From Dokdonia sp. (GTDB taxonomy: Bacteria > Bacteroidota > Bacteroidia > Flavobacteriales > Flavobacteriaceae): a stretch of 61,078 nt of DNA. The position numbers and the translations under genes were made by a program. Below are positions 1 to 61,078 of this stretch, piece after piece (the stretch's first letter is position 1; each line of letters begins with the position of its first letter). Under the pieces are notes generated by a model. It was not told where the DNA came from, did not search any database, and was given only the letters and a program-made list of their open reading frames with translations. The DNA lies in assembly GCA_020630915.1 (NCBI GenBank), contig JAHDIF010000013.1:1-61078 (forward strand). Direction: 5' to 3'.

Positions 1-28
1 AGCCCAAGTGGGACCACTTCATAGAAAG

Positions 29-60
29 AGACTTTAGTAGTAAACTAAGGTCTTTTTTTT
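29..60 (+). terminator. Rho-independent terminator
   Basis: The arms AGACTTTAGT (29-38) and AACTAAGGTCT (43-53) pair with one G-U, and a run of eight or more T follows. It would end a transcript entering from the left edge. Confidence 0.6.
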
Positions 61-234
61 ATTTTGGGTATAAACGTTGTAGTTTTAAATGGTAATTTTT
101 TTTAAAACTAAGTAAGTCAAATTTGGTAGGTAGGGAAATACTCTTTATTATTGTTGTATGTAAAAGGATGATTCTCCCAAATCTATTTTTTTAACAAAAA
201 TGTATTTAATCTGGTATTATATCGATAAAATTGT

Positions 235-242
235 TATTTTTG
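235..242 (+). promoter_or_regulatory. Candidate -7 box for the PID-CTERM gene
   Basis: TATTTTTG fits the Bacteroidetes -7 consensus TAnnTTTG. No clean TTG lies at the usual -33 distance. The expected transcript would have a leader of about 70 bases. Confidence 0.35.
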
Positions 243-317
243 CCGATGAAATACGTATCATATGATTGCTGAAATAGGCAATTTAAAAGTTGGTACGGTT
301 TTAGTATAATTAATGTT

Positions 318-554
318 ATGAGCCCCAAACTCAGGAACTACTTACTGTTACTTAGCTTCACTTTAGTGAGGTTTTCTGTGTTAGCACAAGGTAGGCCAGA
401 TGGTCCTCCTCCTCCAGATACAAGAATGCCTCCTACTTTTCCGGGTTTAATATTACCTATTGACCACAACATAGTACTGTTGTTATTGGCGGGAGTCGCT
501 CTGGGAATCTATGCGTTTGTAAAGTTTAAAAAAAGAGAGTTGCACAATTTTTAA
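318..554 (+). CDS. Small PID-CTERM-type surface protein
   Basis: This 78-residue protein has an N-terminal signal peptide ending near residue 24 (cut after VLAQ). A Pro-rich stretch (RPDGPPPPDTRMPP) follows, then the tripeptide PID at about residue 48, then one hydrophobic segment (NIVLLLLAGVALGIYAFV) and a basic tail (KFKKRELHNF). The layout of signal peptide, PID, transmembrane helix and basic end matches the short PID-CTERM sorting-type proteins of Bacteroidota as I remember them; that assignment is from family knowledge. The function is unknown and no catalytic residues are visible. Its 3' end overlaps that of ribE on the opposite strand by 4 bases. Confidence 0.65.
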   Translation: MSPKLRNYLLLLSFTLVRFSVLAQGRPDGPPPPDTRMPPTFPGLILPIDHNIVLLLLAGVALGIYAFVKFKKRELHNF

Positions 555-1138
555 TAAGCTTGCGTAAATCGTTTTACGTATTTCCCTATAACGTCAAATT
601 CTAAGTTAATTTTGTCACCTTTCTTTAAAGATTTGAAAACAGTATTCTCATAAGTGTAGGGTATTATCGCTACACTAAACCCGTTTTGCTTTGAGTCTAT
701 AACCGTTAGACTCACTCCATTTATAGTGATGGATCCTTTTTCTATAGTCAGGTTTCCAAGGCTTGGATCGTAGGTAAAATCATATCGCCAACTTCCATTT
801 TCTTCCTTAACATTGCTGCATATTCCTATCTGATCTACGTGACCTTGCACCATGTGTCCATCTAGTCTAGAGCCTAGAATCATGGCTCTTTCTAAATTTA
901 TGTTATCTCCATTACTCAGGTCGGAAAGATTGGTCTTGCGTAAGGTTTCATTTATAGCGGTCACTACATAGCTATCTTCTGTTTTGGACACTACTGTTAA
1001 ACAAACGCCATTGTGTGCAACACTTTGATCTATTTTTAATTGAGGCGTTAAACTGCTTTTAACTGTAAGATGAAGATTGTCTCTGTCCTTGTCCAGATTA
1101 ATAATAGTGCCTAAATCTTCTATGATGCCAGTAAACAT
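551..1138 (-). CDS. ribE: Riboflavin synthase alpha chain
   Basis: The enzyme condenses two molecules of 6,7-dimethyl-8-ribityllumazine to riboflavin in the cytoplasm. The protein (195 residues) opens with MFTGIIEDLGTI, the hallmark start of the family. It carries the two internally repeated lumazine-binding barrels: NGVCLTV in the first half and NGVSLTV in the second, with GHMVQGHVDQIG at the junction. The open frame extends 24 codons upstream, but the family start is the Met at 1138, so I use that. It is divergent from pdxA with only 60 bases between the starts. A -7 box at 1178-1185 on this strand fits a 37-base leader. Confidence 0.95.
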   Translation of the reverse strand: MFTGIIEDLGTIINLDKDRDNLHLTVKSSLTPQLKIDQSVAHNGVCLTVVSKTEDSYVVTAINETLRKTNLSDLSNGDNINLERAMILGSRLDGHMVQGHVDQIGICSNVKEENGSWRYDFTYDPSLGNLTIEKGSITINGVSLTVIDSKQNGFSVAIIPYTYENTVFKSLKKGDKINLEFDVIGKYVKRFTQAY

Positions 1139-1156
1139 AAATGGGTTTAATTTGGT

Positions 1157-1164
1157 TACTTTTG
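1157..1164 (+). promoter_or_regulatory. Candidate -7 box for pdxA
   Basis: TACTTTTG matches TAnnTTTG and would start transcription near 1167, about 30 bases before the pdxA ATG. It faces the ribE box at 1178-1185, so the two start sites would almost coincide. Confidence 0.4.
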
Positions 1165-1177
1165 TTAAGTAAAAATA

Positions 1178-1185
1178 CAAAACTA
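1178..1185 (-). promoter_or_regulatory. Candidate -7 box for ribE
   Basis: The minus strand reads TAGTTTTG, an exact match to TAnnTTTG, giving a start near 1175 and a leader of about 37 bases. Confidence 0.4.
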
Positions 1186-1198
1186 ATAGAAGGATCTT

Positions 1199-2266
1199 AT
1201 GAAGAGTCAAGGAAAAATAAAGGTAGGTATTTCTATAGGGGATTTAAATGGTGTGGGTCCTGAAATTGTTCTAAATACTTTTGCTCAATCGGATATGCTT
1301 GACCTTTGCACTCCAATTATTTTTGCCTCTACTAAGACATTGTCCTTTGTTAAAAAGCAACTTAATATTACTACAAACTTACATGGGATTAATGACCTTA
1401 GGTCTAGTATAGATGGAAAAGTAAATGTCTTGAATGTTTGGAAAGAACCTTTTCAATTTTCTGTGGGACAAGGTACTGAGGAATCTGGTTTGCTAGCAAT
1501 TAAATCCTTCACCCTAGCTACAGAGGCATTGAAAAATAGGGAAATAGATGTGCTTGTAACGGCTCCTATTAGTAAAGTTAATATTCAAAATGACGATTTT
1601 AAATTCCCAGGACATACAGATTATTTGGCTCACGAACTAACTGGGGATGCCATGATGTTAATGATTTCAGATGAGTTACGGGTAGGACTCTTAACAGATC
1701 ATATTCCAGTAAAAGAAGTGGCGAGTCGTATCGATGCAGATTTAATTATAAAGAAGGTCAATACACTTTATAATTCATTACGAAGAGATTTTGCCATAGT
1801 AAACCCAAAGATTGCCGTCTTAGGAATTAACCCTCACGTAGGAGATAATGGAGTGATCGGAGATGATGATGATAAGGTGGTCATTCCTACTTTAGAAGAC
1901 ATGAGAGCTTCGGGTAAAATAGTTTATGGTCCGTATGCAGCAGATAGTTTTTTTGGTTCAGGTAATTATAAAAACTTTGATGGCATCATTGCGGCATACC
2001 ACGATCAAGGATTGATACCTTTTAAAACATTATCCTTTGGTAAAGGTGTAAATTATACTGCAGGGCTGGAGGCAATACGAACTTCTCCAGATCACGGAAC
2101 CGCCTATGATATTGCAGGAAAGAATGAGGCAGATATAGGATCTTTTAGAGAGGCAATATATAAGGCTATAGAGTTGTTTCGAAACAGAAAAGCCTATGAT
2201 TTGCTTACAGAGAATGTGTTAAAAATTAGTCCTAGAAAATCCGGAGGTAAGCATAGGGGGAAATAG
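1199..2266 (+). CDS. pdxA: 4-hydroxythreonine-4-phosphate dehydrogenase
   Basis: PdxA oxidises 4-phosphohydroxy-L-threonine in the DXP-dependent branch of pyridoxal phosphate synthesis. The 355-residue protein has the family's normal length. Clear family motifs are GDLNGVGPEI near the N-terminus, FPGHTDYLA (metal/substrate site region), GINPHVGDNGVIG, AYHDQGLIPFK and TSPDHGTAYDIAGK near the end; the His and Asp residues in these motifs bind the divalent metal in known structures. The ATG at 1199 gives the normal N-terminus. It is divergent from ribE, so two cofactor-biosynthesis genes share a very short control region. Confidence 0.95.
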   Translation: MKSQGKIKVGISIGDLNGVGPEIVLNTFAQSDMLDLCTPIIFASTKTLSFVKKQLNITTNLHGINDLRSSIDGKVNVLNVWKEPFQFSVGQGTEESGLLAIKSFTLATEALKNREIDVLVTAPISKVNIQNDDFKFPGHTDYLAHELTGDAMMLMISDELRVGLLTDHIPVKEVASRIDADLIIKKVNTLYNSLRRDFAIVNPKIAVLGINPHVGDNGVIGDDDDKVVIPTLEDMRASGKIVYGPYAADSFFGSGNYKNFDGIIAAYHDQGLIPFKTLSFGKGVNYTAGLEAIRTSPDHGTAYDIAGKNEADIGSFREAIYKAIELFRNRKAYDLLTENVLKISPRKSGGKHRGK

Positions 2267-2348
2267 GATAAAACTAATGATGATAAAGTAGCTTGCCCAA
2301 TTGATTATATACTTATTTGTAAATAGTGTTATTATTTATAAAAATATG

Positions 2349-2356
2349 TATCTTTG
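2349..2356 (+). promoter_or_regulatory. Candidate -7 box for yceD-rpmF
   Basis: TATCTTTG matches TAnnTTTG exactly, 22 bases before the yceD start. No TTG lies at the ideal -33 distance. Confidence 0.4.
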
Positions 2357-2377
2357 CGCGCTCCTAAAGAGTGAGTT

Positions 2378-2920
2378 ATGAAAGCTTTAAAAGGGTATAC
2401 CATACAGTTTGTAGGGTTAAAGGAAGGAGAGCATACGTTTAAATACGATATAGACAAGTCGTTCTTTGATCATTTTGAATATGAAGATTTTAATGAAGTG
2501 TCGGTTGTCATAGACCTGATTTTTATTAAAAAATCAACACTGCTGCAACTTAATTTTAAAGCTAGTGGAAGTGTTAATGTAGATTGTGATGTGACTAACG
2601 AACCTTATGATGAGGTCATTGAAGATGAGTTTGAGCTAGTTGTAAAATTCGGTGAGGACTATAATGATGACAATGATGAGATTTTAGTAATTCCTCATGG
2701 TGAGTATGAACTTAATGTCGCTCATTATATATATGAGTTAGTTGTTCTTGCATTACCCAATAAGAGAGTGCATCCTGGAGTAGAAGATGGGACATTAAAA
2801 TCGGAAATTCTTGATAAGCTAAATGAGATGAGCATATCGAGTGATCAAAAAGAAACGGAAAAAAATATAGATACGGATCCTCGTTGGGATTCACTTAAAA
2901 AACTATTAACAGATAAATAA
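2378..2920 (+). CDS. yceD: YceD family protein (DUF177)
   Basis: DUF177/YceD proteins are encoded directly before rpmF in most bacteria and have been linked to 23S rRNA metabolism. This copy (180 residues) shows the family's acidic central region: NVDCDVTNEPYDEVIEDEF, then ELVVKFGEDY, then IPHGEYELNVAHYIYELVVL and PNKRVHPG. Only one Cys of the usual CxRCL-type pattern is present (CDVTNEP). The C-terminal DPRWDSLKKLL is typical of the family. Rpm F follows after 9 bases, so the two are surely co-transcribed. Confidence 0.85.
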   Translation: MKALKGYTIQFVGLKEGEHTFKYDIDKSFFDHFEYEDFNEVSVVIDLIFIKKSTLLQLNFKASGSVNVDCDVTNEPYDEVIEDEFELVVKFGEDYNDDNDEILVIPHGEYELNVAHYIYELVVLALPNKRVHPGVEDGTLKSEILDKLNEMSISSDQKETEKNIDTDPRWDSLKKLLTDK

Positions 2921-2929
2921 GAGTACATA

Positions 2930-3130
2930 ATGGCACATCCTAAAAGAAAAATCTCGAAAACAAGAAGAGATAAGAGAAGAACACATTACAAGGCTGCTGT
3001 ACCACAAATTGCTGTAGATCCTACAACGGGAGAAGCACACCTTTACCATAGAGCACATTGGTTTGAAGGAAAGCTTTATTACAGAGGTCAGGTGGTTATT
3101 GACAAATCAGGAGAAGAAATAGAAGCTTAA
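2930..3130 (+). CDS. rpmF: 50S ribosomal protein L32, zinc-free form
   Basis: L32 is a small structural protein of the large ribosomal subunit. The N-terminus [17 protein letters not shown] is diagnostic. The usual CPxCG...CxxCG zinc ribbon is absent: the equivalent stretch reads [15 protein letters not shown], with Asp, Thr and His in place of the cysteines, and there is no Cys in the whole protein. From memory this is normal for Flavobacteriia. The protein (66 residues) has a longer C-terminal tail ([14 protein letters not shown]) than the zinc type. A strong terminator follows at 3156. Confidence 0.93.
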
Positions 3131-3155
3131 ATAGGTTTACTTACAAAATATTGAG

Positions 3156-3181
3156 ACTCTCACATTGTGAGAGTTTTTTTA
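3156..3181 (+). terminator. Terminator after rpmF
   Basis: ACTCTCAC (3156-3163) and GTGAGAGT (3167-3174) form a perfect 8-bp stem with a 3-base loop, followed by eight T. Confidence 0.85.
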
Positions 3182-3218
3182 TAGGGGTATTTCGAAAAAA
3201 AGTTAATTTTCGACTTGT

Positions 3219-3270
3219 TTTGATCAATTTTTAGTACTTTTCCCACCATTTTGGGTCTATTTTGATCAAA
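3219..3270. promoter_or_regulatory. Pair of TTGATCAA palindromes before fabH
   Basis: Two copies of the 8-bp palindrome TTGATCAA (3220-3227 and 3262-3269) are 42 bp apart start to start, close to four helical turns, in the control region of the fabH-accB-accC operon. Both are preceded by TT. This is the layout of a dimer-pair operator, but no regulator is encoded next to it, so the reading is an inference. Confidence 0.35.
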
Positions 3271-3294
3271 AATGACCAAAACCTAACACAACTA

Positions 3295-4290
3295 ATGAGT
3301 AAAATCTCAGCGGCAATTACAGCGGTGGGTTCTTATGTGCCAGATTTCGTCTTGACGAATAAGCTATTAGAAACCATGGTAGATACCAATGATGAGTGGA
3401 TTACTTCACGTACTGGTATTAAAGAAAGACGTATCCTTAAGGATAAAGATAAAGGGACTTCTTTTATGGCTATTGAAGCGGCAAAAAACTTGATTGCCAA
3501 AAGAAATCTCAATCCAGAAGAAATAGATATGGTTATTGTGGCGACGGCCACTCCAGATATGCCTGTAGCAAGTACAGCAGTATATACTGCTTCACAAATA
3601 GGTGCCGTAAACGCATTTGCCTATGACCTTGTAGCAGCCTGTTCTAGCTTTTTATACGGTATGTCCACGGCAGCAAAATATGTAGAGTCGGGGCGCTACA
3701 AAAAAGTACTACTTATTGGGGCAGATAAAATGTCCTCTATTATTGATTATACAGACAGGGCCACCTGCATCATCTTTGGAGACGGTGCAGGTGCCGTTCT
3801 TTTTGAGCCTAATGAAGATGGATTGGGAGTGCAAGATGAGTACTTAAGATCTGATGGAGTAGGAAGAGAATTTTTGAAAATTGATGCTGGTGGTTCTCTA
3901 TTGCCTTCATCTCACGATACTGTTGATAAGAATCAACATTTTGTGTTTCAAGATGGGAGAACTGTTTTTAAATTCGCTGTGTCAAATATGGCAGATGTGA
4001 GTGAGAAAATTATGGAGCGCAATAAGCTTTCACACGATGATGTTGATTTTCTTATAGCACATCAAGCCAATAAAAGAATTATAGACGCCACAGCTAACCG
4101 CATGGGGCTAGATCAGGCAAAAGTATTAATGAATATCGAGCGATACGGAAATACCACATCGGCAACCTTACCATTGTTGATGAGTGATTATGAAAACCAA
4201 CTAAAAAAAGGAGATAATATAGTTTTCGCCGCTTTTGGCGGCGGCTTTACTTGGGGCTCTATATATTTAAAATGGGCCTATAACTCCTAA
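3295..4290 (+). CDS. fabH: 3-oxoacyl-ACP synthase III (KAS III)
   Basis: FabH condenses acetyl-CoA (or branched acyl-CoA) with malonyl-ACP to start fatty acid synthesis. The protein (331 residues) has the expected Cys-His-Asn triad: Cys in [14 protein letters not shown], His in [11 protein letters not shown] and Asn in [24 protein letters not shown] near residue 40 and the final FGGGFTWGS loop are also typical. The open frame extends 11 codons upstream, but [16 protein letters not shown] at 3295 is the family start. accB and accC follow, so initiation and malonyl-CoA supply are co-transcribed. The plsX gene that lies between rpmF and fabH in many bacteria is missing. Confidence 0.95.
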
Positions 4291-4319
4291 TCAAACCTAA
4301 ACTGACAAAAGCAAAACTT

Positions 4320-4811
4320 ATGGATTTAAAAGAAATTCAAAACCTAATCAGATTCGTAGCCAAATCTGGCGCTAGCGAAGTAAAGTTAGAGATGGATGAT
4401 GTTAAGATTACGATCAAGACAGGTTCAGAAGACGATAAGGCAGGAACTACGATATTGCAGCAAATGCCAGCAATGCCTATGCAAGCAGCACCTGCTGCCC
4501 CAGCAGCGTCTACTCCAGCGGTACCTGCTACTCCAGCAGCACCAGCAGCTTCTGAAGATGACGATTCAAAATACATAACGATCAAGTCACCAATAATAGG
4601 AACTTTTTATAGAAAGCCTGCTCCAGACAAGCCTACATTTGTAGAGGTAGGTAAACAAATTTCAGAAGGAGATGTGCTATGTGTTATCGAAGCGATGAAG
4701 CTCTTTAACGAAATTGAAAGCGAGATTTCGGGCACTATAGTAAAGATTCTAGTTGATGATTCTTCACCGGTAGAATTTGATCAGCCATTATTCTTAGTAG
4801 ATCCATCTTAA
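4320..4811 (+). CDS. accB: Biotin carboxyl carrier protein of acetyl-CoA carboxylase
   Basis: AccB carries the biotin that is carboxylated by AccC and then used to make malonyl-CoA. The 163-residue protein has an N-terminal helical part ([20 protein letters not shown]), an Ala/Pro-rich flexible linker at about residues 55-80, and a C-terminal biotinyl domain with [12 protein letters not shown], where the Lys of AMK is the biotinylation site. The gene lies 29 bases after fabH and 84 bases before the chosen accC start. Genes for the carboxyltransferase subunits (accA, accD) are not in the window. Confidence 0.95.
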
Positions 4812-4847
4812 CCCTCTCGGGTATTTTAATTATTGGAAGTTGTGTGT

Positions 4848-4861
4848 GCTTTCGCGAAAGC
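4848..4861. repeat. Iterated palindrome, exact copy
   Basis: GCTTTCGCGAAAGC in the accB-accC spacer. The accC frame is open through it (giving CAFAKAG), which makes the accC start look further upstream than it should be. Confidence 0.9.
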
Positions 4862-4895
4862 GGGTACAATAAATTTCAATTTAAAACAGTATACT

Positions 4896-6239
4896 ATGTT
4901 TAAGAAGATACTAATAGCAAATAGGGGAGAGATCGCCTTAAGAGTGATACGTACCTGTAGAGAAATGGGTATAAAAACTGTAGCCGTATACTCAAAGGCA
5001 GATGAAGAAAGTCTACATGTAAAATTTGCAGATGAAGCCGTATGTATAGGACCAGCACCTAGTAGCGAGTCTTACCTTAAAATGGCAAATATTATTGCTG
5101 CCGCTGAGATAACCAATGCAGATGCAATTCATCCGGGTTATGGATTCTTATCTGAAAACGCAAAGTTTTCTAAAATCTGTGAAGAGCACGATATTAAGTT
5201 TATTGGAGCTAGCGCAGAGATGATCTCAAAAATGGGAGATAAGGCAACTGCAAAGGCTACAATGAAAGCTGCTGGAGTACCGTGCGTCCCTGGATCTGAA
5301 GGGATTATTGAAGATTTTGACCAATGCAAGCAGCTGGCTTTGGAGGTGGGATACCCAGTCATGCTTAAAGCGACTGCTGGAGGTGGTGGTAAAGGTATGA
5401 GAGCCGTATGGGCAGAAGAAGACTTATTGAAAGCTTGGGAAAGCGCGAGACAAGAGTCTGCAGCTGCTTTTGGTAATGACGGTATGTACATGGAAAAACT
5501 CATAGAAGAGCCACGTCATATAGAAATACAAGTAATAGGAGATAGTAACGGAAAAGCGTGCCATCTTTCTGAGAGAGACTGCTCAGTACAACGTCGTCAC
5601 CAGAAACTTACGGAGGAGACACCATCTCCTTTTATGACAGATGAGTTGCGTGAAGCAATGGGTAATGCGGCCGTAAAGGCGGCAGAATTCATTAAATACG
5701 AGGGGGCAGGGACAGTAGAATTTCTTGTAGATAAGCATCGTAACTTCTATTTTATGGAGATGAACACTCGTATACAAGTAGAGCATCCTATTACTGAACA
5801 AGTAGTAGATTATGACCTCATACGAGAGCAGATACTAGTTGCAGCTGGAATCCCTATCTCTGGAAAGAATTACTATCCACAATTACATTCGATAGAGTGT
5901 AGGATAAATGCAGAGGATCCTTACAATGACTTTAGACCTTCGCCAGGACGTATAACAAATTTACATGCCCCTGGTGGTCATGGAGTTCGTATAGATACCC
6001 ACGTGTATAGTGGATATATGATTCCACCTAATTATGACTCCATGATTGCAAAGCTTATTACCACAGCTCAGACAAGAGAAGAGGCAATAAGCAAAATGAA
6101 ACGAGCACTAGACGAGTTTGTAATAGAAGGAATTAACACAACGATTCCTTTTCATCGTCAATTAATGGATCATCCAGATTATGTGGCTGGTAATTACACT
6201 ACAAAGTTTATGGAAGATTTCGAAATGGAAAAGGCTTAG
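4896..6239 (+). CDS. accC: Biotin carboxylase of acetyl-CoA carboxylase
   Basis: AccC uses ATP and bicarbonate to carboxylate the biotin on AccB. The protein (447 residues) starts [17 protein letters not shown], the invariant family start; an in-frame ATG at 4833 is rejected because the extra 21 residues come partly from the inserted palindrome. The ATP-grasp fold is shown by [37 protein letters not shown] and [15 protein letters not shown], and the C-terminal biotin carboxylase domain by ECRINAEDP and [18 protein letters not shown]. It is the last gene of the fabH-accB-accC operon and is followed by a terminator at 6261. Confidence 0.96.
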
Positions 6240-6260
6240 TTATCTAAGTTGATTTAATAA

Positions 6261-6290
6261 AAAAAACCTGCTCTACAGCAGGTTTTTTTT
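6261..6290. terminator. Bidirectional terminator between accC and the kinase gene
   Basis: CCTGCT and AGCAGG pair around a 4-base loop with an A-run on the left and a T-run on the right, so it can stop both the accC transcript and the convergent minus-strand transcript. Confidence 0.8.
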
Positions 6291-6330
6291 GTTGTTTAAT
6301 GTTATGGGTAACCTACTATTTTAGTTTCTT

Positions 6331-6945
6331 CTAAAAAAGTCCGTGCAATTCTGCGTCAATACGATTAATGATACCTCCAAGGTCTTCAGGGTTATCTACA
6401 AAATTAATGTTGTCTACATCTATGATTAGTAGTTTTCCTTTGTCATAACCGTGTATCCAAGCCTCATAGCGCTCATTAAGGCGACTTAGGTATTCAATAC
6501 TAATAGAGTTTTCATATTCTCGCCCACGTTTGTGTATTTGCGATACCAGATTGGGAATAGAACTGCGCAGGTAAATCATTAAGTCCGGAGCATCTACTAC
6601 GCTTTCCATAAGATCAAATAAAGATTTATAGTTATTGTAATCCCTATTTGTTAACAACCCCATGGCATGCAGGTTAGGGGCAAATATAAATGCATCTTCA
6701 TAAATAGTTCTATCTTGAATAATACTTTTTTTACTATTTCTGATTTCTAATAGTTGTCTAAATCTACTATTTAAAAAATATACTTGAAGATTAAAAGACC
6801 ATCGCTCCATCTCATTATAGAAATCGTCTAGATATGGATTATCTACTACGTCCTCATATTGCGGAGTCCATTTAAAATGCTTCGCAAGAAGCTTTGTGAG
6901 GGTGGTTTTTCCAGCGCCTATATTACCAGCAATCGCAATATGCAT
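6331..6945 (-). CDS. Deoxynucleoside kinase
   Basis: This 204-residue protein belongs to the deoxyadenosine/deoxyguanosine kinase family, which phosphorylates salvaged deoxynucleosides. The P-loop GNIGAGKTT is at residues 7-15. DRTIYEDAFIFA corresponds to the family's DRS/ERS region that contacts substrate and metal, and RGREYENSISIEYLSRL resembles the Arg-rich LID. Which deoxynucleoside it prefers cannot be told from sequence alone. It lies 10 bases downstream of the exported protein gene at 6956, so the two are probably one transcript. Confidence 0.88.
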   Translation of the reverse strand: MHIAIAGNIGAGKTTLTKLLAKHFKWTPQYEDVVDNPYLDDFYNEMERWSFNLQVYFLNSRFRQLLEIRNSKKSIIQDRTIYEDAFIFAPNLHAMGLLTNRDYNNYKSLFDLMESVVDAPDLMIYLRSSIPNLVSQIHKRGREYENSISIEYLSRLNERYEAWIHGYDKGKLLIIDVDNINFVDNPEDLGGIINRIDAELHGLF

Positions 6946-6955
6946 GAACAGTTAT

Positions 6956-7741
6956 TTAGTTTGGTTTGATTGTAAAGGCCATTAGATTTTGACCATTGTA
7001 AATATAAAGGATTTCACCTATCAATGAAAACTCTTGCACAGTATTTTGACTAATTCTTAGCTTCTTGAAAGAACTACCGTTAATTGGTTTTATATAAAAG
7101 TCATTATCTTTTTTAGCAATTAGTATTTTTTGATTTTGAGCAATAGTTTCAAACTGCCTGGGATTCTTTTCCACTTGGATTATAGTACCATAAATATTGT
7201 AGGTAATAAATTCTGTAGGAGTTTGTAACCAGCAAAAATTAAAATTGCTTGTATATGTATTGGGTATTTGTTCTAGAGGAGGAAATTCTAACACTACTTT
7301 GTTAAGGCGATAGTCAAAAAGTTCAAGTTGTTGTAAATCAGAATTAAAAATCCATAAGCGACGGTCATTTGCCGTGGTGGCCATGCTTACATTTCTAAAA
7401 TTATCTATAGTGGAGAATTCTATTCGAGTAATCTCGTTAAGGGTATTGTCTAAAATTACAACAGTATTGGATTGTTTGTAAAACACGGTGATTTTTAGTG
7501 GATTCAATAGGTCTACATAGGTAATAGGGCCTAGGTTAAGAGCTGCAAATTCGTATTGGTTTTGTTGGGATTTTGACTTATAGAGTGTACGGTCAGATGT
7601 GTAATAGATGTTAGCAAATTTATCTGTCCCTATAAAGGTTTGCGCATTTAATTCTTGTGATTTTAGTAAAATGGCTTCATATTCCTGAGCATATGAAGAG
7701 AGGCTTAGAATTAAAAAGAGTATGATGTGCAAGTATTTCAT
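6956..7741 (-). CDS. Exported protein of unknown function, beta-propeller-like
   Basis: The 261-residue protein starts with a signal peptide (MKYLHIILFLILSLSSYAQ, cut after about residue 18). The rest alternates short beta-type stretches with turns, for example KFANIYYTSDRTLYKSK, DNTLNEITRIEFS, NSDLQQLELFDYRLNKVVLEF and GEILYIYNGQNLMAF, which looks like blades of a propeller. No catalytic motif, lipobox or sorting domain is visible, so it is likely periplasmic. It heads a two-gene unit with the deoxynucleoside kinase; a functional link is not evident. Confidence 0.6.
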   Translation of the reverse strand: MKYLHIILFLILSLSSYAQEYEAILLKSQELNAQTFIGTDKFANIYYTSDRTLYKSKSQQNQYEFAALNLGPITYVDLLNPLKITVFYKQSNTVVILDNTLNEITRIEFSTIDNFRNVSMATTANDRRLWIFNSDLQQLELFDYRLNKVVLEFPPLEQIPNTYTSNFNFCWLQTPTEFITYNIYGTIIQVEKNPRQFETIAQNQKILIAKKDNDFYIKPINGSSFKKLRISQNTVQEFSLIGEILYIYNGQNLMAFTIKPN

Positions 7742-7775
7742 GAATGAACAAATTACAAAAATCTTGCCTTAGTAC

Positions 7776-7789
7776 GCTTTCGCGAAAGC
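7776..7789. repeat. Iterated palindrome, exact copy
   Basis: GCTTTCGCGAAAGC flanked by GTAC on the left, in the divergent spacer between the exported protein gene and dnaG. Confidence 0.9.
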
Positions 7790-7848
7790 TAAATACTACC
7801 TATTGTCCTTTTAATTTCATTATTTTTACAGACTAGCCCAGAATTATT

Positions 7849-9816
7849 TTGATTTCAAAAGAAACCATAGATAAAGTTTTTGAAACTGCTCGAGTAGAGG
7901 AGGTGATAGGGGATTTTGTACAACTCAAAAAATCTGGGTCTAATTATAAAGGACTCTCTCCTTTTTCTGATGAGCGTACCCCTAGTTTTATGGTATCTCC
8001 TGTAAAACAGATCTGGAAGGATTTTTCCAGTGGAAAAGGAGGAAATGCAGTTGCTTTTTTAATGGAGCACGAGCACTTTACCTACCCAGAAGCGATTAAG
8101 TACTTAGCAAAAAAGTACAATATTGAGGTGGATGAAACGGAGCAAACAGATGAGCAAAAAGAAGCAGCAAATGAGAGAGAGAGTTTGTATTTAGTGAGTG
8201 AGTATGCTCGCGATTACTACCATAGTACGCTGTTAAAATCTGAACAAGGGAAGGCCATAGGTGGTACTTATTTTAAGGAGCGTGGTTTTACTGAGGAGAC
8301 GGTAAAGAAGTTTGAGCTTGGGTACAATCCGGACCAATGGGATGCCTTTACAAGTGAAGCACTGCGCAAGGGATATAAACTTGAGTTTTTGCAAAAAACG
8401 GGATTGTCTATTGTAAAAGAAGAAAGACAATTTGATCGATTTAAGGGAAGAGTAATGTTTCCTATTCATTCTATGAGTGGTAGAGTCCTTGGTTTTGGAG
8501 GGCGTATCTTAGATAGTAGTAAAAAGGCGGCAAAATATCTTAATTCTCCAGAAAGTGATATTTACCATAAAAGCAAAGTTCTATATGGTATTTACTATGC
8601 TAAAAAGGCTATAGCTAAGGAGGATAATTGTTTTTTGGTGGAAGGATATACAGACGTGATCCAGATGTATCAGACAGGTATAGAAAATGTGGTTTCTTCT
8701 TCGGGAACTGCACTTACACCAGAACAAATACGACTGATTAATAGGCTTACTAAAAACATAACCGTTCTTTTTGATGGAGATGCGGCAGGGCAACGTGCGG
8801 CTATTAGAGGTATAGATTTAATCTTAGAACAGGGAATGAATGTAAAAGTTTGTTCCTTTCCGGAAGGAGAGGATCCGGATAGCTTTTCGCGAAAGCATTC
8901 TCAAGAAGAAATACGCTCTTATTTTTCTGAAAATGCCAAAGACTTCATACAGTATAAAGCAAATTTATTAGTTGAAGAAGCTGCTGGAGATCCTGTAAAG
9001 AAAGCGGGGACAGTGAGAGATATGGTAGAGAGTATTTCAAAAATACCAGACACCATTAAGCGCGAGATTTACATACAAGAATGTTCTCGTATTATGGAAA
9101 TATCTGAGGATGTATTGTATAATACATTAGCTCAAATATTCAATAAAAATAAAAAGGAGGCAGGTAAAAAGAGCAAGCCTTCTTCTTCAGAACCATTTAC
9201 TGTAGTGCCTAATGAGCTTGCGTCTAGTGTGGAGAAGGTAGACGTACTTTATGAATTAGAAAAAAAATTGATAGAGGCATTGTTACTATATGGTAATGTA
9301 GAGGAAGAGTTTGAAGATCTTGTGCTCAAAGAGACAGAAGAGGGTGTTCTAGAATTAGAACCTATAGTGCAAAAGGCAAAAGTATTTGAAAAAATTTATT
9401 TAGATCTTCAAGACGACGAGGTAGCGTTCACAAATAATTTATTCAAGTCATTATATTCTAAAATAATTAATCATTTACATAAAGAAAATGAGCTTAAAAT
9501 TAAGAATCTTGTGAACGAGCTAGACCCAGAGGAGTCATCAGAAATATCAAACATTGTTCTAAATGATGAGAAGTATCTACTCCACAGATGGGAGACTAAG
9601 GAGGTGTATGTAAAACAAAAAGATAAGAGTGTCGCCCAGTTGGTAACAGAGACCGTGTTAAGTTTACGAAAATACCTGATCACACAAAAAATAGAAGAAT
9701 TGTCTCAACAAACTAAAGAATCTACTTCTAATAAAGATATTCTTCTCGATATCTTGGACTATCAATCCCTTAATACATTACTGGGTACAAAATTAGGAAG
9801 AGTGTTGTCTGTTTAG
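7849..9816 (+). CDS. dnaG: DNA primase, zinc ligands missing
   Basis: DnaG makes the RNA primers for replication. The protein (655 residues) starts at TTG and keeps the three-part layout. The N-terminal CHC2-type domain reads GLSPFSDERTPSF and later WKDFSSGKGGN: the normal Cys-His-Cys-Cys ligands are Ser37, Ser40, Asp58 and Ser61, so no zinc can be bound there. The TOPRIM catalytic core is intact (VEGYTDVIQMYQTG, VLFDGDAAGQRAA). The C-terminal part should bind the helicase. An altered palindrome at 8883 encodes SFSRKH. Its stop overlaps the convergent regulator gene by 4 bases. Confidence 0.94.
   Translation: MISKETIDKVFETARVEEVIGDFVQLKKSGSNYKGLSPFSDERTPSFMVSPVKQIWKDFSSGKGGNAVAFLMEHEHFTYPEAIKYLAKKYNIEVDETEQTDEQKEAANERESLYLVSEYARDYYHSTLLKSEQGKAIGGTYFKERGFTEETVKKFELGYNPDQWDAFTSEALRKGYKLEFLQKTGLSIVKEERQFDRFKGRVMFPIHSMSGRVLGFGGRILDSSKKAAKYLNSPESDIYHKSKVLYGIYYAKKAIAKEDNCFLVEGYTDVIQMYQTGIENVVSSSGTALTPEQIRLINRLTKNITVLFDGDAAGQRAAIRGIDLILEQGMNVKVCSFPEGEDPDSFSRKHSQEEIRSYFSENAKDFIQYKANLLVEEAAGDPVKKAGTVRDMVESISKIPDTIKREIYIQECSRIMEISEDVLYNTLAQIFNKNKKEAGKKSKPSSSEPFTVVPNELASSVEKVDVLYELEKKLIEALLLYGNVEEEFEDLVLKETEEGVLELEPIVQKAKVFEKIYLDLQDDEVAFTNNLFKSLYSKIINHLHKENELKIKNLVNELDPEESSEISNIVLNDEKYLLHRWETKEVYVKQKDKSVAQLVTETVLSLRKYLITQKIEELSQQTKESTSNKDILLDILDYQSLNTLLGTKLGRVLSV
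8883..8896. repeat. Iterated palindrome, altered copy in dnaG
   Basis: CTTTTCGCGAAAGC has one extra T relative to the exact element. It is read in frame as SFSRKH within DnaG. Confidence 0.6.
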
Positions 9817-10451
9817 ATATTAGCACTTTGAAGCAGTCTAGCGTGTTTTATAAGTTCGGCTACATTTTGAGCTTCCAGCTTTTTGAGTAGCCTCATTTTA
9901 TAAGTACTTACTGTTTTCTCATTAATATTGAGATCAAAAGCGATTTCTTTGTTTCGCTTACCATTAGACAATAGGTTGAGTACTTCTATCTCTCTACTAG
10001 ATAGCTTTTTGTATTTATGTGCGAGGCCGTGAGTGTTATTCCCATCACTAACAAGTCGTTGACTTAGGTTCTCATTTAAATAGATCCCTCCTTTTTGAAT
10101 TTGATTAGTAGCACTAAGAATACGTTGTAAGGAGGCTGTTTTTGAGATATATCCAGCAGCCCCATATTTAATAGCGCTAAGAGCATACATTTCTTCTGGA
10201 TGACAACTTAAAATAAGAATTTTTATTAGGGGAAACTCTCTCTTAATAGACTTGATGGCCGTAATACTATTAAGATTAGGTATATCTATCTCAAGAATAA
10301 GAATGTCTACTTCCGTTTTTGTGAGAAATTTTAGTATATCATTGCCGTCATTAATGTAACCAATGACTTCATATTTCTGATCATCAGACAATACCGATGT
10401 AATCCCCTTTCTTGTAATAGGATGATGATCTGCTATTAGAACTTTATCCAT
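9813..10451 (-). CDS. LuxR-type response regulator with degenerate receiver
   Basis: This 212-residue protein has an N-terminal receiver fold and a C-terminal NarL/LuxR helix-turn-helix (LSSREIEVLNLLSNGKRNKEIAFDL, written here in part: LSSREIEVLNLL, then NEKTVSTYKMRLLKKL). In the receiver the phosphate-accepting Asp is replaced by Glu54 (DILILEIDIP against the usual DLILLDxxMP), and the acidic pair is Asp8-His9 instead of Asp-Asp. Ser82 and Lys104 of the switch are kept. It may therefore act without phosphorylation, although Asp56 lies close by. No histidine kinase gene is adjacent. It lies downstream of nadE on the same strand, 105 bases away. Confidence 0.88.
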   Translation of the reverse strand: MDKVLIADHHPITRKGITSVLSDDQKYEVIGYINDGNDILKFLTKTEVDILILEIDIPNLNSITAIKSIKREFPLIKILILSCHPEEMYALSAIKYGAAGYISKTASLQRILSATNQIQKGGIYLNENLSQRLVSDGNNTHGLAHKYKKLSSREIEVLNLLSNGKRNKEIAFDLNINEKTVSTYKMRLLKKLEAQNVAELIKHARLLQSANI

Positions 10452-10556
10452 TGTTGTTTGCTTAAAATGCGTTTACAAGTAAATTTATAGGGGGAAACTT
10501 GCGGTACGAATCTACAAAGAAAAATAAATAGTTAGTTACGAAAATCGCTTAAATGA

Positions 10557-11348
10557 CTAATTTTTAAGATAATTAGGTATTTCACATACTGGAATTGGAT
10601 TCATTTTGTGTTGATTTATAGTATTGAGCCTTTTATAGAGCTCAAATACACGCTTTTGTTCACCTGTAAAATCAGAAGCGGTATTTCCTTGTTCATCTTC
10701 AAGCATTGCCCACTCCAGTTGATCATAGGTTGCTCCAATTTGATCTTCGTCAGAGCGGTCGTCTCCCCAAAGTCCATCTGTAGGTTTGGCTTTTTGAATA
10801 CTCATAGGTACATTTACAAAGGCGGCTAGGTCGTAAACTTCTGATTTCATCAGATCTGCAATAGGGCTGAGGTCTACACCGCCATCACCATATTTTGTGT
10901 AGAATCCTACTCCAAAATCTTCTACCTTATTACCTGTTCCTGCAACAAGATATCTTTTGAGCCCCGCAAAGTAATAGAGTGTAGTCATGCGCATGCGTGC
11001 TCTTGCATTTGCTAGACTTAAATTGCTTTGCTCACTCTCAGCTTCTTCTGGAACTGCTCTTTTAAACGTTTCAAAAAATTCAGTAAGTTCTACTTCTACA
11101 CTAGAGACATTGTTATATCTCGCTTTAAGTTGTGCGATATGCTCTTGTGCTCTGGTTACTTGACTTAGCGCTTGATGGATAGGCATTTCTATACAAAGAG
11201 TAGGAAAACCGGTCATAGCACATAGAGTAGAAGTTAGACCACTATCGATCCCACCACTCACACCTACCACAAATCCATTCATTCCTGCATTAGTGGCATA
11301 TTCTTTAAGCCAGTTTACAATGTGATCAACAACTTTATCAGTTTGCAT
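10557..11348 (-). CDS. nadE: NAD(+) synthase, ammonia-dependent type
   Basis: NadE converts nicotinate adenine dinucleotide to NAD in the last step of NAD synthesis. The 263-residue protein lacks the glutaminase domain, so ammonia is the expected nitrogen donor. GVSGGIDSGLTSTLC is the PP-loop ATP pyrophosphatase motif. VAGTGNKVEDFGVGFYTKYG and GDGGVDLSPIADLMKSEVY are strongly conserved in the family, followed by KPTDGLWGDDRSDEDQIG. It is divergent from gldB; nadE next to gldB-gldC is also the arrangement known in Flavobacterium johnsoniae. Confidence 0.95.
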   Translation of the reverse strand: MQTDKVVDHIVNWLKEYATNAGMNGFVVGVSGGIDSGLTSTLCAMTGFPTLCIEMPIHQALSQVTRAQEHIAQLKARYNNVSSVEVELTEFFETFKRAVPEEAESEQSNLSLANARARMRMTTLYYFAGLKRYLVAGTGNKVEDFGVGFYTKYGDGGVDLSPIADLMKSEVYDLAAFVNVPMSIQKAKPTDGLWGDDRSDEDQIGATYDQLEWAMLEDEQGNTASDFTGEQKRVFELYKRLNTINQHKMNPIPVCEIPNYLKN

Positions 11349-11359
11349 ATATCTATATT

Positions 11360-11382
11360 TAGTTTTGTAAGACGTATTTTTG
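11360..11382 (+). promoter_or_regulatory. Two candidate -7 boxes for gldB
   Basis: TAGTTTTG (11360-11367) and TATTTTTG (11375-11382) both match TAnnTTTG, 15 bp apart, upstream of gldB. The leader would be 70-85 bases. Confidence 0.35.
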
Positions 11383-11453
11383 TAACGGTATTAAGAATCC
11401 ATAAAATGATTCATTTTTTTATTCGTTTAAGAGCTTTAAAGATACATATTCCT

Positions 11454-12407
11454 ATGAAGAATTTTTTATGGTCTCTTGTAATATTATTGAGTATTCTTTC
11501 TTGTGGAGAAGAAAGTAAGGTAAAGCCAGAAATTAGAGAACTCCCTATAGATTTTGAATTGAAAAGATTTGATGTAGCACTCGCAAATGCTAGCATAAGT
11601 GATATTGGTAGTCTAAGAAAGGAGTACCCTTATTTCTTTTCTAAACGATATGATGAGCCTTATTGGGAAGAAAAAATACAAGATACTATACAGCAAGAAA
11701 TACAAGAGCAGGTAGCGAAGACTTTTAGTGATATAAATGATGTAGAATATAGATTAGAATTGCTATTTAAGCACGTTTCCTATTATTTCCCAGAAGTTAC
11801 TGTACCTAAAACTATCACAGTAGCAACAGATGTAGATTATAAAAACAAAGTTATTTTAACAGACAGTTTGTTGTTTGTTTCTCTATCCACTTATTTAGGG
11901 TCTGATCATTATTTTTATGATGGTATTGCTCGATTTCATTCTAAAAATTTCAGGAAAGATCAGATAGTTGTTGATGTGGCACACGCTTTCGCGAAAGCAA
12001 AAACACCACCACCTACATCCTTACAATTTATAGATCATCTCATCTATGAAGGGAAGATACTTTATGTAATGGGGCAATTATTACCAGAAGAGCCTTTACA
12101 CGAAATACTATCTTATCAAGAAGACGAACTGGTGTTTGTTCAAGAAAATGAGGTGAATATATGGGAGTACTTTGTGTCTAAAGAGGTATTATTTAGTACA
12201 GATAAAAAGTTGCTTTCACGTTTTGTAGACCCTGCTCCTTTCTCTAAATTTTATTTAGACTTAGATAATGAGACTCCAGGAAGAATAGGGAGATATATAG
12301 GTTACAAAATGGTTGCGTCTTATATGGCTAAAAATACTACACCTCTCAAACTGATGCTTATAGAGGATGCAGAGACGCTTTTTAATAATTCAAAATACAA
12401 ACCCTAA
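11454..12407 (+). CDS. gldB: Gliding motility lipoprotein GldB
   Basis: GldB is an outer-membrane-associated lipoprotein needed for gliding in Flavobacterium; loss of it stops motility, and its exact part in the T9SS-powered machinery is unsettled. The chosen start (MKNFLWSLVILLSILSCGEE) gives a lipoprotein signal with lipobox LSILSC, so Cys17 would be lipidated. The open frame extends 44 codons upstream without a signal-like sequence. Family-typical stretches are LKRFDVALANAS, FFSKRYDEPYW, FIDHLIYEGKILYVM and GRIGRYIGYKMVASYM. An exact palindrome at 11985 encodes AFAKA within HAFAKAKT. gldC follows after 2 bases. Confidence 0.92.
   Translation: MKNFLWSLVILLSILSCGEESKVKPEIRELPIDFELKRFDVALANASISDIGSLRKEYPYFFSKRYDEPYWEEKIQDTIQQEIQEQVAKTFSDINDVEYRLELLFKHVSYYFPEVTVPKTITVATDVDYKNKVILTDSLLFVSLSTYLGSDHYFYDGIARFHSKNFRKDQIVVDVAHAFAKAKTPPPTSLQFIDHLIYEGKILYVMGQLLPEEPLHEILSYQEDELVFVQENEVNIWEYFVSKEVLFSTDKKLLSRFVDPAPFSKFYLDLDNETPGRIGRYIGYKMVASYMAKNTTPLKLMLIEDAETLFNNSKYKP
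11985..11998. repeat. Iterated palindrome, exact copy in gldB
   Basis: GCTTTCGCGAAAGC is read in frame as AFAKA inside GldB. Confidence 0.9.
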
Positions 12408-12409
12408 TA

Positions 12410-12745
12410 ATGGCTAAAACACATACATCAGATATTAAAATTGCAATAGAACTAGACGAAAATCGCGTTCCAGAAAAACTCGCTTGGACAGCAAGAGATG
12501 GAGGTGTCGCAAATGAAGAGGCAAAGGCAGTTTTATTGTCACTTTGGGATCATAAAAATCAAGAATCTGTGCGTATAGATTTATGGACCAAGGATATGCC
12601 TGTAGACGAGATGCAAGTATTTTTTCATCAAACGCTGGTGGGGATGACAGATTCTTTTAGGCGTGCCACGGGCAATGATAAGATGGCAGATACGATGAAG
12701 GATTTTACAGATTACTTTGCAGAGCATCTCAATCTTACAAAATAG
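12410..12745 (+). CDS. gldC: Gliding motility protein GldC
   Basis: GldC is a small soluble protein required for full gliding; it is thought to stabilise GldB. The 111-residue protein has no signal peptide. It matches the family along its length, with KIAIELDENRVPEKLAWTA at the start, LLSLWDHKNQESVRIDLWTK in the middle and MTDSFRRATGNDKMADTMKD near the end. It directly follows gldB (2-base gap), so they are translated from one mRNA. Confidence 0.93.
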   Translation: MAKTHTSDIKIAIELDENRVPEKLAWTARDGGVANEEAKAVLLSLWDHKNQESVRIDLWTKDMPVDEMQVFFHQTLVGMTDSFRRATGNDKMADTMKDFTDYFAEHLNLTK

Positions 12746-12800
12746 TTGCAGCGTTTAAATCTGTTTTGCAATTCGTTATCAGTAGTTTAAAAGGTAGAGG

Positions 12801-13175
12801 ATGAAAAAATTGATATTCGTATACAATGCAAATTCTGGCTTGGTCAATTCTTGGATAGACATTGCACATAAAATTATAAAGCCTTCTACCTACGAATGTC
12901 ATTTGTGTGAATTGACGCATGGTAGCTTTAGCGAAAAGCATATGTGGACATCCTTTAAAAAAGAATGTAACATACCGCTAGCGTTCTATCACAAGGATGA
13001 GTTTCTCAAGAAGTATAAATCAAAGTGGCTGCCTACATATGATTTTCCTATTATTTTAGGTGTAGACCAACAGGAATTGATACCTCTTGTATCTGCCCAA
13101 GAATTAGAAAAAATAACCTCCGTAGAAGTCTTAATAGAAAAGATAAAATCGCTTACTCTGCTAGATTCTGATTGA
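12801..13175 (+). CDS. Conserved-looking protein of unknown function
   Basis: I do not recognise this 124-residue soluble protein. It starts MKKLIFVYNANSGLVNSWID, then has KIIKPSTYECHLCELTHG with a CxxC pair (CHLC), and FLKKYKSKWLPTYDFPIILG, ending in an acidic and helical stretch. The beta start, the Cys pair and the overall size recall a thioredoxin-like fold, but the CxxC is not in the usual place, so that is only a suggestion. No signal peptide is present. Its 3' end overlaps that of ysxC on the other strand by 23 bases, which is unusual in this window. It may be read on from gldC. Confidence 0.65.
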   Translation: MKKLIFVYNANSGLVNSWIDIAHKIIKPSTYECHLCELTHGSFSEKHMWTSFKKECNIPLAFYHKDEFLKKYKSKWLPTYDFPIILGVDQQELIPLVSAQELEKITSVEVLIEKIKSLTLLDSD

Positions 13176-13758
13176 CCTTGTCTATATAGTCTAGAATGTC
13201 TTCTTGCCCCGTTTTATGAGTAGCGCTACTTACGAAATAATTAGGAAATTCTTCCCAAGAAGTATCGAGTAGAGCCTCCTTGTACTGTGCGATATTTCTT
13301 TCTAAGGCGTTAGGTTTGAGCTTATCTGTCTTTGTAAAAATAATAGAAAATGGGATTTGTCTAGCCCCTAGATACTCCATAAAATCTGTGTCAATAGGCT
13401 GGGGTTCGTGTCTAGAATCTACAAGAACAAAGGCAGATATTAACTGGCGGCGCTTTTCAAAATAGTCTGTGATAAACTTCTGGAAATACTTCTTGTCTTT
13501 TTTAGAAACACGTGCATATCCATAACCAGGTAAATCTACGAGGTGCCAATTTTTATTAATCAAAAAATGATTGATAAGCTGTGTTTTTCCAGGGCGTCCA
13601 GAAGTCTTAGCTAGGCTCTTCCGGTTGGTAAGCATATTGATGAGAGAAGATTTTCCCACATTAGATCTTCCAATAAATGCATATTCTGGAATCATCGTAT
13701 TGGGGCACTTAGCAACTTCTGAGTTACTAACCACAAATTCTGCAGATTTTATCTTCAT
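13153..13758 (-). CDS. ysxC: Ribosome biogenesis GTP-binding protein YsxC/EngB
   Basis: YsxC (YihA, EngB) is an essential GTPase in assembly of the large ribosomal subunit. The 201-residue protein shows all G motifs: G1 GRSNVGKSS, G2 region around GRPGKTQLINHF, G3 DLPGYGYARV and G4 TKTDKLK, with SSATHKTGQEDIL as G5. Length and order are normal. It lies 12 bases downstream of the alpha/beta hydrolase gene on the same strand, suggesting one transcript. Confidence 0.96.
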   Translation of the reverse strand: MKIKSAEFVVSNSEVAKCPNTMIPEYAFIGRSNVGKSSLINMLTNRKSLAKTSGRPGKTQLINHFLINKNWHLVDLPGYGYARVSKKDKKYFQKFITDYFEKRRQLISAFVLVDSRHEPQPIDTDFMEYLGARQIPFSIIFTKTDKLKPNALERNIAQYKEALLDTSWEEFPNYFVSSATHKTGQEDILDYIDKVNQNLAE

Positions 13759-13770
13759 TAATTAAGATCT

Positions 13771-14535
13771 TTAGAAATCTCTTTTTTTGAGCCAGCTCAA
13801 TAGAATCTTATTAAATTCTTCAGGTTGTTCCATCATAGCAGCGTGCCCACATTTATCAATCCAGAATAGTTCTGAGTCTGGCAATAATTTTTCAAAATCT
13901 ACAGCGACCTCGGGTGGTGTGACACTGTCTTGTTTTCCCCAGATGATACAAGTAGGGGTATGCATATCTGGCAGATCTTGAGCCATGTTATGTCGTATAG
14001 CACTCTTGGCAATGGCGAGTGTTTTAATAAGTTTATTACGATCGTTTACCGTATCGTACACTTCGTCTACAATTTCTTTTGTGGCAATGGTAGGATCATA
14101 GAAAACGGCTTGTGCCTTTTTCTTAATGTATTCATAATCGCCACGTTTAGGATAACTTTCTCCCATTGCATTTTCATATAAACCAGAACTTCCAGTAATC
14201 ACGAGTCCTTTTGTATTTTCAGGATAATGCTTTGTGTGGTAAAGGCCTACGTGGCCACCCATAGAGTTTCCTAAAAGAATTACATCCCTATAGCCTAAAG
14301 TGGTTATAAATTCTTGAAGGTATTTTGCAAAACTTTTCACTCCTGTTTTTACCAGGGGCATGGAGTATACAGGTAGTTCAGGAATGACAACTTTGTATCC
14401 GTTTTCAGTAAGAAATTGAGTGACAGAATCAAAGTTACTTAGACCTCCCATTAGACCGTGTAGAATAATTATAGGCGTGCCCTCGCCTTCTTCTAGGTAC
14501 GTGAAATTCCCGTTCTTTTTGAGGTTATGATTCAT
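13771..14535 (-). CDS. Alpha/beta hydrolase
   Basis: This 254-residue protein has the alpha/beta hydrolase fold: oxyanion motif ILHGLMGGLSN, nucleophile elbow GNSMGGH with catalytic Ser, an acid in CIIWGKQDSVTPPE and the catalytic His in CGHAAMMEQPEEF. Substrate and reaction (esterase, lipase, dehalogenase or C-C hydrolase) cannot be told. The open frame can start at a TTG at 14550; I use the ATG at 14535 (MNHNLKKNGNF). It has no signal peptide. ysxC follows after 12 bases. Confidence 0.88.
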   Translation of the reverse strand: MNHNLKKNGNFTYLEEGEGTPIIILHGLMGGLSNFDSVTQFLTENGYKVVIPELPVYSMPLVKTGVKSFAKYLQEFITTLGYRDVILLGNSMGGHVGLYHTKHYPENTKGLVITGSSGLYENAMGESYPKRGDYEYIKKKAQAVFYDPTIATKEIVDEVYDTVNDRNKLIKTLAIAKSAIRHNMAQDLPDMHTPTCIIWGKQDSVTPPEVAVDFEKLLPDSELFWIDKCGHAAMMEQPEEFNKILLSWLKKRDF

Positions 14536-14679
14536 AGTTGTGGTTCGCAATTGCTCGGTCGCAAATATAGGTATTTCCTTATTGATAGTTCAATATAAAA
14601 AGAAATGCTTTAGGAAGCGGTATGGTAGATTTTTTCAATAAGAGAGAGGCATACTCGCCATTTTTTTTTTTCAATTTAA

Positions 14680-14693
14680 GCTTTCGCGAAAGC
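14680..14693. repeat. Iterated palindrome, exact copy
   Basis: GCTTTCGCGAAAGC about 150 bases before mraZ, next to a run of eleven or more T, in the control region of the dcw cluster. Confidence 0.9.
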
Positions 14694-14742
14694 GCATAGA
14701 AAACAATCATTTTTTGTTAATAACAGGCTTAAGTGTCAAAAC

Positions 14743-14751
14743 TTATCAACA
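14743..14751 (+). promoter_or_regulatory. DnaA-box-like nonamer
   Basis: TTATCAACA differs by one base from the DnaA box TTATCCACA and lies just upstream of the proposed MraZ boxes. A single degenerate box is weak evidence. Confidence 0.25.
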
Positions 14752-14780
14752 AAGTGCAGTAAAGTGGGGAAATGTGCAAT
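14751..14780 (+). promoter_or_regulatory. Probable MraZ operator
   Basis: Three direct repeats follow one another with an exact 10-bp period: AAAGTGCAGT, AAAGTGGGGA and AATGTGCAAT. MraZ of Mollicutes is reported to bind AAAGTG[T/G] repeats, and that of E. coli TGGGN repeats, each at 10-bp spacing. The repeats end 9 bp before the -7 box, where a bound repressor would block RNA polymerase. Confidence 0.7.
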
Positions 14781-14789
14781 TTTTTGATT

Positions 14790-14797
14790 TATATTTG
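14790..14797 (+). promoter_or_regulatory. Candidate -7 box for the dcw operon
   Basis: TATATTTG matches TAnnTTTG, 29 bases before the mraZ GTG. The -33 position is occupied by the MraZ-type repeats and has no TTG. Confidence 0.5.
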
Positions 14798-14826
14798 GTT
14801 TATTAAGCAATTGAGAAGAACGACTA

Positions 14827-15300
14827 GTGATTAATTTGATAGGAACATACGAATGTAAAGTAGATGCTAAAGGCAGGCTTATGCTGCCTCAGGCGTTTAA
14901 GAAGCAGTTGTCGTCTGTTCTTCAAGATGGGTTTGTGCTCAAACGTGCGGTATTTCAAAAATGTCTGGAGTTATATCCTATGGCAGAGTGGAATGCGGTT
15001 TCTCAAAAAGTAAATAGACTTAACCGTTTTAATAAAAAGAACGATGAGTTTATACGTCGCTTTAATGCTGGAGTGAAGCCGGTAGAGATGGATGCTTCTG
15101 GGAGGATTTTAATCTCAAAAGATCTACACGCTTTTGCAAATACCAAAAAAGAAATTGTGGTAAATGCGGCGATTAATGTGCTGGAGATTTGGGATAAAGA
15201 GTTGTATGAAAGGGCTATAGATGAGGCTGCTCTTGACTTTGCCGAGCTTGCTGAAGAAGTAATGGGGGATCAAAATGATATGCTAGATGGAGTATCATAA
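14827..15300 (+). CDS. mraZ: Transcriptional regulator MraZ
   Basis: MraZ is the conserved first gene of the division and cell-wall (dcw) cluster and in other bacteria binds its own promoter. The 157-residue protein starts at GTG (MINLIGTYECKVDAKGRLML). It has two SpoVT/AbrB-like beta domains marked by DAKGRLMLP near residue 13 and DASGRILISKDL near residue 90. Length is normal. rsmH overlaps its 3' end by 14 bases. The repeats at 14751-14780 suggest autoregulation. Confidence 0.95.
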   Translation: MINLIGTYECKVDAKGRLMLPQAFKKQLSSVLQDGFVLKRAVFQKCLELYPMAEWNAVSQKVNRLNRFNKKNDEFIRRFNAGVKPVEMDASGRILISKDLHAFANTKKEIVVNAAINVLEIWDKELYERAIDEAALDFAELAEEVMGDQNDMLDGVS

Positions 15301-16183
15301 TCCTGTTTTACTCAAGGAGACCGTAAATGGTCTCGCTATTAAAGAAGATGGGGTGTATGTAGATGTTACTTTTGGAGGAGGCGGGCATTCTAAAGAAATT
15401 TTAAATAGACTTGGCGGTAAAGGAAAATTATATGCTTTTGATCAGGACCAAGATGCTCAGCAAAATAGTATAGATGATGAACGGTTTGTTCTTATTCCTG
15501 AAAATTTCAGATTTATAAGAAGGTTTTTGAGATTTGAAGGTGTGCGCAAGGTGGATGGTATCCTAGGGGATTTTGGAGTTTCTTCACATCAGTTTGATGT
15601 TCCAGAAAGAGGGTTTTCTACAAGATTTGAGGCCGATCTTGATATGCGTATGAATCAAAATGATGATTTATCTGCCTATAACGTAGTTAATGAATATGAA
15701 GAGGAGGCATTGCGGCAAGTTTTCTGGCAATACGGAGAATTAAGAAGTGCGCCTAAGCTAGCAAGATTAATTGTAGAAGGAAGAGGGTCAAATCCAATTA
15801 AAACAAGTGAGCAGTTTAAAGAAGTGATCAAAACGCTTTTACCAAGACACAGGGAGCATAAAATTCTTGCTCAAATCTATCAAGCTATACGCATAGAAGT
15901 AAACCAAGAGATAGAAGTTTTAAAAGAATTCTTGATGCAAACAGAAGGGTTATTAGATCCTGGAGGTCGTTTATGTTTGATTTCATATCACTCTCTAGAA
16001 GACAGGTTGGTAAAACGATATATAAGAAATGGCCTATTTGAAGGAGAGCCGGAAAAGGATATGTATGGTCACTCGGAGGTTCCTTTTAAAAAGGTAGGCA
16101 AGCTTATCATTCCCGATGTTCAAGAAATAAAACAAAATAATAGAGCGCGCAGCGCAAAATTGCGTATTGCCGAAAAATTATAA
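15287..16183 (+). CDS. rsmH: 16S rRNA (cytosine(1402)-N(4))-methyltransferase
   Basis: RsmH (MraW) methylates C1402 in the decoding centre of 16S rRNA. The 298-residue protein shows the family signatures EYHNPVLLKETVNGL, VDVTFGGGGHSKEIL (SAM site), ILGDFGVSSHQFDVPERGFS, LDMRMNQ, RIEVNQEIEVL and LISYHSLEDRLVKRY. It overlaps mraZ by 14 bases and its stop overlaps the ftsL start by one base, so translation is probably coupled. Confidence 0.97.
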   Translation: MEYHNPVLLKETVNGLAIKEDGVYVDVTFGGGGHSKEILNRLGGKGKLYAFDQDQDAQQNSIDDERFVLIPENFRFIRRFLRFEGVRKVDGILGDFGVSSHQFDVPERGFSTRFEADLDMRMNQNDDLSAYNVVNEYEEEALRQVFWQYGELRSAPKLARLIVEGRGSNPIKTSEQFKEVIKTLLPRHREHKILAQIYQAIRIEVNQEIEVLKEFLMQTEGLLDPGGRLCLISYHSLEDRLVKRYIRNGLFEGEPEKDMYGHSEVPFKKVGKLIIPDVQEIKQNNRARSAKLRIAEKL

Positions 16184-16506
16184 TGAAGCAAAAAATTAAT
16201 GACATACTTAAAGGAAAGTTTTTAGTAGACGAGGAGTCTTTTAGAAACTGGAGAATGATCATTTTTCTGTCGGTACTGGCATTAGTGATGATAGCGAGTT
16301 CTCATCGCGCAGATGAGAAAGTGCACGAGATAGCACGATTAAAAACAGATGTGCAAGAATTAAGAAGCGAGTATGTAGCAGCTAGATTGGAGCTTCGGAA
16401 ATTAAAGATGTTAAGTACTGTCACCTCAAAAATAGAACCTAAAGGAATTGTTCCTTCTGAGGCACCGCCTAAAAAGATTAAAGTAAAAAGTAACAAAACA
16501 GAATAA
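16183..16506 (+). CDS. ftsL: FtsL-like division protein
   Basis: FtsL is a small bitopic protein that links early and late divisome parts with FtsB and FtsQ. This 107-residue protein has a cytoplasmic N-terminus, one transmembrane helix (MIIFLSVLALVMIASS, about residues 25-41) and a heptad-rich coiled coil (RLKTDVQELRSEYVAARLE). Sequence similarity in this family is low; the call rests on size, topology and position between rsmH and ftsI. The C-terminal tail is Lys-rich. Confidence 0.85.
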   Translation: MKQKINDILKGKFLVDEESFRNWRMIIFLSVLALVMIASSHRADEKVHEIARLKTDVQELRSEYVAARLELRKLKMLSTVTSKIEPKGIVPSEAPPKKIKVKSNKTE

Positions 16507-16513
16507 CTGCCAG

Positions 16514-18505
16514 ATGGCCACCACTGAGAAAAACATATTAAACCGATTGTACTTTGTAGCAGGCTTTATGTTTCTCTTTGCAATTCTTGTGGTTGTAAAG
16601 CTCGTAGATATCCAATTTTTTAAAGGAGATAAGTATCGTGAGCTGGCGGTTACTAGTACAGAGAAAATGACAACTATTCCTGCAACAAGAGGTAATCTTT
16701 ATGCAGGCGATGGTAGTTTGCTGGCTACCTCCGTAATTAAGTATGATGTACGTTGGGATGCGTTATCACCTTCAGAAGAAAATTTTAGTGAGAATATAGT
16801 GGCATTAAGTCAAGGGCTTTCTGAAGTTTTGGGGAAGTCTGCCTCATATTATGAGCAACGACTTCGTAAAGCAAGAGCTACCCAAAACAGATACCTTTTT
16901 GTTGCGCGCAATCTAGATTATCAAGAATATATCAAGATAAAGTCGCTTCCACTTTTTAATAAAGGACAGTATAAAGGTGGAATAATTATCGAAAACCATA
17001 CAGAGCGCGAGCATCCGTTAGATAAGATGGCAGAGCGTACGGTGGGATATGAGCGCAAAGATGATAGTGGTTACTACACTCGTGTGGGGCTTGAAGGGGC
17101 TTATGGTCACTACTTAAGAGGCAAAGAAGGACGAAGGTTAAAACAAAAAATTGCCAAAGGCGAATGGAAACCTTTAGGTGTAGGCAATATTGTCGAGCCA
17201 CGTGATGGGTATGATGTAATCTCTACTATAGATGTGAATATTCAGGATATAGCGCACCATGCTTTGCTTACTAATCTGGAAAAGTTTAAGGCAGATCACG
17301 GATGTGTTGTGGTTATGGAGACTAAGACAGGTGAAATTAAGGCTATCTCCAATCTTGGTCGCACTAAAGAAGGTAAATATTATGAGCGTCTTAATTATGC
17401 TGTAGGTGAAAGTCACGAGCCAGGGTCTACGTTTAAGTTAATGTCTATGGTGGCGGCACTAGAAGATAAAGTAATAGATACGAGTACCGTTTTTGATACA
17501 GAAGGAGGTCGTGTAAAATTTTACGATCGTACGGTAATAGATTCCAGAAGAGGTGGGTATGGTAAGATAAGTGCAGCAAAGGCTTTTGAGGTGAGTAGTA
17601 ATACGGCTTTCGCCAAAATGATTCAGGAAAACTACAAAGATGATCCTAAACGTTTTGTGAAGCGACTTTTTAATATGGGTCTTAATGATCAACTAGGCGT
17701 AGAAATTAAAGGAGAAGGAAAACCAAAATTTCCATATCCAGGAGATGAGGATTGGTATGGTACGACATTGCCTTGGATGGCATTCGGGTATGGGGTGCAA
17801 CTTACACCCTTGCAAACTCTTACATTTTACAATGCAATTGCAAATGATGGCGAAATGGTAAAGCCTAAGTTTATTAAGGAAGTAAAAGAATGGGATGTTA
17901 CGGTCGAGAAATTCGATAAAGAAGTGATTAATCCGAGAGTAGCTTCTCAAAGCACTATAGATGCTGTTCAAAAGATGATGGAAAACACGGTAAAGCGTGG
18001 TACAGCAAAAAATATTTACAGCCCAGAGTTTTCTATGGCAGGAAAAACAGGAACCTGCCAGATAGATTACTGGATAGAAAAAGGACAATATATAGCTTCT
18101 TTTGCAGGGTACTTTCCAGCAGACGATCCTAAATATTCTTGCATCGTGGTAGTACATAAACCAGACAAGTCTATTGGATATTATGGTAGTACGGTAGCGG
18201 CTCCCATATTCAAGCAGATTGCTCAAAAAATATATTCGGATACGCCCGTGATAGATGACGTTGCTTTGCCTAAAAACAATGGGGCGGCAATCGAAAAAGA
18301 TTACCAAGACTATTATACTTCAGTTAATAAGACCTATTCGGTCGTGCCTAATGTGGCAGGTATGAGCGGGATGGATGCGGTAGCACTGTTAGAGAATTTG
18401 GGGTTAAAAGTACGCTTTCGCGGAAGCGGAAAAGTCACCTCTCAATCTATTAAGTCAGGCGAAAAGTTAGTTAAGAACCAAACCATCACTTTAGAGTTAT
18501 CATGA
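16514..18505 (+). CDS. ftsI: Division-specific peptidoglycan transpeptidase (PBP3 type) with PASTA domain
   Basis: FtsI cross-links septal peptidoglycan. The 663-residue protein has an N-terminal membrane anchor (LYFVAGFMFLFAILVVVKLV), the PBP dimerisation domain (ATRGNLYAGDGSLLA), and a transpeptidase domain with the three active-site motifs: GSTFKLMS (SxxK), SSNTAF (SxN) and GKTGTC (KTG). A C-terminal PASTA domain follows (VPNVAGMSGMDAVALL and on). An altered palindrome at 18414 encodes RFRGS inside the PASTA domain. It overlaps murE by 4 bases (ATGA). Confidence 0.95.
   Translation: MATTEKNILNRLYFVAGFMFLFAILVVVKLVDIQFFKGDKYRELAVTSTEKMTTIPATRGNLYAGDGSLLATSVIKYDVRWDALSPSEENFSENIVALSQGLSEVLGKSASYYEQRLRKARATQNRYLFVARNLDYQEYIKIKSLPLFNKGQYKGGIIIENHTEREHPLDKMAERTVGYERKDDSGYYTRVGLEGAYGHYLRGKEGRRLKQKIAKGEWKPLGVGNIVEPRDGYDVISTIDVNIQDIAHHALLTNLEKFKADHGCVVVMETKTGEIKAISNLGRTKEGKYYERLNYAVGESHEPGSTFKLMSMVAALEDKVIDTSTVFDTEGGRVKFYDRTVIDSRRGGYGKISAAKAFEVSSNTAFAKMIQENYKDDPKRFVKRLFNMGLNDQLGVEIKGEGKPKFPYPGDEDWYGTTLPWMAFGYGVQLTPLQTLTFYNAIANDGEMVKPKFIKEVKEWDVTVEKFDKEVINPRVASQSTIDAVQKMMENTVKRGTAKNIYSPEFSMAGKTGTCQIDYWIEKGQYIASFAGYFPADDPKYSCIVVVHKPDKSIGYYGSTVAAPIFKQIAQKIYSDTPVIDDVALPKNNGAAIEKDYQDYYTSVNKTYSVVPNVAGMSGMDAVALLENLGLKVRFRGSGKVTSQSIKSGEKLVKNQTITLELS
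18414..18427. repeat. Iterated palindrome, altered copy in ftsI
   Basis: GCTTTCGCGGAAGC has one change (A to G) from the exact element, preceded by TAC. It encodes RFRGS in the PASTA domain of FtsI. Confidence 0.75.
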
Positions 18506-19965
18506 TTGTACTTAAAGACATATTGTACAAAGTACCGCTGGATAGTGTAGTAGGTAATACGGCTGTAGCTGTTACTAATTTGCATTTTGATTCTCGAAAC
18601 GTATCACTCAATGATGTTTTTGTAGCGGTGAAGGGTACACTTAGTGATGGACATGAATACATCGCAAAGGCAGTTGCTCAAGGAGCCATTGCCATTGTAT
18701 GTGAAGAGCTGCCAGAAAATATCGTTAACGGCGTGACCTATGTAACGGTCACTAGTTCCTCTAGTGCATTGGCAATTATGGCCGCCAATTATTATGGAAA
18801 TCCTTCTAGAAACTTACAGCTAGTGGGAGTTACGGGTACTAATGGTAAAACTACCATCGCTTCATTACTCTATCAACTTTTTGATAAGGCAGGATATAAA
18901 GTGGGCTTGCTATCTACTGTAAAAGTTATGGTGGGGAACAAGGAGTATAAGGCTACCCATACAACACCAGATCCTATAACGATTAATGCCTATTTAGAAG
19001 AGATGAATGAAGTAGGTGTAGAGTATTGCTTTATGGAGGTGAGCTCGCACGGTATTCATCAAAATAGAATTGAAGCTCTCGAGTTTGCAGGGGGCATTTT
19101 TACAAATCTCACCCACGATCATCTAGATTACCACAATACGTTTGCAGAGTATAGAGATGTAAAAAAACGATTCTTTGACGGATTGTCTAAAAACGCCTTT
19201 GCCCTTACCAATGTAGATGATAAGAATGGGTTAGTTATGCTCCAGAATACGGCGGCAAAAAAAATAACCTATGCCTTAAAATCTCACGCAGATTATAAAG
19301 CACATATCCTTGAAAACCAACTTTCAGGATTGTTGCTTAAAGTTAATGATCAAGAAGTGTGGGTGCGTCTTATTGGAAGTTTTAATGCATATAATGTGCT
19401 TGCTATTTATGCGACGGCAGAGCTTTTAGGACTTGAGCAAATGGAAGCGCTCCAGTTAGTGAGTGAGTTAGAAAGTGTGAGTGGTCGTTTTCAGTATCTC
19501 ATATCTGATTCTAATATCACTGCCATTGTTGATTATGCTCATACACCTGATGCATTGAAAAATGTCCTAGAAACTATTAATGACATCCGCACAAAAAATG
19601 AACAGCTTATTACAGTTGTAGGTGCTGGTGGAGACAGAGATAGGTCTAAACGACCTAAGATGGGGAATATCGCTTCTGCTCTTAGCACAAAAGTTGTTTT
19701 TACTAGCGATAACCCAAGATCAGAAAACCCCGAGATCATAATTCAAGATATAGAGAAAGGCGTCGAGCCTCAAAACTTTAAAAAAATTCTCTCGATCACA
19801 GATAGGAAACAAGCTATTAAAACCGCTTGTCAACTAGCGCAAGCTGGAGATATTATTCTCATTGCTGGGAAAGGTCACGAAACCTATCAAGAGATCAATG
19901 GAGAACGTCATGATTTTAATGACTATGAGATTGTAGAACAAACCCTAAAAACCCTACATAAGTAA
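18502..19965 (+). CDS. murE: UDP-MurNAc-L-Ala-D-Glu:meso-diaminopimelate ligase
   Basis: MurE adds the third amino acid to the peptidoglycan precursor. The 487-residue protein has the Mur ligase layout: N-terminal UDP-binding domain ([15 protein letters not shown]), ATP-binding [13 protein letters not shown], central [13 protein letters not shown] and [12 protein letters not shown], and C-terminal domain with [11 protein letters not shown]. The motif DNPRSENP in the last domain is the signature for meso-diaminopimelate rather than lysine. It overlaps ftsI by 4 bases and mraY by 1. Confidence 0.96.
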
Positions 19966-21200
19966 TGCTGTACTATTTGTTTAAATATCTACAAGAAGCA
20001 TACAATTTGCCTGGGGCGAGTTTGTTTCAATACATCACTTTTAGAGCGGCGTTAGCCATAATTTTTTCTTTAGCATTCTCTACTATTTTTGGACAGCGTA
20101 TCATACGTTTTCTTCAGAAAAAGCAGATGGGCGAGACCATTCGTGATTTAGGTCTCGAAGGACAAGCTCAAAAAGCAGGAACACCTACAATGGGTGGTAT
20201 CATTATCATTTTAGGGACCCTTATTCCTGTGCTCCTGTTTTCTAAAGTAGATAATATCTACATCATTTTACTGATTATTACCACCGTATGGATGGGGCTT
20301 ATAGGATTCTTAGATGACTATAAGAAGAAGATGGAGAAGAATAAGGACGGTCTGGCAGGTAAGTATAAAGTAATAGGTCAAGTAGGTTTAGGGATTATTG
20401 TAGGCACTACAATGTTTTTTCACTCAGACGTAACCATTAAAGAAGAACTCGCAACTACAACAGATACAGTTGTACAGGTAACACCAGGTCAGGAGGCAGA
20501 GGAGTTTACAAAAGAGCAAAAGAGTTTAAAGACTACGATCCCGTTTGCAAAAAACAACGAGTTAGACTATGCAAAACTAGTGACTTGGATCAACCCTGAC
20601 TATGCAAAATATGCTTGGATCATTTTCATCCCAATAGTAATATTAATTGTGACAGCTGTTTCTAATGCGGCAAACTTAACAGATGGGATAGACGGTCTTG
20701 CGGCTGGAACCTCGGCTATTGCGGTCTTGACTTTAGGGGTTTTTGCCTTTGTGTCTGGTAATATCATTTTTAGTGATTACCTCAATGTGATGTATATACC
20801 GCGTAGTGGTGAGATGGTGATATTTATTGCTGCCTTTGTGGGGGCGCTCATTGGGTTCTTGTGGTATAACACCTATCCCGCACAGGTATTTATGGGTGAT
20901 ACAGGAAGTTTGACTATAGGGGGAATCATAGCAGTACTTGCTATAGCGACCAGAAAAGAATGGCTTATTCCTATTCTAGGAGGCATATTCGTGATGGAAA
21001 ATCTCTCTGTGGTCTTGCAAGTGGGGTACTTTAAATACACGAAGAAAAAATTTGGAGAAGGTAGGAGAATATTCCTAATGAGTCCTATACATCATCATTA
21101 TCAAAAGAAAGGAATACACGAGAGTAAGATTGTAACGCGCTTTTGGATTGTAGGAATACTACTTGCCATTCTAGCGGTGGTCACATTAAAAATAAGATAA
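19965..21200 (+). CDS. mraY: Phospho-N-acetylmuramoyl-pentapeptide transferase
   Basis: MraY transfers phospho-MurNAc-pentapeptide to undecaprenyl phosphate to make lipid I at the inner membrane. The protein (411 residues) is longer than the E. coli enzyme (360). The core motifs are present: [22 protein letters not shown]-type ([14 protein letters not shown]), [27 protein letters not shown] and [12 protein letters not shown]. The extra length is mostly a hydrophilic insertion of about 50 residues (from about residue 150, containing [17 protein letters not shown]) between two membrane helices, as is usual in Bacteroidota from memory. Confidence 0.96.
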
Positions 21201-21204
21201 GTAC

Positions 21205-21218
21205 GCTTTCGCGAAAGC
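21205..21218. repeat. Iterated palindrome, exact copy
   Basis: GCTTTCGCGAAAGC with GTAC on the left fills most of the 27-base mraY-murD spacer. Confidence 0.9.
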
Positions 21219-21227
21219 AAAACATAA

Positions 21228-22565
21228 ATGAACAAACGCATTGTCATATTAGGAGGAGGAGAGAGCGGTGTAGGAACGGCTATTCTGGCAAAGCAAAAAG
21301 GATACGAAGTATTTGTTTCTGACTTCGGAAAAATAAAAGAGAGTTACAAAAACGTTCTGATACATTTTGAAATAGATTGGGAAGAAGGAGGCCATACAGA
21401 AGGATTGATTTTAAATGCTACGGTGGTAATGAAAAGTCCTGGAATACCTGATAGCGCTCCTATCGTGAAGAAATTGGTTGGAAAAGGTGTTTCTGTGATT
21501 TCGGAAATTGAGTTTGCATCAAAATTTACAGATGCTACCATCATTGGGATTACGGGAAGCAACGGTAAAACAACCACGACAATGCTTACAGGTCATATTC
21601 TAGAAACTGCTGGATTAAATGCGGGAGTTGCTGGAAATATAGGTGACAGTTTTGCAAAGATGGTAGCACAAGATCCAAAGGATTTGTACACGCTAGAGAT
21701 AAGTAGTTTTCAACTAGATGGAGTGGTGAATTTTGCACCGCACATCGCAGTGCTCACTAACATCACACCAGATCATCTAGATAGATACGAGTATGACTTT
21801 GAAAAGTACATCGCCTCAAAGTTTAGAATTGCTATGAATCAAACAGAGAAGGACTATCTCATTTATGATGCAGATGATCCTGTGATTACAGGCTGGTTAG
21901 AAAAGCACCCAGTAAAATCACAATTACTCCCATTCTCACTTTCAAAAGAAATGCCGCAAGGCGCATATATAAAAGATAATACAATCAACCTTAAAATAGA
22001 TAATAACCAGTTTACTATGACAACTCAACAACTAGCATTAAAAGGACAGCACAATGCAAAAAACGCTATGGCTGCTGCCACTGTAGCAAACCTACTTAAT
22101 ATAAGAAAGGCTACTATACGCGAGAGTTTAGAAGGATTTCAAGGGGTAGAGCATCGCCTCGAACAAGTCCTTAAAATTGGTAATGTACAGTATATAAACG
22201 ATAGTAAAGCGACAAATGTAAACGCTACATTTTATGCCCTAGATAGTATGAGCGCTCCAACGGTATGGATTGTAGGAGGCGTCGATAAGGGTAATGATTA
22301 TCGTGATTTATACCCTCTTATTAATGAAAAAGTAAAAGCGATTATCTGTTTAGGAGTAGACAATAAAAAGCTGCTGGATCACTTTAGTAATATGGTAGAG
22401 ATCATCGTAGAAACACCTGCAATGACAGAGGCTGTAAAGATGGCATATAAGATTGCAGAGAAGGGCGATAATGTACTGCTATCACCAGCGTGTGCAAGTT
22501 TTGATCTTTTTGATAATTACGAAGATCGAGGGAGACAGTTTAAGAATGCTGTGAGAAATTTATAA
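21228..22565 (+). CDS. murD: UDP-MurNAc-L-alanine:D-glutamate ligase
   Basis: MurD adds D-glutamate to UDP-MurNAc-L-Ala in the cytoplasm. The 445-residue protein has the Mur ligase layout: N-terminal Rossmann-like VILGGGESGVGTAILA, ATP site GITGSNGKTTTT, LEISSFQLDG, NITPDHLDRY, and the C-terminal domain starting near EHRLEQVLKIGNVQYINDSKATN, cited in part as EHRLEQV and NDSKATN. LSPACASFDLFDNYEDRG near the end is diagnostic for MurD. It lies 27 bases after mraY, the spacer being occupied by a palindrome. Confidence 0.96.
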   Translation: MNKRIVILGGGESGVGTAILAKQKGYEVFVSDFGKIKESYKNVLIHFEIDWEEGGHTEGLILNATVVMKSPGIPDSAPIVKKLVGKGVSVISEIEFASKFTDATIIGITGSNGKTTTTMLTGHILETAGLNAGVAGNIGDSFAKMVAQDPKDLYTLEISSFQLDGVVNFAPHIAVLTNITPDHLDRYEYDFEKYIASKFRIAMNQTEKDYLIYDADDPVITGWLEKHPVKSQLLPFSLSKEMPQGAYIKDNTINLKIDNNQFTMTTQQLALKGQHNAKNAMAAATVANLLNIRKATIRESLEGFQGVEHRLEQVLKIGNVQYINDSKATNVNATFYALDSMSAPTVWIVGGVDKGNDYRDLYPLINEKVKAIICLGVDNKKLLDHFSNMVEIIVETPAMTEAVKMAYKIAEKGDNVLLSPACASFDLFDNYEDRGRQFKNAVRNL

Positions 22566-22587
22566 CCCATTTAATCGGGAAAAATAC

Positions 22588-22601
22588 GCTTTCGCGGAAG
22601 T
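22588..22601. repeat. Iterated palindrome, altered copy
   Basis: GCTTTCGCGGAAGT carries two changes from the exact element and is preceded by ATAC, in the murD-ftsW spacer. Confidence 0.7.
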
Positions 22602-22614
22602 GTAATCAAAGAGA

Positions 22615-23820
22615 ATGTCAAAAGTAAAAAACATATTTGCAGGGTTACAAGGAGATAGAGCTATCTGGGCGATCGCCGCTTTGCTGGCGTTGTTTTCTTT
22701 CTTGCCAGTGTACAGTGCTGCCAGTAACCTAGCTTACATAAATGGAGATGGAAATACCATTCGGTTTTTGATCAAGCACGGGATGCACTTAATTTTAGGT
22801 TTTACAATACTTTATGGAGTGCATAAAATACCACACCATTATTTCAAAGGACTGTCGGTTATTTTCCTGCCTCTTGTGATTGTTTTGTTAGTGGTAACCA
22901 TTGCCCAAGGAACAACGATGGCAGGAGCAAATGCAGCTAGATGGATACGTATTCCTTTTATGGGAGTTGGTTTTCAAACTTCTACGCTAGCTGCTGTAGT
23001 TCTTATGGTATATGTAGCTAGATATCTGGCTCGTATAAAAGATAAGGCTGTCACGTTTAAAGAAACATTAGTTCCTTTGTGGTTACCTGTAGGTATCGTA
23101 CTTGCATTAATATTACCTGCAAATTTTTCTACCACTGCGATCATCTTTGCAATGGTAATTGCATTAGTGTTCTTAGGAGGGTATCCCCTTAAATATTTGG
23201 GAGCGATTATAGGAGTAGGCGTGGTAATGCTCCTGCTATTTGTGCTATTAGCAAAAGCTTTTCCAGGAATGTTTCCTAATCGTGTTGATACTTGGATAAG
23301 TAGATTAGAAAACTTTGCTAGTGACGAGGTAGATGCAGATGCAGATTACCAAATCGAAAAGGCAAAAATCGCCATAGCCTCTGGAGGTGCTTTTGGTCAA
23401 GGTCCTGGCAAAAGCGTACAGAAGAATTTTTTACCCCAATCATCATCAGATTTTATATATGCCATTATTGTAGAAGAGTTTGGACTCGTAGGAGGGTTGT
23501 TTTTAATGCTCTTGTACTTGTTACTACTCTTTAGGATCACAGTAATTGCTCACAAAGCCGAATCGATTTTTGCAAAACTACTCGTAATAGGAGTCGGGAT
23601 GCCCATCGTTTTTCAGGCACTAATTAATATGGCGGTAGCTGTGGAGTTATTTCCCGTAACAGGGCAGACGTTGCCCCTGGTAAGTAGCGGAGGTACCTCT
23701 ATATGGATGACCTGTCTCGCTATAGGGATCGTTTTGAGCGTGAGTGCAAAAAGAGAAGTAAAAAAGCAAGAACAAACCGAAATAGAAAACCCTTTAGATA
23801 TCTTAAGTGAGACCCTATAA
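22615..23820 (+). CDS. ftsW: Lipid II polymerase / division protein FtsW
   Basis: FtsW is the SEDS-family glycosyltransferase that polymerises septal peptidoglycan with FtsI. The 401-residue protein has about ten transmembrane segments. SEDS signatures are present: [52 protein letters not shown] and [14 protein letters not shown]. Position between murD and murG favours FtsW over RodA. It overlaps murG by 14 bases. Confidence 0.95.
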
Positions 23821-24904
23821 AGTAATCATATCAGGTGGAGGTACAGGAGGACATATCTATCCTGCGATTGCGATTGCAAAAGAATTTGAGGCGCGCTATC
23901 CAGATACCCAGTTCTTATTTGTGGGAGCACAAGATCGTATGGAGATGGAAAAGGTACCACAAGCTGGATATGACATACAAGGGTTGTGGATTTCTGGAAT
24001 ACAGCGCAAGCTCTCTATCGAGAATTTGAAATTTCCTTTCAAGCTTTTAAGTAGTTTGTGGAAGTCTAAAAAAATCATTAAAAAATTTAAACCAGATGTC
24101 GTGATCGGGACGGGAGGATTTGCCTCAGGTCCATTACTGCGAGTCGCAACTGGCAAAAAGATACCTGCGCTTATTCAAGAACAAAATTCGTATGCAGGAA
24201 TAACGAATAAGCTTTTATCTAAAAGGGTTCAGAAAGTATGTGTAGCGTATGATCATATGGATCGTTTCTTTCCTAAAGAAATAACAATCAAAACAGGAAA
24301 TCCCGTTCGTAACGATCTGTTAGATATTTCCAGTAAACGAACGACTGCTTTTGAAAAATACAACCTATCACATAACTCAAAAGTTGTCCTCGTGATAGGA
24401 GGAAGTCTAGGGGCTCGAGCGGTTAATGCCTTGATGAGTGAGCATCTAGATTTCTTTAAAAAACAAGGAGTACAGTTGCTCTGGCAAACAGGGAAGTTAT
24501 ACTATGATCAGTACAAACATCTACAGTCAGATGAGGTACAGGTGATGGCGTATATAGATCAGATGGATATGGCCTATGCTGCTGCAGATGTTATCGTTTC
24601 CCGTGCAGGAGCAAGCTCTGTATCTGAGCTGTGTATTGTAGGAAAGGCTACCATTTTTATTCCATCTCCTAACGTGGCAGAAGATCATCAGACTAAAAAT
24701 GCGCAAGCTATCGTTTCAGAAAATGGAGCAATACTCATAAAAGAATCTGAAGCCGCAGAGAAATTTAGTTCAGAAATTCAAAAGCTTCTCACGAATGAGC
24801 CTAGACGCCATGAGCTGGGATCGAACATTAAGAAATTGGCATTACCAGACGCAACAAAAGATATCGTAAACGAAATAGAAAAATTACTATCAACCCAATC
24901 TTGA
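23807..24904 (+). CDS. murG: UDP-GlcNAc:undecaprenyl-PP-MurNAc-pentapeptide transferase
   Basis: MurG adds GlcNAc to lipid I to give lipid II at the inner face of the membrane. The 365-residue protein begins at GTG inside the end of ftsW. Motifs: [15 protein letters not shown] (glycine-rich loop), [31 protein letters not shown] and [15 protein letters not shown] with DHQTKNA, which together bind UDP-GlcNAc. Its stop overlaps the TTG start of murC. Confidence 0.96.
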
Positions 24905-26253
24905 AGGATTTAAAACACATAGAAAACGTTTATTTTATCGGTATCGGTGGTATCGGGATGAGTGCTCTAGCGCGCTATTTTCATACTAACGGGAAGAGAG
25001 TTTCGGGGTATGACAAGACACCTAGTTCCATAACGCAAGAACTTCAGGCGCTTGGCATGGAGGTGCATTTTAACGATCGAGGGACAACCATTATAGATAC
25101 TTATCCTAATAAAGAAGAAACATTAGTGGTCTATACACCTGCTATTCCTAGAGATTTTGTGGAGTTGGTACGCTTTCGCGAAAGCGGTTATCACCTTAAA
25201 AAAAGGGCTGAGGTTCTTGGGTTGATTGCCAATCAAGTATACACACTGGCGGTTGCAGGTACCCACGGAAAGACCACTACTTCAAGTATTCTAGGCCATC
25301 TTCTTGCCGAAACGGGAGCTCCTGTCACTGCTTTTATAGGGGGCATTACAAATAATTATAATAGCAATCTTATTCAAAAAGGAAATGAGGTAGTCGTGGT
25401 TGAGGCAGATGAGTTTGATCGTTCTTTCTTACAACTGCAACCACAAATAGCGTGTATAACGTCTATGGATCCAGATCATCTGGATATCTATGAAAATGAA
25501 GCCGATTTTGAGGCTACTTTTAAACAGTTTGCCACAAAAGTGCCGGCCGAGAACTTGTTTATTAAAAATGGGCTGCCTCTAAAAGGGAATACCGTTGGAA
25601 TTAACGATAACGCACAGTATAGTGCGCAAAATATTACCATAGAAAATGGTCACTACGTCTTTGATTTTAAACATCCAGAAGGCGTAGTAAAGAAGATGCA
25701 ATTTAACCTACCTGGATGGCACAATTTGTTTAATGCAGTTACAGCCTTAGGAATGGCAATGGTATATGGTTCCCCGACCGCCTTGCTTCCTGAGGCTTTA
25801 CGCACATATGCGGGTGTGAACAGACGTTTTAGTTATCGTGTTAATCAAGAAGACCTAGTTCTTATTGATGATTATGCACATCATCCAACAGAAATAGCAG
25901 CAGTCCATCAGAGTGTTAGAGAGATGTACCCAGAGGAAGAAGTGCTAGCTGTTTTTCAACCGCATTTGTTTAGTCGCACACAAGATTTTATGGAGGGTTT
26001 TGCTGCTGAGTTGAGCAGATTTGATGAGGTTCTATTGTTAGATATTTATCCAGCAAGAGAGCTCCCGATAGATGGTGTTACTAGCGCTGCTTTACTAGAG
26101 CAAATAAGTGTCGAAAATAAAGCACTAATCAAAAAAGAAAGTTTGAGTAAAATTATACAAGAAGCGAGACAAAAAGTGATAGTAATGATGGGTGCTGGAG
26201 ATATAGGAGTAGAGATTGAAAGAATAACCAAAGAGCTTACATATGCGAGTTAA
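24901..26253 (+). CDS. murC: UDP-N-acetylmuramate:L-alanine ligase
   Basis: MurC adds L-alanine to UDP-MurNAc, the first peptide step. The 450-residue protein starts at TTG overlapping the murG stop. Motifs: [16 protein letters not shown] (UDP site), [13 protein letters not shown] (ATP site), [29 protein letters not shown] and [12 protein letters not shown], with [14 protein letters not shown] in the last domain. An exact palindrome at 25172 encodes RFRES (in [10 protein letters not shown]). It overlaps ftsQ by 11 bases. Confidence 0.96.
25172..25185. repeat. Iterated palindrome, exact copy in murC
   Basis: GCTTTCGCGAAAGC with GTAC on the left, read in frame as RFRES in MurC. Confidence 0.9.
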
Positions 26254-26971
26254 TTGGAACTACATAAAAATGATAGGGTTAGTCCTCATGACAGGCTTTT
26301 TGTATGCCTTTGCTTCTCATAGAAATGGACAGCGTCAATTAGCAGATATACGAGTACAATTTGATGATGAGAGCACACCTTTTGTATCTCGTGCTGTGGT
26401 TAATAAATTGTTAATACAAAATGAGAGCACGGTTAAGAACTCGACCAAAGAAAAATTAGCTTTGAAAGTAATGGAAGCTCAAGTAAAGTCTCATCCAATT
26501 ATCAAGAATGCAGAGATTTACGTTGAGATGGATGGAACGTTAGGGGTGCAGATAGAGCAGCGCAAGCCTATTGCTAGGCTAAGCGGTGCATCATCATTTT
26601 ATTTAGATGGAGAAGGTAAAAAGATGCCGCTTTCAGATAATTATTCGGCGAGGGTGCCACTTGTAACTGGCGTAAGTGACGAAGATTTGAGTGAAGTGTT
26701 TGATCTGATACAATTTGTGAAAGCAGATTCGTTTTTAGAAAAACACATCGTAGGTCTAGAGAAATTAAATAATGGCGATTATATCCTAACGCCAAGAAAA
26801 CTAGAATATAAAGTGCTCCTAGGAAAGGTGAATAAGTTGCCTTTAAAATTTAATAATTATAAGGCCTTCTACAAGAAAGCTCAAAATGATAAAACATTAA
26901 ATAGCTACGACAAGATTACACTAAAGTATGATAATCAGGTAGTATGCACAACAAAAAATACTGGGGAATGA
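26243..26971 (+). CDS. ftsQ: Cell division protein FtsQ
   Basis: FtsQ is a bitopic membrane protein that recruits FtsL/FtsB and later divisome proteins. The 242-residue protein has a short cytoplasmic end, one membrane helix (MIGLVLMTGFLYAFAS, about residues 10-25) and an extracytoplasmic part that begins with a POTRA-like stretch (IKNAEIYVEMDGTLGVQIEQ) and PIARLSG...FYLDGEGKKMPLS, where YLD and the following stretch are family-like. The call rests on topology, position between murC and ftsA, and these motifs. Confidence 0.88.
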   Translation: MRVNWNYIKMIGLVLMTGFLYAFASHRNGQRQLADIRVQFDDESTPFVSRAVVNKLLIQNESTVKNSTKEKLALKVMEAQVKSHPIIKNAEIYVEMDGTLGVQIEQRKPIARLSGASSFYLDGEGKKMPLSDNYSARVPLVTGVSDEDLSEVFDLIQFVKADSFLEKHIVGLEKLNNGDYILTPRKLEYKVLLGKVNKLPLKFNNYKAFYKKAQNDKTLNSYDKITLKYDNQVVCTTKNTGE

Positions 26972-27011
26972 GTTGCTAGCAAGTAATTGTTAGACACAAA
27001 AAACAATACCA

Positions 27012-28340
27012 ATGGAACAAGAAAATATTGCAGTAGGATTAGACATAGGAACGACAAAAATAGTTGCTATGATTGGTCGTTACAATGAATACAATAAAGT
27101 CGAGATTTTAGGTATTGGAAAATCCAAAAGCCTAGGGGTGCATCGAGGAGTAGTAAACAATATTACACAAACAATACAGTCTGTTCAACAGGCGGTGCAA
27201 GAGGCAGAGACTGTTTCTGGTATTAAAATACAGGATGTTGTCGTTGGGATTGCGGGACAGCACATACGAAGTTTACAGCATAGTGATTATATCACCAGGG
27301 CAAACTCAGAAGAGGTGATAGATACAAATGATATTGAAATCTTGTGTAATCAAGTACACAAGTTGGTGATGCTGCCGGGAGAAGAGATCATACACGTGTT
27401 GCCACAGGAATATAAAGTAGACGGACAGAGTGAGATTAAAGAGCCCGTAGGGATGTATGGTGGGAGAGTAGAAGCAAATTTTCATGTGGTTGTGGGGCAA
27501 GTAGCTTCTATTAGAAATATAGGGAGATGTGTAAAGAGTGCTGGATTAAATTTGGATAGGATTACGTTAGAGCCACTAGCATCTGCAAATGCGGTATTAA
27601 GTCAAGAAGAAAAAGAGGCTGGTGTAGCACTTATCGACATAGGAGGCGGGACTACAGATTTGGCCATTTTTAAAGATGGAATCATAAGGCATACAGCGGT
27701 AATTCCTTTTGGAGGAAATGTAATTACGGAGGATATCAAGGAAGGATGCTCGATTATTGAGAAGCAGGCAGAATTGCTCAAGATTAAATTTGGATCTGCT
27801 TGGCCAGGAGAGAATAAGGATAATGAGATCGTCTCCATACCAGGACTACGAGGTAGAGAGCCTAAAGAAATTACGCTCAAGAATCTTTCAAAAATCATAC
27901 ATGCTAGGGTGGTCGAGATTGTAGAACAAGTATATCTCGAGATTAAAAATTACGGACATGAAGAGCAAAAGAAAAAACTTATCGCAGGAATTGTTCTTAC
28001 GGGCGGAGGGTCTCAATTAAAGCATTTGAAACAGCTAGTAGAATATATCACAGGGATGGACACACGTATTGGGTACCCTAATGAACATCTTGCCGGCGAT
28101 AGCGATTCAGAAACTACGAGCCCACTATATGCAACAGCTGTGGGACTTGTCATGAATAGTCTAGAGCACGGTTATTACAATACCATGGTTAAGGAAGAAG
28201 CAGTGCAGGAGGTAGAGGCAAATGATTCTTTAGATGCTGCTGCAGAACAAAGAGAAGTCTCAAAAAATGAGGAACCTAAGAAGAGCATTTTTGACAGATG
28301 GGCAGAGAAGTTTAAGGACTTTTTGGATAATGCAGAATAA
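27012..28340 (+). CDS. ftsA: Cell division protein FtsA
   Basis: FtsA is an actin-like ATPase that ties FtsZ to the membrane. The 442-residue protein shows phosphate 1 motif VGLDIGTTKIVAMIG, the 1C subdomain stretch VVVGIAGQHIRSL, phosphate 2 motif LIDIGGGTTDLAIF and adenosine motif GIVLTGGGSQLKHL. The C-terminus has an acidic linker and then an amphipathic helix (KSIFDRWAEKFKDFLDN), the membrane-targeting sequence. ftsZ follows after 90 bases that contain a disrupted palindrome. Confidence 0.96.
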   Translation: MEQENIAVGLDIGTTKIVAMIGRYNEYNKVEILGIGKSKSLGVHRGVVNNITQTIQSVQQAVQEAETVSGIKIQDVVVGIAGQHIRSLQHSDYITRANSEEVIDTNDIEILCNQVHKLVMLPGEEIIHVLPQEYKVDGQSEIKEPVGMYGGRVEANFHVVVGQVASIRNIGRCVKSAGLNLDRITLEPLASANAVLSQEEKEAGVALIDIGGGTTDLAIFKDGIIRHTAVIPFGGNVITEDIKEGCSIIEKQAELLKIKFGSAWPGENKDNEIVSIPGLRGREPKEITLKNLSKIIHARVVEIVEQVYLEIKNYGHEEQKKKLIAGIVLTGGGSQLKHLKQLVEYITGMDTRIGYPNEHLAGDSDSETTSPLYATAVGLVMNSLEHGYYNTMVKEEAVQEVEANDSLDAAAEQREVSKNEEPKKSIFDRWAEKFKDFLDNAE

Positions 28341-28360
28341 AAATAGAAATAAGTAATCAC

Positions 28361-28397
28361 GCTTTCGCGAACCTGCCCGACGGCAGGCCGGAGCGTA
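28361..28397. repeat. Iterated palindrome interrupted by a GC-rich inverted repeat
   Basis: The left part GCTTTCGCGA (28361-28370) is intact. It is followed by ACCTGCCCGACGGCAGGCC, in which CCTGCC and GGCAGG pair, and then GGAGCGTAC, which looks like the displaced right arm. It lies in the ftsA-ftsZ spacer and is far more GC-rich than its surroundings. Confidence 0.7.
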
Positions 28398-28430
28398 CAT
28401 ATAAAATAACAAGGGGCTAAAATCAAAAAT

Positions 28431-30377
28431 ATGAGTACGACAGAATTTGATGGAATAACGTTTGACCTACCTAAGAATCAGAGCAATGTGATTAAGGTTA
28501 TAGGAGTAGGCGGCGGTGGAAGTAATGCAATTAATCATATGTTCCACCAAGGAATAAAAGGGGTAGATTTTGTGATATGTAATACAGATGCACAAGCATT
28601 GGAGAATAGCACGGTGCCCATAAAAATTCAGTTAGGAGTTGGACTTACAGAGGGATTAGGAGCAGGTGCAAACCCTGAAGTGGGTGAAAGTGCGGCTATC
28701 GAGAGTGAACTAGACATTAAAGAAATGCTAGGTTCTAATACCAAGATGATTTTCATTACCGCTGGAATGGGTGGCGGTACTGGTACAGGTGCTGCTCCAG
28801 TGATTGCAAAAATGGCAAGAGAAATGGACATCCTAGTCGTAGGGATCGTGACCATTCCTTTTCAGTTTGAAGGCAAAATGCGTAATGAACAAGCTCAAAA
28901 AGGAGTAGATCGTTTAAGAGCTCAAGTAGACTCACTTATTGTTATTAATAACAATAAATTGAGAGAAGTATATGGTAATCTTGGATTTAAAGCAGGTTTT
29001 AGTAAGGCAGACGAAGTTCTAGCAACGGCCTCTAGAGGAATTGCAGAGGTAATTACTCATCACTATACTCAAAATATTGACCTTCGTGATGCGAAGACCG
29101 TTTTAAGTAAGAGTGGCACGGCCATAATGGGTAGTTCTACTGCTAGTGGATCCAATAGAGCATTTGAAGCAATTACAAAAGCCCTAGATTCTCCATTGCT
29201 AAATGATAATAAAATTACCGGAGCAAAGAATGTACTGCTCTTGATTGTTTCTGGAGGAGATGAGATTACAATAGATGAAATAGGAGAAATTAATGATCAT
29301 ATTCAGGCAGAAGCTGGAAATAGTGCAAACATCATTATGGGTGTGGGCGAAGATGAAGCCTTAGGTGATGCGATTTCTGTTACTATTATAGCTACAGGAT
29401 TTAACGCAGAGCAACAGAATGATATCGTAAATGTAGAGACAAAAAAGATCATACATACTTTAGAAGAAGAGCAACGTGCAGAGCAAAACTTGATGGAAGA
29501 ATCTGTCCAGAATGTAGTTGTTCAAGAAGTTATCGAACCTGAAGTCGATGAGGAGAAAAAAATAATACATACGTTAGATCTTGATGAAGAAGTGTCTATC
29601 CCTGGCGCTCCTGTGCAAACCAATCTTGATTTAGGAATTATTGAGACAACAGAGGTTCTAAGGCAAATTCCTGTTGTTTATGATGAAGTGCTTCCAGCTA
29701 CAGAAGAGGAGTTTGAAATTGTGGATACAACAACGGCAAGTCTCGAAATTGAAGCCCCTAAGGAGCAAGAACAACCTCAAGGTAATATGCTCTCTTTTGA
29801 TATGCCATTTGCAGGAGATACAGATCCTTTTGTTGCAAAAGAGACCCTAGAGGAGGAGGCACCCGTTTTATTTCACTTAGATGAAGAAGTCGCAGAAATA
29901 GAGGTAAATGAGCCAATAGAAATTATTCCCGTAACAGAACTTTCACAAGAAGGCGAAACGCGTTATGTGCTAGAAGATACACTAGAAGAAGAACAAACTA
30001 CCATAAACAAAGGAGTCGTAGGTGTTGATACAGCCGAAGAAACAATTGTTTTTGAAACAAAGACAGTTCCCGCTGAGCCAGAAGATGAGGTACAGCCAGA
30101 GGATGTAGATCCTATGAATAGCCCTATTTCTAGATTATTAATAGACCGTGCTGCAGAGCGAAAGCGCAAGATGAAAGAGTTTAATTACAAGTTTCATCAT
30201 AATCAAGGACGTATAGAAGATATAGAGAAGCAACCTGCTTATAAGCGTATGGGTATTGATCTCGATGAGAATCCTGAAAAAGAGGGAAACTTATCTAGAA
30301 CTTCATTATCTACAGATGATAATGATGATATTCAACTACGCAATAACAATTCATTTCTACACGATAATGTAGACTAA
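28431..30377 (+). CDS. ftsZ: Cell division protein FtsZ with long acidic linker
   Basis: FtsZ is the tubulin-like GTPase that forms the division ring. Residues 1 to about 330 are the GTPase core, with GVGGGGSNAINHM and the tubulin signature GMGGGTGTGAAPVIAK. The protein (648 residues) is much longer than E. coli FtsZ (383) because of an acidic, probably disordered linker of about 270 residues. Inside the linker KKIIHTL occurs twice (near residues 338 and 374). A basic stretch (RAAERKRKMKEF) and a final NSFLHDNVD follow; the latter is probably the peptide that binds FtsA. A terminator follows at 30401. Confidence 0.96.
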   Translation: MSTTEFDGITFDLPKNQSNVIKVIGVGGGGSNAINHMFHQGIKGVDFVICNTDAQALENSTVPIKIQLGVGLTEGLGAGANPEVGESAAIESELDIKEMLGSNTKMIFITAGMGGGTGTGAAPVIAKMAREMDILVVGIVTIPFQFEGKMRNEQAQKGVDRLRAQVDSLIVINNNKLREVYGNLGFKAGFSKADEVLATASRGIAEVITHHYTQNIDLRDAKTVLSKSGTAIMGSSTASGSNRAFEAITKALDSPLLNDNKITGAKNVLLLIVSGGDEITIDEIGEINDHIQAEAGNSANIIMGVGEDEALGDAISVTIIATGFNAEQQNDIVNVETKKIIHTLEEEQRAEQNLMEESVQNVVVQEVIEPEVDEEKKIIHTLDLDEEVSIPGAPVQTNLDLGIIETTEVLRQIPVVYDEVLPATEEEFEIVDTTTASLEIEAPKEQEQPQGNMLSFDMPFAGDTDPFVAKETLEEEAPVLFHLDEEVAEIEVNEPIEIIPVTELSQEGETRYVLEDTLEEEQTTINKGVVGVDTAEETIVFETKTVPAEPEDEVQPEDVDPMNSPISRLLIDRAAERKRKMKEFNYKFHHNQGRIEDIEKQPAYKRMGIDLDENPEKEGNLSRTSLSTDDNDDIQLRNNNSFLHDNVD

Positions 30378-30400
30378 ATTCCATCTAACTTTTCCTACAT

Positions 30401-30440
30401 AAACCCGCAAGTTATCCCCTGATATGCGGGTTTCTTTATT
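30401..30440 (+). terminator. Terminator after ftsZ
   Basis: AAACCCGCA (30401-30409) and TGCGGGTTT (30425-30433) form a 9-bp stem with a 15-base loop, followed by a T-rich stretch. It closes the dcw transcript. Confidence 0.7.
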
Positions 30441-30448
30441 TACCTTTG
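30441..30448 (+). promoter_or_regulatory. Candidate -7 box for yqeY
   Basis: TACCTTTG matches TAnnTTTG directly after the ftsZ terminator, so yqeY probably has its own promoter. The 20-bp palindrome at 30460 would then lie in the mRNA leader. Confidence 0.4.
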
Positions 30449-30459
30449 TGTTAATGTAT

Positions 30460-30479
30460 TACGCTTTCGCGAAAGCGTA
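30460..30479. repeat. Iterated palindrome, exact copy extended to 20 bp
   Basis: TACGCTTTCGCGAAAGCGTA is a perfect 20-bp palindrome (14-bp core at 30463-30476), between ftsZ and yqeY. Confidence 0.9.
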
Positions 30480-30535
30480 CCCTTGAAATTCATTGCTAAA
30501 TAAAGAATAAAGCGACGTAAAAAAACGAACAGAAA

Positions 30536-30985
30536 ATGAGTTTATCGACAAACATAATGGCTGCAATGAAAGAAGCCATGAAAGCAAAAGATCAAAATGC
30601 CCTAACGTCATTACGTGCGGTTAAATCTGCTATCTTACTAGCGCAAACTGAAAGTGGTGCTAAAGAAGAGCTCACAGAAGAGCAAGAACTTAAATTATTG
30701 CAAAAGCTTGTAAAACAACGTAAGGATAGTGCCAAAATATTTGCAGAACAAGGTAGAGAAGATCTTGCGGGTCCGGAAATTGCACAAGCTGAGGTTATTG
30801 CAAAATTTTTACCAGAACAGATGAGTGAAGATGCAATACAAATTATAGTAAAAGAAGTTATTTCTGCAACAGGAGCAAATGGCATGAGGGATATGGGAAA
30901 AGTGATGGGGCAAGTTAATGCAAAAGTTGCAGGAAAGGCAGATGGTGCAACGGTTGCTAGAATTGTAAAAACTTTATTGCAGTAG
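30536..30985 (+). CDS. yqeY: GatB/YqeY domain protein
   Basis: YqeY is a small cytosolic protein related to the tail domain of the GatB amidotransferase subunit; its role is not settled, with tRNA binding suggested. The 149-residue protein matches the family along its length: MKEAMKAKDQNALTSLRAVK, then LLQKLVKQRKDSAKIF, IAKFLPEQMSEDAI and GANGMRDMGKVMGQVNAKV, ending in DGATVARIVKTLL. From memory it often follows ftsZ in Bacteroidota. Confidence 0.92.
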   Translation: MSLSTNIMAAMKEAMKAKDQNALTSLRAVKSAILLAQTESGAKEELTEEQELKLLQKLVKQRKDSAKIFAEQGREDLAGPEIAQAEVIAKFLPEQMSEDAIQIIVKEVISATGANGMRDMGKVMGQVNAKVAGKADGATVARIVKTLLQ

Positions 30986-31168
30986 CTCTATACTTTGGTT
31001 AGGATGTGTATTTTGAAGAGTAGCTTTTGAGTAAATAACAGGGAGAGACGGACTCGGTAAATGCTTGTGGTAATAATGTAGAGTATTCTGATGAAAATTA
31101 TCATTTAAATCAAAGATTCGAATTTATTGTAATTAGGCAGTAAATTGTACATTAGCCATCACTTAAAA

Positions 31169-31242
31169 GGCCTCGTAGTTCAACTGGATAGAATATCAGA
31201 TTTCGGCTCTGAGGGTTGGAGGTTCGAATCCTCTCGAGGTCA
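31169..31242 (+). tRNA. tRNA-Arg (anticodon UCG)
   Basis: All four stems can be drawn. The acceptor arm GGCCTCG pairs with CGAGGTC (one G-U), the D stem is GTTC/GAAT, the anticodon stem TCAGA/TCTGA encloses the loop TTTCGGC with anticodon TCG, and the T arm has the standard TTCGAAT loop. The discriminator is A and CCA is not encoded. A terminator follows 18 bases later. Confidence 0.93.
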
Positions 31243-31260
31243 CGAATAAATAGTACAATA

Positions 31261-31298
31261 AGAAAAAACGCCAAGCTTGCTTGAGCGTTTTTTCTTTG
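31261..31298 (+). terminator. Terminator after tRNA-Arg
   Basis: AGAAAAAACGC (31261-31271) pairs perfectly with GCGTTTTTTCT (31285-31295); the loop contains the small palindrome CAAGCTTG. Confidence 0.85.
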
Positions 31299-31506
31299 TA
31301 TTATTTTCAAAGCGGAACTTTTCGGATCACCCAGAGCAACGAGGTAATCCCAAACTTATTACAGAAATAGAAATCCAGAGGATGGCTATCGTCCAAATTA
31401 ATTTTTTTCAAAACAAGGGAGCTATCAATCCCTTTTAGTATTTTAGTTTTTGTGATAATTTAAGTTAATGATCACTCAATTACACAGAATTAAAAGAAGA
31501 AACAAT
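31299..31506. other. Spacer without recognisable gene
   Basis: The stretch between the tRNA terminator and the next gene has slightly higher GC in its first half and holds no reading frame, repeat or promoter I can support. It could contain the promoter of the gene at 31507 or a decayed fragment. No copy of the tRNA 3' end is seen, so there is no sign of an integration site. Confidence 0.4.
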
Positions 31507-32040
31507 ATGAACAAAATATTAGGCATAGGATCCCGTATAGAGCATCAAGAACATGGCAAAGGAGTAGTTACCAATGTCACATCAGAGTTGTATTGGGTTA
31601 CTTTTATAAACAAAGGCCTTGAAACAATTAGAGTAGATGACTCCTTTGAAATTATTGAAGCTGTAGATGGAGAAGTAGATGCCGTAAGCTTTTATGAAGT
31701 GGAGAAGAGTCTGCGAGATTTGTTAAAACGATACAGTGATATTTCTGAAGTGGTCCCTATTGCAGATAAGTGGCGCGGAGGCACCTTAACTCTTACGCCT
31801 AAAGACACTTCATTATCTAGTAAGGACATCCCTATCGATACATTTTTTCACAAGATTGTAATGCTGCGAGATCGCATTAGGGTGATGGAACAGAAAATAA
31901 ACGCAAGTAACGTACTAGAGGAGCAGGATAAAATAGATCTGCAGCAGTACATTACGAGAATGTACGGTAGCCTTACCACCTTTAATGTATTGTTTAAGAG
32001 TAGTTCTCAAAATTTTAAAGGCGCATCATCTAAAAAATAG
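31507..32040 (+). CDS. Unknown protein with SH3/Tudor-like N-terminus
   Basis: I do not recognise this protein (177 residues from the ATG at 31507; the frame opens at 31468). The N-terminal GSRIEHQEHGKGVVTNVT followed by YWVTFINKGLETI resembles the small barrel found at the end of UvrD/PcrA helicases (pattern of G, H, G-x-G and V). The C-terminal half is helical and charged (RDRIRVMEQKINAS, QQYITRMYGSLTTF) and the tail is Ser/Lys-rich. There is no signal peptide. The nearest genes encode an MtfA-like peptidase (27 bases on) and a tRNA. A nucleic-acid-binding role is possible but not shown. Confidence 0.6.
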   Translation: MNKILGIGSRIEHQEHGKGVVTNVTSELYWVTFINKGLETIRVDDSFEIIEAVDGEVDAVSFYEVEKSLRDLLKRYSDISEVVPIADKWRGGTLTLTPKDTSLSSKDIPIDTFFHKIVMLRDRIRVMEQKINASNVLEEQDKIDLQQYITRMYGSLTTFNVLFKSSSQNFKGASSKK

Positions 32041-32067
32041 AACTGTTTTTTTTGCGTTATACCTTTT

Positions 32068-32901
32068 ATGATATATGTTTTTGCGCTTCAGGAGGCCTTG
32101 TATCTAGTTCCATATGTATTGATAGCTTTTGGTAGCTGGATTTTGTACATGTTGTTTAGAGTTACAGAAACCTTATATGCAAATAAAACTGACACGCTTA
32201 TTTATAGAGATATACTTGTATTTCGTACGCTTTCGCGAAAGCAAAAAAATATACTTTCTACGCAAAATACGTTTTATAATAAACTATCTCCTAGAGAGAA
32301 ACGCAGGTTTGAACACAGAATTAAGGTGTTTCTAGGAGAAACCAAATTTGTTGGAAGAGAAGGGCTTGTTGTGACCGAAGAGATGAAAGTCCTTATAGCT
32401 GCCACCGCAATGATGGTAACTTTTGGTCGTAAAAATTACTCCTATGAATTGGTAGATTATATACTTTTATATCCAGACGTCTTTTATAGTGCGGCAAACG
32501 AAACTTATCACAAGGGAGAGTTTAACCCTATGCAAAAGACCATAGTGTTTTCTTGGAAGGATTTTGAACAAGGGTATCGCATTACAGACGATAACCTTAA
32601 TGTAGGTATACACGAGTTTGTTCACGCTTTGCAAATAGAAGCAAAAAAAAGTAATGATATCGATGCGTTGCGTTTTGAAAGAGTTTTTCAGCGTATCCTA
32701 AGACGCCTTAAGCATCAGGAAGTAAAGGATAAATTAGATCAAGTAGGATATTTTAGAGCATATGCCTTCACCAATCAATATGAGTTTATGGCGGTTATTG
32801 TTGAGTATTTTTTTGAGTCGCCAGTAAATTTTAAAGAGTTCTTCCCAGAGCTTTATTATCATACGAGAACGCTACTCAATTTTAGATATGGGGGATACTA
32901 A
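32068..32901 (+). CDS. MtfA-type zinc peptidase, membrane-anchored
   Basis: The protein (277 residues) begins with a hydrophobic helix (LYLVPYVLIAFGSWILYMLF). Its centre and C-terminus match the MtfA (M90) zinc peptidases: the zinc motif HEFVH sits in NVGIHEFVHALQIEAKK near residue 182 and a downstream YEFMAVIVEYFFESP supplies the third ligand region. In E. coli MtfA interacts with the Mlc repressor and cleaves aminopeptidase substrates; no Mlc link is evident here. The membrane anchor is unlike the soluble E. coli protein. An exact palindrome at 32229 encodes TLSRK (in FRTLSRKQKN) just after the anchor. Confidence 0.85.
   Translation: MIYVFALQEALYLVPYVLIAFGSWILYMLFRVTETLYANKTDTLIYRDILVFRTLSRKQKNILSTQNTFYNKLSPREKRRFEHRIKVFLGETKFVGREGLVVTEEMKVLIAATAMMVTFGRKNYSYELVDYILLYPDVFYSAANETYHKGEFNPMQKTIVFSWKDFEQGYRITDDNLNVGIHEFVHALQIEAKKSNDIDALRFERVFQRILRRLKHQEVKDKLDQVGYFRAYAFTNQYEFMAVIVEYFFESPVNFKEFFPELYYHTRTLLNFRYGGY
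32229..32242. repeat. Iterated palindrome, exact copy in the mtfA-like gene
   Basis: GCTTTCGCGAAAGC with GTAC on the left, read in frame as TLSRK. Confidence 0.9.
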
Positions 32902-32945
32902 TATTTGTGCAAGATTCTTAAAGAATATTAGTATCTTTTAGGCTC

Positions 32946-33674
32946 ATGTATATAAACAAAGATACATTTATGGAAGAATTACAATCATCATTTCCGGTTA
33001 TGGTAAGTGCTCTAGAAGAAAATAAAAGAGTAGCTTTTTATAGAAAAACATACACACACGTAGCGCTAGCGGTCTTGCTATTTATTATGGTTGAATATTT
33101 ATTTTTTCAATCTCCTGTTATTGTAAATTTTGCGGCATCACTTATGGGGGGGTGGAGTTGGCTAGCCCTACTAGGAGCCTTCATGTTTATAACTAACTAT
33201 GCAGAGGGATTAGCACTTAAATCACAGGATAAAAATGTTCATTATCTAGCTCTACTTATCTATGTTATTGCGGAGGCTTTTATTTTTATTCCTCTTTTAC
33301 TTATTGCGTTTTCAATGGTAGATGGCGTTGCACTTTTGCAACAGGCAGCGGTTATGACCATAGCATTATTTGTGGGATTATCTTCTGTTGTGTTTTTTAC
33401 AAAAAAGGACTTCTCTTTTTTAAGGTCAATACTAGTTATTGGATTTGTGATCGCTTTGGGGCTTATAGTGGCGGGAACTATATTTGGTTTTGATCTAGGC
33501 TTGTGGTTTAGTGTAGCAATGGTAGCACTTGCGGCGGGATCTATTTTGTATTCTACTTCTAATATGGTGCATAAATATCAAGAAGAGCAGTATGTAGCTG
33601 CTGCATTGGGTTTATTTGCATCATTAATGTTGTTGTTTTGGTATATCTTAAGAATTTTTATTTCAAGGGATTAG
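32946..33674 (+). CDS. Bax inhibitor-1 (BI-1/YccA) family membrane protein
   Basis: The protein (242 residues) has seven hydrophobic segments and the arrangement of the BI-1/YccA family: VAFYRKTYTHVALAVLLFIM at the first helix, YVIAEAFIFIPLLLIAF in the middle, and LGLFASLMLLFWYILRIFIS as the last helix ahead of a short basic end. In other bacteria such proteins are associated with proton-coupled calcium leak or FtsH regulation (YccA). The usual start is uncertain: Met1 (32946) or Met9 (32970). A strong bidirectional terminator separates it from the convergent rpe gene. Confidence 0.85.
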   Translation: MYINKDTFMEELQSSFPVMVSALEENKRVAFYRKTYTHVALAVLLFIMVEYLFFQSPVIVNFAASLMGGWSWLALLGAFMFITNYAEGLALKSQDKNVHYLALLIYVIAEAFIFIPLLLIAFSMVDGVALLQQAAVMTIALFVGLSSVVFFTKKDFSFLRSILVIGFVIALGLIVAGTIFGFDLGLWFSVAMVALAAGSILYSTSNMVHKYQEEQYVAAALGLFASLMLLFWYILRIFISRD

Positions 33675-33687
33675 AAAAGTAATATTA

Positions 33688-33735
33688 TATAAAATAAAAG
33701 AGGCTGTTTTTTTAGACAGCCTCTTTTATTTTATA
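33688..33735. terminator. Bidirectional terminator, 20-bp perfect stem
   Basis: The arms 33688-33707 and 33716-33735 are perfectly complementary over 20 bp with an 8-base T-rich loop. It serves both the BI-1 gene and the convergent rpe gene. Confidence 0.9.
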
Positions 33736-33746
33736 ATATCTAGCAT

Positions 33747-34406
33747 CTAATTTACTAGCTTTCTGAGCTCTTTTACGGTCGTAACTGGGTCTTCTGCTTT
33801 AAAGACGTAGCTGCCAGCTACTAAAACATCTGCCCCAGCATCTACAAGTTGTTTTGCATTTTTATTGGTCACTCCACCATCTATTTCAATAAGTGTATTG
33901 GCATTTTTATGCTCAATCATTTCTTTAAGTACTGCTACTTTATGATAGGTATTTTCTATAAAGTTTTGCCCTCCAAATCCAGGGTTTACACTCATAAGAC
34001 ACACCATATCTATATCTTGAATGGTGTCTTCTAGTAAATTCACACTTGTGTGTGGGTTGAGGGCAACACCGGCCTTCATTCCTGCTGCTTTTATAGCTTG
34101 TAACGTTCTGTGTAAGTGTGTGCAAGCTTCATAATGCACGGTAAGGATATCACTTCCTAGATCGGCAAAAGTTTGGATATAACGGTCCGGATTTACAATC
34201 ATAAGATGTACGTCTATGGTTTTTGAAGCGTGTTTTACAATATCACGTAAAACGGGCATCCCAAATGAAATATTAGGCACAAAAACGCCATCCATAATAT
34301 CTATGTGAAACCAGTCTGCATCACTGTTATTAATCATTTCTACATCTCTTTGTAGATTAGCAAAGTCTGCTGCCAGTACGGAAGGTGCAATACGTTTTAA
34401 AGACAT
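33747..34406 (-). CDS. rpe: Ribulose-phosphate 3-epimerase
   Basis: Rpe interconverts ribulose 5-phosphate and xylulose 5-phosphate in the pentose phosphate pathway. The 219-residue TIM-barrel protein has APSVLAADFANLQRD at the start, WFHIDIMDGVFVPNISFG (catalytic Asp and metal-binding His), DVHLMIVNPDRYI, CLMSVNPGFGGQNFI and EIDGGVTNKNA. All metal and catalytic residues of the family are in these motifs. A -7 box lies at 34427-34434. Confidence 0.97.
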   Translation of the reverse strand: MSLKRIAPSVLAADFANLQRDVEMINNSDADWFHIDIMDGVFVPNISFGMPVLRDIVKHASKTIDVHLMIVNPDRYIQTFADLGSDILTVHYEACTHLHRTLQAIKAAGMKAGVALNPHTSVNLLEDTIQDIDMVCLMSVNPGFGGQNFIENTYHKVAVLKEMIEHKNANTLIEIDGGVTNKNAKQLVDAGADVLVAGSYVFKAEDPVTTVKELRKLVN

Positions 34407-34426
34407 TATCTTAATTTGAAGTTGGT

Positions 34427-34434
34427 CAAAACTA
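34427..34434 (-). promoter_or_regulatory. Candidate -7 box for rpe
   Basis: The minus strand reads TAGTTTTG, matching TAnnTTTG, ending at the last base of the upstream BLUF gene and giving a leader of about 18 bases. Confidence 0.35.
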
Positions 34435-34851
34435 CTACTTATTTGATGACTTTCCTAAGAAAGTCTCGATAGTACTAGTTACGGCCTGCACTTCATTTGT
34501 GTCTAAATATTTAAGAAGTTGTACATAAGACCTAAGTTTAGTTACAGTGTTTTTTTCTAGAATAGAGGTAAAACCGGTTTCATACCCGTCAAAGTACAAA
34601 TTATCTATGGCCTTGTTCATTAGAATTATAGGATCTTTATGACGAGTATCTTTACTAATTTTGTTATAGTATAGGTCTTTAACTTCTTTTTCAGGGCCTT
34701 CCATATATTGAAGGAAATTACCTGAATTATGAACAAGAATTCCACTAATGTTATTCTTTTGGTTTGCAGTGGCAGTATTTGATAGCAGCTCTCTAATCTC
34801 AAAATTGAGAAGATCATTAGACGTGCTTACATAACAAATGGCGTAAAACAT
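34435..34851 (-). CDS. BLUF-domain blue-light sensor
   Basis: BLUF domains bind FAD and rearrange hydrogen bonds on blue light. The 138-residue protein starts MFYAICYVSTSNDLL. The light-reaction residues are kept: Tyr7, Asn30 and Gln48 (in FLQYMEG), with GPEKEVKDLYYNKI and DTRHKDPIIL as in family members. The semi-conserved Trp before the last strand is a Tyr (FDGYETGF). After the domain there is only a short helical tail (from about residue 95), so this is a short BLUF protein that must act through a partner. The frame extends 22 codons upstream, but these run through the rpoD terminator and are rejected. Confidence 0.88.
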   Translation of the reverse strand: MFYAICYVSTSNDLLNFEIRELLSNTATANQKNNISGILVHNSGNFLQYMEGPEKEVKDLYYNKISKDTRHKDPIILMNKAIDNLYFDGYETGFTSILEKNTVTKLRSYVQLLKYLDTNEVQAVTSTIETFLGKSSNK

Positions 34852-34879
34852 AGAGGGAAATTTACTAATGTAAAGTACA

Positions 34880-34907
34880 AAAAAATCCCCGGTAATCAGC
34901 CGGGGAT
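34880..34907 (-). terminator. Terminator after rpoD
   Basis: ATCCCCGG and CCGGGGAT form a GC-rich 8-bp stem with a 7-base loop, and the minus strand continues into a T-run. It separates rpoD from the BLUF gene. Confidence 0.85.
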
Positions 34908-34969
34908 CATTCATCAATCAAAAAACGAACAGTTATGATAAACTGTTGTTGCTGTAATTCAGGTCTTTA

Positions 34970-35833
34970 CTAACCCAAGTATGTTTTTAATATTTTACTA
35001 CGAGAGGTATGTTTTAACCTTCGTATTGCTTTTTCTTTAATTTGGCGAACTCGCTCTCTTGTTAAATCAAACGTTTCACCAATTTCTTCGAGCGTCATAG
35101 GGTGTTGATCCCCTAGGCCAAAATATAATCTAATAACGTCTGCCTCTCGAGGAGTTAAAGTTTCTAAAGCCCTTTCAATCTCTGTTTTTAAAGATTCGTG
35201 TAATAATTCACGGTCAGGATTAGGTGACTCTCCAGAGCGCAAGACATCATAAAGGTTAGAGTCTTCTCCTTCTACTAAAGGGGCATCCATACTTACATGA
35301 CGTCCAGAGTTTTTCATAGACTCCTTTACGTCATTTATAGTCATGTCCAACTCCTTTGCAATTTCTTCTGCACTTGGTGGACGCTCGTGAGCTTGCTCAA
35401 GAAAAGCATATGTTTTATTAATTTTATTAATAGAACCAATCTTGTTTAACGGAAGTCTCACAATTCTTGACTGCTCTGCAAGCGCTTGCAAGATAGACTG
35501 TCTAATCCACCAAACAGCATAGGATATAAATTTAAACCCACGGGTTTCATCAAAACGCTTTGCAGCTTTTATCAGACCCAAATTTCCTTCGTTAATTAAA
35601 TCAGGTAGTGTTAATCCTTGGTTTTGGTACTGCTTTGCTACAGATACTACAAAACGCAAGTTAGCCTTCGTAAGTTTCTCTAATGCACGCTGATCACCCG
35701 CTTTAATTCTTTGGGCTAATTCAACCTCTTCATCTGCTGTGATAAGGTCTACTTTGCCAATTTCTTGTAGGTATTTGTCTAGGGATGCAGTTTCACGATT
35801 CGTAACCTGCTTGGTAATTTTGAGTTGTCTCAT
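34970..35833 (-). CDS. rpoD: Primary RNA polymerase sigma factor (Bacteroidota type)
   Basis: This is the housekeeping sigma factor, 287 residues, without the long region 1.1 of E. coli sigma-70. It has region 1.2/2 ([80 protein letters not shown]), region 3 ([15 protein letters not shown]) and region 4 ([36 protein letters not shown]). Bacteroidota sigma factors read the TTG/TAnnTTTG promoters seen in this window. The gene ends in its own terminator. Confidence 0.95.
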
Positions 35834-36061
35834 TCTTTAAAAATCAACTTTAGGTTTGTTCTTCTTCACCCTTTATACGTAGTACAGTTATGTAATGTTA
35901 CAAAATATTTAAATAAAAATAATTTTGTTTTGTAAAAGTGTGTTCTAAAGTGTTAATGTAATCTTAAATAAAAAGTTAAATACCTTGAGAAATTAAGCCA
36001 TTTATGATGTTCTTTAGTATTTTGCCGCTCATTTAAAAATCCTGCTTAAAATTTAAAATTT

Positions 36062-36763
36062 ATGAAAAATGTACTAGCGACTTTGTTAATCATCTTATGT
36101 TGTAGCTTTACTTGGGGACAAACAAAAGGACCTGGAATTTCAAACCAAAATGAATCTGTTTTTAATTCATTTGACCAAGACAAAGATAACCTTGGAAGAA
36201 CAAAAGCAATTGTAAGAACAGGTAAGATTATAGACGGATATAAGCATATATGGAAGGAGTGGAATAAGAATGGTGTTGTAGAAGCAACTAATGGGAAAAA
36301 GTACAGAGTATCTAAAATTAATTTTAATGCAAAGAATAATTGGTTTGAGGTAAATGTACATGAAGATTCTACCTATACTTTTGATAGAAGAAAAGTAAAC
36401 AAAGTTGTCATTAATGATAGAACTTTTATTAATGTGGAGTTTCCTGAGAGTCAACGTTCTTACGTTGTAGAACAAATTGCCACTGGCAAAGACTTTATGC
36501 TTATAAAGAAATACGATGTAGAAATACTTTATGGGAGCCATGATCCTATGAGAGGAACAACTAGGGACAAATACAAATTGCTAGATGATTATTACCTCAA
36601 GACTAATGAGGGGTTAGAAAAGTTTAGTCCTAAAAAATCTTCCATTACCAAATTGTATGGAAATAATGCTAAGAAAATAGCGGCATATGCAAAAAAAGAA
36701 AAATTGAGCTTTAAAGATGATAAAGAGTTGGCTCAAATAATAACCTATGCAAATAGTCTATAA
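36062..36763 (+). CDS. Exported protein of unknown function
   Basis: The 233-residue protein has a signal peptide (MKNVLATLLIILCCSFTWGQ; cut near residue 20). The mature part is rich in Lys and aromatic residues: DGYKHIWKEWNKNG, KYRVSKINFNAKNNWFEVN, VEQIATGKDFMLIKKYDVEI and YKLLDDYYLKTNEGLEKF. There is no lipobox, sorting domain or enzyme motif, so it is probably periplasmic. I do not recognise a family. It stands alone and ends in a strong terminator shared with the convergent DUF4268 gene. Confidence 0.65.
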   Translation: MKNVLATLLIILCCSFTWGQTKGPGISNQNESVFNSFDQDKDNLGRTKAIVRTGKIIDGYKHIWKEWNKNGVVEATNGKKYRVSKINFNAKNNWFEVNVHEDSTYTFDRRKVNKVVINDRTFINVEFPESQRSYVVEQIATGKDFMLIKKYDVEILYGSHDPMRGTTRDKYKLLDDYYLKTNEGLEKFSPKKSSITKLYGNNAKKIAAYAKKEKLSFKDDKELAQIITYANSL

Positions 36764-36783
36764 GGTAAGTCGTTTATGAAACT

Positions 36784-36816
36784 AAAAAGCCGTTTGTTTT
36801 ACAAACGGCTTTTTTT
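36784..36816. terminator. Bidirectional terminator
   Basis: AAAAAGCCGTTTGT (36784-36797) and ACAAACGGCTTTTT (36801-36814) pair perfectly over 14 bp with a 3-base loop, between two convergent genes. Confidence 0.9.
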
Positions 36817-37243
36817 ATGACTTTATAATATCTTGATATTCTAAGAAGAAACTTTCGAGTGCATGCATATGAATATTAAAAAAGTTAAAAACCTCAGGCC
36901 AAGATTGTTTGTTATGAATACTCACCTGGTCTTTTTGTAAATAGACGCGACTAATCACCTTACCAGATTCTAAAGTGTATGCCTTGTCAAAAATGAGGTC
37001 TTGAGAAACCTCTTCTTTTAAGAGTAGTTTTAGGTTCTCAAATTTTTCGAAGTAATAAGCGCGCATCGCTGGATCTGTAGCACAAGAATCTAAAGAAACG
37101 ATTGCCTTTTTGTTATCAAAAGAAAATTTAAGAACAACATCCTTTATGGTTGTATTGTAAAGAAGCCATTTTCTGGGATGTCTTTTACCAAAAAAGGTCC
37201 AAAATTCTTGTCGTATTTTTTTAGACTCTTCCTTACTAAACAT
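36815..37243 (-). CDS. DUF4268 domain protein
   Basis: The 142-residue protein matches the DUF4268 type common in Bacteroidota, with SKEESKKIRQEFWTFFGKR at the N-terminus, PRKWLLYNTTIKDVVLKFSF in the middle and SWPEVFNFFNIHMHALESFF at the end. No function is known. Some DUF4268 domains occur in larger proteins near nucleases, so a nucleic-acid link is conceivable but unproven. Its start overlaps the ZIP transporter stop by 1 base, so the two are translationally coupled. Confidence 0.8.
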   Translation of the reverse strand: MFSKEESKKIRQEFWTFFGKRHPRKWLLYNTTIKDVVLKFSFDNKKAIVSLDSCATDPAMRAYYFEKFENLKLLLKEEVSQDLIFDKAYTLESGKVISRVYLQKDQVSIHNKQSWPEVFNFFNIHMHALESFFLEYQDIIKS

Positions 37244-37929
37244 TATAACAAATAAGCTAGAATAACTCCTGCGACTATGGCAAAAAATTTGGAGGCGTTA
37301 AACTGGTGGTTTTTTGAAGATTCAAAAAGTATAGTTGTTGCAACATGCAATAAGATCCCTACGGCAAATGCATTTACGTATAAAGAATAAGCCTGAAGTA
37401 TAGGTATGTATGCTTTCGCGAAAGCTCCCAAAGGGGTCATCACTGCAAACCCAAATAAAAATAAAAAGATTTTCCCCTTATTTAATTGTGCATTAAGTAA
37501 AAATGCCGAAACAATAATAGCAATAGGTATTTTATGAACGACCACGCCATATAATAACTCCTGATTGTCAGCCAGTGGAAACCCCTCTATAAATGAATGG
37601 GCGCATAAACTAAAGAATAATAAAACGGGAAATCTCGTATCTGACTTCTGGTGTATATGACCATGTTCTGCCCCTTTGGAACCAAACTCTAATAATAGCT
37701 GTAATAGGAGCCCTATCATTATAAAGACACCTACGTAAGGATTTTCATCTTTATATATCTCAGGCAAGAATTCAAAGATGGTAATCGCTAGTAAGAATGC
37801 TCCACTAAAAGACAATAATAACTTAACGCCATTTGTTACCACAGGTTTAAATATGAGTGCGATTAAAAGACCACCACCTACAGCAGCCAGCGGTAATAAT
37901 AACGGAGGAAGTATTGAGGTAGCGATCAT
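37243..37929 (-). CDS. ZIP-family metal transporter
   Basis: ZIP proteins carry Zn, Fe or Mn into the cytoplasm. The 228-residue protein has eight hydrophobic helices. The metal-site helices are represented by LCAHSFIEGFPLA (helix IV, HSFxEG) and VVHKIPIAIIVSAFLL (helix V, HKxP). The histidine-containing loop AEHGHIHQKSD is typical of the variable cytoplasmic region. The longer frame (to 38001) is rejected because the ATG at 37929 begins the first helix. An exact palindrome at 37412 encodes AFAKA within PLGAFAKAY. Confidence 0.88.
   Translation of the reverse strand: MIATSILPPLLLPLAAVGGGLLIALIFKPVVTNGVKLLLSFSGAFLLAITIFEFLPEIYKDENPYVGVFIMIGLLLQLLLEFGSKGAEHGHIHQKSDTRFPVLLFFSLCAHSFIEGFPLADNQELLYGVVVHKIPIAIIVSAFLLNAQLNKGKIFLFLFGFAVMTPLGAFAKAYIPILQAYSLYVNAFAVGILLHVATTILFESSKNHQFNASKFFAIVAGVILAYLL
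37412..37425. repeat. Iterated palindrome, exact copy in the ZIP gene
   Basis: GCTTTCGCGAAAGC, read on the minus strand in frame as AFAKA. Confidence 0.9.
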
Positions 37930-37949
37930 ATAAGTGGATAAAAATAGGT

Positions 37950-37957
37950 TATTTTTG
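37950..37957 (+). promoter_or_regulatory. Candidate -7 box, near-leaderless promoter
   Basis: TATTTTTG matches TAnnTTTG and ends 6 bases before the ATG at 37964, so transcription would start about 3 bases before the start codon. Confidence 0.45.
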
Positions 37958-37963
37958 CTATAT

Positions 37964-39136
37964 ATGAGTGACCTAAATAAAAACTTTAAAATGCTGGCCA
38001 AAACCTTTTATGGTTTTGAAGAAATTCTTGCAGAAGAGCTTCGCAGTCTTGGAGCTGGAAGAGTTAAAACAGGAGTGCGTAGTGTTTCTTTTGAAGGAGA
38101 TACTGGCTTCATGTATAAGGCAAACTTATGCTGTCGTACTGCTATTAAAATACTAAAGCCCATACAAGATTTTAGAGTACGTACAGAAGAAGAACTTTAC
38201 AGACGTATCCAGAAGATTTATTGGAATGATTATATAGATGTAAAAGATACTTTTGCGATTAACGCTACTGTGAGCGGCACTATCTTTACACACTCTCAAT
38301 ACGTGGCTTTTAAAACCAAAGATGCAATTGTAGATCAGTTTAGAAAACGAGAAGGGATACGACCAGATATAGATACAAAGCATCCAGATTTACGTATTAA
38401 TGTGCATATTCAAAATGACTGGTGTACGGTTTCATTAGACAGTAGTGGGGCTTCTTTGCACCATAGAGGTTATCGCACGCAAACCAATATTGCTCCTATT
38501 AATGAAGCACTAGCTGCAGGTTTAATTCTTAAAAGTGGATGGACAGGTCATAGTGATTTTCTCGACCCGATGTGCGGGAGTGGAACCATGCTTATAGAAG
38601 CAGCAATGATAGCCTGTAATATACCAGCAAATCTTAATCGTAAAGAATTTGCCTTTGAGAAATGGCACGACTGGGATCCTGATTTATATGATACCATAGA
38701 GGCAGGTGCATTAAAAAGGGTAAAAGATTTTAAACATAAAATCATTGGGTATGATAAAGCTCCTTCTGTTATAGCAAAGGCAAAACAAAATGTAAAGAAT
38801 GCACAGCTAGAAGAGTTTATTACTATTAAAGAACAAAACTTTTTTGAGTCTAAAAAGGAAGGGAGTGACTTTCTTCAGATGGTGTTTAATCCTCCTTATG
38901 GTGAGCGATTGCCTGTTGCTCTAGACGAATTTTATAAAGAAATAGGAGATACCTTAAAGTCTTCATATCCTGGTACTCACGCTTGGTTTATCACCTCTAA
39001 CATGGAGGCGCTCAAACACGTAGGATTAAGACCTAGTCGCAAGATTAAGTTGTACAACGGGAGTCTGGAAAGCCGCCTTGTAAAGTACGAAATGTATGAA
39101 GGTAGTAAGAAAGGGAAATATATGAATAAGGAGTAG
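37964..39136 (+). CDS. THUMP-domain RNA methyltransferase (RlmL/Trm14-like)
   Basis: The protein (390 residues) has an N-terminal ferredoxin-like and THUMP RNA-binding part (MLAKTFYGFEEILAEELRSL; DTFAINATVSGTIFTHSQYV) and a C-terminal Rossmann methyltransferase domain with SAM motif DPMCGSGTMLIEAAMIA and catalytic NPPYGERLP. It therefore methylates guanine N2 of an RNA; in E. coli RlmL acts on G2445 of 23S rRNA, but this one lacks the fused second (RlmK) methyltransferase domain. I use ATG 37964 (MSDLNKNFKMLAKTF); the Met at 37991 is an alternative. The promoter lies right on the start. Confidence 0.9.
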   Translation: MSDLNKNFKMLAKTFYGFEEILAEELRSLGAGRVKTGVRSVSFEGDTGFMYKANLCCRTAIKILKPIQDFRVRTEEELYRRIQKIYWNDYIDVKDTFAINATVSGTIFTHSQYVAFKTKDAIVDQFRKREGIRPDIDTKHPDLRINVHIQNDWCTVSLDSSGASLHHRGYRTQTNIAPINEALAAGLILKSGWTGHSDFLDPMCGSGTMLIEAAMIACNIPANLNRKEFAFEKWHDWDPDLYDTIEAGALKRVKDFKHKIIGYDKAPSVIAKAKQNVKNAQLEEFITIKEQNFFESKKEGSDFLQMVFNPPYGERLPVALDEFYKEIGDTLKSSYPGTHAWFITSNMEALKHVGLRPSRKIKLYNGSLESRLVKYEMYEGSKKGKYMNKE

Positions 39137-39139
39137 TAC

Positions 39140-39153
39140 GCTTTCGCGAAAGC
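39140..39153. repeat. Iterated palindrome, exact copy
   Basis: GCTTTCGCGAAAGC with GTAC on the left fills most of the 23-base gap between the convergent methyltransferase and DUF6048 genes, where a terminator would be expected. Confidence 0.9.
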
Positions 39154-39159
39154 AAAATT

Positions 39160-39885
39160 TTATCTCTTAAAAATAGGTATTAAATAGGAGATTGTATAGC
39201 CATACCCTACGCCAAAGCTGCTGTCATCTGTAGTTTTTCCAAAGCCAGGAATGTATATGTTTTCATATCCATCGGGATCTGTCTGAGTGATAGATCTTTT
39301 TAATTGTAAAGTAAATCCTAAGTAGATATTACTAAAAAGTTCTGTCTGTATACCAAATTGAAATTCTAGCCAAGTAGCATTTAATCCCGTAAATTCTCTG
39401 GTATCCGTTCGAGTGTCATCTCCAAAAAGATCATTAGTTGTATAAATAGTATAGGAATTAAGCTCCTGCCTAAAGCTAGAAAATCCAACTCTGGCTCCTG
39501 CAAAAATTAGATTATTCATTCCAAACCAATTTTCATAGGCGTTGTAGTTGAATCCAGCTTTTATATAGCTCCCTTTTGTGGTATTATTAATGTTAGGGAA
39601 GATGGAGGTTCTGGTTTCATTTCCTATTTCTGCAGCGAGGTAGTGGTTTTCTCTTATTCTAAAGTCCCCTACTATTTCAAATCCAGAATAATCTGGATCT
39701 ACAAGTGTTCTTATAGGTTTTGCAAGATCAACACCTACACGTAAACCATAATATTGAGGGCTTCCTGCCTGAGTAGTATCCTTAACAGAAGGAATAACTC
39801 CCTCCACCTCTTCAGATTGTGAGTAGGCTAGTTGCACAAAAGCAAGAAGACTAATGAAAAATACGAATATGTGCTTCTGTTTCAT
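39160..39885 (-). CDS. DUF6048 family outer-membrane-type protein
   Basis: The 241-residue protein starts with a signal peptide (FVFFISLLAFVQLAYSQ; cut after about residue 22). The mature part alternates amphipathic beta strands (GLRVGVDLAKPIRTLVD, HYLAAEIGNETRT, GSYIKAGFNYNAYENWF, EFQFGIQTELFSNIYLGFTL, GVGYGYTISYLIPIF) and ends close to an aromatic residue, like a small beta-barrel. I match it to DUF6048 from memory. It overlaps the DUF6452 lipoprotein gene upstream by 35 bases; both follow rlmD on the minus strand. Confidence 0.75.
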   Translation of the reverse strand: MKQKHIFVFFISLLAFVQLAYSQSEEVEGVIPSVKDTTQAGSPQYYGLRVGVDLAKPIRTLVDPDYSGFEIVGDFRIRENHYLAAEIGNETRTSIFPNINNTTKGSYIKAGFNYNAYENWFGMNNLIFAGARVGFSSFRQELNSYTIYTTNDLFGDDTRTDTREFTGLNATWLEFQFGIQTELFSNIYLGFTLQLKRSITQTDPDGYENIYIPGFGKTTDDSSFGVGYGYTISYLIPIFKR

Positions 39886-40342
39886 CCTCTACGGTTGTGT
39901 TAACTATTGTAATATTATCTACCCAGGACCCGTCATTTCCAGCTATAATTTCGTCCTGGAGGGCTTGATAGGTAATTCTAAAGCCGCATGCCTTACTTAT
40001 ATATTCTTCTTGTCTTACGTGGTTAAAAAAAATGGAGTCTGCATTTTCAATATTGTCAGGGTCTTCACTCTCAAAGTTAAGGACAAAGGTATATCGCGTT
40101 TGATCTTCATCTGTTCTTAAAGGAAGGGAGACCGAGCTACTATTTAGTAATAGCCCTTCTGTGCTACCTTGAGCGATAATTAAAAGATTATTAGGCGCCT
40201 TTAGTTCTGAGGGATTGTCTTGGTCAAAAAAATCAATAACCAGTAGTGGTGTCGTAGGAGTGCTTTCTGCACAGATATCGTCTCGCTCGCAGGAGGAAAG
40301 CCAAAGGCAGCAAAGAAGAAATAGAAAGAACATTTTTCTCAT
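39851..40342 (-). CDS. DUF6452 family lipoprotein
   Basis: The 163-residue protein has a lipoprotein signal with the Cys at LWLSSCERDDIC, so Cys18 should be lipidated. The mature domain is beta-rich with PLLVIDFFDQDNPSELKAP, TRYTFVLNFESEDPDNIENAD and ISKACGFRITYQAL. Cysteines 23 and the one in KACGF could form a disulfide. I assign DUF6452 from memory of the usual neighbourhood (rlmD, DUF6452, DUF6048). It overlaps the following gene by 35 bases, which suggests coupled translation and a joint role at the outer membrane. Confidence 0.75.
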   Translation of the reverse strand: MRKMFFLFLLCCLWLSSCERDDICAESTPTTPLLVIDFFDQDNPSELKAPNNLLIIAQGSTEGLLLNSSSVSLPLRTDEDQTRYTFVLNFESEDPDNIENADSIFFNHVRQEEYISKACGFRITYQALQDEIIAGNDGSWVDNITIVNTTVEDETEAHIRIFH

Positions 40343-40348
40343 AAAAAT

Positions 40349-41761
40349 CTATCGTTTCTCAAGCAATACCACATTTTCTACGTGGTGGGTTTGCGGGAAC
40401 ATGTCTACCGGTTGAACTTTAGTTACTTTATATTGTGCATCCATTAAAGCCAGATCTCGTGCTTGAGTTGCACTATTGCAACTTACATAAACTATTTTTT
40501 CTGGAGCTATGTTTAAGATTTGATTAACCACATCTGCGTGCATGCCATCTCGTGGAGGATCTGTGATAATAACATCAGGTACTCCGTGGGTGTTTATAAA
40601 ATCAGTATTAAAAACCTTTTTCATATCTCCTACAAAGAACTCGGCATTTGTGATGTTATTGTGTAGCGCATTTGCCTTAGCAGCTTCTATGGCGTCTGGT
40701 ACGGCTTCTACACCTATTACTTTGCCTGCTTGTTTTGCTATAAACTGTGCAATGGTTCCGGTACCTGTGTACAAATCGTATACAAGTTCCTTACCCGTAA
40801 GTCCTGCAAAGTCACGCGTTATTTTATACAGCTCGTATGCTTGTGCAGAGTTTGTCTGGTAAAAAGACTTAGCGTTAATCTTAAATTGTAAGCCTTCCAT
40901 TTCTTCAAAAATATGATCGCGACCGTCATAGCATATTACTTCTTGATCGTAGATCGTGTCGTTTCCTTTAGAGTTAATTACATAAAGAAGCGAAGTGATT
41001 TCTGGGAAACTACTCTTTAAATAGTCTAATAGTAAAATTCTGTTCTTACTATCTTCCTTAAAAAATTGCACTAATACCATAAGCTCTCCGGTAGAAGAGG
41101 TGCGTATCATTAATGTACGTAACAATCCTTCTTGATTACGTGCATTGTAAAAAGGCATTTGATGCTTTGTTGCAAATTCCTTAATACCATTTCTTATGGC
41201 ATTACTAGGGTCTGCCTGTAGATGACATTTTTGAATATCTAAAATTTTGTCCCACATTCCTGCGATATGAAACCCTAGTGCATTGCGATCTTCTATAACT
41301 TCATCGCTGCGTATCTGTTCTAGCGTGAGCCATTTACTGTCCGAAAATCCGAATTCCATTTTATTACGATAGAAATATTGCTGGGCACTGCCTGCGATAG
41401 GAGTCACTTCCGGAAGTTCTATTTTGCCTAGTCGTGTGAGGTTATTTACTACTTCTCTTTCTTTATATTCTAGCTGGTATTTGTAGTCCATATGTTGCCA
41501 CTTACAGCCTCCACATACTTCAAAATGCTGGCATTGTGGTTGGGTACGCTTTCGCGAAAGCGTATGCACCTTAATCGCATTTGCCTCATAATAAGACTTG
41601 CGTTTTTTTGTAGTCTGTACATCTACCACATCACCAGGAACGGCGTTATTGATAAATACAACACGACCATCTGGAGCGTGTGCAATGGCTTTTCCTTTTG
41701 CACCTGCATCTGTAACCTCTAATTCTGTAAAAATCTTACGATTTTGTTTGCGTCTTGACAT
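40349..41761 (-). CDS. rlmD: 23S rRNA (uracil(1939)-C(5))-methyltransferase
   Basis: RlmD (RumA) makes m5U in 23S rRNA. The 470-residue protein has an N-terminal TRAM domain (ELEVTDAGAKGKAIAHAPDG), a [4Fe-4S] site (CQHFEVCGGCKWQHM with a further Cys), SAM-binding VYDLYTGTGTIAQFIA, TDPPRDGMHADV and the catalytic Cys in IVYVSCNSATQARDL. An exact palindrome at 41548 encodes TLSRK (in VHTLSRKRTQ), next to the first iron-sulfur Cys. The open frame extends 32 codons past the chosen ATG (41761); the promoter at 41766 supports the shorter start. Confidence 0.94.
   Translation of the reverse strand: MSRRKQNRKIFTELEVTDAGAKGKAIAHAPDGRVVFINNAVPGDVVDVQTTKKRKSYYEANAIKVHTLSRKRTQPQCQHFEVCGGCKWQHMDYKYQLEYKEREVVNNLTRLGKIELPEVTPIAGSAQQYFYRNKMEFGFSDSKWLTLEQIRSDEVIEDRNALGFHIAGMWDKILDIQKCHLQADPSNAIRNGIKEFATKHQMPFYNARNQEGLLRTLMIRTSSTGELMVLVQFFKEDSKNRILLLDYLKSSFPEITSLLYVINSKGNDTIYDQEVICYDGRDHIFEEMEGLQFKINAKSFYQTNSAQAYELYKITRDFAGLTGKELVYDLYTGTGTIAQFIAKQAGKVIGVEAVPDAIEAAKANALHNNITNAEFFVGDMKKVFNTDFINTHGVPDVIITDPPRDGMHADVVNQILNIAPEKIVYVSCNSATQARDLALMDAQYKVTKVQPVDMFPQTHHVENVVLLEKR
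41545..41564. repeat. Iterated palindrome, exact copy extended to 20 bp, in rlmD
   Basis: TACGCTTTCGCGAAAGCGTA (core 41548-41561) is preceded by G, so GTAC lies on the left. It is read on the minus strand in frame as TLSRK. Confidence 0.9.
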
Positions 41762-41765
41762 AGCG

Positions 41766-41773
41766 CAAAAATA
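41766..41773 (-). promoter_or_regulatory. Candidate -7 box for rlmD, near-leaderless
   Basis: The minus strand reads TATTTTTG, ending 4 bases before the rlmD ATG, so the mRNA would have a leader of about 2 bases. Confidence 0.45.
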
Positions 41774-41931
41774 GAATAATTCTGAATTAAGATAGGGGTT
41801 TATAGACTGCTTTATAATTTGTAATTTGCCAATCTCTGGGGATGATTTCTCTCCCACGCTGAATTTTCGAGACTTCGAAGGAATAAAGGTAGAGAAGGAA
41901 TGGCTTTTTTATTATTTAAAATTTAAACAAA

Positions 41932-43212
41932 ATGGCTGTTTTAGAACACTTAACATCGCAAGAGGCGATGGATTTAGAAAACAAGTATGGCGCACACAAT
42001 TACCATCCACTTCCTGTAGTACTTAGTAGAGGAGAAGGTGTACACGTTTGGGACGCCGAAGGAAAGAAGTATTACGATTTTCTCTCTGCATACTCTGCGG
42101 TAAATCAAGGGCATTGTCACCCACGTATTGTAAAGGCAATGACAGATCAAGCTCAGACCCTTACACTCACGTCGCGAGCATTTTATAACGATATGCTAGG
42201 AAAGTTTGAAAAGTATGCAACAGAAACTTTTCATTATGATAAGTTACTTCCTATGAATACGGGAGCAGAAGCTGTAGAAACGGCTTTGAAACTGTGCAGA
42301 AAATGGGCGTATGAAGTAAAAGGAATAGACGAGAATGAAGCAGAGATTGTTGTTTGTGAGAACAATTTTCACGGGAGGACAACGACCATTATTTCCTTTT
42401 CTAATGACCCTGTAGCTCGCAAAAACTTTGGACCATATACAAAAGGGTTTATAAAAATTGAATACGATAATTTACAGGCTCTAGAAGAGGCGCTAGAGAG
42501 CAGTAATAATATTGCTGGGTTTTTAGTCGAGCCTATTCAAGGAGAAGCTGGAGTATATGTTCCAAGTGAAGGATATCTTGCTGCTGCAAAAGCCCTGTGT
42601 GAGAAGCATAACGTCCTATTTATAGCAGATGAAGTTCAAACAGGAATCGCAAGAACAGGAAGATTACTAGCGACTTGTGGTAATTGCTGTTGTGCAGATA
42701 AGCATTGCTCAGGAACACCTGAAGTAAAAGCAGACATTTTGATTCTTGGCAAAGCATTATCTGGAGGCGCATATCCAGTTTCGGCAGTGCTTGCAAATGA
42801 TCCTATTATGAATGTGATTAAACCGGGAAATCACGGGAGTACCTTTGGAGGCAACCCTGTGGCAGCTGCCATTGGAATGGCAGCATTAGACGTGATTAAA
42901 GATGAAGAACTAGCAAATAATGCTCAGGAACTAGGTGAAGTCTTTAGAGCAGAATTGTCTAAATATATAGAGAAGAGTACCATAGTAAATGGGGTGCGCG
43001 GCAAGGGATTATTAAATGCAATCCTTATTAATGATACCGAGGAGAGTTCTACAGCTTGGGATATATGTATCGCTTTACGTGATAATGGATTACTTGCAAA
43101 GCCCACTCATGGAAACATCATACGTTTTGCTCCACCATTAGTAATGACTAAAGAGCAGTTGTTAGACTGCGTACGTATTATTACAGAAACGCTTAAGAAA
43201 TTTGAGAAGTAA
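41932..43212 (+). CDS. rocD: Ornithine aminotransferase with Cys-rich insertion
   Basis: The enzyme converts ornithine and 2-oxoglutarate to glutamate semialdehyde and glutamate. The 426-residue class III aminotransferase has MNTGAEAVETALKLCRKW, NNFHGRTTTIISFSNDP, ADEVQTGIARTGR and ILGKALSGGAYPVSA, where the Lys forms the PLP aldimine. Between the last two motifs lies a Cys-rich insertion (residues 249-259): Cys249, Cys252, Cys253, Cys254, His258 and Cys259. Similar insertions occur in other Flavobacteriia from memory; a metal or redox role is unproven. A terminator follows at 43239. Confidence 0.95.
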   Translation: MAVLEHLTSQEAMDLENKYGAHNYHPLPVVLSRGEGVHVWDAEGKKYYDFLSAYSAVNQGHCHPRIVKAMTDQAQTLTLTSRAFYNDMLGKFEKYATETFHYDKLLPMNTGAEAVETALKLCRKWAYEVKGIDENEAEIVVCENNFHGRTTTIISFSNDPVARKNFGPYTKGFIKIEYDNLQALEEALESSNNIAGFLVEPIQGEAGVYVPSEGYLAAAKALCEKHNVLFIADEVQTGIARTGRLLATCGNCCCADKHCSGTPEVKADILILGKALSGGAYPVSAVLANDPIMNVIKPGNHGSTFGGNPVAAAIGMAALDVIKDEELANNAQELGEVFRAELSKYIEKSTIVNGVRGKGLLNAILINDTEESSTAWDICIALRDNGLLAKPTHGNIIRFAPPLVMTKEQLLDCVRIITETLKKFEK

Positions 43213-43238
43213 AAGTATTTTTCAATAGGAGTGTATAG

Positions 43239-43267
43239 ACCGCCTTTAGAGTAAGGCGGTTTTTTTA
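43239..43267 (+). terminator. Terminator after rocD
   Basis: ACCGCCTT (43239-43246) and AAGGCGGT (43253-43260) form an 8-bp stem followed by seven T; it overlaps the 3' end of the convergent DUF2752 gene. Confidence 0.85.
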
Positions 43268-43693
43268 TGGAGCAAGATGTGTAAATGGGTGTACGGGTAT
43301 ATTTCTCAGTACCCAAAAGCCAATAACTAATCCTACGATGGCATACGTAAACCATGGTTTGCTATTAAGGTCGTAATAGTAGTTAGGTAGATACCTCTTT
43401 GTAACCCAAGCGTATCCTTTGTTGCCTAATATAAAAAGGACAAGTACAAGCATTGAGTTATGCTTAATTGCTTCTAGTATCCTTATATGTAGTAGATCAT
43501 GTATGGCTCGCTGGCTGCCGCATCCCGGGCAATGGAGCCCCGTTATGTAATGAAAAGGACAAACTGCAAATACAGTTCCTTCTTGTGAAATAGCAGGATC
43601 GTTGATATAATAATATCTTAATAAAAAAAATACGGGTATCCCCAGTAGGAGATACCCGTATGTCACATATTCTTTTTTAATTTTAGTAGCCAT
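43265..43693 (-). CDS. DUF2752 membrane protein
   Basis: The 142-residue protein has the DUF2752 signature CPFHYITGLHCPGCGSQRAIH at its centre (quoted in part as CPFHYITGLHCPGCG), with several Cys in a conserved arrangement, flanked by three hydrophobic helices (YGYLLLGIPVFFLLRYYYI, MLVLVLFILGN and FTYAIVGLVIGFWVLRNI). The family has no known function; the Cys pattern suggests metal binding or redox work at the membrane. I use the ATG at 43693 (MATKIKKEYVTYG). It overlaps the 3' end of the CD225 gene by 11 bases. Confidence 0.85.
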   Translation of the reverse strand: MATKIKKEYVTYGYLLLGIPVFFLLRYYYINDPAISQEGTVFAVCPFHYITGLHCPGCGSQRAIHDLLHIRILEAIKHNSMLVLVLFILGNKGYAWVTKRYLPNYYYDLNSKPWFTYAIVGLVIGFWVLRNIPVHPFTHLAP

Positions 43694-43994
43694 TAAAGTT
43701 ACCCTCGTTAGCAATAATACTCGCTAATATAGCACCATAAAACGCGATCACACATATTCCTATTATTACTCCTAATACAAGTCCAATAATACCCCATAAT
43801 TTGGCATTTTTGGAATCCTCTAAGGCTCCTTCATAATTCCCGCCGGCCCATTTTGCATTTACTCGAGCGGCGTAAATAATACTTACGACTCCTGTAATCT
43901 GACAACAGAAAAAAGTGGTAACAATAGCAAGAATTAGATAATTACTGGGCTTTTCTTGTGGCATATCGCCAGCGTTTGAAAGAGTATTGTTCAT
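43683..43994 (-). CDS. CD225/dispanin family membrane protein
   Basis: The 103-residue protein matches the CD225/dispanin domain (the family of vertebrate IFITM proteins): PSNYLILAIVTTFFCCQITG with the paired Cys of the re-entrant helix, then VVSIIYAARVNAKWAGGNYE and GALEDSKNAKLWGIIGLVLG before the second transmembrane helix. A short hydrophilic N-terminus precedes it. Bacterial members are uncharacterised. It is followed directly by a DUF2752 gene (11-base overlap), which points to joint expression. Confidence 0.85.
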   Translation of the reverse strand: MNNTLSNAGDMPQEKPSNYLILAIVTTFFCCQITGVVSIIYAARVNAKWAGGNYEGALEDSKNAKLWGIIGLVLGVIIGICVIAFYGAILASIIANEGNFNGY

Positions 43995-44056
43995 GTGCTT
44001 GATTAATTTTCTTATGACTAAAATACTAGATTATAATTCATTTTTAGAATTAGACA

Positions 44057-44087
44057 TAAAAAAAGCGAGCCTAGGCTCGCTCTTTTT
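44057..44087. terminator. Bidirectional terminator
   Basis: AGCGAGCC and GGCTCGCT pair around TA, with an A-run on the left and a T-run on the right. It separates the CCC-motif gene from the CD225 gene on the minus strand. Confidence 0.8.
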
Positions 44088-44103
44088 AATTTCAAGAAAC
44101 TTT

Positions 44104-44439
44104 TTAAGCCCCCATTCCAGCTTGTCTTAATTGTTCTTCTTGCCATTCTTGCATTCCTTCGAGCCCTCCGAATGCAATGAGCATTCCTACTATAAGTAGA
44201 AGTGTAAGAACTCCTAATACAAGACCAATAATAGCAATAATTCTGGCAGTTTTTAAAGTGTTGAAATTGTCATAACGCTCCGGGTCTGCTTCATATATTT
44301 TTTTATCTTTATTTGTTAAAAATAATCCAATTCCAGAGAGAAGTATTCCTCCTATTCCCCAGCTAAAGCAACATGCGATAAATGATATTATTCCGAGGAC
44401 TAGTGATATTGTTACATTAGGTAATTTCTTTTGTTCCAT
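44104..44439 (-). CDS. CCC-motif-type membrane protein
   Basis: The 111-residue protein has two membrane segments: SLVLGIISFIACCFSWGIGGI, containing a CC pair, and RIIAIIGLVLGVLTLLLIVG, separated by a charged cytoplasmic loop with KDKKIYEADPERYDNF. The layout resembles the dispanin next door and the short 'CCC motif' membrane proteins of Bacteroidota that I recall; I see CC rather than CCC. Function is unknown. It lies between the short DUF2752 gene and the CD225 gene. Confidence 0.7.
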   Translation of the reverse strand: MEQKKLPNVTISLVLGIISFIACCFSWGIGGILLSGIGLFLTNKDKKIYEADPERYDNFNTLKTARIIAIIGLVLGVLTLLLIVGMLIAFGGLEGMQEWQEEQLRQAGMGA

Positions 44440-44458
44440 AATAATGGTTGTTTAGTTG

Positions 44459-44734
44459 TTAGTGTAAAATTTTTATGAGATAACTAATGATTATCGTTGA
44501 CACGGTCAATATAGCTAAAAAAATAATACTCTTATTAGCATACTTAAAACTTATAAATTGATTGGTTATTAAAACAGCAAAAAGTAAAATAAGTGGGTAA
44601 ATAGCAGGATACATAATGAAAGCCTCTACAAATTCACCTTTAAGTATTAAGGAAACAGATCGTTGTAAACCACAACCCATACACTCAAATCCGAGGTACT
44701 TTTTATTAAGGCAAGGAAGCATGTACTCTTCCAT
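44459..44734 (-). CDS. Short DUF2752 protein
   Basis: The 91-residue protein has CLNKKYLGFECMGCGLQRS, the DUF2752-type Cys cluster (CxxxxxxGxxCxGCGxxR), then two hydrophobic helices (YPAIYPLILLFAVLITNQF and SIIFLAILTVSTIIISYLI). It is shorter than the DUF2752 protein at 43265 and lacks its N-terminal helix. It begins 8 bases after the stop of the T9SS cargo gene, so it is probably on the same transcript as that cargo. Confidence 0.8.
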   Translation of the reverse strand: MEEYMLPCLNKKYLGFECMGCGLQRSVSLILKGEFVEAFIMYPAIYPLILLFAVLITNQFISFKYANKSIIFLAILTVSTIIISYLIKILH

Positions 44735-44742
44735 ATGTGCTT

Positions 44743-46824
44743 TTAGTTTGTAATACTAATTTTTCTTGCCTTTGTAAGACCTCCTTCTGTGGTAAACTGT
44801 ACTATATAAACACCCGTACTCAAATTGTTAGTAGGGAATGTATACATTGCATTAGTACCTAATTGTTGCTCCGTAAAAATTTTCTTACCAGCTATGTCGA
44901 ATAGAGTTACATTTTCTAAATCAATGCTTGCCGGATTTGTAATTTCTAATCTTCCTAATTGATTATTCTGCAAAATACTGAACGATTCTAAAATACTATC
45001 TCCAGAAAAAGGATCTTGTTCTGCTACAATAGTATCTTCAACTTCGTTATTACTGGCGGTGTTATCGGTATTAGAAGAGTCTTGATCTGCTGTTTCATCA
45101 TCATCATTACCATCAGATGTATTTGTATCTCTTGTAAATCTTATGGCAAAACGATCAGAATGCTCACCAGCGGCCAGAGAAATAAGCGCATCTTCATCAA
45201 GTATATCATAATAGGTTTCTGTAAGTTTATCGAGCAAATAGACGCTGGTATATTCAAAGTTCTCTATATAGTGCACTTTAAACCTAAATTCAGAAGGAGT
45301 TTCTGCATCAATTGTGATAGGAATGTACTGAAATTCGTCTTGAGGTGCTGCATTTATTACATAACCTTTCTCATCGTCAATGGCAAAAGAAACGTCTGTT
45401 CCTAACCCTTCATTTTTGGCATCTCCAGCAACATCATATCCTGCTGTTGCATATCTATGCAGTACTACACCAAGTTCTCGCGAGTATGTGTCATTAATAC
45501 CTACTCCTATTTTAAATCTTGGCATTCCATCATCCATATTGTTTGCATCTGGATAATATGTAGTAACTCCTACAACCGGCTGTGCATCATCTTCGTTTTC
45601 ATTGGTTCTAAAATCAGAGTTATTCCCTTCTTTTACAAATACACGTTGGTTATTTGTAAAACTAGCCATATTACCCCCAACTTGTGTAGCACTACCTTCT
45701 AAAAAGAATCCTTGTCCTACTGGCGCAAAACGTCTGTTGTAAGTAACTCCATTACCTACCGATCCAGGAATTTGAGCACCATTTTCATCATACATATAGA
45801 ACGTTGCATTTACATACATACCATCTCCTAGTGAAAGCATAGGTGAGTATGTCCCATATCCAGCTTGGTAATCTTCAACAAAATGTGACATAACATTTGG
45901 GTTGCTATCCCAGAAGAAAGCCGTACCTGTAATAATATCTGATCTCGTAACAGTAGTTGAAGTGCCATTTATATCTGTTGCTACAAAATCTCCAGTTCCT
46001 GAGTTTTGAAGTAAAAAGTAGTCAAGATCTAGGGCTGAGGGATAAGGATTACCAGTAAGAGTTTGCTGTGACGCTCCTATTTCAATATTAATTGTTCCAT
46101 TATTAGGGCGCCCTCTAAAATCATAACGCTGGCCTATACCATCTGTAAGATTACCATTGTTGTTAGGTCGTCCATCACCCGCATCTGTTGTATCTGTTCC
46201 ATTTATTCCTTTCATTGTAAAGCCATAACCTGCTTCTAATTCTCCCGCTTCTGCGATATGAAACCAATTTGCATACCCCGTTCCAGATCTGTAAGACCAT
46301 AACCAGTATGAAGCTATATTGAGCATAGAATTGTTTGCTCCATCTGTACCAGTTGTGGTTCCGTTATAACCTCCTGAGCCAAATACGGTATTCGCTTGAG
46401 TAAGAGAGACGGGAGCAAAAAACACTACACGTCCCGTAATAGGTTTAAATGCAAATCTGGCATTTCCATCGGGCATTATAGCTCCTCCTATCTCTGTAGG
46501 TATTCCTACAGGAGAAGTCCAAGCATTATAATCCCAGGCATTTACAGTTCCTTCTTGAAACATAGAGAGATATCCAGAACCTTTATTGAGTTGATCCGCA
46601 CCATTTCCTTGTAGTAATTGAGCTTCGTTTCTAAGAATTATACTACTTTCATTTAGTACATTGGCATTGCTCTGTAGTTCAACGTCTTGTTCGACATATA
46701 TAAAAGTATCATCTACAAAAACAAAAGAAGCATCAGCATTACTTGGACCGCTAGGTTGCACATAAAGCTGTGCTTGCACTCCAAAATAGCTAAGAAAAAG
46801 CGTTAAAAAGAATAATTGTTTCAT
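44743..46824 (-). CDS. T9SS-secreted surface protein (type A sorting domain)
   Basis: The 693-residue protein has a signal peptide (MKQLFFLTLFLSYFGVQAQ) and a C-terminal type A sorting domain with ENVTLFDIAGKKIFTEQQ, LSTGVYIVQFTTEGG and KARKISITN, the features used by the type IX system for export and surface attachment. The passenger is large, rich in Gly, Asn and Thr and without an enzyme motif (for example FNGTTTGTDGANNSMLNIA-like stretches and AGYGFTMKGINGTD); an acidic DGNDDDETADQDSS region precedes the sorting domain. The role is probably adhesion or surface structure. It heads a transcript that includes the short DUF2752 gene. Confidence 0.9.
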   Translation of the reverse strand: MKQLFFLTLFLSYFGVQAQLYVQPSGPSNADASFVFVDDTFIYVEQDVELQSNANVLNESSIILRNEAQLLQGNGADQLNKGSGYLSMFQEGTVNAWDYNAWTSPVGIPTEIGGAIMPDGNARFAFKPITGRVVFFAPVSLTQANTVFGSGGYNGTTTGTDGANNSMLNIASYWLWSYRSGTGYANWFHIAEAGELEAGYGFTMKGINGTDTTDAGDGRPNNNGNLTDGIGQRYDFRGRPNNGTINIEIGASQQTLTGNPYPSALDLDYFLLQNSGTGDFVATDINGTSTTVTRSDIITGTAFFWDSNPNVMSHFVEDYQAGYGTYSPMLSLGDGMYVNATFYMYDENGAQIPGSVGNGVTYNRRFAPVGQGFFLEGSATQVGGNMASFTNNQRVFVKEGNNSDFRTNENEDDAQPVVGVTTYYPDANNMDDGMPRFKIGVGINDTYSRELGVVLHRYATAGYDVAGDAKNEGLGTDVSFAIDDEKGYVINAAPQDEFQYIPITIDAETPSEFRFKVHYIENFEYTSVYLLDKLTETYYDILDEDALISLAAGEHSDRFAIRFTRDTNTSDGNDDDETADQDSSNTDNTASNNEVEDTIVAEQDPFSGDSILESFSILQNNQLGRLEITNPASIDLENVTLFDIAGKKIFTEQQLGTNAMYTFPTNNLSTGVYIVQFTTEGGLTKARKISITN

Positions 46825-46947
46825 AAATCGTAGTAATGGGGTTGAGCGTAAAATTAACTCATTTAACGTTTAATGATTTTGATTTTTAACGTTTTAGCAT
46901 AAGTTTTCGATAGATTGATTATTTTTATCGTTCAAGAGCACAAAATA

Positions 46948-47508
46948 ATGAGATTTACTTTTAAAATGAATGATAGTGTACAGGCGTTAGATGATGATTT
47001 TGAGGGTGTCATTGTTGCAAAAGATGGTGATATGGTAGACGTAGAAGGTATTGATGGGTTTGTGGTACGCTTTCGCGAAAGCGAACTTATCCCAGCAATT
47101 TCGACCATAGATGCTCATAAATTGAGTAGTGTATCACCTGCGGTTATTACTGAAAAAGAAGCTGCTAGTAAACGACCAAATTTTGTGCAAGCTTCAAAAA
47201 AGAAAAAGAAACAAATACCTCCTATGGAAGTAGATCTTCATATAGGTAAATTGGTTAGAAGTCCACAAGGGATGTCTAACTACGAGATACTTAATTTGCA
47301 ATTAGATACGGCAAAACGACAGTTGGAATTTGCAAAAAATAAACGCATACAGCGTATAGTTTTTATACACGGTGTAGGTGAAGGTGTTTTAAAAGAAGAA
47401 CTCAATTATCTTTTAAGACGTTACGAAAATCTTAAATTTTTTGATGCAGATTATCAAAAATATGGAGTAGGGGCGACCGAAGTATACTTTTTACAGAAAG
47501 GGCTTTAG
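46948..47508 (+). CDS. Smr-domain protein, MutS2-related
   Basis: The protein (186 residues from the ATG at 46948) has an N-terminal beta-barrel-like stretch (MNDSVQALDDDFEGVIVAKD, VDVEGIDGFVVRFRES), a basic linker (ASKKKKKQIP) and a C-terminal Smr nuclease-type domain: EVDLHIGKLV, LDTAKRQLEFAKNKR, VFIHGVGEGVLKEEL and LRRYENLKFFDADYQKYGVG. Smr domains occur at the end of MutS2 and as stand-alone proteins that nick DNA or RNA. An exact palindrome at 47069 encodes RFRES. The lipoprotein gene is convergent with a 5-base gap. Confidence 0.88.
   Translation: MRFTFKMNDSVQALDDDFEGVIVAKDGDMVDVEGIDGFVVRFRESELIPAISTIDAHKLSSVSPAVITEKEAASKRPNFVQASKKKKKQIPPMEVDLHIGKLVRSPQGMSNYEILNLQLDTAKRQLEFAKNKRIQRIVFIHGVGEGVLKEELNYLLRRYENLKFFDADYQKYGVGATEVYFLQKGL
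47069..47082. repeat. Iterated palindrome, exact copy in the Smr gene
   Basis: GCTTTCGCGAAAGC with GTAC on the left, read in frame as RFRES (VVRFRESEL). Confidence 0.9.
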
Positions 47509-47513
47509 TTTAG

Positions 47514-48419
47514 TTAAAAGGATGGGGTAAAGAAAATGGATGCATCTTGTACACCGTTAAATTCTCCTAAAAATAAGGAGCTCTGTATGGTTACTGCGGG
47601 CTCTCCACTTTCATCTAAAAATGAAAGGAGTTCCATATCTATGGTAAGTACGATATCAGACAAAAAATACACGTGTTCCCTGTAAACATTTACGATTGTT
47701 TCGTTTGCAATATTAGGGTTTAAATAGTCATCAATTCCTGGATTGTTTGGGTCTGAATTGTCATCTGTAGGATTTAAATTTCCATCTGCATCTTCGTTAC
47801 GTGTGAGAATCCCATCTCCGTCATCGTCTGGGTCTAGATAATTTAGAATACCGTCGCCATCTGTGTCAAAAGATAACTCTACATCTATCAATCCATTTTC
47901 ATCAAAAACAACACCTTCTAATATGGTAGGCACATTGTCTCCATCATCATCAAAATCTATAATATCAATTAATCCATCTCCATCTGTATCGATAAGACCT
48001 GTAGGGTCTTCTATTTCTGAAGGTATGTTGTCGTTATCTTCTTCTGTGCCTTGAGTAGTAATTGTGATTTCTCCGGTTGTACTCACGAGTTCTTCACTTA
48101 CGGTAGGAGAGGTAGGGGGAATAGGGTCGCAAAAATAGTCGCTAGTAACCTCGCTGGCAAATCTTCTATAAACTACTTGATCATCACCGCTAAGTGTTAT
48201 TGAAACCTGACCTGCTTGGGTTAAAATATTTTCGGTTGTAGAAAACTCAAGAGCAAGACTTTCATTAGAATCGGCTTTAACCTTAAAGAAAACAAATTCA
48301 AAATCGTCGCACCATTCTAAAGTAGCATCTTCAAAATCAAAGTTATTTACCATAATATCACCATCATCACAGGATTGTATTATCAAGGCTATGCATAGTA
48401 AGAATAGGAGTGCTCTCAT
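47514..48419 (-). CDS. Lipoprotein with thrombospondin type 3-like Ca repeats
   Basis: The 301-residue protein has a lipoprotein signal ([18 protein letters not shown]; lipobox IQSC), so it should sit in the outer or inner membrane leaflet. The middle has Asp-rich calcium-binding repeats: [20 protein letters not shown] and [20 protein letters not shown], each with the DxDxDG pattern, and [11 protein letters not shown]. Flanking parts are beta-rich without recognised enzyme motifs. A role in binding surface polymers or in adhesion is an inference. It is convergent with the Smr gene. Confidence 0.82.
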
Positions 48420-48464
48420 AATAATTATTTAAAAAGCAAAAATAGCGTTAATAGGGGTAATATA

Positions 48465-48478
48465 GCTTTCGCGAAAAA
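48465..48478. repeat. Iterated palindrome, degraded copy
   Basis: GCTTTCGCGAAAAA keeps the left arm and core but has lost the right GC pair. It lies upstream of the cysteine desulfurase promoter. Confidence 0.65.
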
Positions 48479-48493
48479 TAATTTAAATTCAAT

Positions 48494-48501
48494 TACTTTT
48501 G
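48494..48501 (+). promoter_or_regulatory. Candidate -7 box for the cysteine desulfurase
   Basis: TACTTTTG matches TAnnTTTG, giving a start near 48504 and a leader of about 30 bases. Confidence 0.4.
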
Positions 48502-48534
48502 CACCTCTCAATCCCCTAGAAAATAAAACGTACA

Positions 48535-49689
48535 ATGAGGCAAGTTTATTTTGATAATGCAGCTACAACAAAAATACACCCGGAAGTAGTAGAAGAAATG
48601 ATGAAGGTCATGCGGGAAGTATCTGGAAATCCCTCTTCTTCTCATGCTGCTGGTCGAACTGCAAAAAGTCACATAGAGAATGCGAGAAAGACAATAGCTA
48701 AGCAACTCAATTGCACTGCTGCCGAAATTATTTTTACATCTGGAGGTACAGAGGCAGATAACCTTGTTATACTTAGCGCAGTGAGAGATTTAGGTGTGCA
48801 GAGATTAATTACCTCAAAAATTGAACACCACGCCGTTTTGCACTCTGCACAAGAAGTTGCACAACAATTTGATATAGAGTTAGTATTTGTAAATCTTAAG
48901 CCTTGCGGTACTCCAGATGAGGTTCACTTGGAACAATTGCTTCAAGAAAGTAGTGTAAAAACACTAGTGAGTCTTATGCACGTGAATAATGAAATAGGTA
49001 ATATGATTGATATTAAGGCGATCGCACAGATGTGTAAGTCTTACAGTGCTCTATTGCATTCTGATATGGTGCAAAGTGTTGGGCATTATACCATAGACTT
49101 AGAGGAGATTCCAGTAGATTTTATTGCAGCTAGTGCTCATAAATTTCACGGTCCTAAAGGAGTGGGCTTTGCTTTTGTACGCAAGAATAGTGGTCTGAAA
49201 CCTCTTATTTTTGGGGGTTCTCAAGAAAGGGGATTAAGAGCTGGTACGGAGTCCGTTCATAATATTATAGGGCTTGAAAAATCTATACAAATGGCCTATG
49301 ATAGGCTAGAAAAAGATAGAGCCTATATTGAAGGAATCAAAAACTATTTCGCCGAAAGGCTATTAAAAGAAATACCAGGAGTAAAACTCAATGGTAATTG
49401 CGCTTTTACAGATAAAAGCACGTATACACTATTAAATGTTTGGTTGCCAGTGCCTAAGGAAAAATCTTTAATGTTGCTTTTTCAACTAGATTTAAAAGGT
49501 ATAGCTTGCTCAAAAGGTAGTGCTTGCCAAAGCGGTAGTGACAAGGGCTCTCATGTATTAAGTGAAGTGCTTCCTTCAGAAAGCCTTGACAAACCCAGTG
49601 TGCGATTTTCCTTTTCTACATACAATACAAAAGAAGACGTAGATTATGTGATGGAGGTACTACAAGAGTTTGTTGGGGTCACAGCTTGA
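48535..49689 (+). CDS. Cysteine desulfurase
   Basis: Cysteine desulfurases move sulfur from cysteine to acceptors for iron-sulfur clusters and tRNA thiolation. The 384-residue PLP protein has VYFDNAATTKIHPEVVEEM, FTSGGTEADNLVI, KIEHHAVL, SLMHVNNEIGNMI, the Lys-containing SAHKFHGPKGVGF (PLP aldimine), GTESVHNIIGLEK and the flexible loop ACSKGSACQSGSDKGSH with the reactive Cys in GSACQSG. The length and loop type suggest the IscS/NifS class. No iscU or other isc gene lies next to it. Its 3' end overlaps the convergent TonB receptor gene by 11 bases. Confidence 0.92.
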   Translation: MRQVYFDNAATTKIHPEVVEEMMKVMREVSGNPSSSHAAGRTAKSHIENARKTIAKQLNCTAAEIIFTSGGTEADNLVILSAVRDLGVQRLITSKIEHHAVLHSAQEVAQQFDIELVFVNLKPCGTPDEVHLEQLLQESSVKTLVSLMHVNNEIGNMIDIKAIAQMCKSYSALLHSDMVQSVGHYTIDLEEIPVDFIAASAHKFHGPKGVGFAFVRKNSGLKPLIFGGSQERGLRAGTESVHNIIGLEKSIQMAYDRLEKDRAYIEGIKNYFAERLLKEIPGVKLNGNCAFTDKSTYTLLNVWLPVPKEKSLMLLFQLDLKGIACSKGSACQSGSDKGSHVLSEVLPSESLDKPSVRFSFSTYNTKEDVDYVMEVLQEFVGVTA

Positions 49690-52150
49690 TCCTTAATCTA
49701 GCATTAAATACACGAGGGGTTAAAAAATTTGGTATTGCAAATTGTTGTTGAGTACTTGCGTCTCGTACAAAAGTGTTTGTGATAGAATTTTGTCTATTAA
49801 AAATATTATAGATTTCAATACCGGCACTTAATTCTTTAAATGGGTGTAGCCAGTGTCCTTTTTCAAAGCGCTTATTGGCATCTGTAAAAACATAGGAGAA
49901 ACCTGCATCTGCCCTAAAATAATCGCGTAACCTAGGGAGTTGAGAAAATATATAAGGATCTGCATAACTAGGTGATCCCCCAGGTAAACCTGTCTGGTAT
50001 ACCATATTAATATACAGTCGCATGCTGGGTATTTTTGGAGCGTAATCTTCAAAGAGAAATGCCACTTTTAATCGTTGGTCTGTAGGTCTTGGAATGTACC
50101 CTCTGTTCTCTATATTTTCTTCGGTTTTTAAAATACCTAAACTTATCCAGCTTTGAGTGCCAGGGACGAACTCCCCAGCCAGTCTTGTGTCAAACCCGTA
50201 GGCTCTTGCTACCGCATTATTGGTAGCTCTATATCGAATCCTTACATTTTCTAGCGTGTATGGGTTTACATCGCTTAGTCCTTTATAATAAGCTTCAGAT
50301 ACTAATTTAAAAGGACGTTCCCATAAATTAAAACTCCAGTCGTGTCCTGCTACAACGTGAAATGATTTTTGAGCTTTTACATTGGGGCGTACCTGTCCTA
50401 AAGAGTCTCTTAGTTCTCTATAAAATGGGGGCTGATTGTAAACACCTCCTGAGATTCTAAAAACCATGTCATCATTCCAGTCTGGTTTTATACTCACTTG
50501 AGCTCTTGGACTTACGGTAAGTTGAGAATTTGTTTGAATGTTCTGACCACTTACCGTCCATTGCTGAGCCCGCACGCCTGCATTAAGCCATACCTCGCTG
50601 TCTCCCCAGTCTGTTCTTTTGCTATATTGAGTATAGGCAGATATACGATCTATCTGCACATCATTTTGAGCTCTAATCGTAATAAACGGTTCTAAAGGAG
50701 CATCAAAAGGCTCGTAGGGCTGCTGGTTGACAAAATCTGCAATAGGAGGTCTAATTGAGAACCCAGCAGAGTCAATAACTTCATATTCTTCAAGTCTATC
50801 ACGTATATCTTCTCGAGTATATTTTATACCCCAATCTATCTGGTTTTCGTCTTTGAGGTAACTTCCTTTATGCTCTATATTCACAAACAAGGCGTCTAGG
50901 TCGTTGCGAGCGTGAGTGAGTTGGCTACCAATTCCTTGGGTAAATTCTACCTCACCTAAGTCTTCATCTCCAATATTTGTATTAGGCGTACCTAAACGAT
51001 AATCTGCAAAAATATCGAAGTATTCTTGTTCTTGTGTGTGATAGATAGAACCAATTAATTTTAGCGTTAGCGCATCATTGGCCTTGTAAGTTGTTTTAAG
51101 AGCACCAAAATATGTGTCATATCTATCCTGTTCTTGGCCTTCATAAAAAACGAGTAACGCTATAGGTTCTTGTATAGTTCCAAAGTTTGTTTGTCTTGTG
51201 AGTGGTTGAAAATCATACTTGTTTACTGCTATACTTCCAAGAGCGTCCACTTGTAGCTTGGAATTTACTTGGTATGTAAGATAGGTTTGTGCATCAAAAA
51301 AGGTGGGTTGAAAATTAGTTTGCGTCTGTCTTGCATTAACCAATAGGCTGTTGTCTCGATATCGTACACCTCCAATAGCTGTAAGTCTCCCATCTTTAGA
51401 AATACCTTCTGCAGAAACGCTAGCTCCTAACAAACTGGCATCTAGGCTAGCGCCAAATCCTGTGGGGCGTCTATAGGTTATATCAAGTACCGAGGAGAGT
51501 TTATCTCCATATTTTGCTTGAAATCCACCTGCGCTAAAGTTTACATTCCTCACCAGATCACTATTTACAAAACTAAGTCCTTCTTGTTGTCCAGATCGCA
51601 CAAGGAAAGGACGGTAAACCTCTATTTCATTTACGTACACTAGGTTTTCATCAAAGTTGCCACCCCTTACCGCATACTGTGTGCTTAATTCATTATTGTT
51701 ACTCACTCCAGGAAGTGACTTTAGTAAGTTTTCAACCCCAGCATTTGCTCCAGGTGTTTTCCTAATAGCCTCTGGAGAGAGTGTTATTACCCCTTGTTCT
51801 CTTTCTCTAGTATTAGAGGTAATTACTACCGTACCTAGTTGCTCTATATCTGTGGTTAGTATAGGATTAAATTCTATATTAGAATTGACCTTGAGATTAA
51901 AAGTTTGAGTAATTTTCTTTAAACCTACATATGAGATTGTAATAACCACATCTTGATCTGCAGGAATGTTCAGTATATAAAAGCCATTTTCATTTGTGGT
52001 TGTTCCATCTTGAGAGTGGATGACTGAGGCTCCTAAAACTGGTGTTTTATTTTCATCTAAAACAATACCTCTTACTGTGGCTGTCTGTCCTAAAACATTT
52101 GTAAAAGATAAAATGAGTGCAAAAATTAAAAAAGTGTACTTGTTTTTCAA
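49679..52150 (-). CDS. TonB-dependent receptor with carboxypeptidase-like domain
   Basis: The 823-residue outer-membrane protein has a signal peptide (FLIFALILSFTNVLGQ), an N-terminal carboxypeptidase-regulatory-like domain (TVRGIVLDENKTPVLGASVI), a plug domain (GVENLLKSLPGVSNNNELST, AVRGGNFDENLVYVNEIEV, SAGGFQAKYGDKLSSVLDI) and a large barrel with NPYTLENVRIRYRATN and ELSAGIEIYNIFNRQN near the end, where the last strand should close the barrel. The substrate is unknown; there is no SusD partner. The M23 peptidase gene lies 6 bases upstream, so they are co-transcribed. Confidence 0.93.
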   Translation of the reverse strand: MKNKYTFLIFALILSFTNVLGQTATVRGIVLDENKTPVLGASVIHSQDGTTTNENGFYILNIPADQDVVITISYVGLKKITQTFNLKVNSNIEFNPILTTDIEQLGTVVITSNTREREQGVITLSPEAIRKTPGANAGVENLLKSLPGVSNNNELSTQYAVRGGNFDENLVYVNEIEVYRPFLVRSGQQEGLSFVNSDLVRNVNFSAGGFQAKYGDKLSSVLDITYRRPTGFGASLDASLLGASVSAEGISKDGRLTAIGGVRYRDNSLLVNARQTQTNFQPTFFDAQTYLTYQVNSKLQVDALGSIAVNKYDFQPLTRQTNFGTIQEPIALLVFYEGQEQDRYDTYFGALKTTYKANDALTLKLIGSIYHTQEQEYFDIFADYRLGTPNTNIGDEDLGEVEFTQGIGSQLTHARNDLDALFVNIEHKGSYLKDENQIDWGIKYTREDIRDRLEEYEVIDSAGFSIRPPIADFVNQQPYEPFDAPLEPFITIRAQNDVQIDRISAYTQYSKRTDWGDSEVWLNAGVRAQQWTVSGQNIQTNSQLTVSPRAQVSIKPDWNDDMVFRISGGVYNQPPFYRELRDSLGQVRPNVKAQKSFHVVAGHDWSFNLWERPFKLVSEAYYKGLSDVNPYTLENVRIRYRATNNAVARAYGFDTRLAGEFVPGTQSWISLGILKTEENIENRGYIPRPTDQRLKVAFLFEDYAPKIPSMRLYINMVYQTGLPGGSPSYADPYIFSQLPRLRDYFRADAGFSYVFTDANKRFEKGHWLHPFKELSAGIEIYNIFNRQNSITNTFVRDASTQQQFAIPNFLTPRVFNARLRIKL

Positions 52151-52156
52151 GAGGAA

Positions 52157-53854
52157 TTAGTTTTTTCTAAAAAAAGTCGTTTCGAAGGTACTACTATTAC
52201 CCACATTATCCGTAACGATAAGTTTTAAATTGTTTTCTGTATCAGTAACGATATTATCGTTAAAATCATGTGTTAGGGAATTGGTTTTATAGTCATACTC
52301 CATAAGAATAAACTTTCCATTTACCGTCGCTCTATATCCCTTAATACCGCTTGCATTGTCTGTAATCTTAAACTTTAGGTAACGGTACTTAGACATCCAC
52401 TTGCCCTTACTTACATTTTGAGCTACAATTTTTGGAGGTGTCTTGTCAAGCCCCACACTATAAGTTCCTAGTTTACGAGTGGTGCAGGTGAGTTTGTTAT
52501 CTTTTATTCGCGCCCCAGAATAATAGACTTCATCTTTGTAATTAAGTATGCCTAGATACAGTTTTTTACGATCTTCAGGCAAATATTTTGAAATATCATA
52601 GCTTATGACAGCATTTTTATGAAGTGGGATTTCTTTATTATGAAACGTAAGGACATCGCCAGAGACCTGTAAATCTAAAAAAGCATCTTCATACAACGCT
52701 CCTTTAGGTATATAGATGTCAAACTTTCCGTCGTTATAAGTATAGTTTTGATCTGCATATACATAATGATCCGTGGTTTTGATCTTTTTAGGGATGGATA
52801 TAGTATCGGTTTTCCCTAAAATGGGGATATTAACTTTTGTGGTGTTGTTTTTAAAATCTTTAACAGCAATATTGTATTCATACGAGAGACCATCGGTTAC
52901 AAAAAGTTCTCCATTATCCTCTGCTACAGGATAAATGCTTAAGGGATTGTTTTTTTCTATAAATAGTTTTTGAATTCTACTCTTTTTATTCATAAAAAAA
53001 GAATAATCAATCATTCTATTCAAATAACGTGTTTCGGCAAATGAAAATTTATCCATCTGTATTTCAAGACTCGCTTTGCCGTTTATACTTGTCTTTATGT
53101 TATAAATACCATTCTTGTTATTTGCTAGATCCTGTTGATCTACGGTGCTAATACCAAAACCTATTCTTCCCTGAGCGGTTATACTTTCTGTTGTGAAATT
53201 TCCATTAGGCTGTTGTGTAAGTCTCAATTCTACAGGGTTAGCAGATCTATTTATAGCTGAATTTTCATCCAAAGGGTAGGCCATCACCCTTGTAACTAGA
53301 GGCTTTTTTGTGTCACTAATATCTACACCAAATAAAAACGGATTCATAGGTCGTGAGTTCCTATCCCGTATTTCATAATGAAGGTGAGGACCACCACTAC
53401 TTCCTGTGTTACCGCTATAGGCTATTACTTCTCCCTTAGTTACCTCTAGCACACCCGTATTAGGGAATAGTTCAATTTCAAAACTCTCTTTCTTGTATTG
53501 TTGTTTTTTGATGTAGGCTTCAATCTTGGGGGAAAATTTTTTGAGATGTGCATACACGGTAACGTAGCCATTAGGATGTGTGATATACAATGCCTTTCCG
53601 TACCCATAATGCGCTATTTTGATCCTGCTTACAGATCCTTCTGCCGTGGCAAATACCTTAAAACCTTCTTTACGTTGTGTTTTTATATCAAGACCACTAT
53701 GAAAATGATTGCTACGCAATTCTCCAAAAGTACCAGACAAGACTAACGGGATGTCTAAGGGTTTTTGAAAATAATCTGGAGGTAATTCTTCTTGAGCAAA
53801 AGATGGAGATGCACAACACAGCCCAAAAAATATAAAAACAAAAAATCTAGCCAT
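52157..53854 (-). CDS. M23-family peptidase
   Basis: The 565-residue protein has a signal peptide (FVFIFFGLCCASPSFAQ) and an N-terminal LytM/M23 domain with SNHFHSGLDIKT, YGKALYITHPNGYVTVYAHL, GEVIAYSGNTGSSGGPHLHYEI: the zinc-binding His and Asp (HxxxD) and HLH are all present, so it should be an active peptidase that cuts peptidoglycan peptides. The long C-terminal part has several beta domains (for example VDQQDLANNKNGIYNIKTSI, KIVAQNVSKGKWMSKYRYL) and no membrane segment. The TonB receptor gene follows after 6 bases. Confidence 0.92.
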   Translation of the reverse strand: MARFFVFIFFGLCCASPSFAQEELPPDYFQKPLDIPLVLSGTFGELRSNHFHSGLDIKTQRKEGFKVFATAEGSVSRIKIAHYGYGKALYITHPNGYVTVYAHLKKFSPKIEAYIKKQQYKKESFEIELFPNTGVLEVTKGEVIAYSGNTGSSGGPHLHYEIRDRNSRPMNPFLFGVDISDTKKPLVTRVMAYPLDENSAINRSANPVELRLTQQPNGNFTTESITAQGRIGFGISTVDQQDLANNKNGIYNIKTSINGKASLEIQMDKFSFAETRYLNRMIDYSFFMNKKSRIQKLFIEKNNPLSIYPVAEDNGELFVTDGLSYEYNIAVKDFKNNTTKVNIPILGKTDTISIPKKIKTTDHYVYADQNYTYNDGKFDIYIPKGALYEDAFLDLQVSGDVLTFHNKEIPLHKNAVISYDISKYLPEDRKKLYLGILNYKDEVYYSGARIKDNKLTCTTRKLGTYSVGLDKTPPKIVAQNVSKGKWMSKYRYLKFKITDNASGIKGYRATVNGKFILMEYDYKTNSLTHDFNDNIVTDTENNLKLIVTDNVGNSSTFETTFFRKN

Positions 53855-53909
53855 AAAGTGCTAAAGTAGGTATTGCAAGAATAAAATAAAAAATTATGTT
53901 GAGGAGTCC

Positions 53910-53923
53910 GCTTTCGCGAAAGC
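53910..53923. repeat. Iterated palindrome, exact copy
   Basis: GCTTTCGCGAAAGC between the end of the DUF4249 gene and the start of the M23 gene on the minus strand. Confidence 0.9.
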
Positions 53924-53933
53924 ATAAGAACAT

Positions 53934-54851
53934 TTACTCTATAACGATTGAATCTTTAAATTCTTGTGAAATAGAAAAATAACCCAGGGCAAACTCATCG
54001 GGCCTATCCAGATTATCAAAAGTGTTAATATTATCTATCCCTTCTATTTTGAGAATATTACCCCTTATAGTGGCAACAGGTGTTTGGAAAGGGCCATTTG
54101 CTCCTTGTTGACTTTGTTCGAGTAAGCCATTCATATAATTAAAGAAAGACTCTTCGGCACCTAGAATACTAATGTTTACTTCATCACCAGGCTCTAGATC
54201 CGTATCATAAAAATAGGAAAACGAAAACTGTTGTCCTTGAAAAAATTCGTCTGGAGAGGTGATAAATTCACCAAAATCAAAGTCAAAAACATAAAAATCT
54301 TCTCGATCTGGAGTATCAGTAAATTCTATGACAACTTCCGTATCGTCTTCGTCAAAAAGCGCTCCATCTCCTTGTACTAAGGAGTCAATATTCGAGGTAG
54401 GGACAAATCTTGTTCTTGCAAAAAATAACTCATCTTGGTATCGCACAAAAAGTAAATAAACATCTGTAGTGTCTAAGAGGGCAGAGGTGACGATCTTATT
54501 CTCTGCCACGGGCGAAATAGTCGTTGCAAACGGCCTGTACAATCCGGGTTCTCCTGGCACAGGCTCGTATGGAATAAAAGCGCCAGAGCCTTCTATTTGG
54601 ATAGACATTTCATCAACTACCGCAGGTTGTATCTCGTCAAAAAATGAAGAGGACAAAGACACACGTATATTAGCTTCTGTAAGTTGTTGAGACGTGTCTA
54701 CACGTATCAAAGCGTCTACAATAAGTCTTGGGTCTTCACTGTCTAGCTCAACGTCTATTACTTCTTCACAGGAGATACTGCTTACAAGAACTAAAAAGAG
54801 TAATGCAAGATATATAGTACAATTAATTATATGATTCTTGAGCGTTTTCAT
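53934..54851 (-). CDS. DUF4249 family lipoprotein
   Basis: The 305-residue protein has a lipoprotein signal with lipobox SISC (YLALLFLVLVSSISCEEVID); Cys22 or so would be lipidated. The mature beta-rich domain has family-type stretches DVELDSEDPRLIVDALI, NIRVSLSSSFFDEIQPAV, GLYRPFATTISPVAENK and EFALGYFSISQEFKDSI. DUF4249 proteins are found next to TonB receptors in Bacteroidota, as here, and are probably their surface partners. The frame extends upstream to 54896, but MKTLKNHIINC at 54851 carries the signal. The receptor gene ends 4 bases upstream. Confidence 0.88.
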   Translation of the reverse strand: MKTLKNHIINCTIYLALLFLVLVSSISCEEVIDVELDSEDPRLIVDALIRVDTSQQLTEANIRVSLSSSFFDEIQPAVVDEMSIQIEGSGAFIPYEPVPGEPGLYRPFATTISPVAENKIVTSALLDTTDVYLLFVRYQDELFFARTRFVPTSNIDSLVQGDGALFDEDDTEVVIEFTDTPDREDFYVFDFDFGEFITSPDEFFQGQQFSFSYFYDTDLEPGDEVNISILGAEESFFNYMNGLLEQSQQGANGPFQTPVATIRGNILKIEGIDNINTFDNLDRPDEFALGYFSISQEFKDSIVIE

Positions 54852-54855
54852 ATTC

Positions 54856-57234
54856 TTAAAATTTAAAGTTATAGGTAACCGCTGGTATAATTCCAAAAAT
54901 GGACGTTCTAATCGCTTCGTTAGTGCCAGTTTCTACATTTTGTCTAAAGTTAATAGAGGCCGCATTCATTCTATTATACACATTGTATACACTAAAAATC
55001 CACTCAGATTGCCAGTTACGATCTTTATTTTTACGTGGTGTAAGTGTTGCGCTTAGGTCTAACCTGTGGTAGGAGGGAAGGCGTTGCTCATTACGAGGTC
55101 CATAGGTAGGAATGGTGATCCCTTGAAATTGAAACTGGCCTACAGGAAAGTTAGTAGGTTGTCCCGTTTGAAATAAAAAGTTACTCCCAAAACGCCATTT
55201 TTCATTAAGGTCGTAGGATAGATTCATAGAGATATCATGCGTTTTGTCATAAGGTGTATTGTACCATTCTCCTTGGTTAATTCCTATTTCATTTTCATTC
55301 CTTCCAGGAGTACGCTGTTCTGACTTAGATAGTGTATATGCTAGAAACCCTTTAAGCGCTCCATCATTTTTACGCAATAAGAACTCTGCACCGTAAGCGC
55401 GTGCCTCTCCTTGCAGGATTACTTCTTCGATCTCATTGTTTGCTATAAGTTGGGCGCCGTCTATGTAGTCAATACGACCATCTATGTCTTTGTAAAAAAT
55501 TTCTGTTTCTAGGGTAAATTCGCTTTCGCGAAAGCTAAAATTCTTAAAATACCCGAGCGCATATTGATCTAATATTTGTGGTTTTGCAAAAGGACCACTA
55601 GGTGTCCATACGTCTAGCGGAGTGGGAGAACTCGTGTTTGATAGTAAATGTAAGTATTGCACAAGTCTTGTATAACTGCCTTTAAAAGAAGTGTCATCAT
55701 TAAGAGCGTAAGCCGCCGCTAGCCTAGGCTCAAGACTATTGTAAGTGGCTAGCTTATCACTACGTGATCTCGATGTGTCTACACCTATAGGGTCTGCACT
55801 TTGATAAATAAGTAAGAAAGGATCAAAAGTTACAGGTTGATTATCTCTATAAATAGTTACTTCGTCTTGTCCCAAACGAGTGAAATTGCTGTATCGTAAA
55901 CCGTATTGTAGCGTGAGGTCTTGTGTTATTTTATGTTCTATATCTACGTAGGCAGCAAATTCATTTGCAAACTTTTTAATGAGTTGTTCTTCTACAATAC
56001 CAGAATCCGGACCGTTAGGAGATATTTTTCCTGGATTGAAGGTGTAGTACAGATTGTTAATCCCTGAGTAGATTTTCATCTTTTCATTAAGGTAGTAGGT
56101 AAGGTCGTATTTGAGGTTAATGTTAGAGATGCCAGAATTCCACTCAAAACCTACAAAGTCCAGATCTAAACCGTAAAAGTAGTCGCTGTAAATCAGGGAA
56201 GCATTAGAAAATAACTTGTCTGAAAAAATATGATTCCAGCGCAAGTTACCTAACGCGTTTCCGTACACATTTTCAAAACTATCTTGTATACTGAACAAAT
56301 CTCTTCCAAAATATCCTGAGAGATACAAACTATTGTTTTCATTAATTTTAAAGTTAATTTTTGTGTTTAGATCATAAAACAGGGCTTTATTATCAATATC
56401 AAATAGTGGTAAAAAAAGATGTGCATAAGACGCTCTTCCACCTATTAAAAATGCGGCTTTGTTCTCAATAATCGGCCCTTCTACTAGAAGTCTGCTAGCG
56501 ACTGCTCCTATGCCGCCGTTTACTTTAAATTTCTTACTATTTCCTTCTTTCTGGTAGATGTCTAGAACAGAAGAAACACGACCTCCATATCTTGCAGGTA
56601 TTCCTCCTTTGTATAATTTAAGATCTTTAACGGCATCTGGATTAAATACTGAGAAAAAGCCAAAAAGGTGTGACGAGTTAAAGATCGTAGCTTCATCTAG
56701 CAATATCAAATTTTGGTCCGCCGCACCACCACGCACGTTAAATCCTGAAGCTCCTTCGCCAGCACTTGTGACACCAGGTAGGAGTAAAATAGCTTTGACC
56801 ACGTCTGCCTCGCCTAAAACGACAGGAATATTTTTGATAGTTTCTGCCGTAAGTGTATTAATACTCATTTGCGGTTTTCTAATCTTAACACGCTCTACGT
56901 TTTCTTCTATGATTACTTCGTCTAGGGATTGTGTTTGTAACGATAATGAAAAATTACGTCTGATATTTTTATCCAGAGTAATTGTCTCTACAATGTCTTT
57001 ATACCCTAGATAGCTTAGTTGTACTTTATAAGTTCCTTCTGGTAGTGTGATAGAATAAAACCCATATGAATTTGTAGTAACTCCATTAGAGATTTCTGGA
57101 AAAAGAATATTGACCCCTATGAGTGTTTCATTACTTTCTATGTCTGTAATGGTTCCGCTTAGGGTATATTTTTCTTGAGCTAAGAGGTAAGAGCCTATTC
57201 CCAGGAATAAAAGGAGTAAAAGATATTTTTTCAT
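54856..57234 (-). CDS. TonB-dependent receptor (paired with DUF4249)
   Basis: The 792-residue receptor has a signal peptide (YLLLLLFLGIGSYLLAQ), a carboxypeptidase-regulatory-like domain (LSGTITDIESNETLIGVNIL), a plug (LGEADVVKAILLLPGVTSAG, NVRGGAADQNLILLDEATIF, KLYKGGIPARYGGRVSSVLD) and a barrel ending in IFGIIPAVTYNFKF, with a terminal Phe as in barrels. EIFYKDIDGRIDYIDGAQ in the middle is typical. Its cargo is unknown. An exact palindrome at 55522 encodes SFRES within NFSFRESEFT. It is read with the DUF4249 gene. Confidence 0.93.
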   Translation of the reverse strand: MKKYLLLLLFLGIGSYLLAQEKYTLSGTITDIESNETLIGVNILFPEISNGVTTNSYGFYSITLPEGTYKVQLSYLGYKDIVETITLDKNIRRNFSLSLQTQSLDEVIIEENVERVKIRKPQMSINTLTAETIKNIPVVLGEADVVKAILLLPGVTSAGEGASGFNVRGGAADQNLILLDEATIFNSSHLFGFFSVFNPDAVKDLKLYKGGIPARYGGRVSSVLDIYQKEGNSKKFKVNGGIGAVASRLLVEGPIIENKAAFLIGGRASYAHLFLPLFDIDNKALFYDLNTKINFKINENNSLYLSGYFGRDLFSIQDSFENVYGNALGNLRWNHIFSDKLFSNASLIYSDYFYGLDLDFVGFEWNSGISNINLKYDLTYYLNEKMKIYSGINNLYYTFNPGKISPNGPDSGIVEEQLIKKFANEFAAYVDIEHKITQDLTLQYGLRYSNFTRLGQDEVTIYRDNQPVTFDPFLLIYQSADPIGVDTSRSRSDKLATYNSLEPRLAAAYALNDDTSFKGSYTRLVQYLHLLSNTSSPTPLDVWTPSGPFAKPQILDQYALGYFKNFSFRESEFTLETEIFYKDIDGRIDYIDGAQLIANNEIEEVILQGEARAYGAEFLLRKNDGALKGFLAYTLSKSEQRTPGRNENEIGINQGEWYNTPYDKTHDISMNLSYDLNEKWRFGSNFLFQTGQPTNFPVGQFQFQGITIPTYGPRNEQRLPSYHRLDLSATLTPRKNKDRNWQSEWIFSVYNVYNRMNAASINFRQNVETGTNEAIRTSIFGIIPAVTYNFKF
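55522..55535. repeat. Iterated palindrome, exact copy in the TonB receptor gene
   Basis: GCTTTCGCGAAAGC, read on the minus strand in frame as SFRES. Confidence 0.9.
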
Positions 57235-57282
57235 TAAGTATTTCTTTGAAGTAAAGCTACAGCCTTATTTTCAGAATTTTAT

Positions 57283-57313
57283 GTTAAAAAAAACCACGCA
57301 ATCGCGTGGTTTT
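57283..57313 (-). terminator. Terminator after icd
   Basis: AAAACCACGC and GCGTGGTTTT pair over 10 bp with a 4-base loop; the minus strand runs into a T-stretch. It lies between the icd stop and the TonB receptor start. Confidence 0.85.
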
Positions 57314-57370
57314 AAGTTCAATTTTATGGTGACGCTAAACGTGTTCTGCGGCCGATATTGTTGAGGAGAC

Positions 57371-57384
57371 GCTTTCGCGAAAGC
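57371..57384. repeat. Iterated palindrome, exact copy
   Basis: GCTTTCGCGAAAGC between the icd stop codon and its terminator, so it should lie in the 3' untranslated part of the icd mRNA. Confidence 0.9.
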
Positions 57385-57393
57385 GGTTACAAC

Positions 57394-59661
<2,268 letters not shown>

Positions 59662-59674
59662 ATTTTAAGGATGG

Positions 59675-59682
59675 CAAATATA
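59675..59682 (-). promoter_or_regulatory. Candidate -7 box for icd
   Basis: The minus strand reads TATATTTG, matching TAnnTTTG, just downstream of the hairpin that ends the proposed structured RNA. Confidence 0.45.
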
Positions 59683-59740
59683 ACTAATACGAGCGATTTA
59701 TTATAATCAATAATACCTTGAATGGTAGAATTAAAAGATC

Positions 59741-59895
59741 AAAAGCCATATCAATGTGATAAATCACTTAATATGGCTTTTCTCTACCTCGCTTACCGGT
59801 AAACCCTTGAGGTTTTAAGTGAGGTAATTAGTGCTCACACCGTTGAGGTCGGATAGTAGCTATCGGAAGTCTAATAACTACTAGGCACTTCTGTA
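59741..59895 (-). ncRNA. Probable structured small RNA of unknown class
   Basis: The 532-base space between icd and rplS holds nested complementary segments with no reading frame. Read on the minus strand, AGTGC (59889-59885) pairs with GCACT (59834-59830) and encloses TAGTAG/CTACTA and CCG/CGG stems. Next comes a hairpin of TACCTCACTTA with TAAGCGAGGTA (59826-59816 and 59795-59785; one G-U) with an inner AAACC/GGTTT. Last is AAAAGCCATAT paired with ATATGGCTTTT (59781-59741), with an inner GTGAT/ATCAC and T-rich sequence after it, like a terminator. Strand is inferred from that end. 6S-Flavo and other Rfam Bacteroidota RNAs are candidates; I could not match any. Confidence 0.5.
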
Positions 59896-59971
59896 GATCA
59901 TTCTTAAGATTGTTCGATTTGAAAAAGTTACGTTTTATAAATCTAGCTTGTGCAGCGCTTCTTGTTAGATG

Positions 59972-59998
59972 TTGACCTAAAGAAATGTAATACTTTTG
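59972..59998 (+). promoter_or_regulatory. Promoter-like site without a downstream gene
   Basis: TTG (59972-59974), 16 bases and TACTTTTG (59991-59998) fit both elements of the Bacteroidetes promoter on the plus strand. No reading frame follows before the rplS terminator at 60104, so it could drive a small RNA of about 100 bases or be chance. Confidence 0.35.
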
Positions 59999-60103
59999 CT
60001 AATTCTCTAACCTAAAATTACAACAAAAGACAACTCCATTGGCAAAATATAAATATTTAATTATCAAACGGTTATGAACTTAGGATATAAACAATTGTGC
60101 ATA

Positions 60104-60130
60104 AAAAAAAGCCTTTCGTGAGAAAGGCTT
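60104..60130 (-). terminator. Terminator after rplS
   Basis: AGCCTTTC (60111-60118) and GAAAGGCT (60123-60130) pair with a 4-base loop; on the minus strand the stem is followed by eight T. Confidence 0.88.
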
Positions 60131-60151
60131 TGTACTTGTAATTTGGATTGG

Positions 60152-60502
60152 TTACGAACGCTTTTCTTTAATTCTAGCTTTCTTACCGGTAAGTCCTCTA
60201 AAGTAATAAATACGAGCTCTACGTACGCTACCTCTTTTGTTAACTTCTATTTTTTGTATTGCAGGTAAATTTAACGGGAATACACGTTCCACACCTACAG
60301 TACCAGACATTTTTCTAATTGTGAAGGTTTGCGTTCTTCCAGTTCCTCTTAATTGGATTACAACTCCTCTAAAGAACTGTGTACGGCTCTTTTCACCTTC
60401 CTTAATTTCGTAATACACTGTGATTGTGTCACCAGCGCTAAATTCTGGGAATTCATTTTTTGTAATGAATTCGTCTTGTACAAATTTTACTAAATCTTCC
60501 AT
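60152..60502 (-). CDS. rplS: 50S ribosomal protein L19
   Basis: L19 sits at the interface of the large and small ribosomal subunits. The 116-residue protein has FSAGDTITVYYEIKEGEKSR, QFFRGVVIQLRGTGRTQTFT, IRKMSGTVGVERVFPLNLP and KRGSVRRARIYYFRGLTGKK, all diagnostic. It has a well-formed promoter at 60575-60604 and a leader of about 70 bases that could be regulatory. It stands alone here, without trmD or rpsP. Confidence 0.97.
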   Translation of the reverse strand: MEDLVKFVQDEFITKNEFPEFSAGDTITVYYEIKEGEKSRTQFFRGVVIQLRGTGRTQTFTIRKMSGTVGVERVFPLNLPAIQKIEVNKRGSVRRARIYYFRGLTGKKARIKEKRS

Positions 60503-60572
60503 GATAATGGATTTTGTTACGTTTTGCCTTTAGATAACATTCACGATGATCGTCAGAGGTTAACTAAGCGGG
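60503..60572 (-). promoter_or_regulatory. rplS leader, possible ribosomal protein leader
   Basis: The leader begins about 3 bases after the -7 box and includes the small palindrome ACGATCATCGT on the minus strand. L19 leaders have been proposed for Flavobacteria (Rfam), but I cannot check the match. Confidence 0.3.
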
Positions 60573-60574
60573 TG

Positions 60575-60604
60575 CAAAAATAAGATATTCTTATTGATTT
60601 GCAA
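60575..60604 (-). promoter_or_regulatory. rplS promoter
   Basis: On the minus strand TTG (60604-60602), 19 bases and TATTTTTG (60582-60575) fit the Bacteroidetes consensus and its spacing. This is the best promoter match in the window. Confidence 0.65.
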
Positions 60605-60622
60605 TTAATTTAAAGGTAGTTT

Positions 60623-60660
60623 TTGTGAGTACGCTTTCGCGAAAGCGATTTTACTCACAA
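60623..60660. repeat. Iterated palindrome, exact copy, inside a longer inverted repeat
   Basis: The 16-bp palindrome CGCTTTCGCGAAAGCG (60632-60647) is itself flanked by TTGTGAGTA on the left and TACTCACAA on the right, so the whole 38 bp can form one long hairpin with a 4-base bulge. It lies between rpsT and the rplS promoter. Confidence 0.85.
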
Positions 60661-60692
60661 TTTATAGTGTACTACCGTCACTTATAAATAAC

Positions 60693-60722
60693 AAAAAAAC
60701 TTCTACACATAGGTAGAAGTTT
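60693..60722 (-). terminator. Terminator after rpsT
   Basis: AAACTTCTAC and GTAGAAGTTT pair over 10 bp with a 6-base loop, and the minus strand continues into seven T. Confidence 0.85.
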
Positions 60723-60745
60723 TAATTTCTTAACGTAAAAGCTGC

Positions 60746-60997
60746 TTAAAGAGCTGCTACGTGCTTTGCTAATTTAGACTTTAAATTAGAAGCTTTGTTA
60801 TCATGAATGATATTGCGCTTAGCTAATTTGTCTATCATAGCAACAACAGCTGGATATAAAGCCTCTGCTTCTTTCTTGTTAGAAAGATCACGTAACTTCT
60901 TAATTGCGTTACGAGTGGTGCGGTGCTGGTATCTGTTTCTCAGACGTTTTGTCTCGCTGTTTCTAATTCTTTTTAATGCTGACTTGTGATTTGCCAT
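60746..60997 (-). CDS. rpsT: 30S ribosomal protein S20
   Basis: S20 binds 16S rRNA early in small-subunit assembly. The 83-residue, strongly basic protein starts [20 protein letters not shown] and has [16 protein letters not shown], typical of the family, with a helical C-terminal half ([18 protein letters not shown]). A tRNA-Glu gene lies 33 bases upstream on the same strand, and no -7 box is evident between them, so the two may share a transcript. A terminator follows at 60693-60722. Confidence 0.95.
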
Positions 60998-61030
60998 CTT
61001 CTTGTCGTTAAATTCTTATTATCAAAATTG

Positions 61031-61078
61031 TAGCCCGTAGGGGAATCGAACCCCTCTTACCAGGATGAAAACCTGGCG
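61031..61078 (-). tRNA. tRNA-Glu (anticodon UUC), truncated by the window edge
   Basis: The minus strand shows the anticodon arm CCAGG, loop TTTTCAT with anticodon TTC, CCTGG, then the T arm AGGGG-TTCGATT-CCCCT, acceptor strand ACGGGCT and discriminator A. The D arm and 5' acceptor strand lie beyond the edge. CCA is not encoded. Confidence 0.93.

What the first reader, a model, noticed from the sequence alone, without database searches (positions are those of the whole stretch)
4848..60646. A 14-bp palindrome, GCTTTCGCGAAAGC, is iterated through the whole window
I count 16 exact copies (cores at 4848, 7776, 11985, 14680, 21205, 25172, 30463, 32229, 37412, 39140, 41548, 47069, 53910, 55522, 57371, 60633) and 5 altered ones (8883, 18414, 22588, 28361, 48465), about one per 3 kb. 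One exact 14-mer is expected far less than once in 61 kb. Nine exact copies are between genes and seven inside genes. The element is not a terminator, because most copies lack a T-run and many lie in reading frames. In concept it is like HIP1 of cyanobacteria. Possible roles are methyltransferase or nucleoid-protein target, DNA uptake signal, or repair/recombination site.
Basis: partly seen in the sequence, partly recalled or inferred. Interest (0 to 1): 0.82.

Follow-up and report, generated by a model that had tools for sequence, protein, structure and literature searches.

The report
Evenly spaced 50-bp genome-wide DNA mark
Hundreds of copies of one mirror-symmetric DNA word, each set in a hidden 50-letter pattern and rarely closer than a thousand letters to the next, mark the chromosomes of the marine bacteria Dokdonia and Nonlabens; this looks like a chromosome-wide address label, but the protein that reads it is unknown.

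Summary
GCTTTCGCGAAAGC occurs 16 times in the window and 685 times in its 2.97-Mb genome; the other 17 genomes of its genus searched have 369-905. Contig lengths identify the genus as Dokdonia. Nonlabens and one unnamed genus also carry hundreds; other Flavobacteriaceae sampled have 0-19.

New:
1. The unit is a symmetric ~50-bp element: 14-mer plus 18 nt per side, C-poor from -18 to -3, with a sharp outer edge.
2. Copies exclude each other: pair density is 4% of random below 600 bp.
3. Sites persist at 65-85% DNA identity: 58 of 79 exact, against 26 of 632 control 14-mers.
4. Placement ignores gene orientation.
5. No one of four methyltransferase families is in all carriers tested.
6. In 8 of 13 copy-poor genomes examined, copies sit on related metal-efflux islands.

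Best reading: a two-fold protein-binding mark, most likely an uptake-type self-recognition signal (about 0.4). Chromosome architecture is a close rival. No reader protein was found.

The parts
4848..4861 (.). exact core, upstream of the biotin carboxylase-like gene (ATG at 4896); the 18 nt on each side belong to the element, here and in all rows below
7776..7789 (.). exact core, between divergent ORFs
8883..8896 (.). altered core, 2 mismatches, in ORF 7849-9816
11985..11998 (.). exact core inside the gldB-like gene
14680..14693 (.). exact core, intergenic
18414..18427 (.). altered core, 1 mismatch, in ORF 16514-18505
21205..21218 (.). exact core in the short gap between ORFs 19965-21200 and 21228-22565
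22588..22601 (.). altered core, 2 mismatches, intergenic
25172..25185 (.). exact core inside the murC-like gene (Mur ligase domains); exact in 8 of 16 same-genus loci aligned
28361..28371 (+). left part of a copy (GCTTTCGCGAA) split by a 20-nt insert with a hairpin at 28372-28391
30463..30476 (.). exact core, intergenic
32229..32242 (.). exact core inside a peptidase M90-like gene
37412..37425 (.). exact core inside a ZIP transporter-like gene
39140..39153 (.). exact core between convergent ORFs
41548..41561 (.). exact core inside an RNA uracil-5-methyltransferase-like gene
47069..47082 (.). exact core inside an Smr-domain gene
48465..48478 (.). altered core, GCTTTCGCGAAAAA, intergenic; this right-arm variant recurs in G006 of the genus
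53910..53923 (.). exact core, intergenic
55522..55535 (.). exact core inside a TonB-dependent receptor-like gene
57371..57384 (.). exact core, intergenic
60633..60646 (.). exact core, intergenic

Best explanation
Shown: a two-fold symmetric element of about 50 bp (14-bp exact core plus 18 nt of position-dependent sequence on each side, C-poor from -18 to -3) occurs at hundreds of places per chromosome. Copies are seldom within 1 kb of each other, ignore the direction of transcription, show no more than a weak link to replication strand, and individual sites persist between species. Inferred: it is the binding site of a dimeric DNA-binding protein or receptor, each half reading about 25 bp. The role I think most likely is a self-recognition (uptake-type) mark: DNA fragments carrying one copy are preferred on uptake or recombination, which spreads and repairs copies. 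A second copy within one fragment length adds nothing, which gives the exclusion zone. The reader protein is not identified and uptake has not been tested.
For: Over-specification: core 29.3 bits plus 2 x 4.3 bits of flank against about 12.1 bits needed to find 685 sites. A short exact core with softer flanks is what the passages I read describe for the Haemophilus uptake signal (PMC7811141). Over-representation falls with mismatch load in all three genomes sampled, as reported for uptake sequences in PMC1939737. Presence in 17 of 17 other genomes of the genus. Site persistence 58 of 79 against 26 of 632. No terminator or promoter bias; all three reading frames used. No more than weak strand polarity. 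Exclusion zone below 1-1.5 kb. comEC present in 29 of 29 genomes. Competence exists in the family, with preference for own DNA in Riemerella columbina (PMC7965970 passages). In 8 of 13 copy-poor genomes examined, copies ride on a related efflux island.
Against: I found no report of competence in these genera: only one paper holds 'Dokdonia' and 'natural transformation' (listing seen, title on another bacterium), and Nonlabens was not searched this way. Flavobacterium johnsoniae was not competent in the same study that showed R. columbina is (abstract start). comEC is equally present in motif-poor genera. The known uptake words are not palindromic (recalled). [quoted passage not shown] It occurs in viral contigs with the full flank pattern. 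No receptor candidate was found.
Confidence: 0.4

Rival explanations
1. Chromosome-architecture site: a dimeric nucleoid protein binds hundreds of spaced sites and organises or tethers the whole chromosome. Selection, not uptake drive, keeps the sites and their spacing.
For: Two-fold symmetry with independent half-sites; sharp 50-bp extent; exclusion zone and no clustering; copies in 39 of 40 spaced stretches of two single-contig chromosomes; present on a prophage-like contig at similar spacing.
Against: About 26 bits more specific than needed to find the sites. No bound protein known; only one ParB_N match in each of the 11 carrier genomes scanned, which argues against an extra Noc-like paralogue.
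Confidence: 0.3
2. HIP1-like palindrome coupled to a DNA methyltransferase or restriction system that reads TCGCGA or a nearby word.
For: Palindromic, exact, genome-wide, as in HIP1 (start of abstract and passages of PMC4390886). PF02384 enzymes are in 11 of 12 carriers.
Against: PF01555 gave no match in 7 of 11 carriers, PF00145 none in 5 of 11, PF02086 none in 6 of 12, PF02384 none in G246. An enzyme reading a short word would not explain a 50-bp footprint. Other families were not tested.
Confidence: 0.07
3. Recombination or repair hotspot (Chi-like), palindromic so that it works from both sides, with GT-rich 18-nt tracts that favour RecA loading.
For: One copy per about 4.3 kb; G/T-rich 5' flanks on both strands.
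Against: Chi words are short and asymmetric (recalled); 38 bits of specificity is far more. RecBCD/AddAB genes were not compared.
Confidence: 0.08
4. REP-like or mobile hairpin element spread by a transposase.
For: The core with GTAC arms can fold as a 9-bp hairpin, -10 kcal/mol.
Against: Beyond the core the flanks share composition and position preferences, not sequence, and left and right flanks vary independently, so copies do not look like homologous insertions. The core alone folds no better than shuffles. REP-type transposases were not searched.
Confidence: 0.05

Closest known systems
HIP1 (GCGATCGC) of cyanobacteria
   Same: Exact palindrome iterated genome-wide, in genes and between genes; function unsettled
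   Different: 14-bp core in a 50-bp symmetric element, about 1-kb exclusion, different phylum, and no single methyltransferase family of four tested in every carrier
Uptake sequences USS (Haemophilus) and DUS (Neisseria)
   Same: Exact core with softer flanks, genome-wide, over-representation falling with mismatches, lineage-specific watermark
   Different: Palindromic, longer, sparser (about 1 per 4.3 kb), strongly spaced, in Bacteroidota; uptake untested
parS / Noc-binding / matS chromosome-organising sites
   Same: Palindromic protein-binding site with chromosome-wide role (recalled)
   Different: Many more copies (recalled counts), spread over the whole chromosome, far more exact, 50-bp extent; no extra ParB homologue in 11 carriers
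Chi sites
   Same: Similar density, about 1 per 4-5 kb in E. coli (recalled)
   Different: Symmetric, 14-50 bp, at most weak strand polarity

Membership tests
HIP1-type highly iterated palindrome | Palindrome far above expectation over the whole genome | tested here: met
   685 copies, reversed control 0
HIP1-type highly iterated palindrome | A methyltransferase common to carriers (families PF01555, PF00145, PF02086, PF02384) | tested here: not met
   No family in every carrier: absent in 7 of 11, 5 of 11, 6 of 12 and 1 of 12; other families and recognition words not tested
DNA uptake sequence (USS/DUS) | Exact core over-represented, falling with mismatch load | tested here: met
   Observed/expected 1.5e5, 788, 33, 3.2, 1.2 for 0-4 mismatches in the own-genome sample, base-composition expectation
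DNA uptake sequence (USS/DUS) | Preferential uptake of DNA carrying it | not testable with these tools
   Needs transformation assays
DNA uptake sequence (USS/DUS) | Cognate receptor in carriers only | not tested
   Receptor unknown; comEC is in 29 of 29 genomes, rich and poor
Intrinsic terminator | Placed downstream of genes, hence in tandem and convergent gaps | tested here: not met
   89/33/21 sites in tandem/divergent/convergent gaps against 78895/28819/16892 bp
ParB/Noc-type site | Cognate extra ParB-like protein in carriers | tested here: not met
   One ParB_N match in each of 11 carriers
KOPS or strand-polar motif | Orientation follows replication | tested here: not met
   Core is palindromic; flank asymmetry correlates only weakly with GC skew, r 0.11, 329 sites
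REP / mobile repeat | Copies share sequence beyond the core | tested here: not met
   Flanks share composition and position preferences, not sequence; left/right identity as expected by chance, 188 sites
Chi site | Attenuates RecBCD/AddAB and stimulates recombination | not testable with these tools
   Bench assay needed

The most novel reading that the evidence does not exclude
A self-recognition mark of a new build: a two-fold symmetric, ~50-bp, self-excluding DNA element read by an unknown dimeric protein in marine Bacteroidota. It would serve natural DNA uptake or whole-chromosome organisation, and its exclusion length would record the effective DNA fragment or domain size in nature.
Probability: 0.5. 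Interest if true: 0.88.

Novelty: new variant of a known kind. Interest (0 to 1): 0.72.

Why it matters
What such iterated genomic words do is a long-standing open question (HIP1 is still unexplained), and I know of no uptake word shown in Bacteroidota (recalled; the searches named in the full report found none). Here the word is long, exact, evenly spaced and absent or rare in the relatives sampled, so binding, uptake and deletion tests have sharp yes/no outcomes in culturable marine bacteria. It may also trace DNA that left Dokdonia or Nonlabens: in 8 of 13 copy-poor genomes examined, copies lie on a related mobile-looking island.

Tried and rejected
Strand polarity: in the window GTAC lies on the same side of most copies (one search scored 14 of 16 one way, one the other, one tied). 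A full flank score gave 12 of 16 in the window and only a weak skew correlation over 329 sites. Rejected as a general feature.

ComEC and ParB trees (quick method, long branches warned of) do not reject one clade of all 11 carriers, AU p 0.549 and 0.288, so that claim is withdrawn. Between the two genera, though, aligned genic sites were not at shared positions: one copy lay close by, in another frame, in 17 alignments one way, and 0 of 16 the other.

Dialects: of 20 stretches asked for in other genera, 16 were full length. None showed an iterated word of this kind, but one (L338, G049) has GATGGTACCATC six times in 20 kb, which I did not follow up, and L323 (G023) has a parS-like word a few times.

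Reader protein: ParB, four methyltransferase families, ComEC, and a local screen for unusually similar proteins gave no candidate. That screen covered only part of each genome.

Failed controls: frequent 9-mers were only 8, with values like the motif's own and judged by me to be its pieces; 8-mers gave none (script error); 300 of 376 7-mers served. In the spacing test, the null preserves genic/intergenic class but not the lengths of individual gaps. The position lists are the first places that searches listed, not whole genomes.

Papers: PMC8034619 passages concern TTTCGCGAAA-type words absent from the human genome; not relevant.

Plasmid collection: neither the efflux gene nor a consensus-like 50-mer matched; in the phage collection the 50-mer gave only weak matches to its arms in four records.
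Full report
CHECK. The 14-mer GCTTTCGCGAAAGC is in the window 16 times, where 100 shuffles gave none. It is in the window's genome 685 times in 2,967,236 bases; the word read backwards gave none. No other 14-mer of real bases is as frequent in the 410-kb sample of the genome; the next in the list are shifted pieces of the same element.

WHO CARRIES IT. The 17 other same-genus genomes searched have 369-905 copies. So the genus is Dokdonia and g11 is Nonlabens; these names are inferred from lengths. Of 397 Flavobacteriaceae genomes, six have hundreds (two Dokdonia, three Nonlabens, and G246 of an unnamed genus with 408); 74 have 1-19 and 317 none. Of 395 genomes drawn from the phylum, those outside the family have at most one. 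Trees of ComEC and ParB (29 genomes, 11 carriers) do not reject one clade of carriers (AU p 0.549 and 0.288), so one origin is possible.

COPIES ELSEWHERE. In poor genera the listed copies often cluster, and a 933-bp spacing recurs. I fetched places in 13 of the 74 poor genomes. In 8 of the 13 (G134, G143, G157, G270, G392, G402, G160, G029) a related island of 10-16 kb is there, best stretches 73-95% identical to the reference in G270; in 5 it is not (G149, G405, G232, G158, G374). Genes of the island that I scanned are RND pumps, outer-membrane efflux proteins, a P-type ATPase and a cation-efflux protein. Its outer-membrane efflux protein in Altibacter is 95-98% identical to that of four Dokdonia genomes, with the same two copies 933 bp apart; other Dokdonia have more distant versions (60-85%), some without a copy, and several none. 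For scale, MurC of the window is 48-60% identical to that of motif-poor members of the family (Altibacter was not in that call). So recent transfer between Dokdonia and Altibacter is supported; direction is inferred. Flank scores of 26 named loci outside Dokdonia/Nonlabens (27 sites) were positive at 6 sites in 5 loci (Flavobacterium LPB0248, Altibacter, Aquimarina, a Cytophagaceae MAG, Subsaximicrobium) and negative at 21, which look like chance matches. Same-genus sites average +8.6 and random positions -10.5; the profile was trained on those same-genus sites.

ANATOMY. Aligning sites shows C depletion on the strand running towards the core out to position -18 on each side: in the own genome (91 sites) 6.8% C at -18..-5 against 15.8% at -40..-19; in Nonlabens (46 sites) 5.6% against 14.9%; in G246 (13 sites, GC-richer) 16.2% against 25.7%. 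Depletion runs from -18 to -3; at -2 C is back near background and at -1 C is the preferred base (75%). The outer edge is sharp: 326 of 2632 C at -22..-19 against 196 of 2632 at -18..-15, Fisher p 2e-9. Preferences in intergenic sites of the genus include A-15, T-13, T-7, A-5, T-3 (85%), A-2, C-1; genic copies show the same pattern more weakly at several positions. Left and right flanks match each other no more than chance (188 sites), so this looks like one half-site used twice, not a repeat copied whole. Information: core 29.3 bits plus 4.3 per flank (373 sites); 685 sites in this genome need about 12.1 bits.

PLACEMENT. In 68 stretches of 1.39 Mb (genes called by my own script), 326 sites: 174 genic, 152 intergenic, where coding is 87.2% of sequence. 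Intergenic sites follow gap length: 89 tandem, 33 divergent, 21 convergent (143 of 152 could be classed). Genic copies use all frames, the AFAKA frame most (107 of 174). Spacing is more even than random in 6 of 7 contig lists tested at p < 0.05; the seventh, G246 with 10 sites, p 0.14. Pair correlation: 0.04 below 600 bp, 0.24 at 600-1000, 0.50 at 1-1.5 kb, then 0.7-1.1. With genic/intergenic class kept, 9 gaps under 1 kb against 70 expected, lowest of 1000 simulations 53. Of 300 control 7-mers of similar count, the lowest value below 600 bp was 0.74.

CONSERVATION. In same-genus alignments of 65-85% identity, 58 of 79 motif sites are exact in the partner, against 26 of 632 neighbouring 14-mers; above 85%, 18 of 19 against 93 of 152. 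Pairs are not independent; 80 distinct query sites enter in all. Imperfect copies are few: exact against one-mismatch 92:23, 118:5 and 90:11 in three genomes. In G006 a right-arm variant, GCTTTCGCGAAAAT (19) or ...AAAAA (9), makes up 28 of 39 two-mismatch copies. Between Dokdonia and Nonlabens, aligned genic sites do not coincide (17 and 16 alignments; one copy close by in another frame). Against 16 motif-less stretches, 28 of 29 aligned places had nothing like it and 1 was within 3 mismatches.

MECHANISM. Shown: symmetry, extent, exclusion, persistence, indifference to transcription. Inferred: a dimeric reader, each half contacting about 25 bp. Two roles fit. Uptake-type self-recognition (0.40) explains the over-specification and the watermark-like presence throughout the genus; the exclusion zone would be the length of transforming DNA. 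Architecture (0.30) explains symmetry and spacing most directly. Against uptake: the one paper holding both Dokdonia and natural transformation is by its title about another bacterium (listing), ComEC is in all 29 genomes, a published statement says uptake words are not as even as compaction sites should be (PMC1939737 passages), and viral contigs carry the element: 33 of 54 sites in viral stretches under 45% GC have positive flank scores, some of them the same site seen twice, while none of the other 78 scored above 4. The Nonlabens phage P12024S has none. Methylation: PF01555 is without a match in 7 of 11 carriers, PF00145 in 5 of 11, PF02086 in 6 of 12, PF02384 in 1 of 12; no family is in all, PF02384 comes nearest, and other families were not tested.

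LITERATURE. The 14-mer is in no paper of the open library. TTTCGCGAAA is in 10 papers: listing seen, one read in passages. No paper holds Dokdonia, Nonlabens and palindrom- together. A broader search found 33 papers, 20 listed, none of the 20 holding either genus name. Further searches: (12 of 1,271 listed, none with Dokdonia). Read in passages: PMC4390886, PMC7965970, PMC5217627, PMC7811141, PMC1939737. Subscription papers and preprints were not searched, so novelty is provisional.

LIMITS. 

Noticed in passing
window 28361-28398; L251 (minus strand) 6622; L253 10909; L271 11443: A hairpin CCTGCC...GGCAGG (insert about 20 nt) has entered full or partial copies of the element at the same point (GCGAA^AGC). 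Of 7 such hairpins in 104 same-genus sequences, 5 lie within 30 nt of a motif piece. Possible site-specific mini-insert.
   Followed up: partly
L242 11412, L250 4433, L252 (minus) 3543, L255 (minus) 14529: A second recurrent insert, about 32 nt (ATCGA...GAGATTCACGA...GGAG), follows GCTTTCGCGAA in four places of the window's genome.
   Followed up: no
L375 11190-11300: In a second Altibacter efflux island, the motif at the start of the outer-membrane efflux gene is replaced by about 90 bp of other sequence.
   Followed up: no
L173, L143, L160, L156, L207, L234: Viral or prophage contigs carry the element with fitting flanks; L173 (head maturation protease, endolysin) has three copies 3.1-3.6 kb apart.
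   Followed up: partly
L314 1-20000 (G006): A 20-kb stretch without any copy holds three copies (one short) of a gene that looks like a group-II-intron reverse transcriptase; judged from its sequence, no database search.
   Followed up: no
L338 (G049): GATGGTACCATC occurs six times within 20 kb of another genus.
   Followed up: no
L285 2646-15677 (G017): A 4344-codon gene without any copy of the element.
   Followed up: no
window 60535-60562, minus strand: L19-Flavobacteria ribosomal leader (RF03130) lies close to the last motif copy.
   Followed up: no
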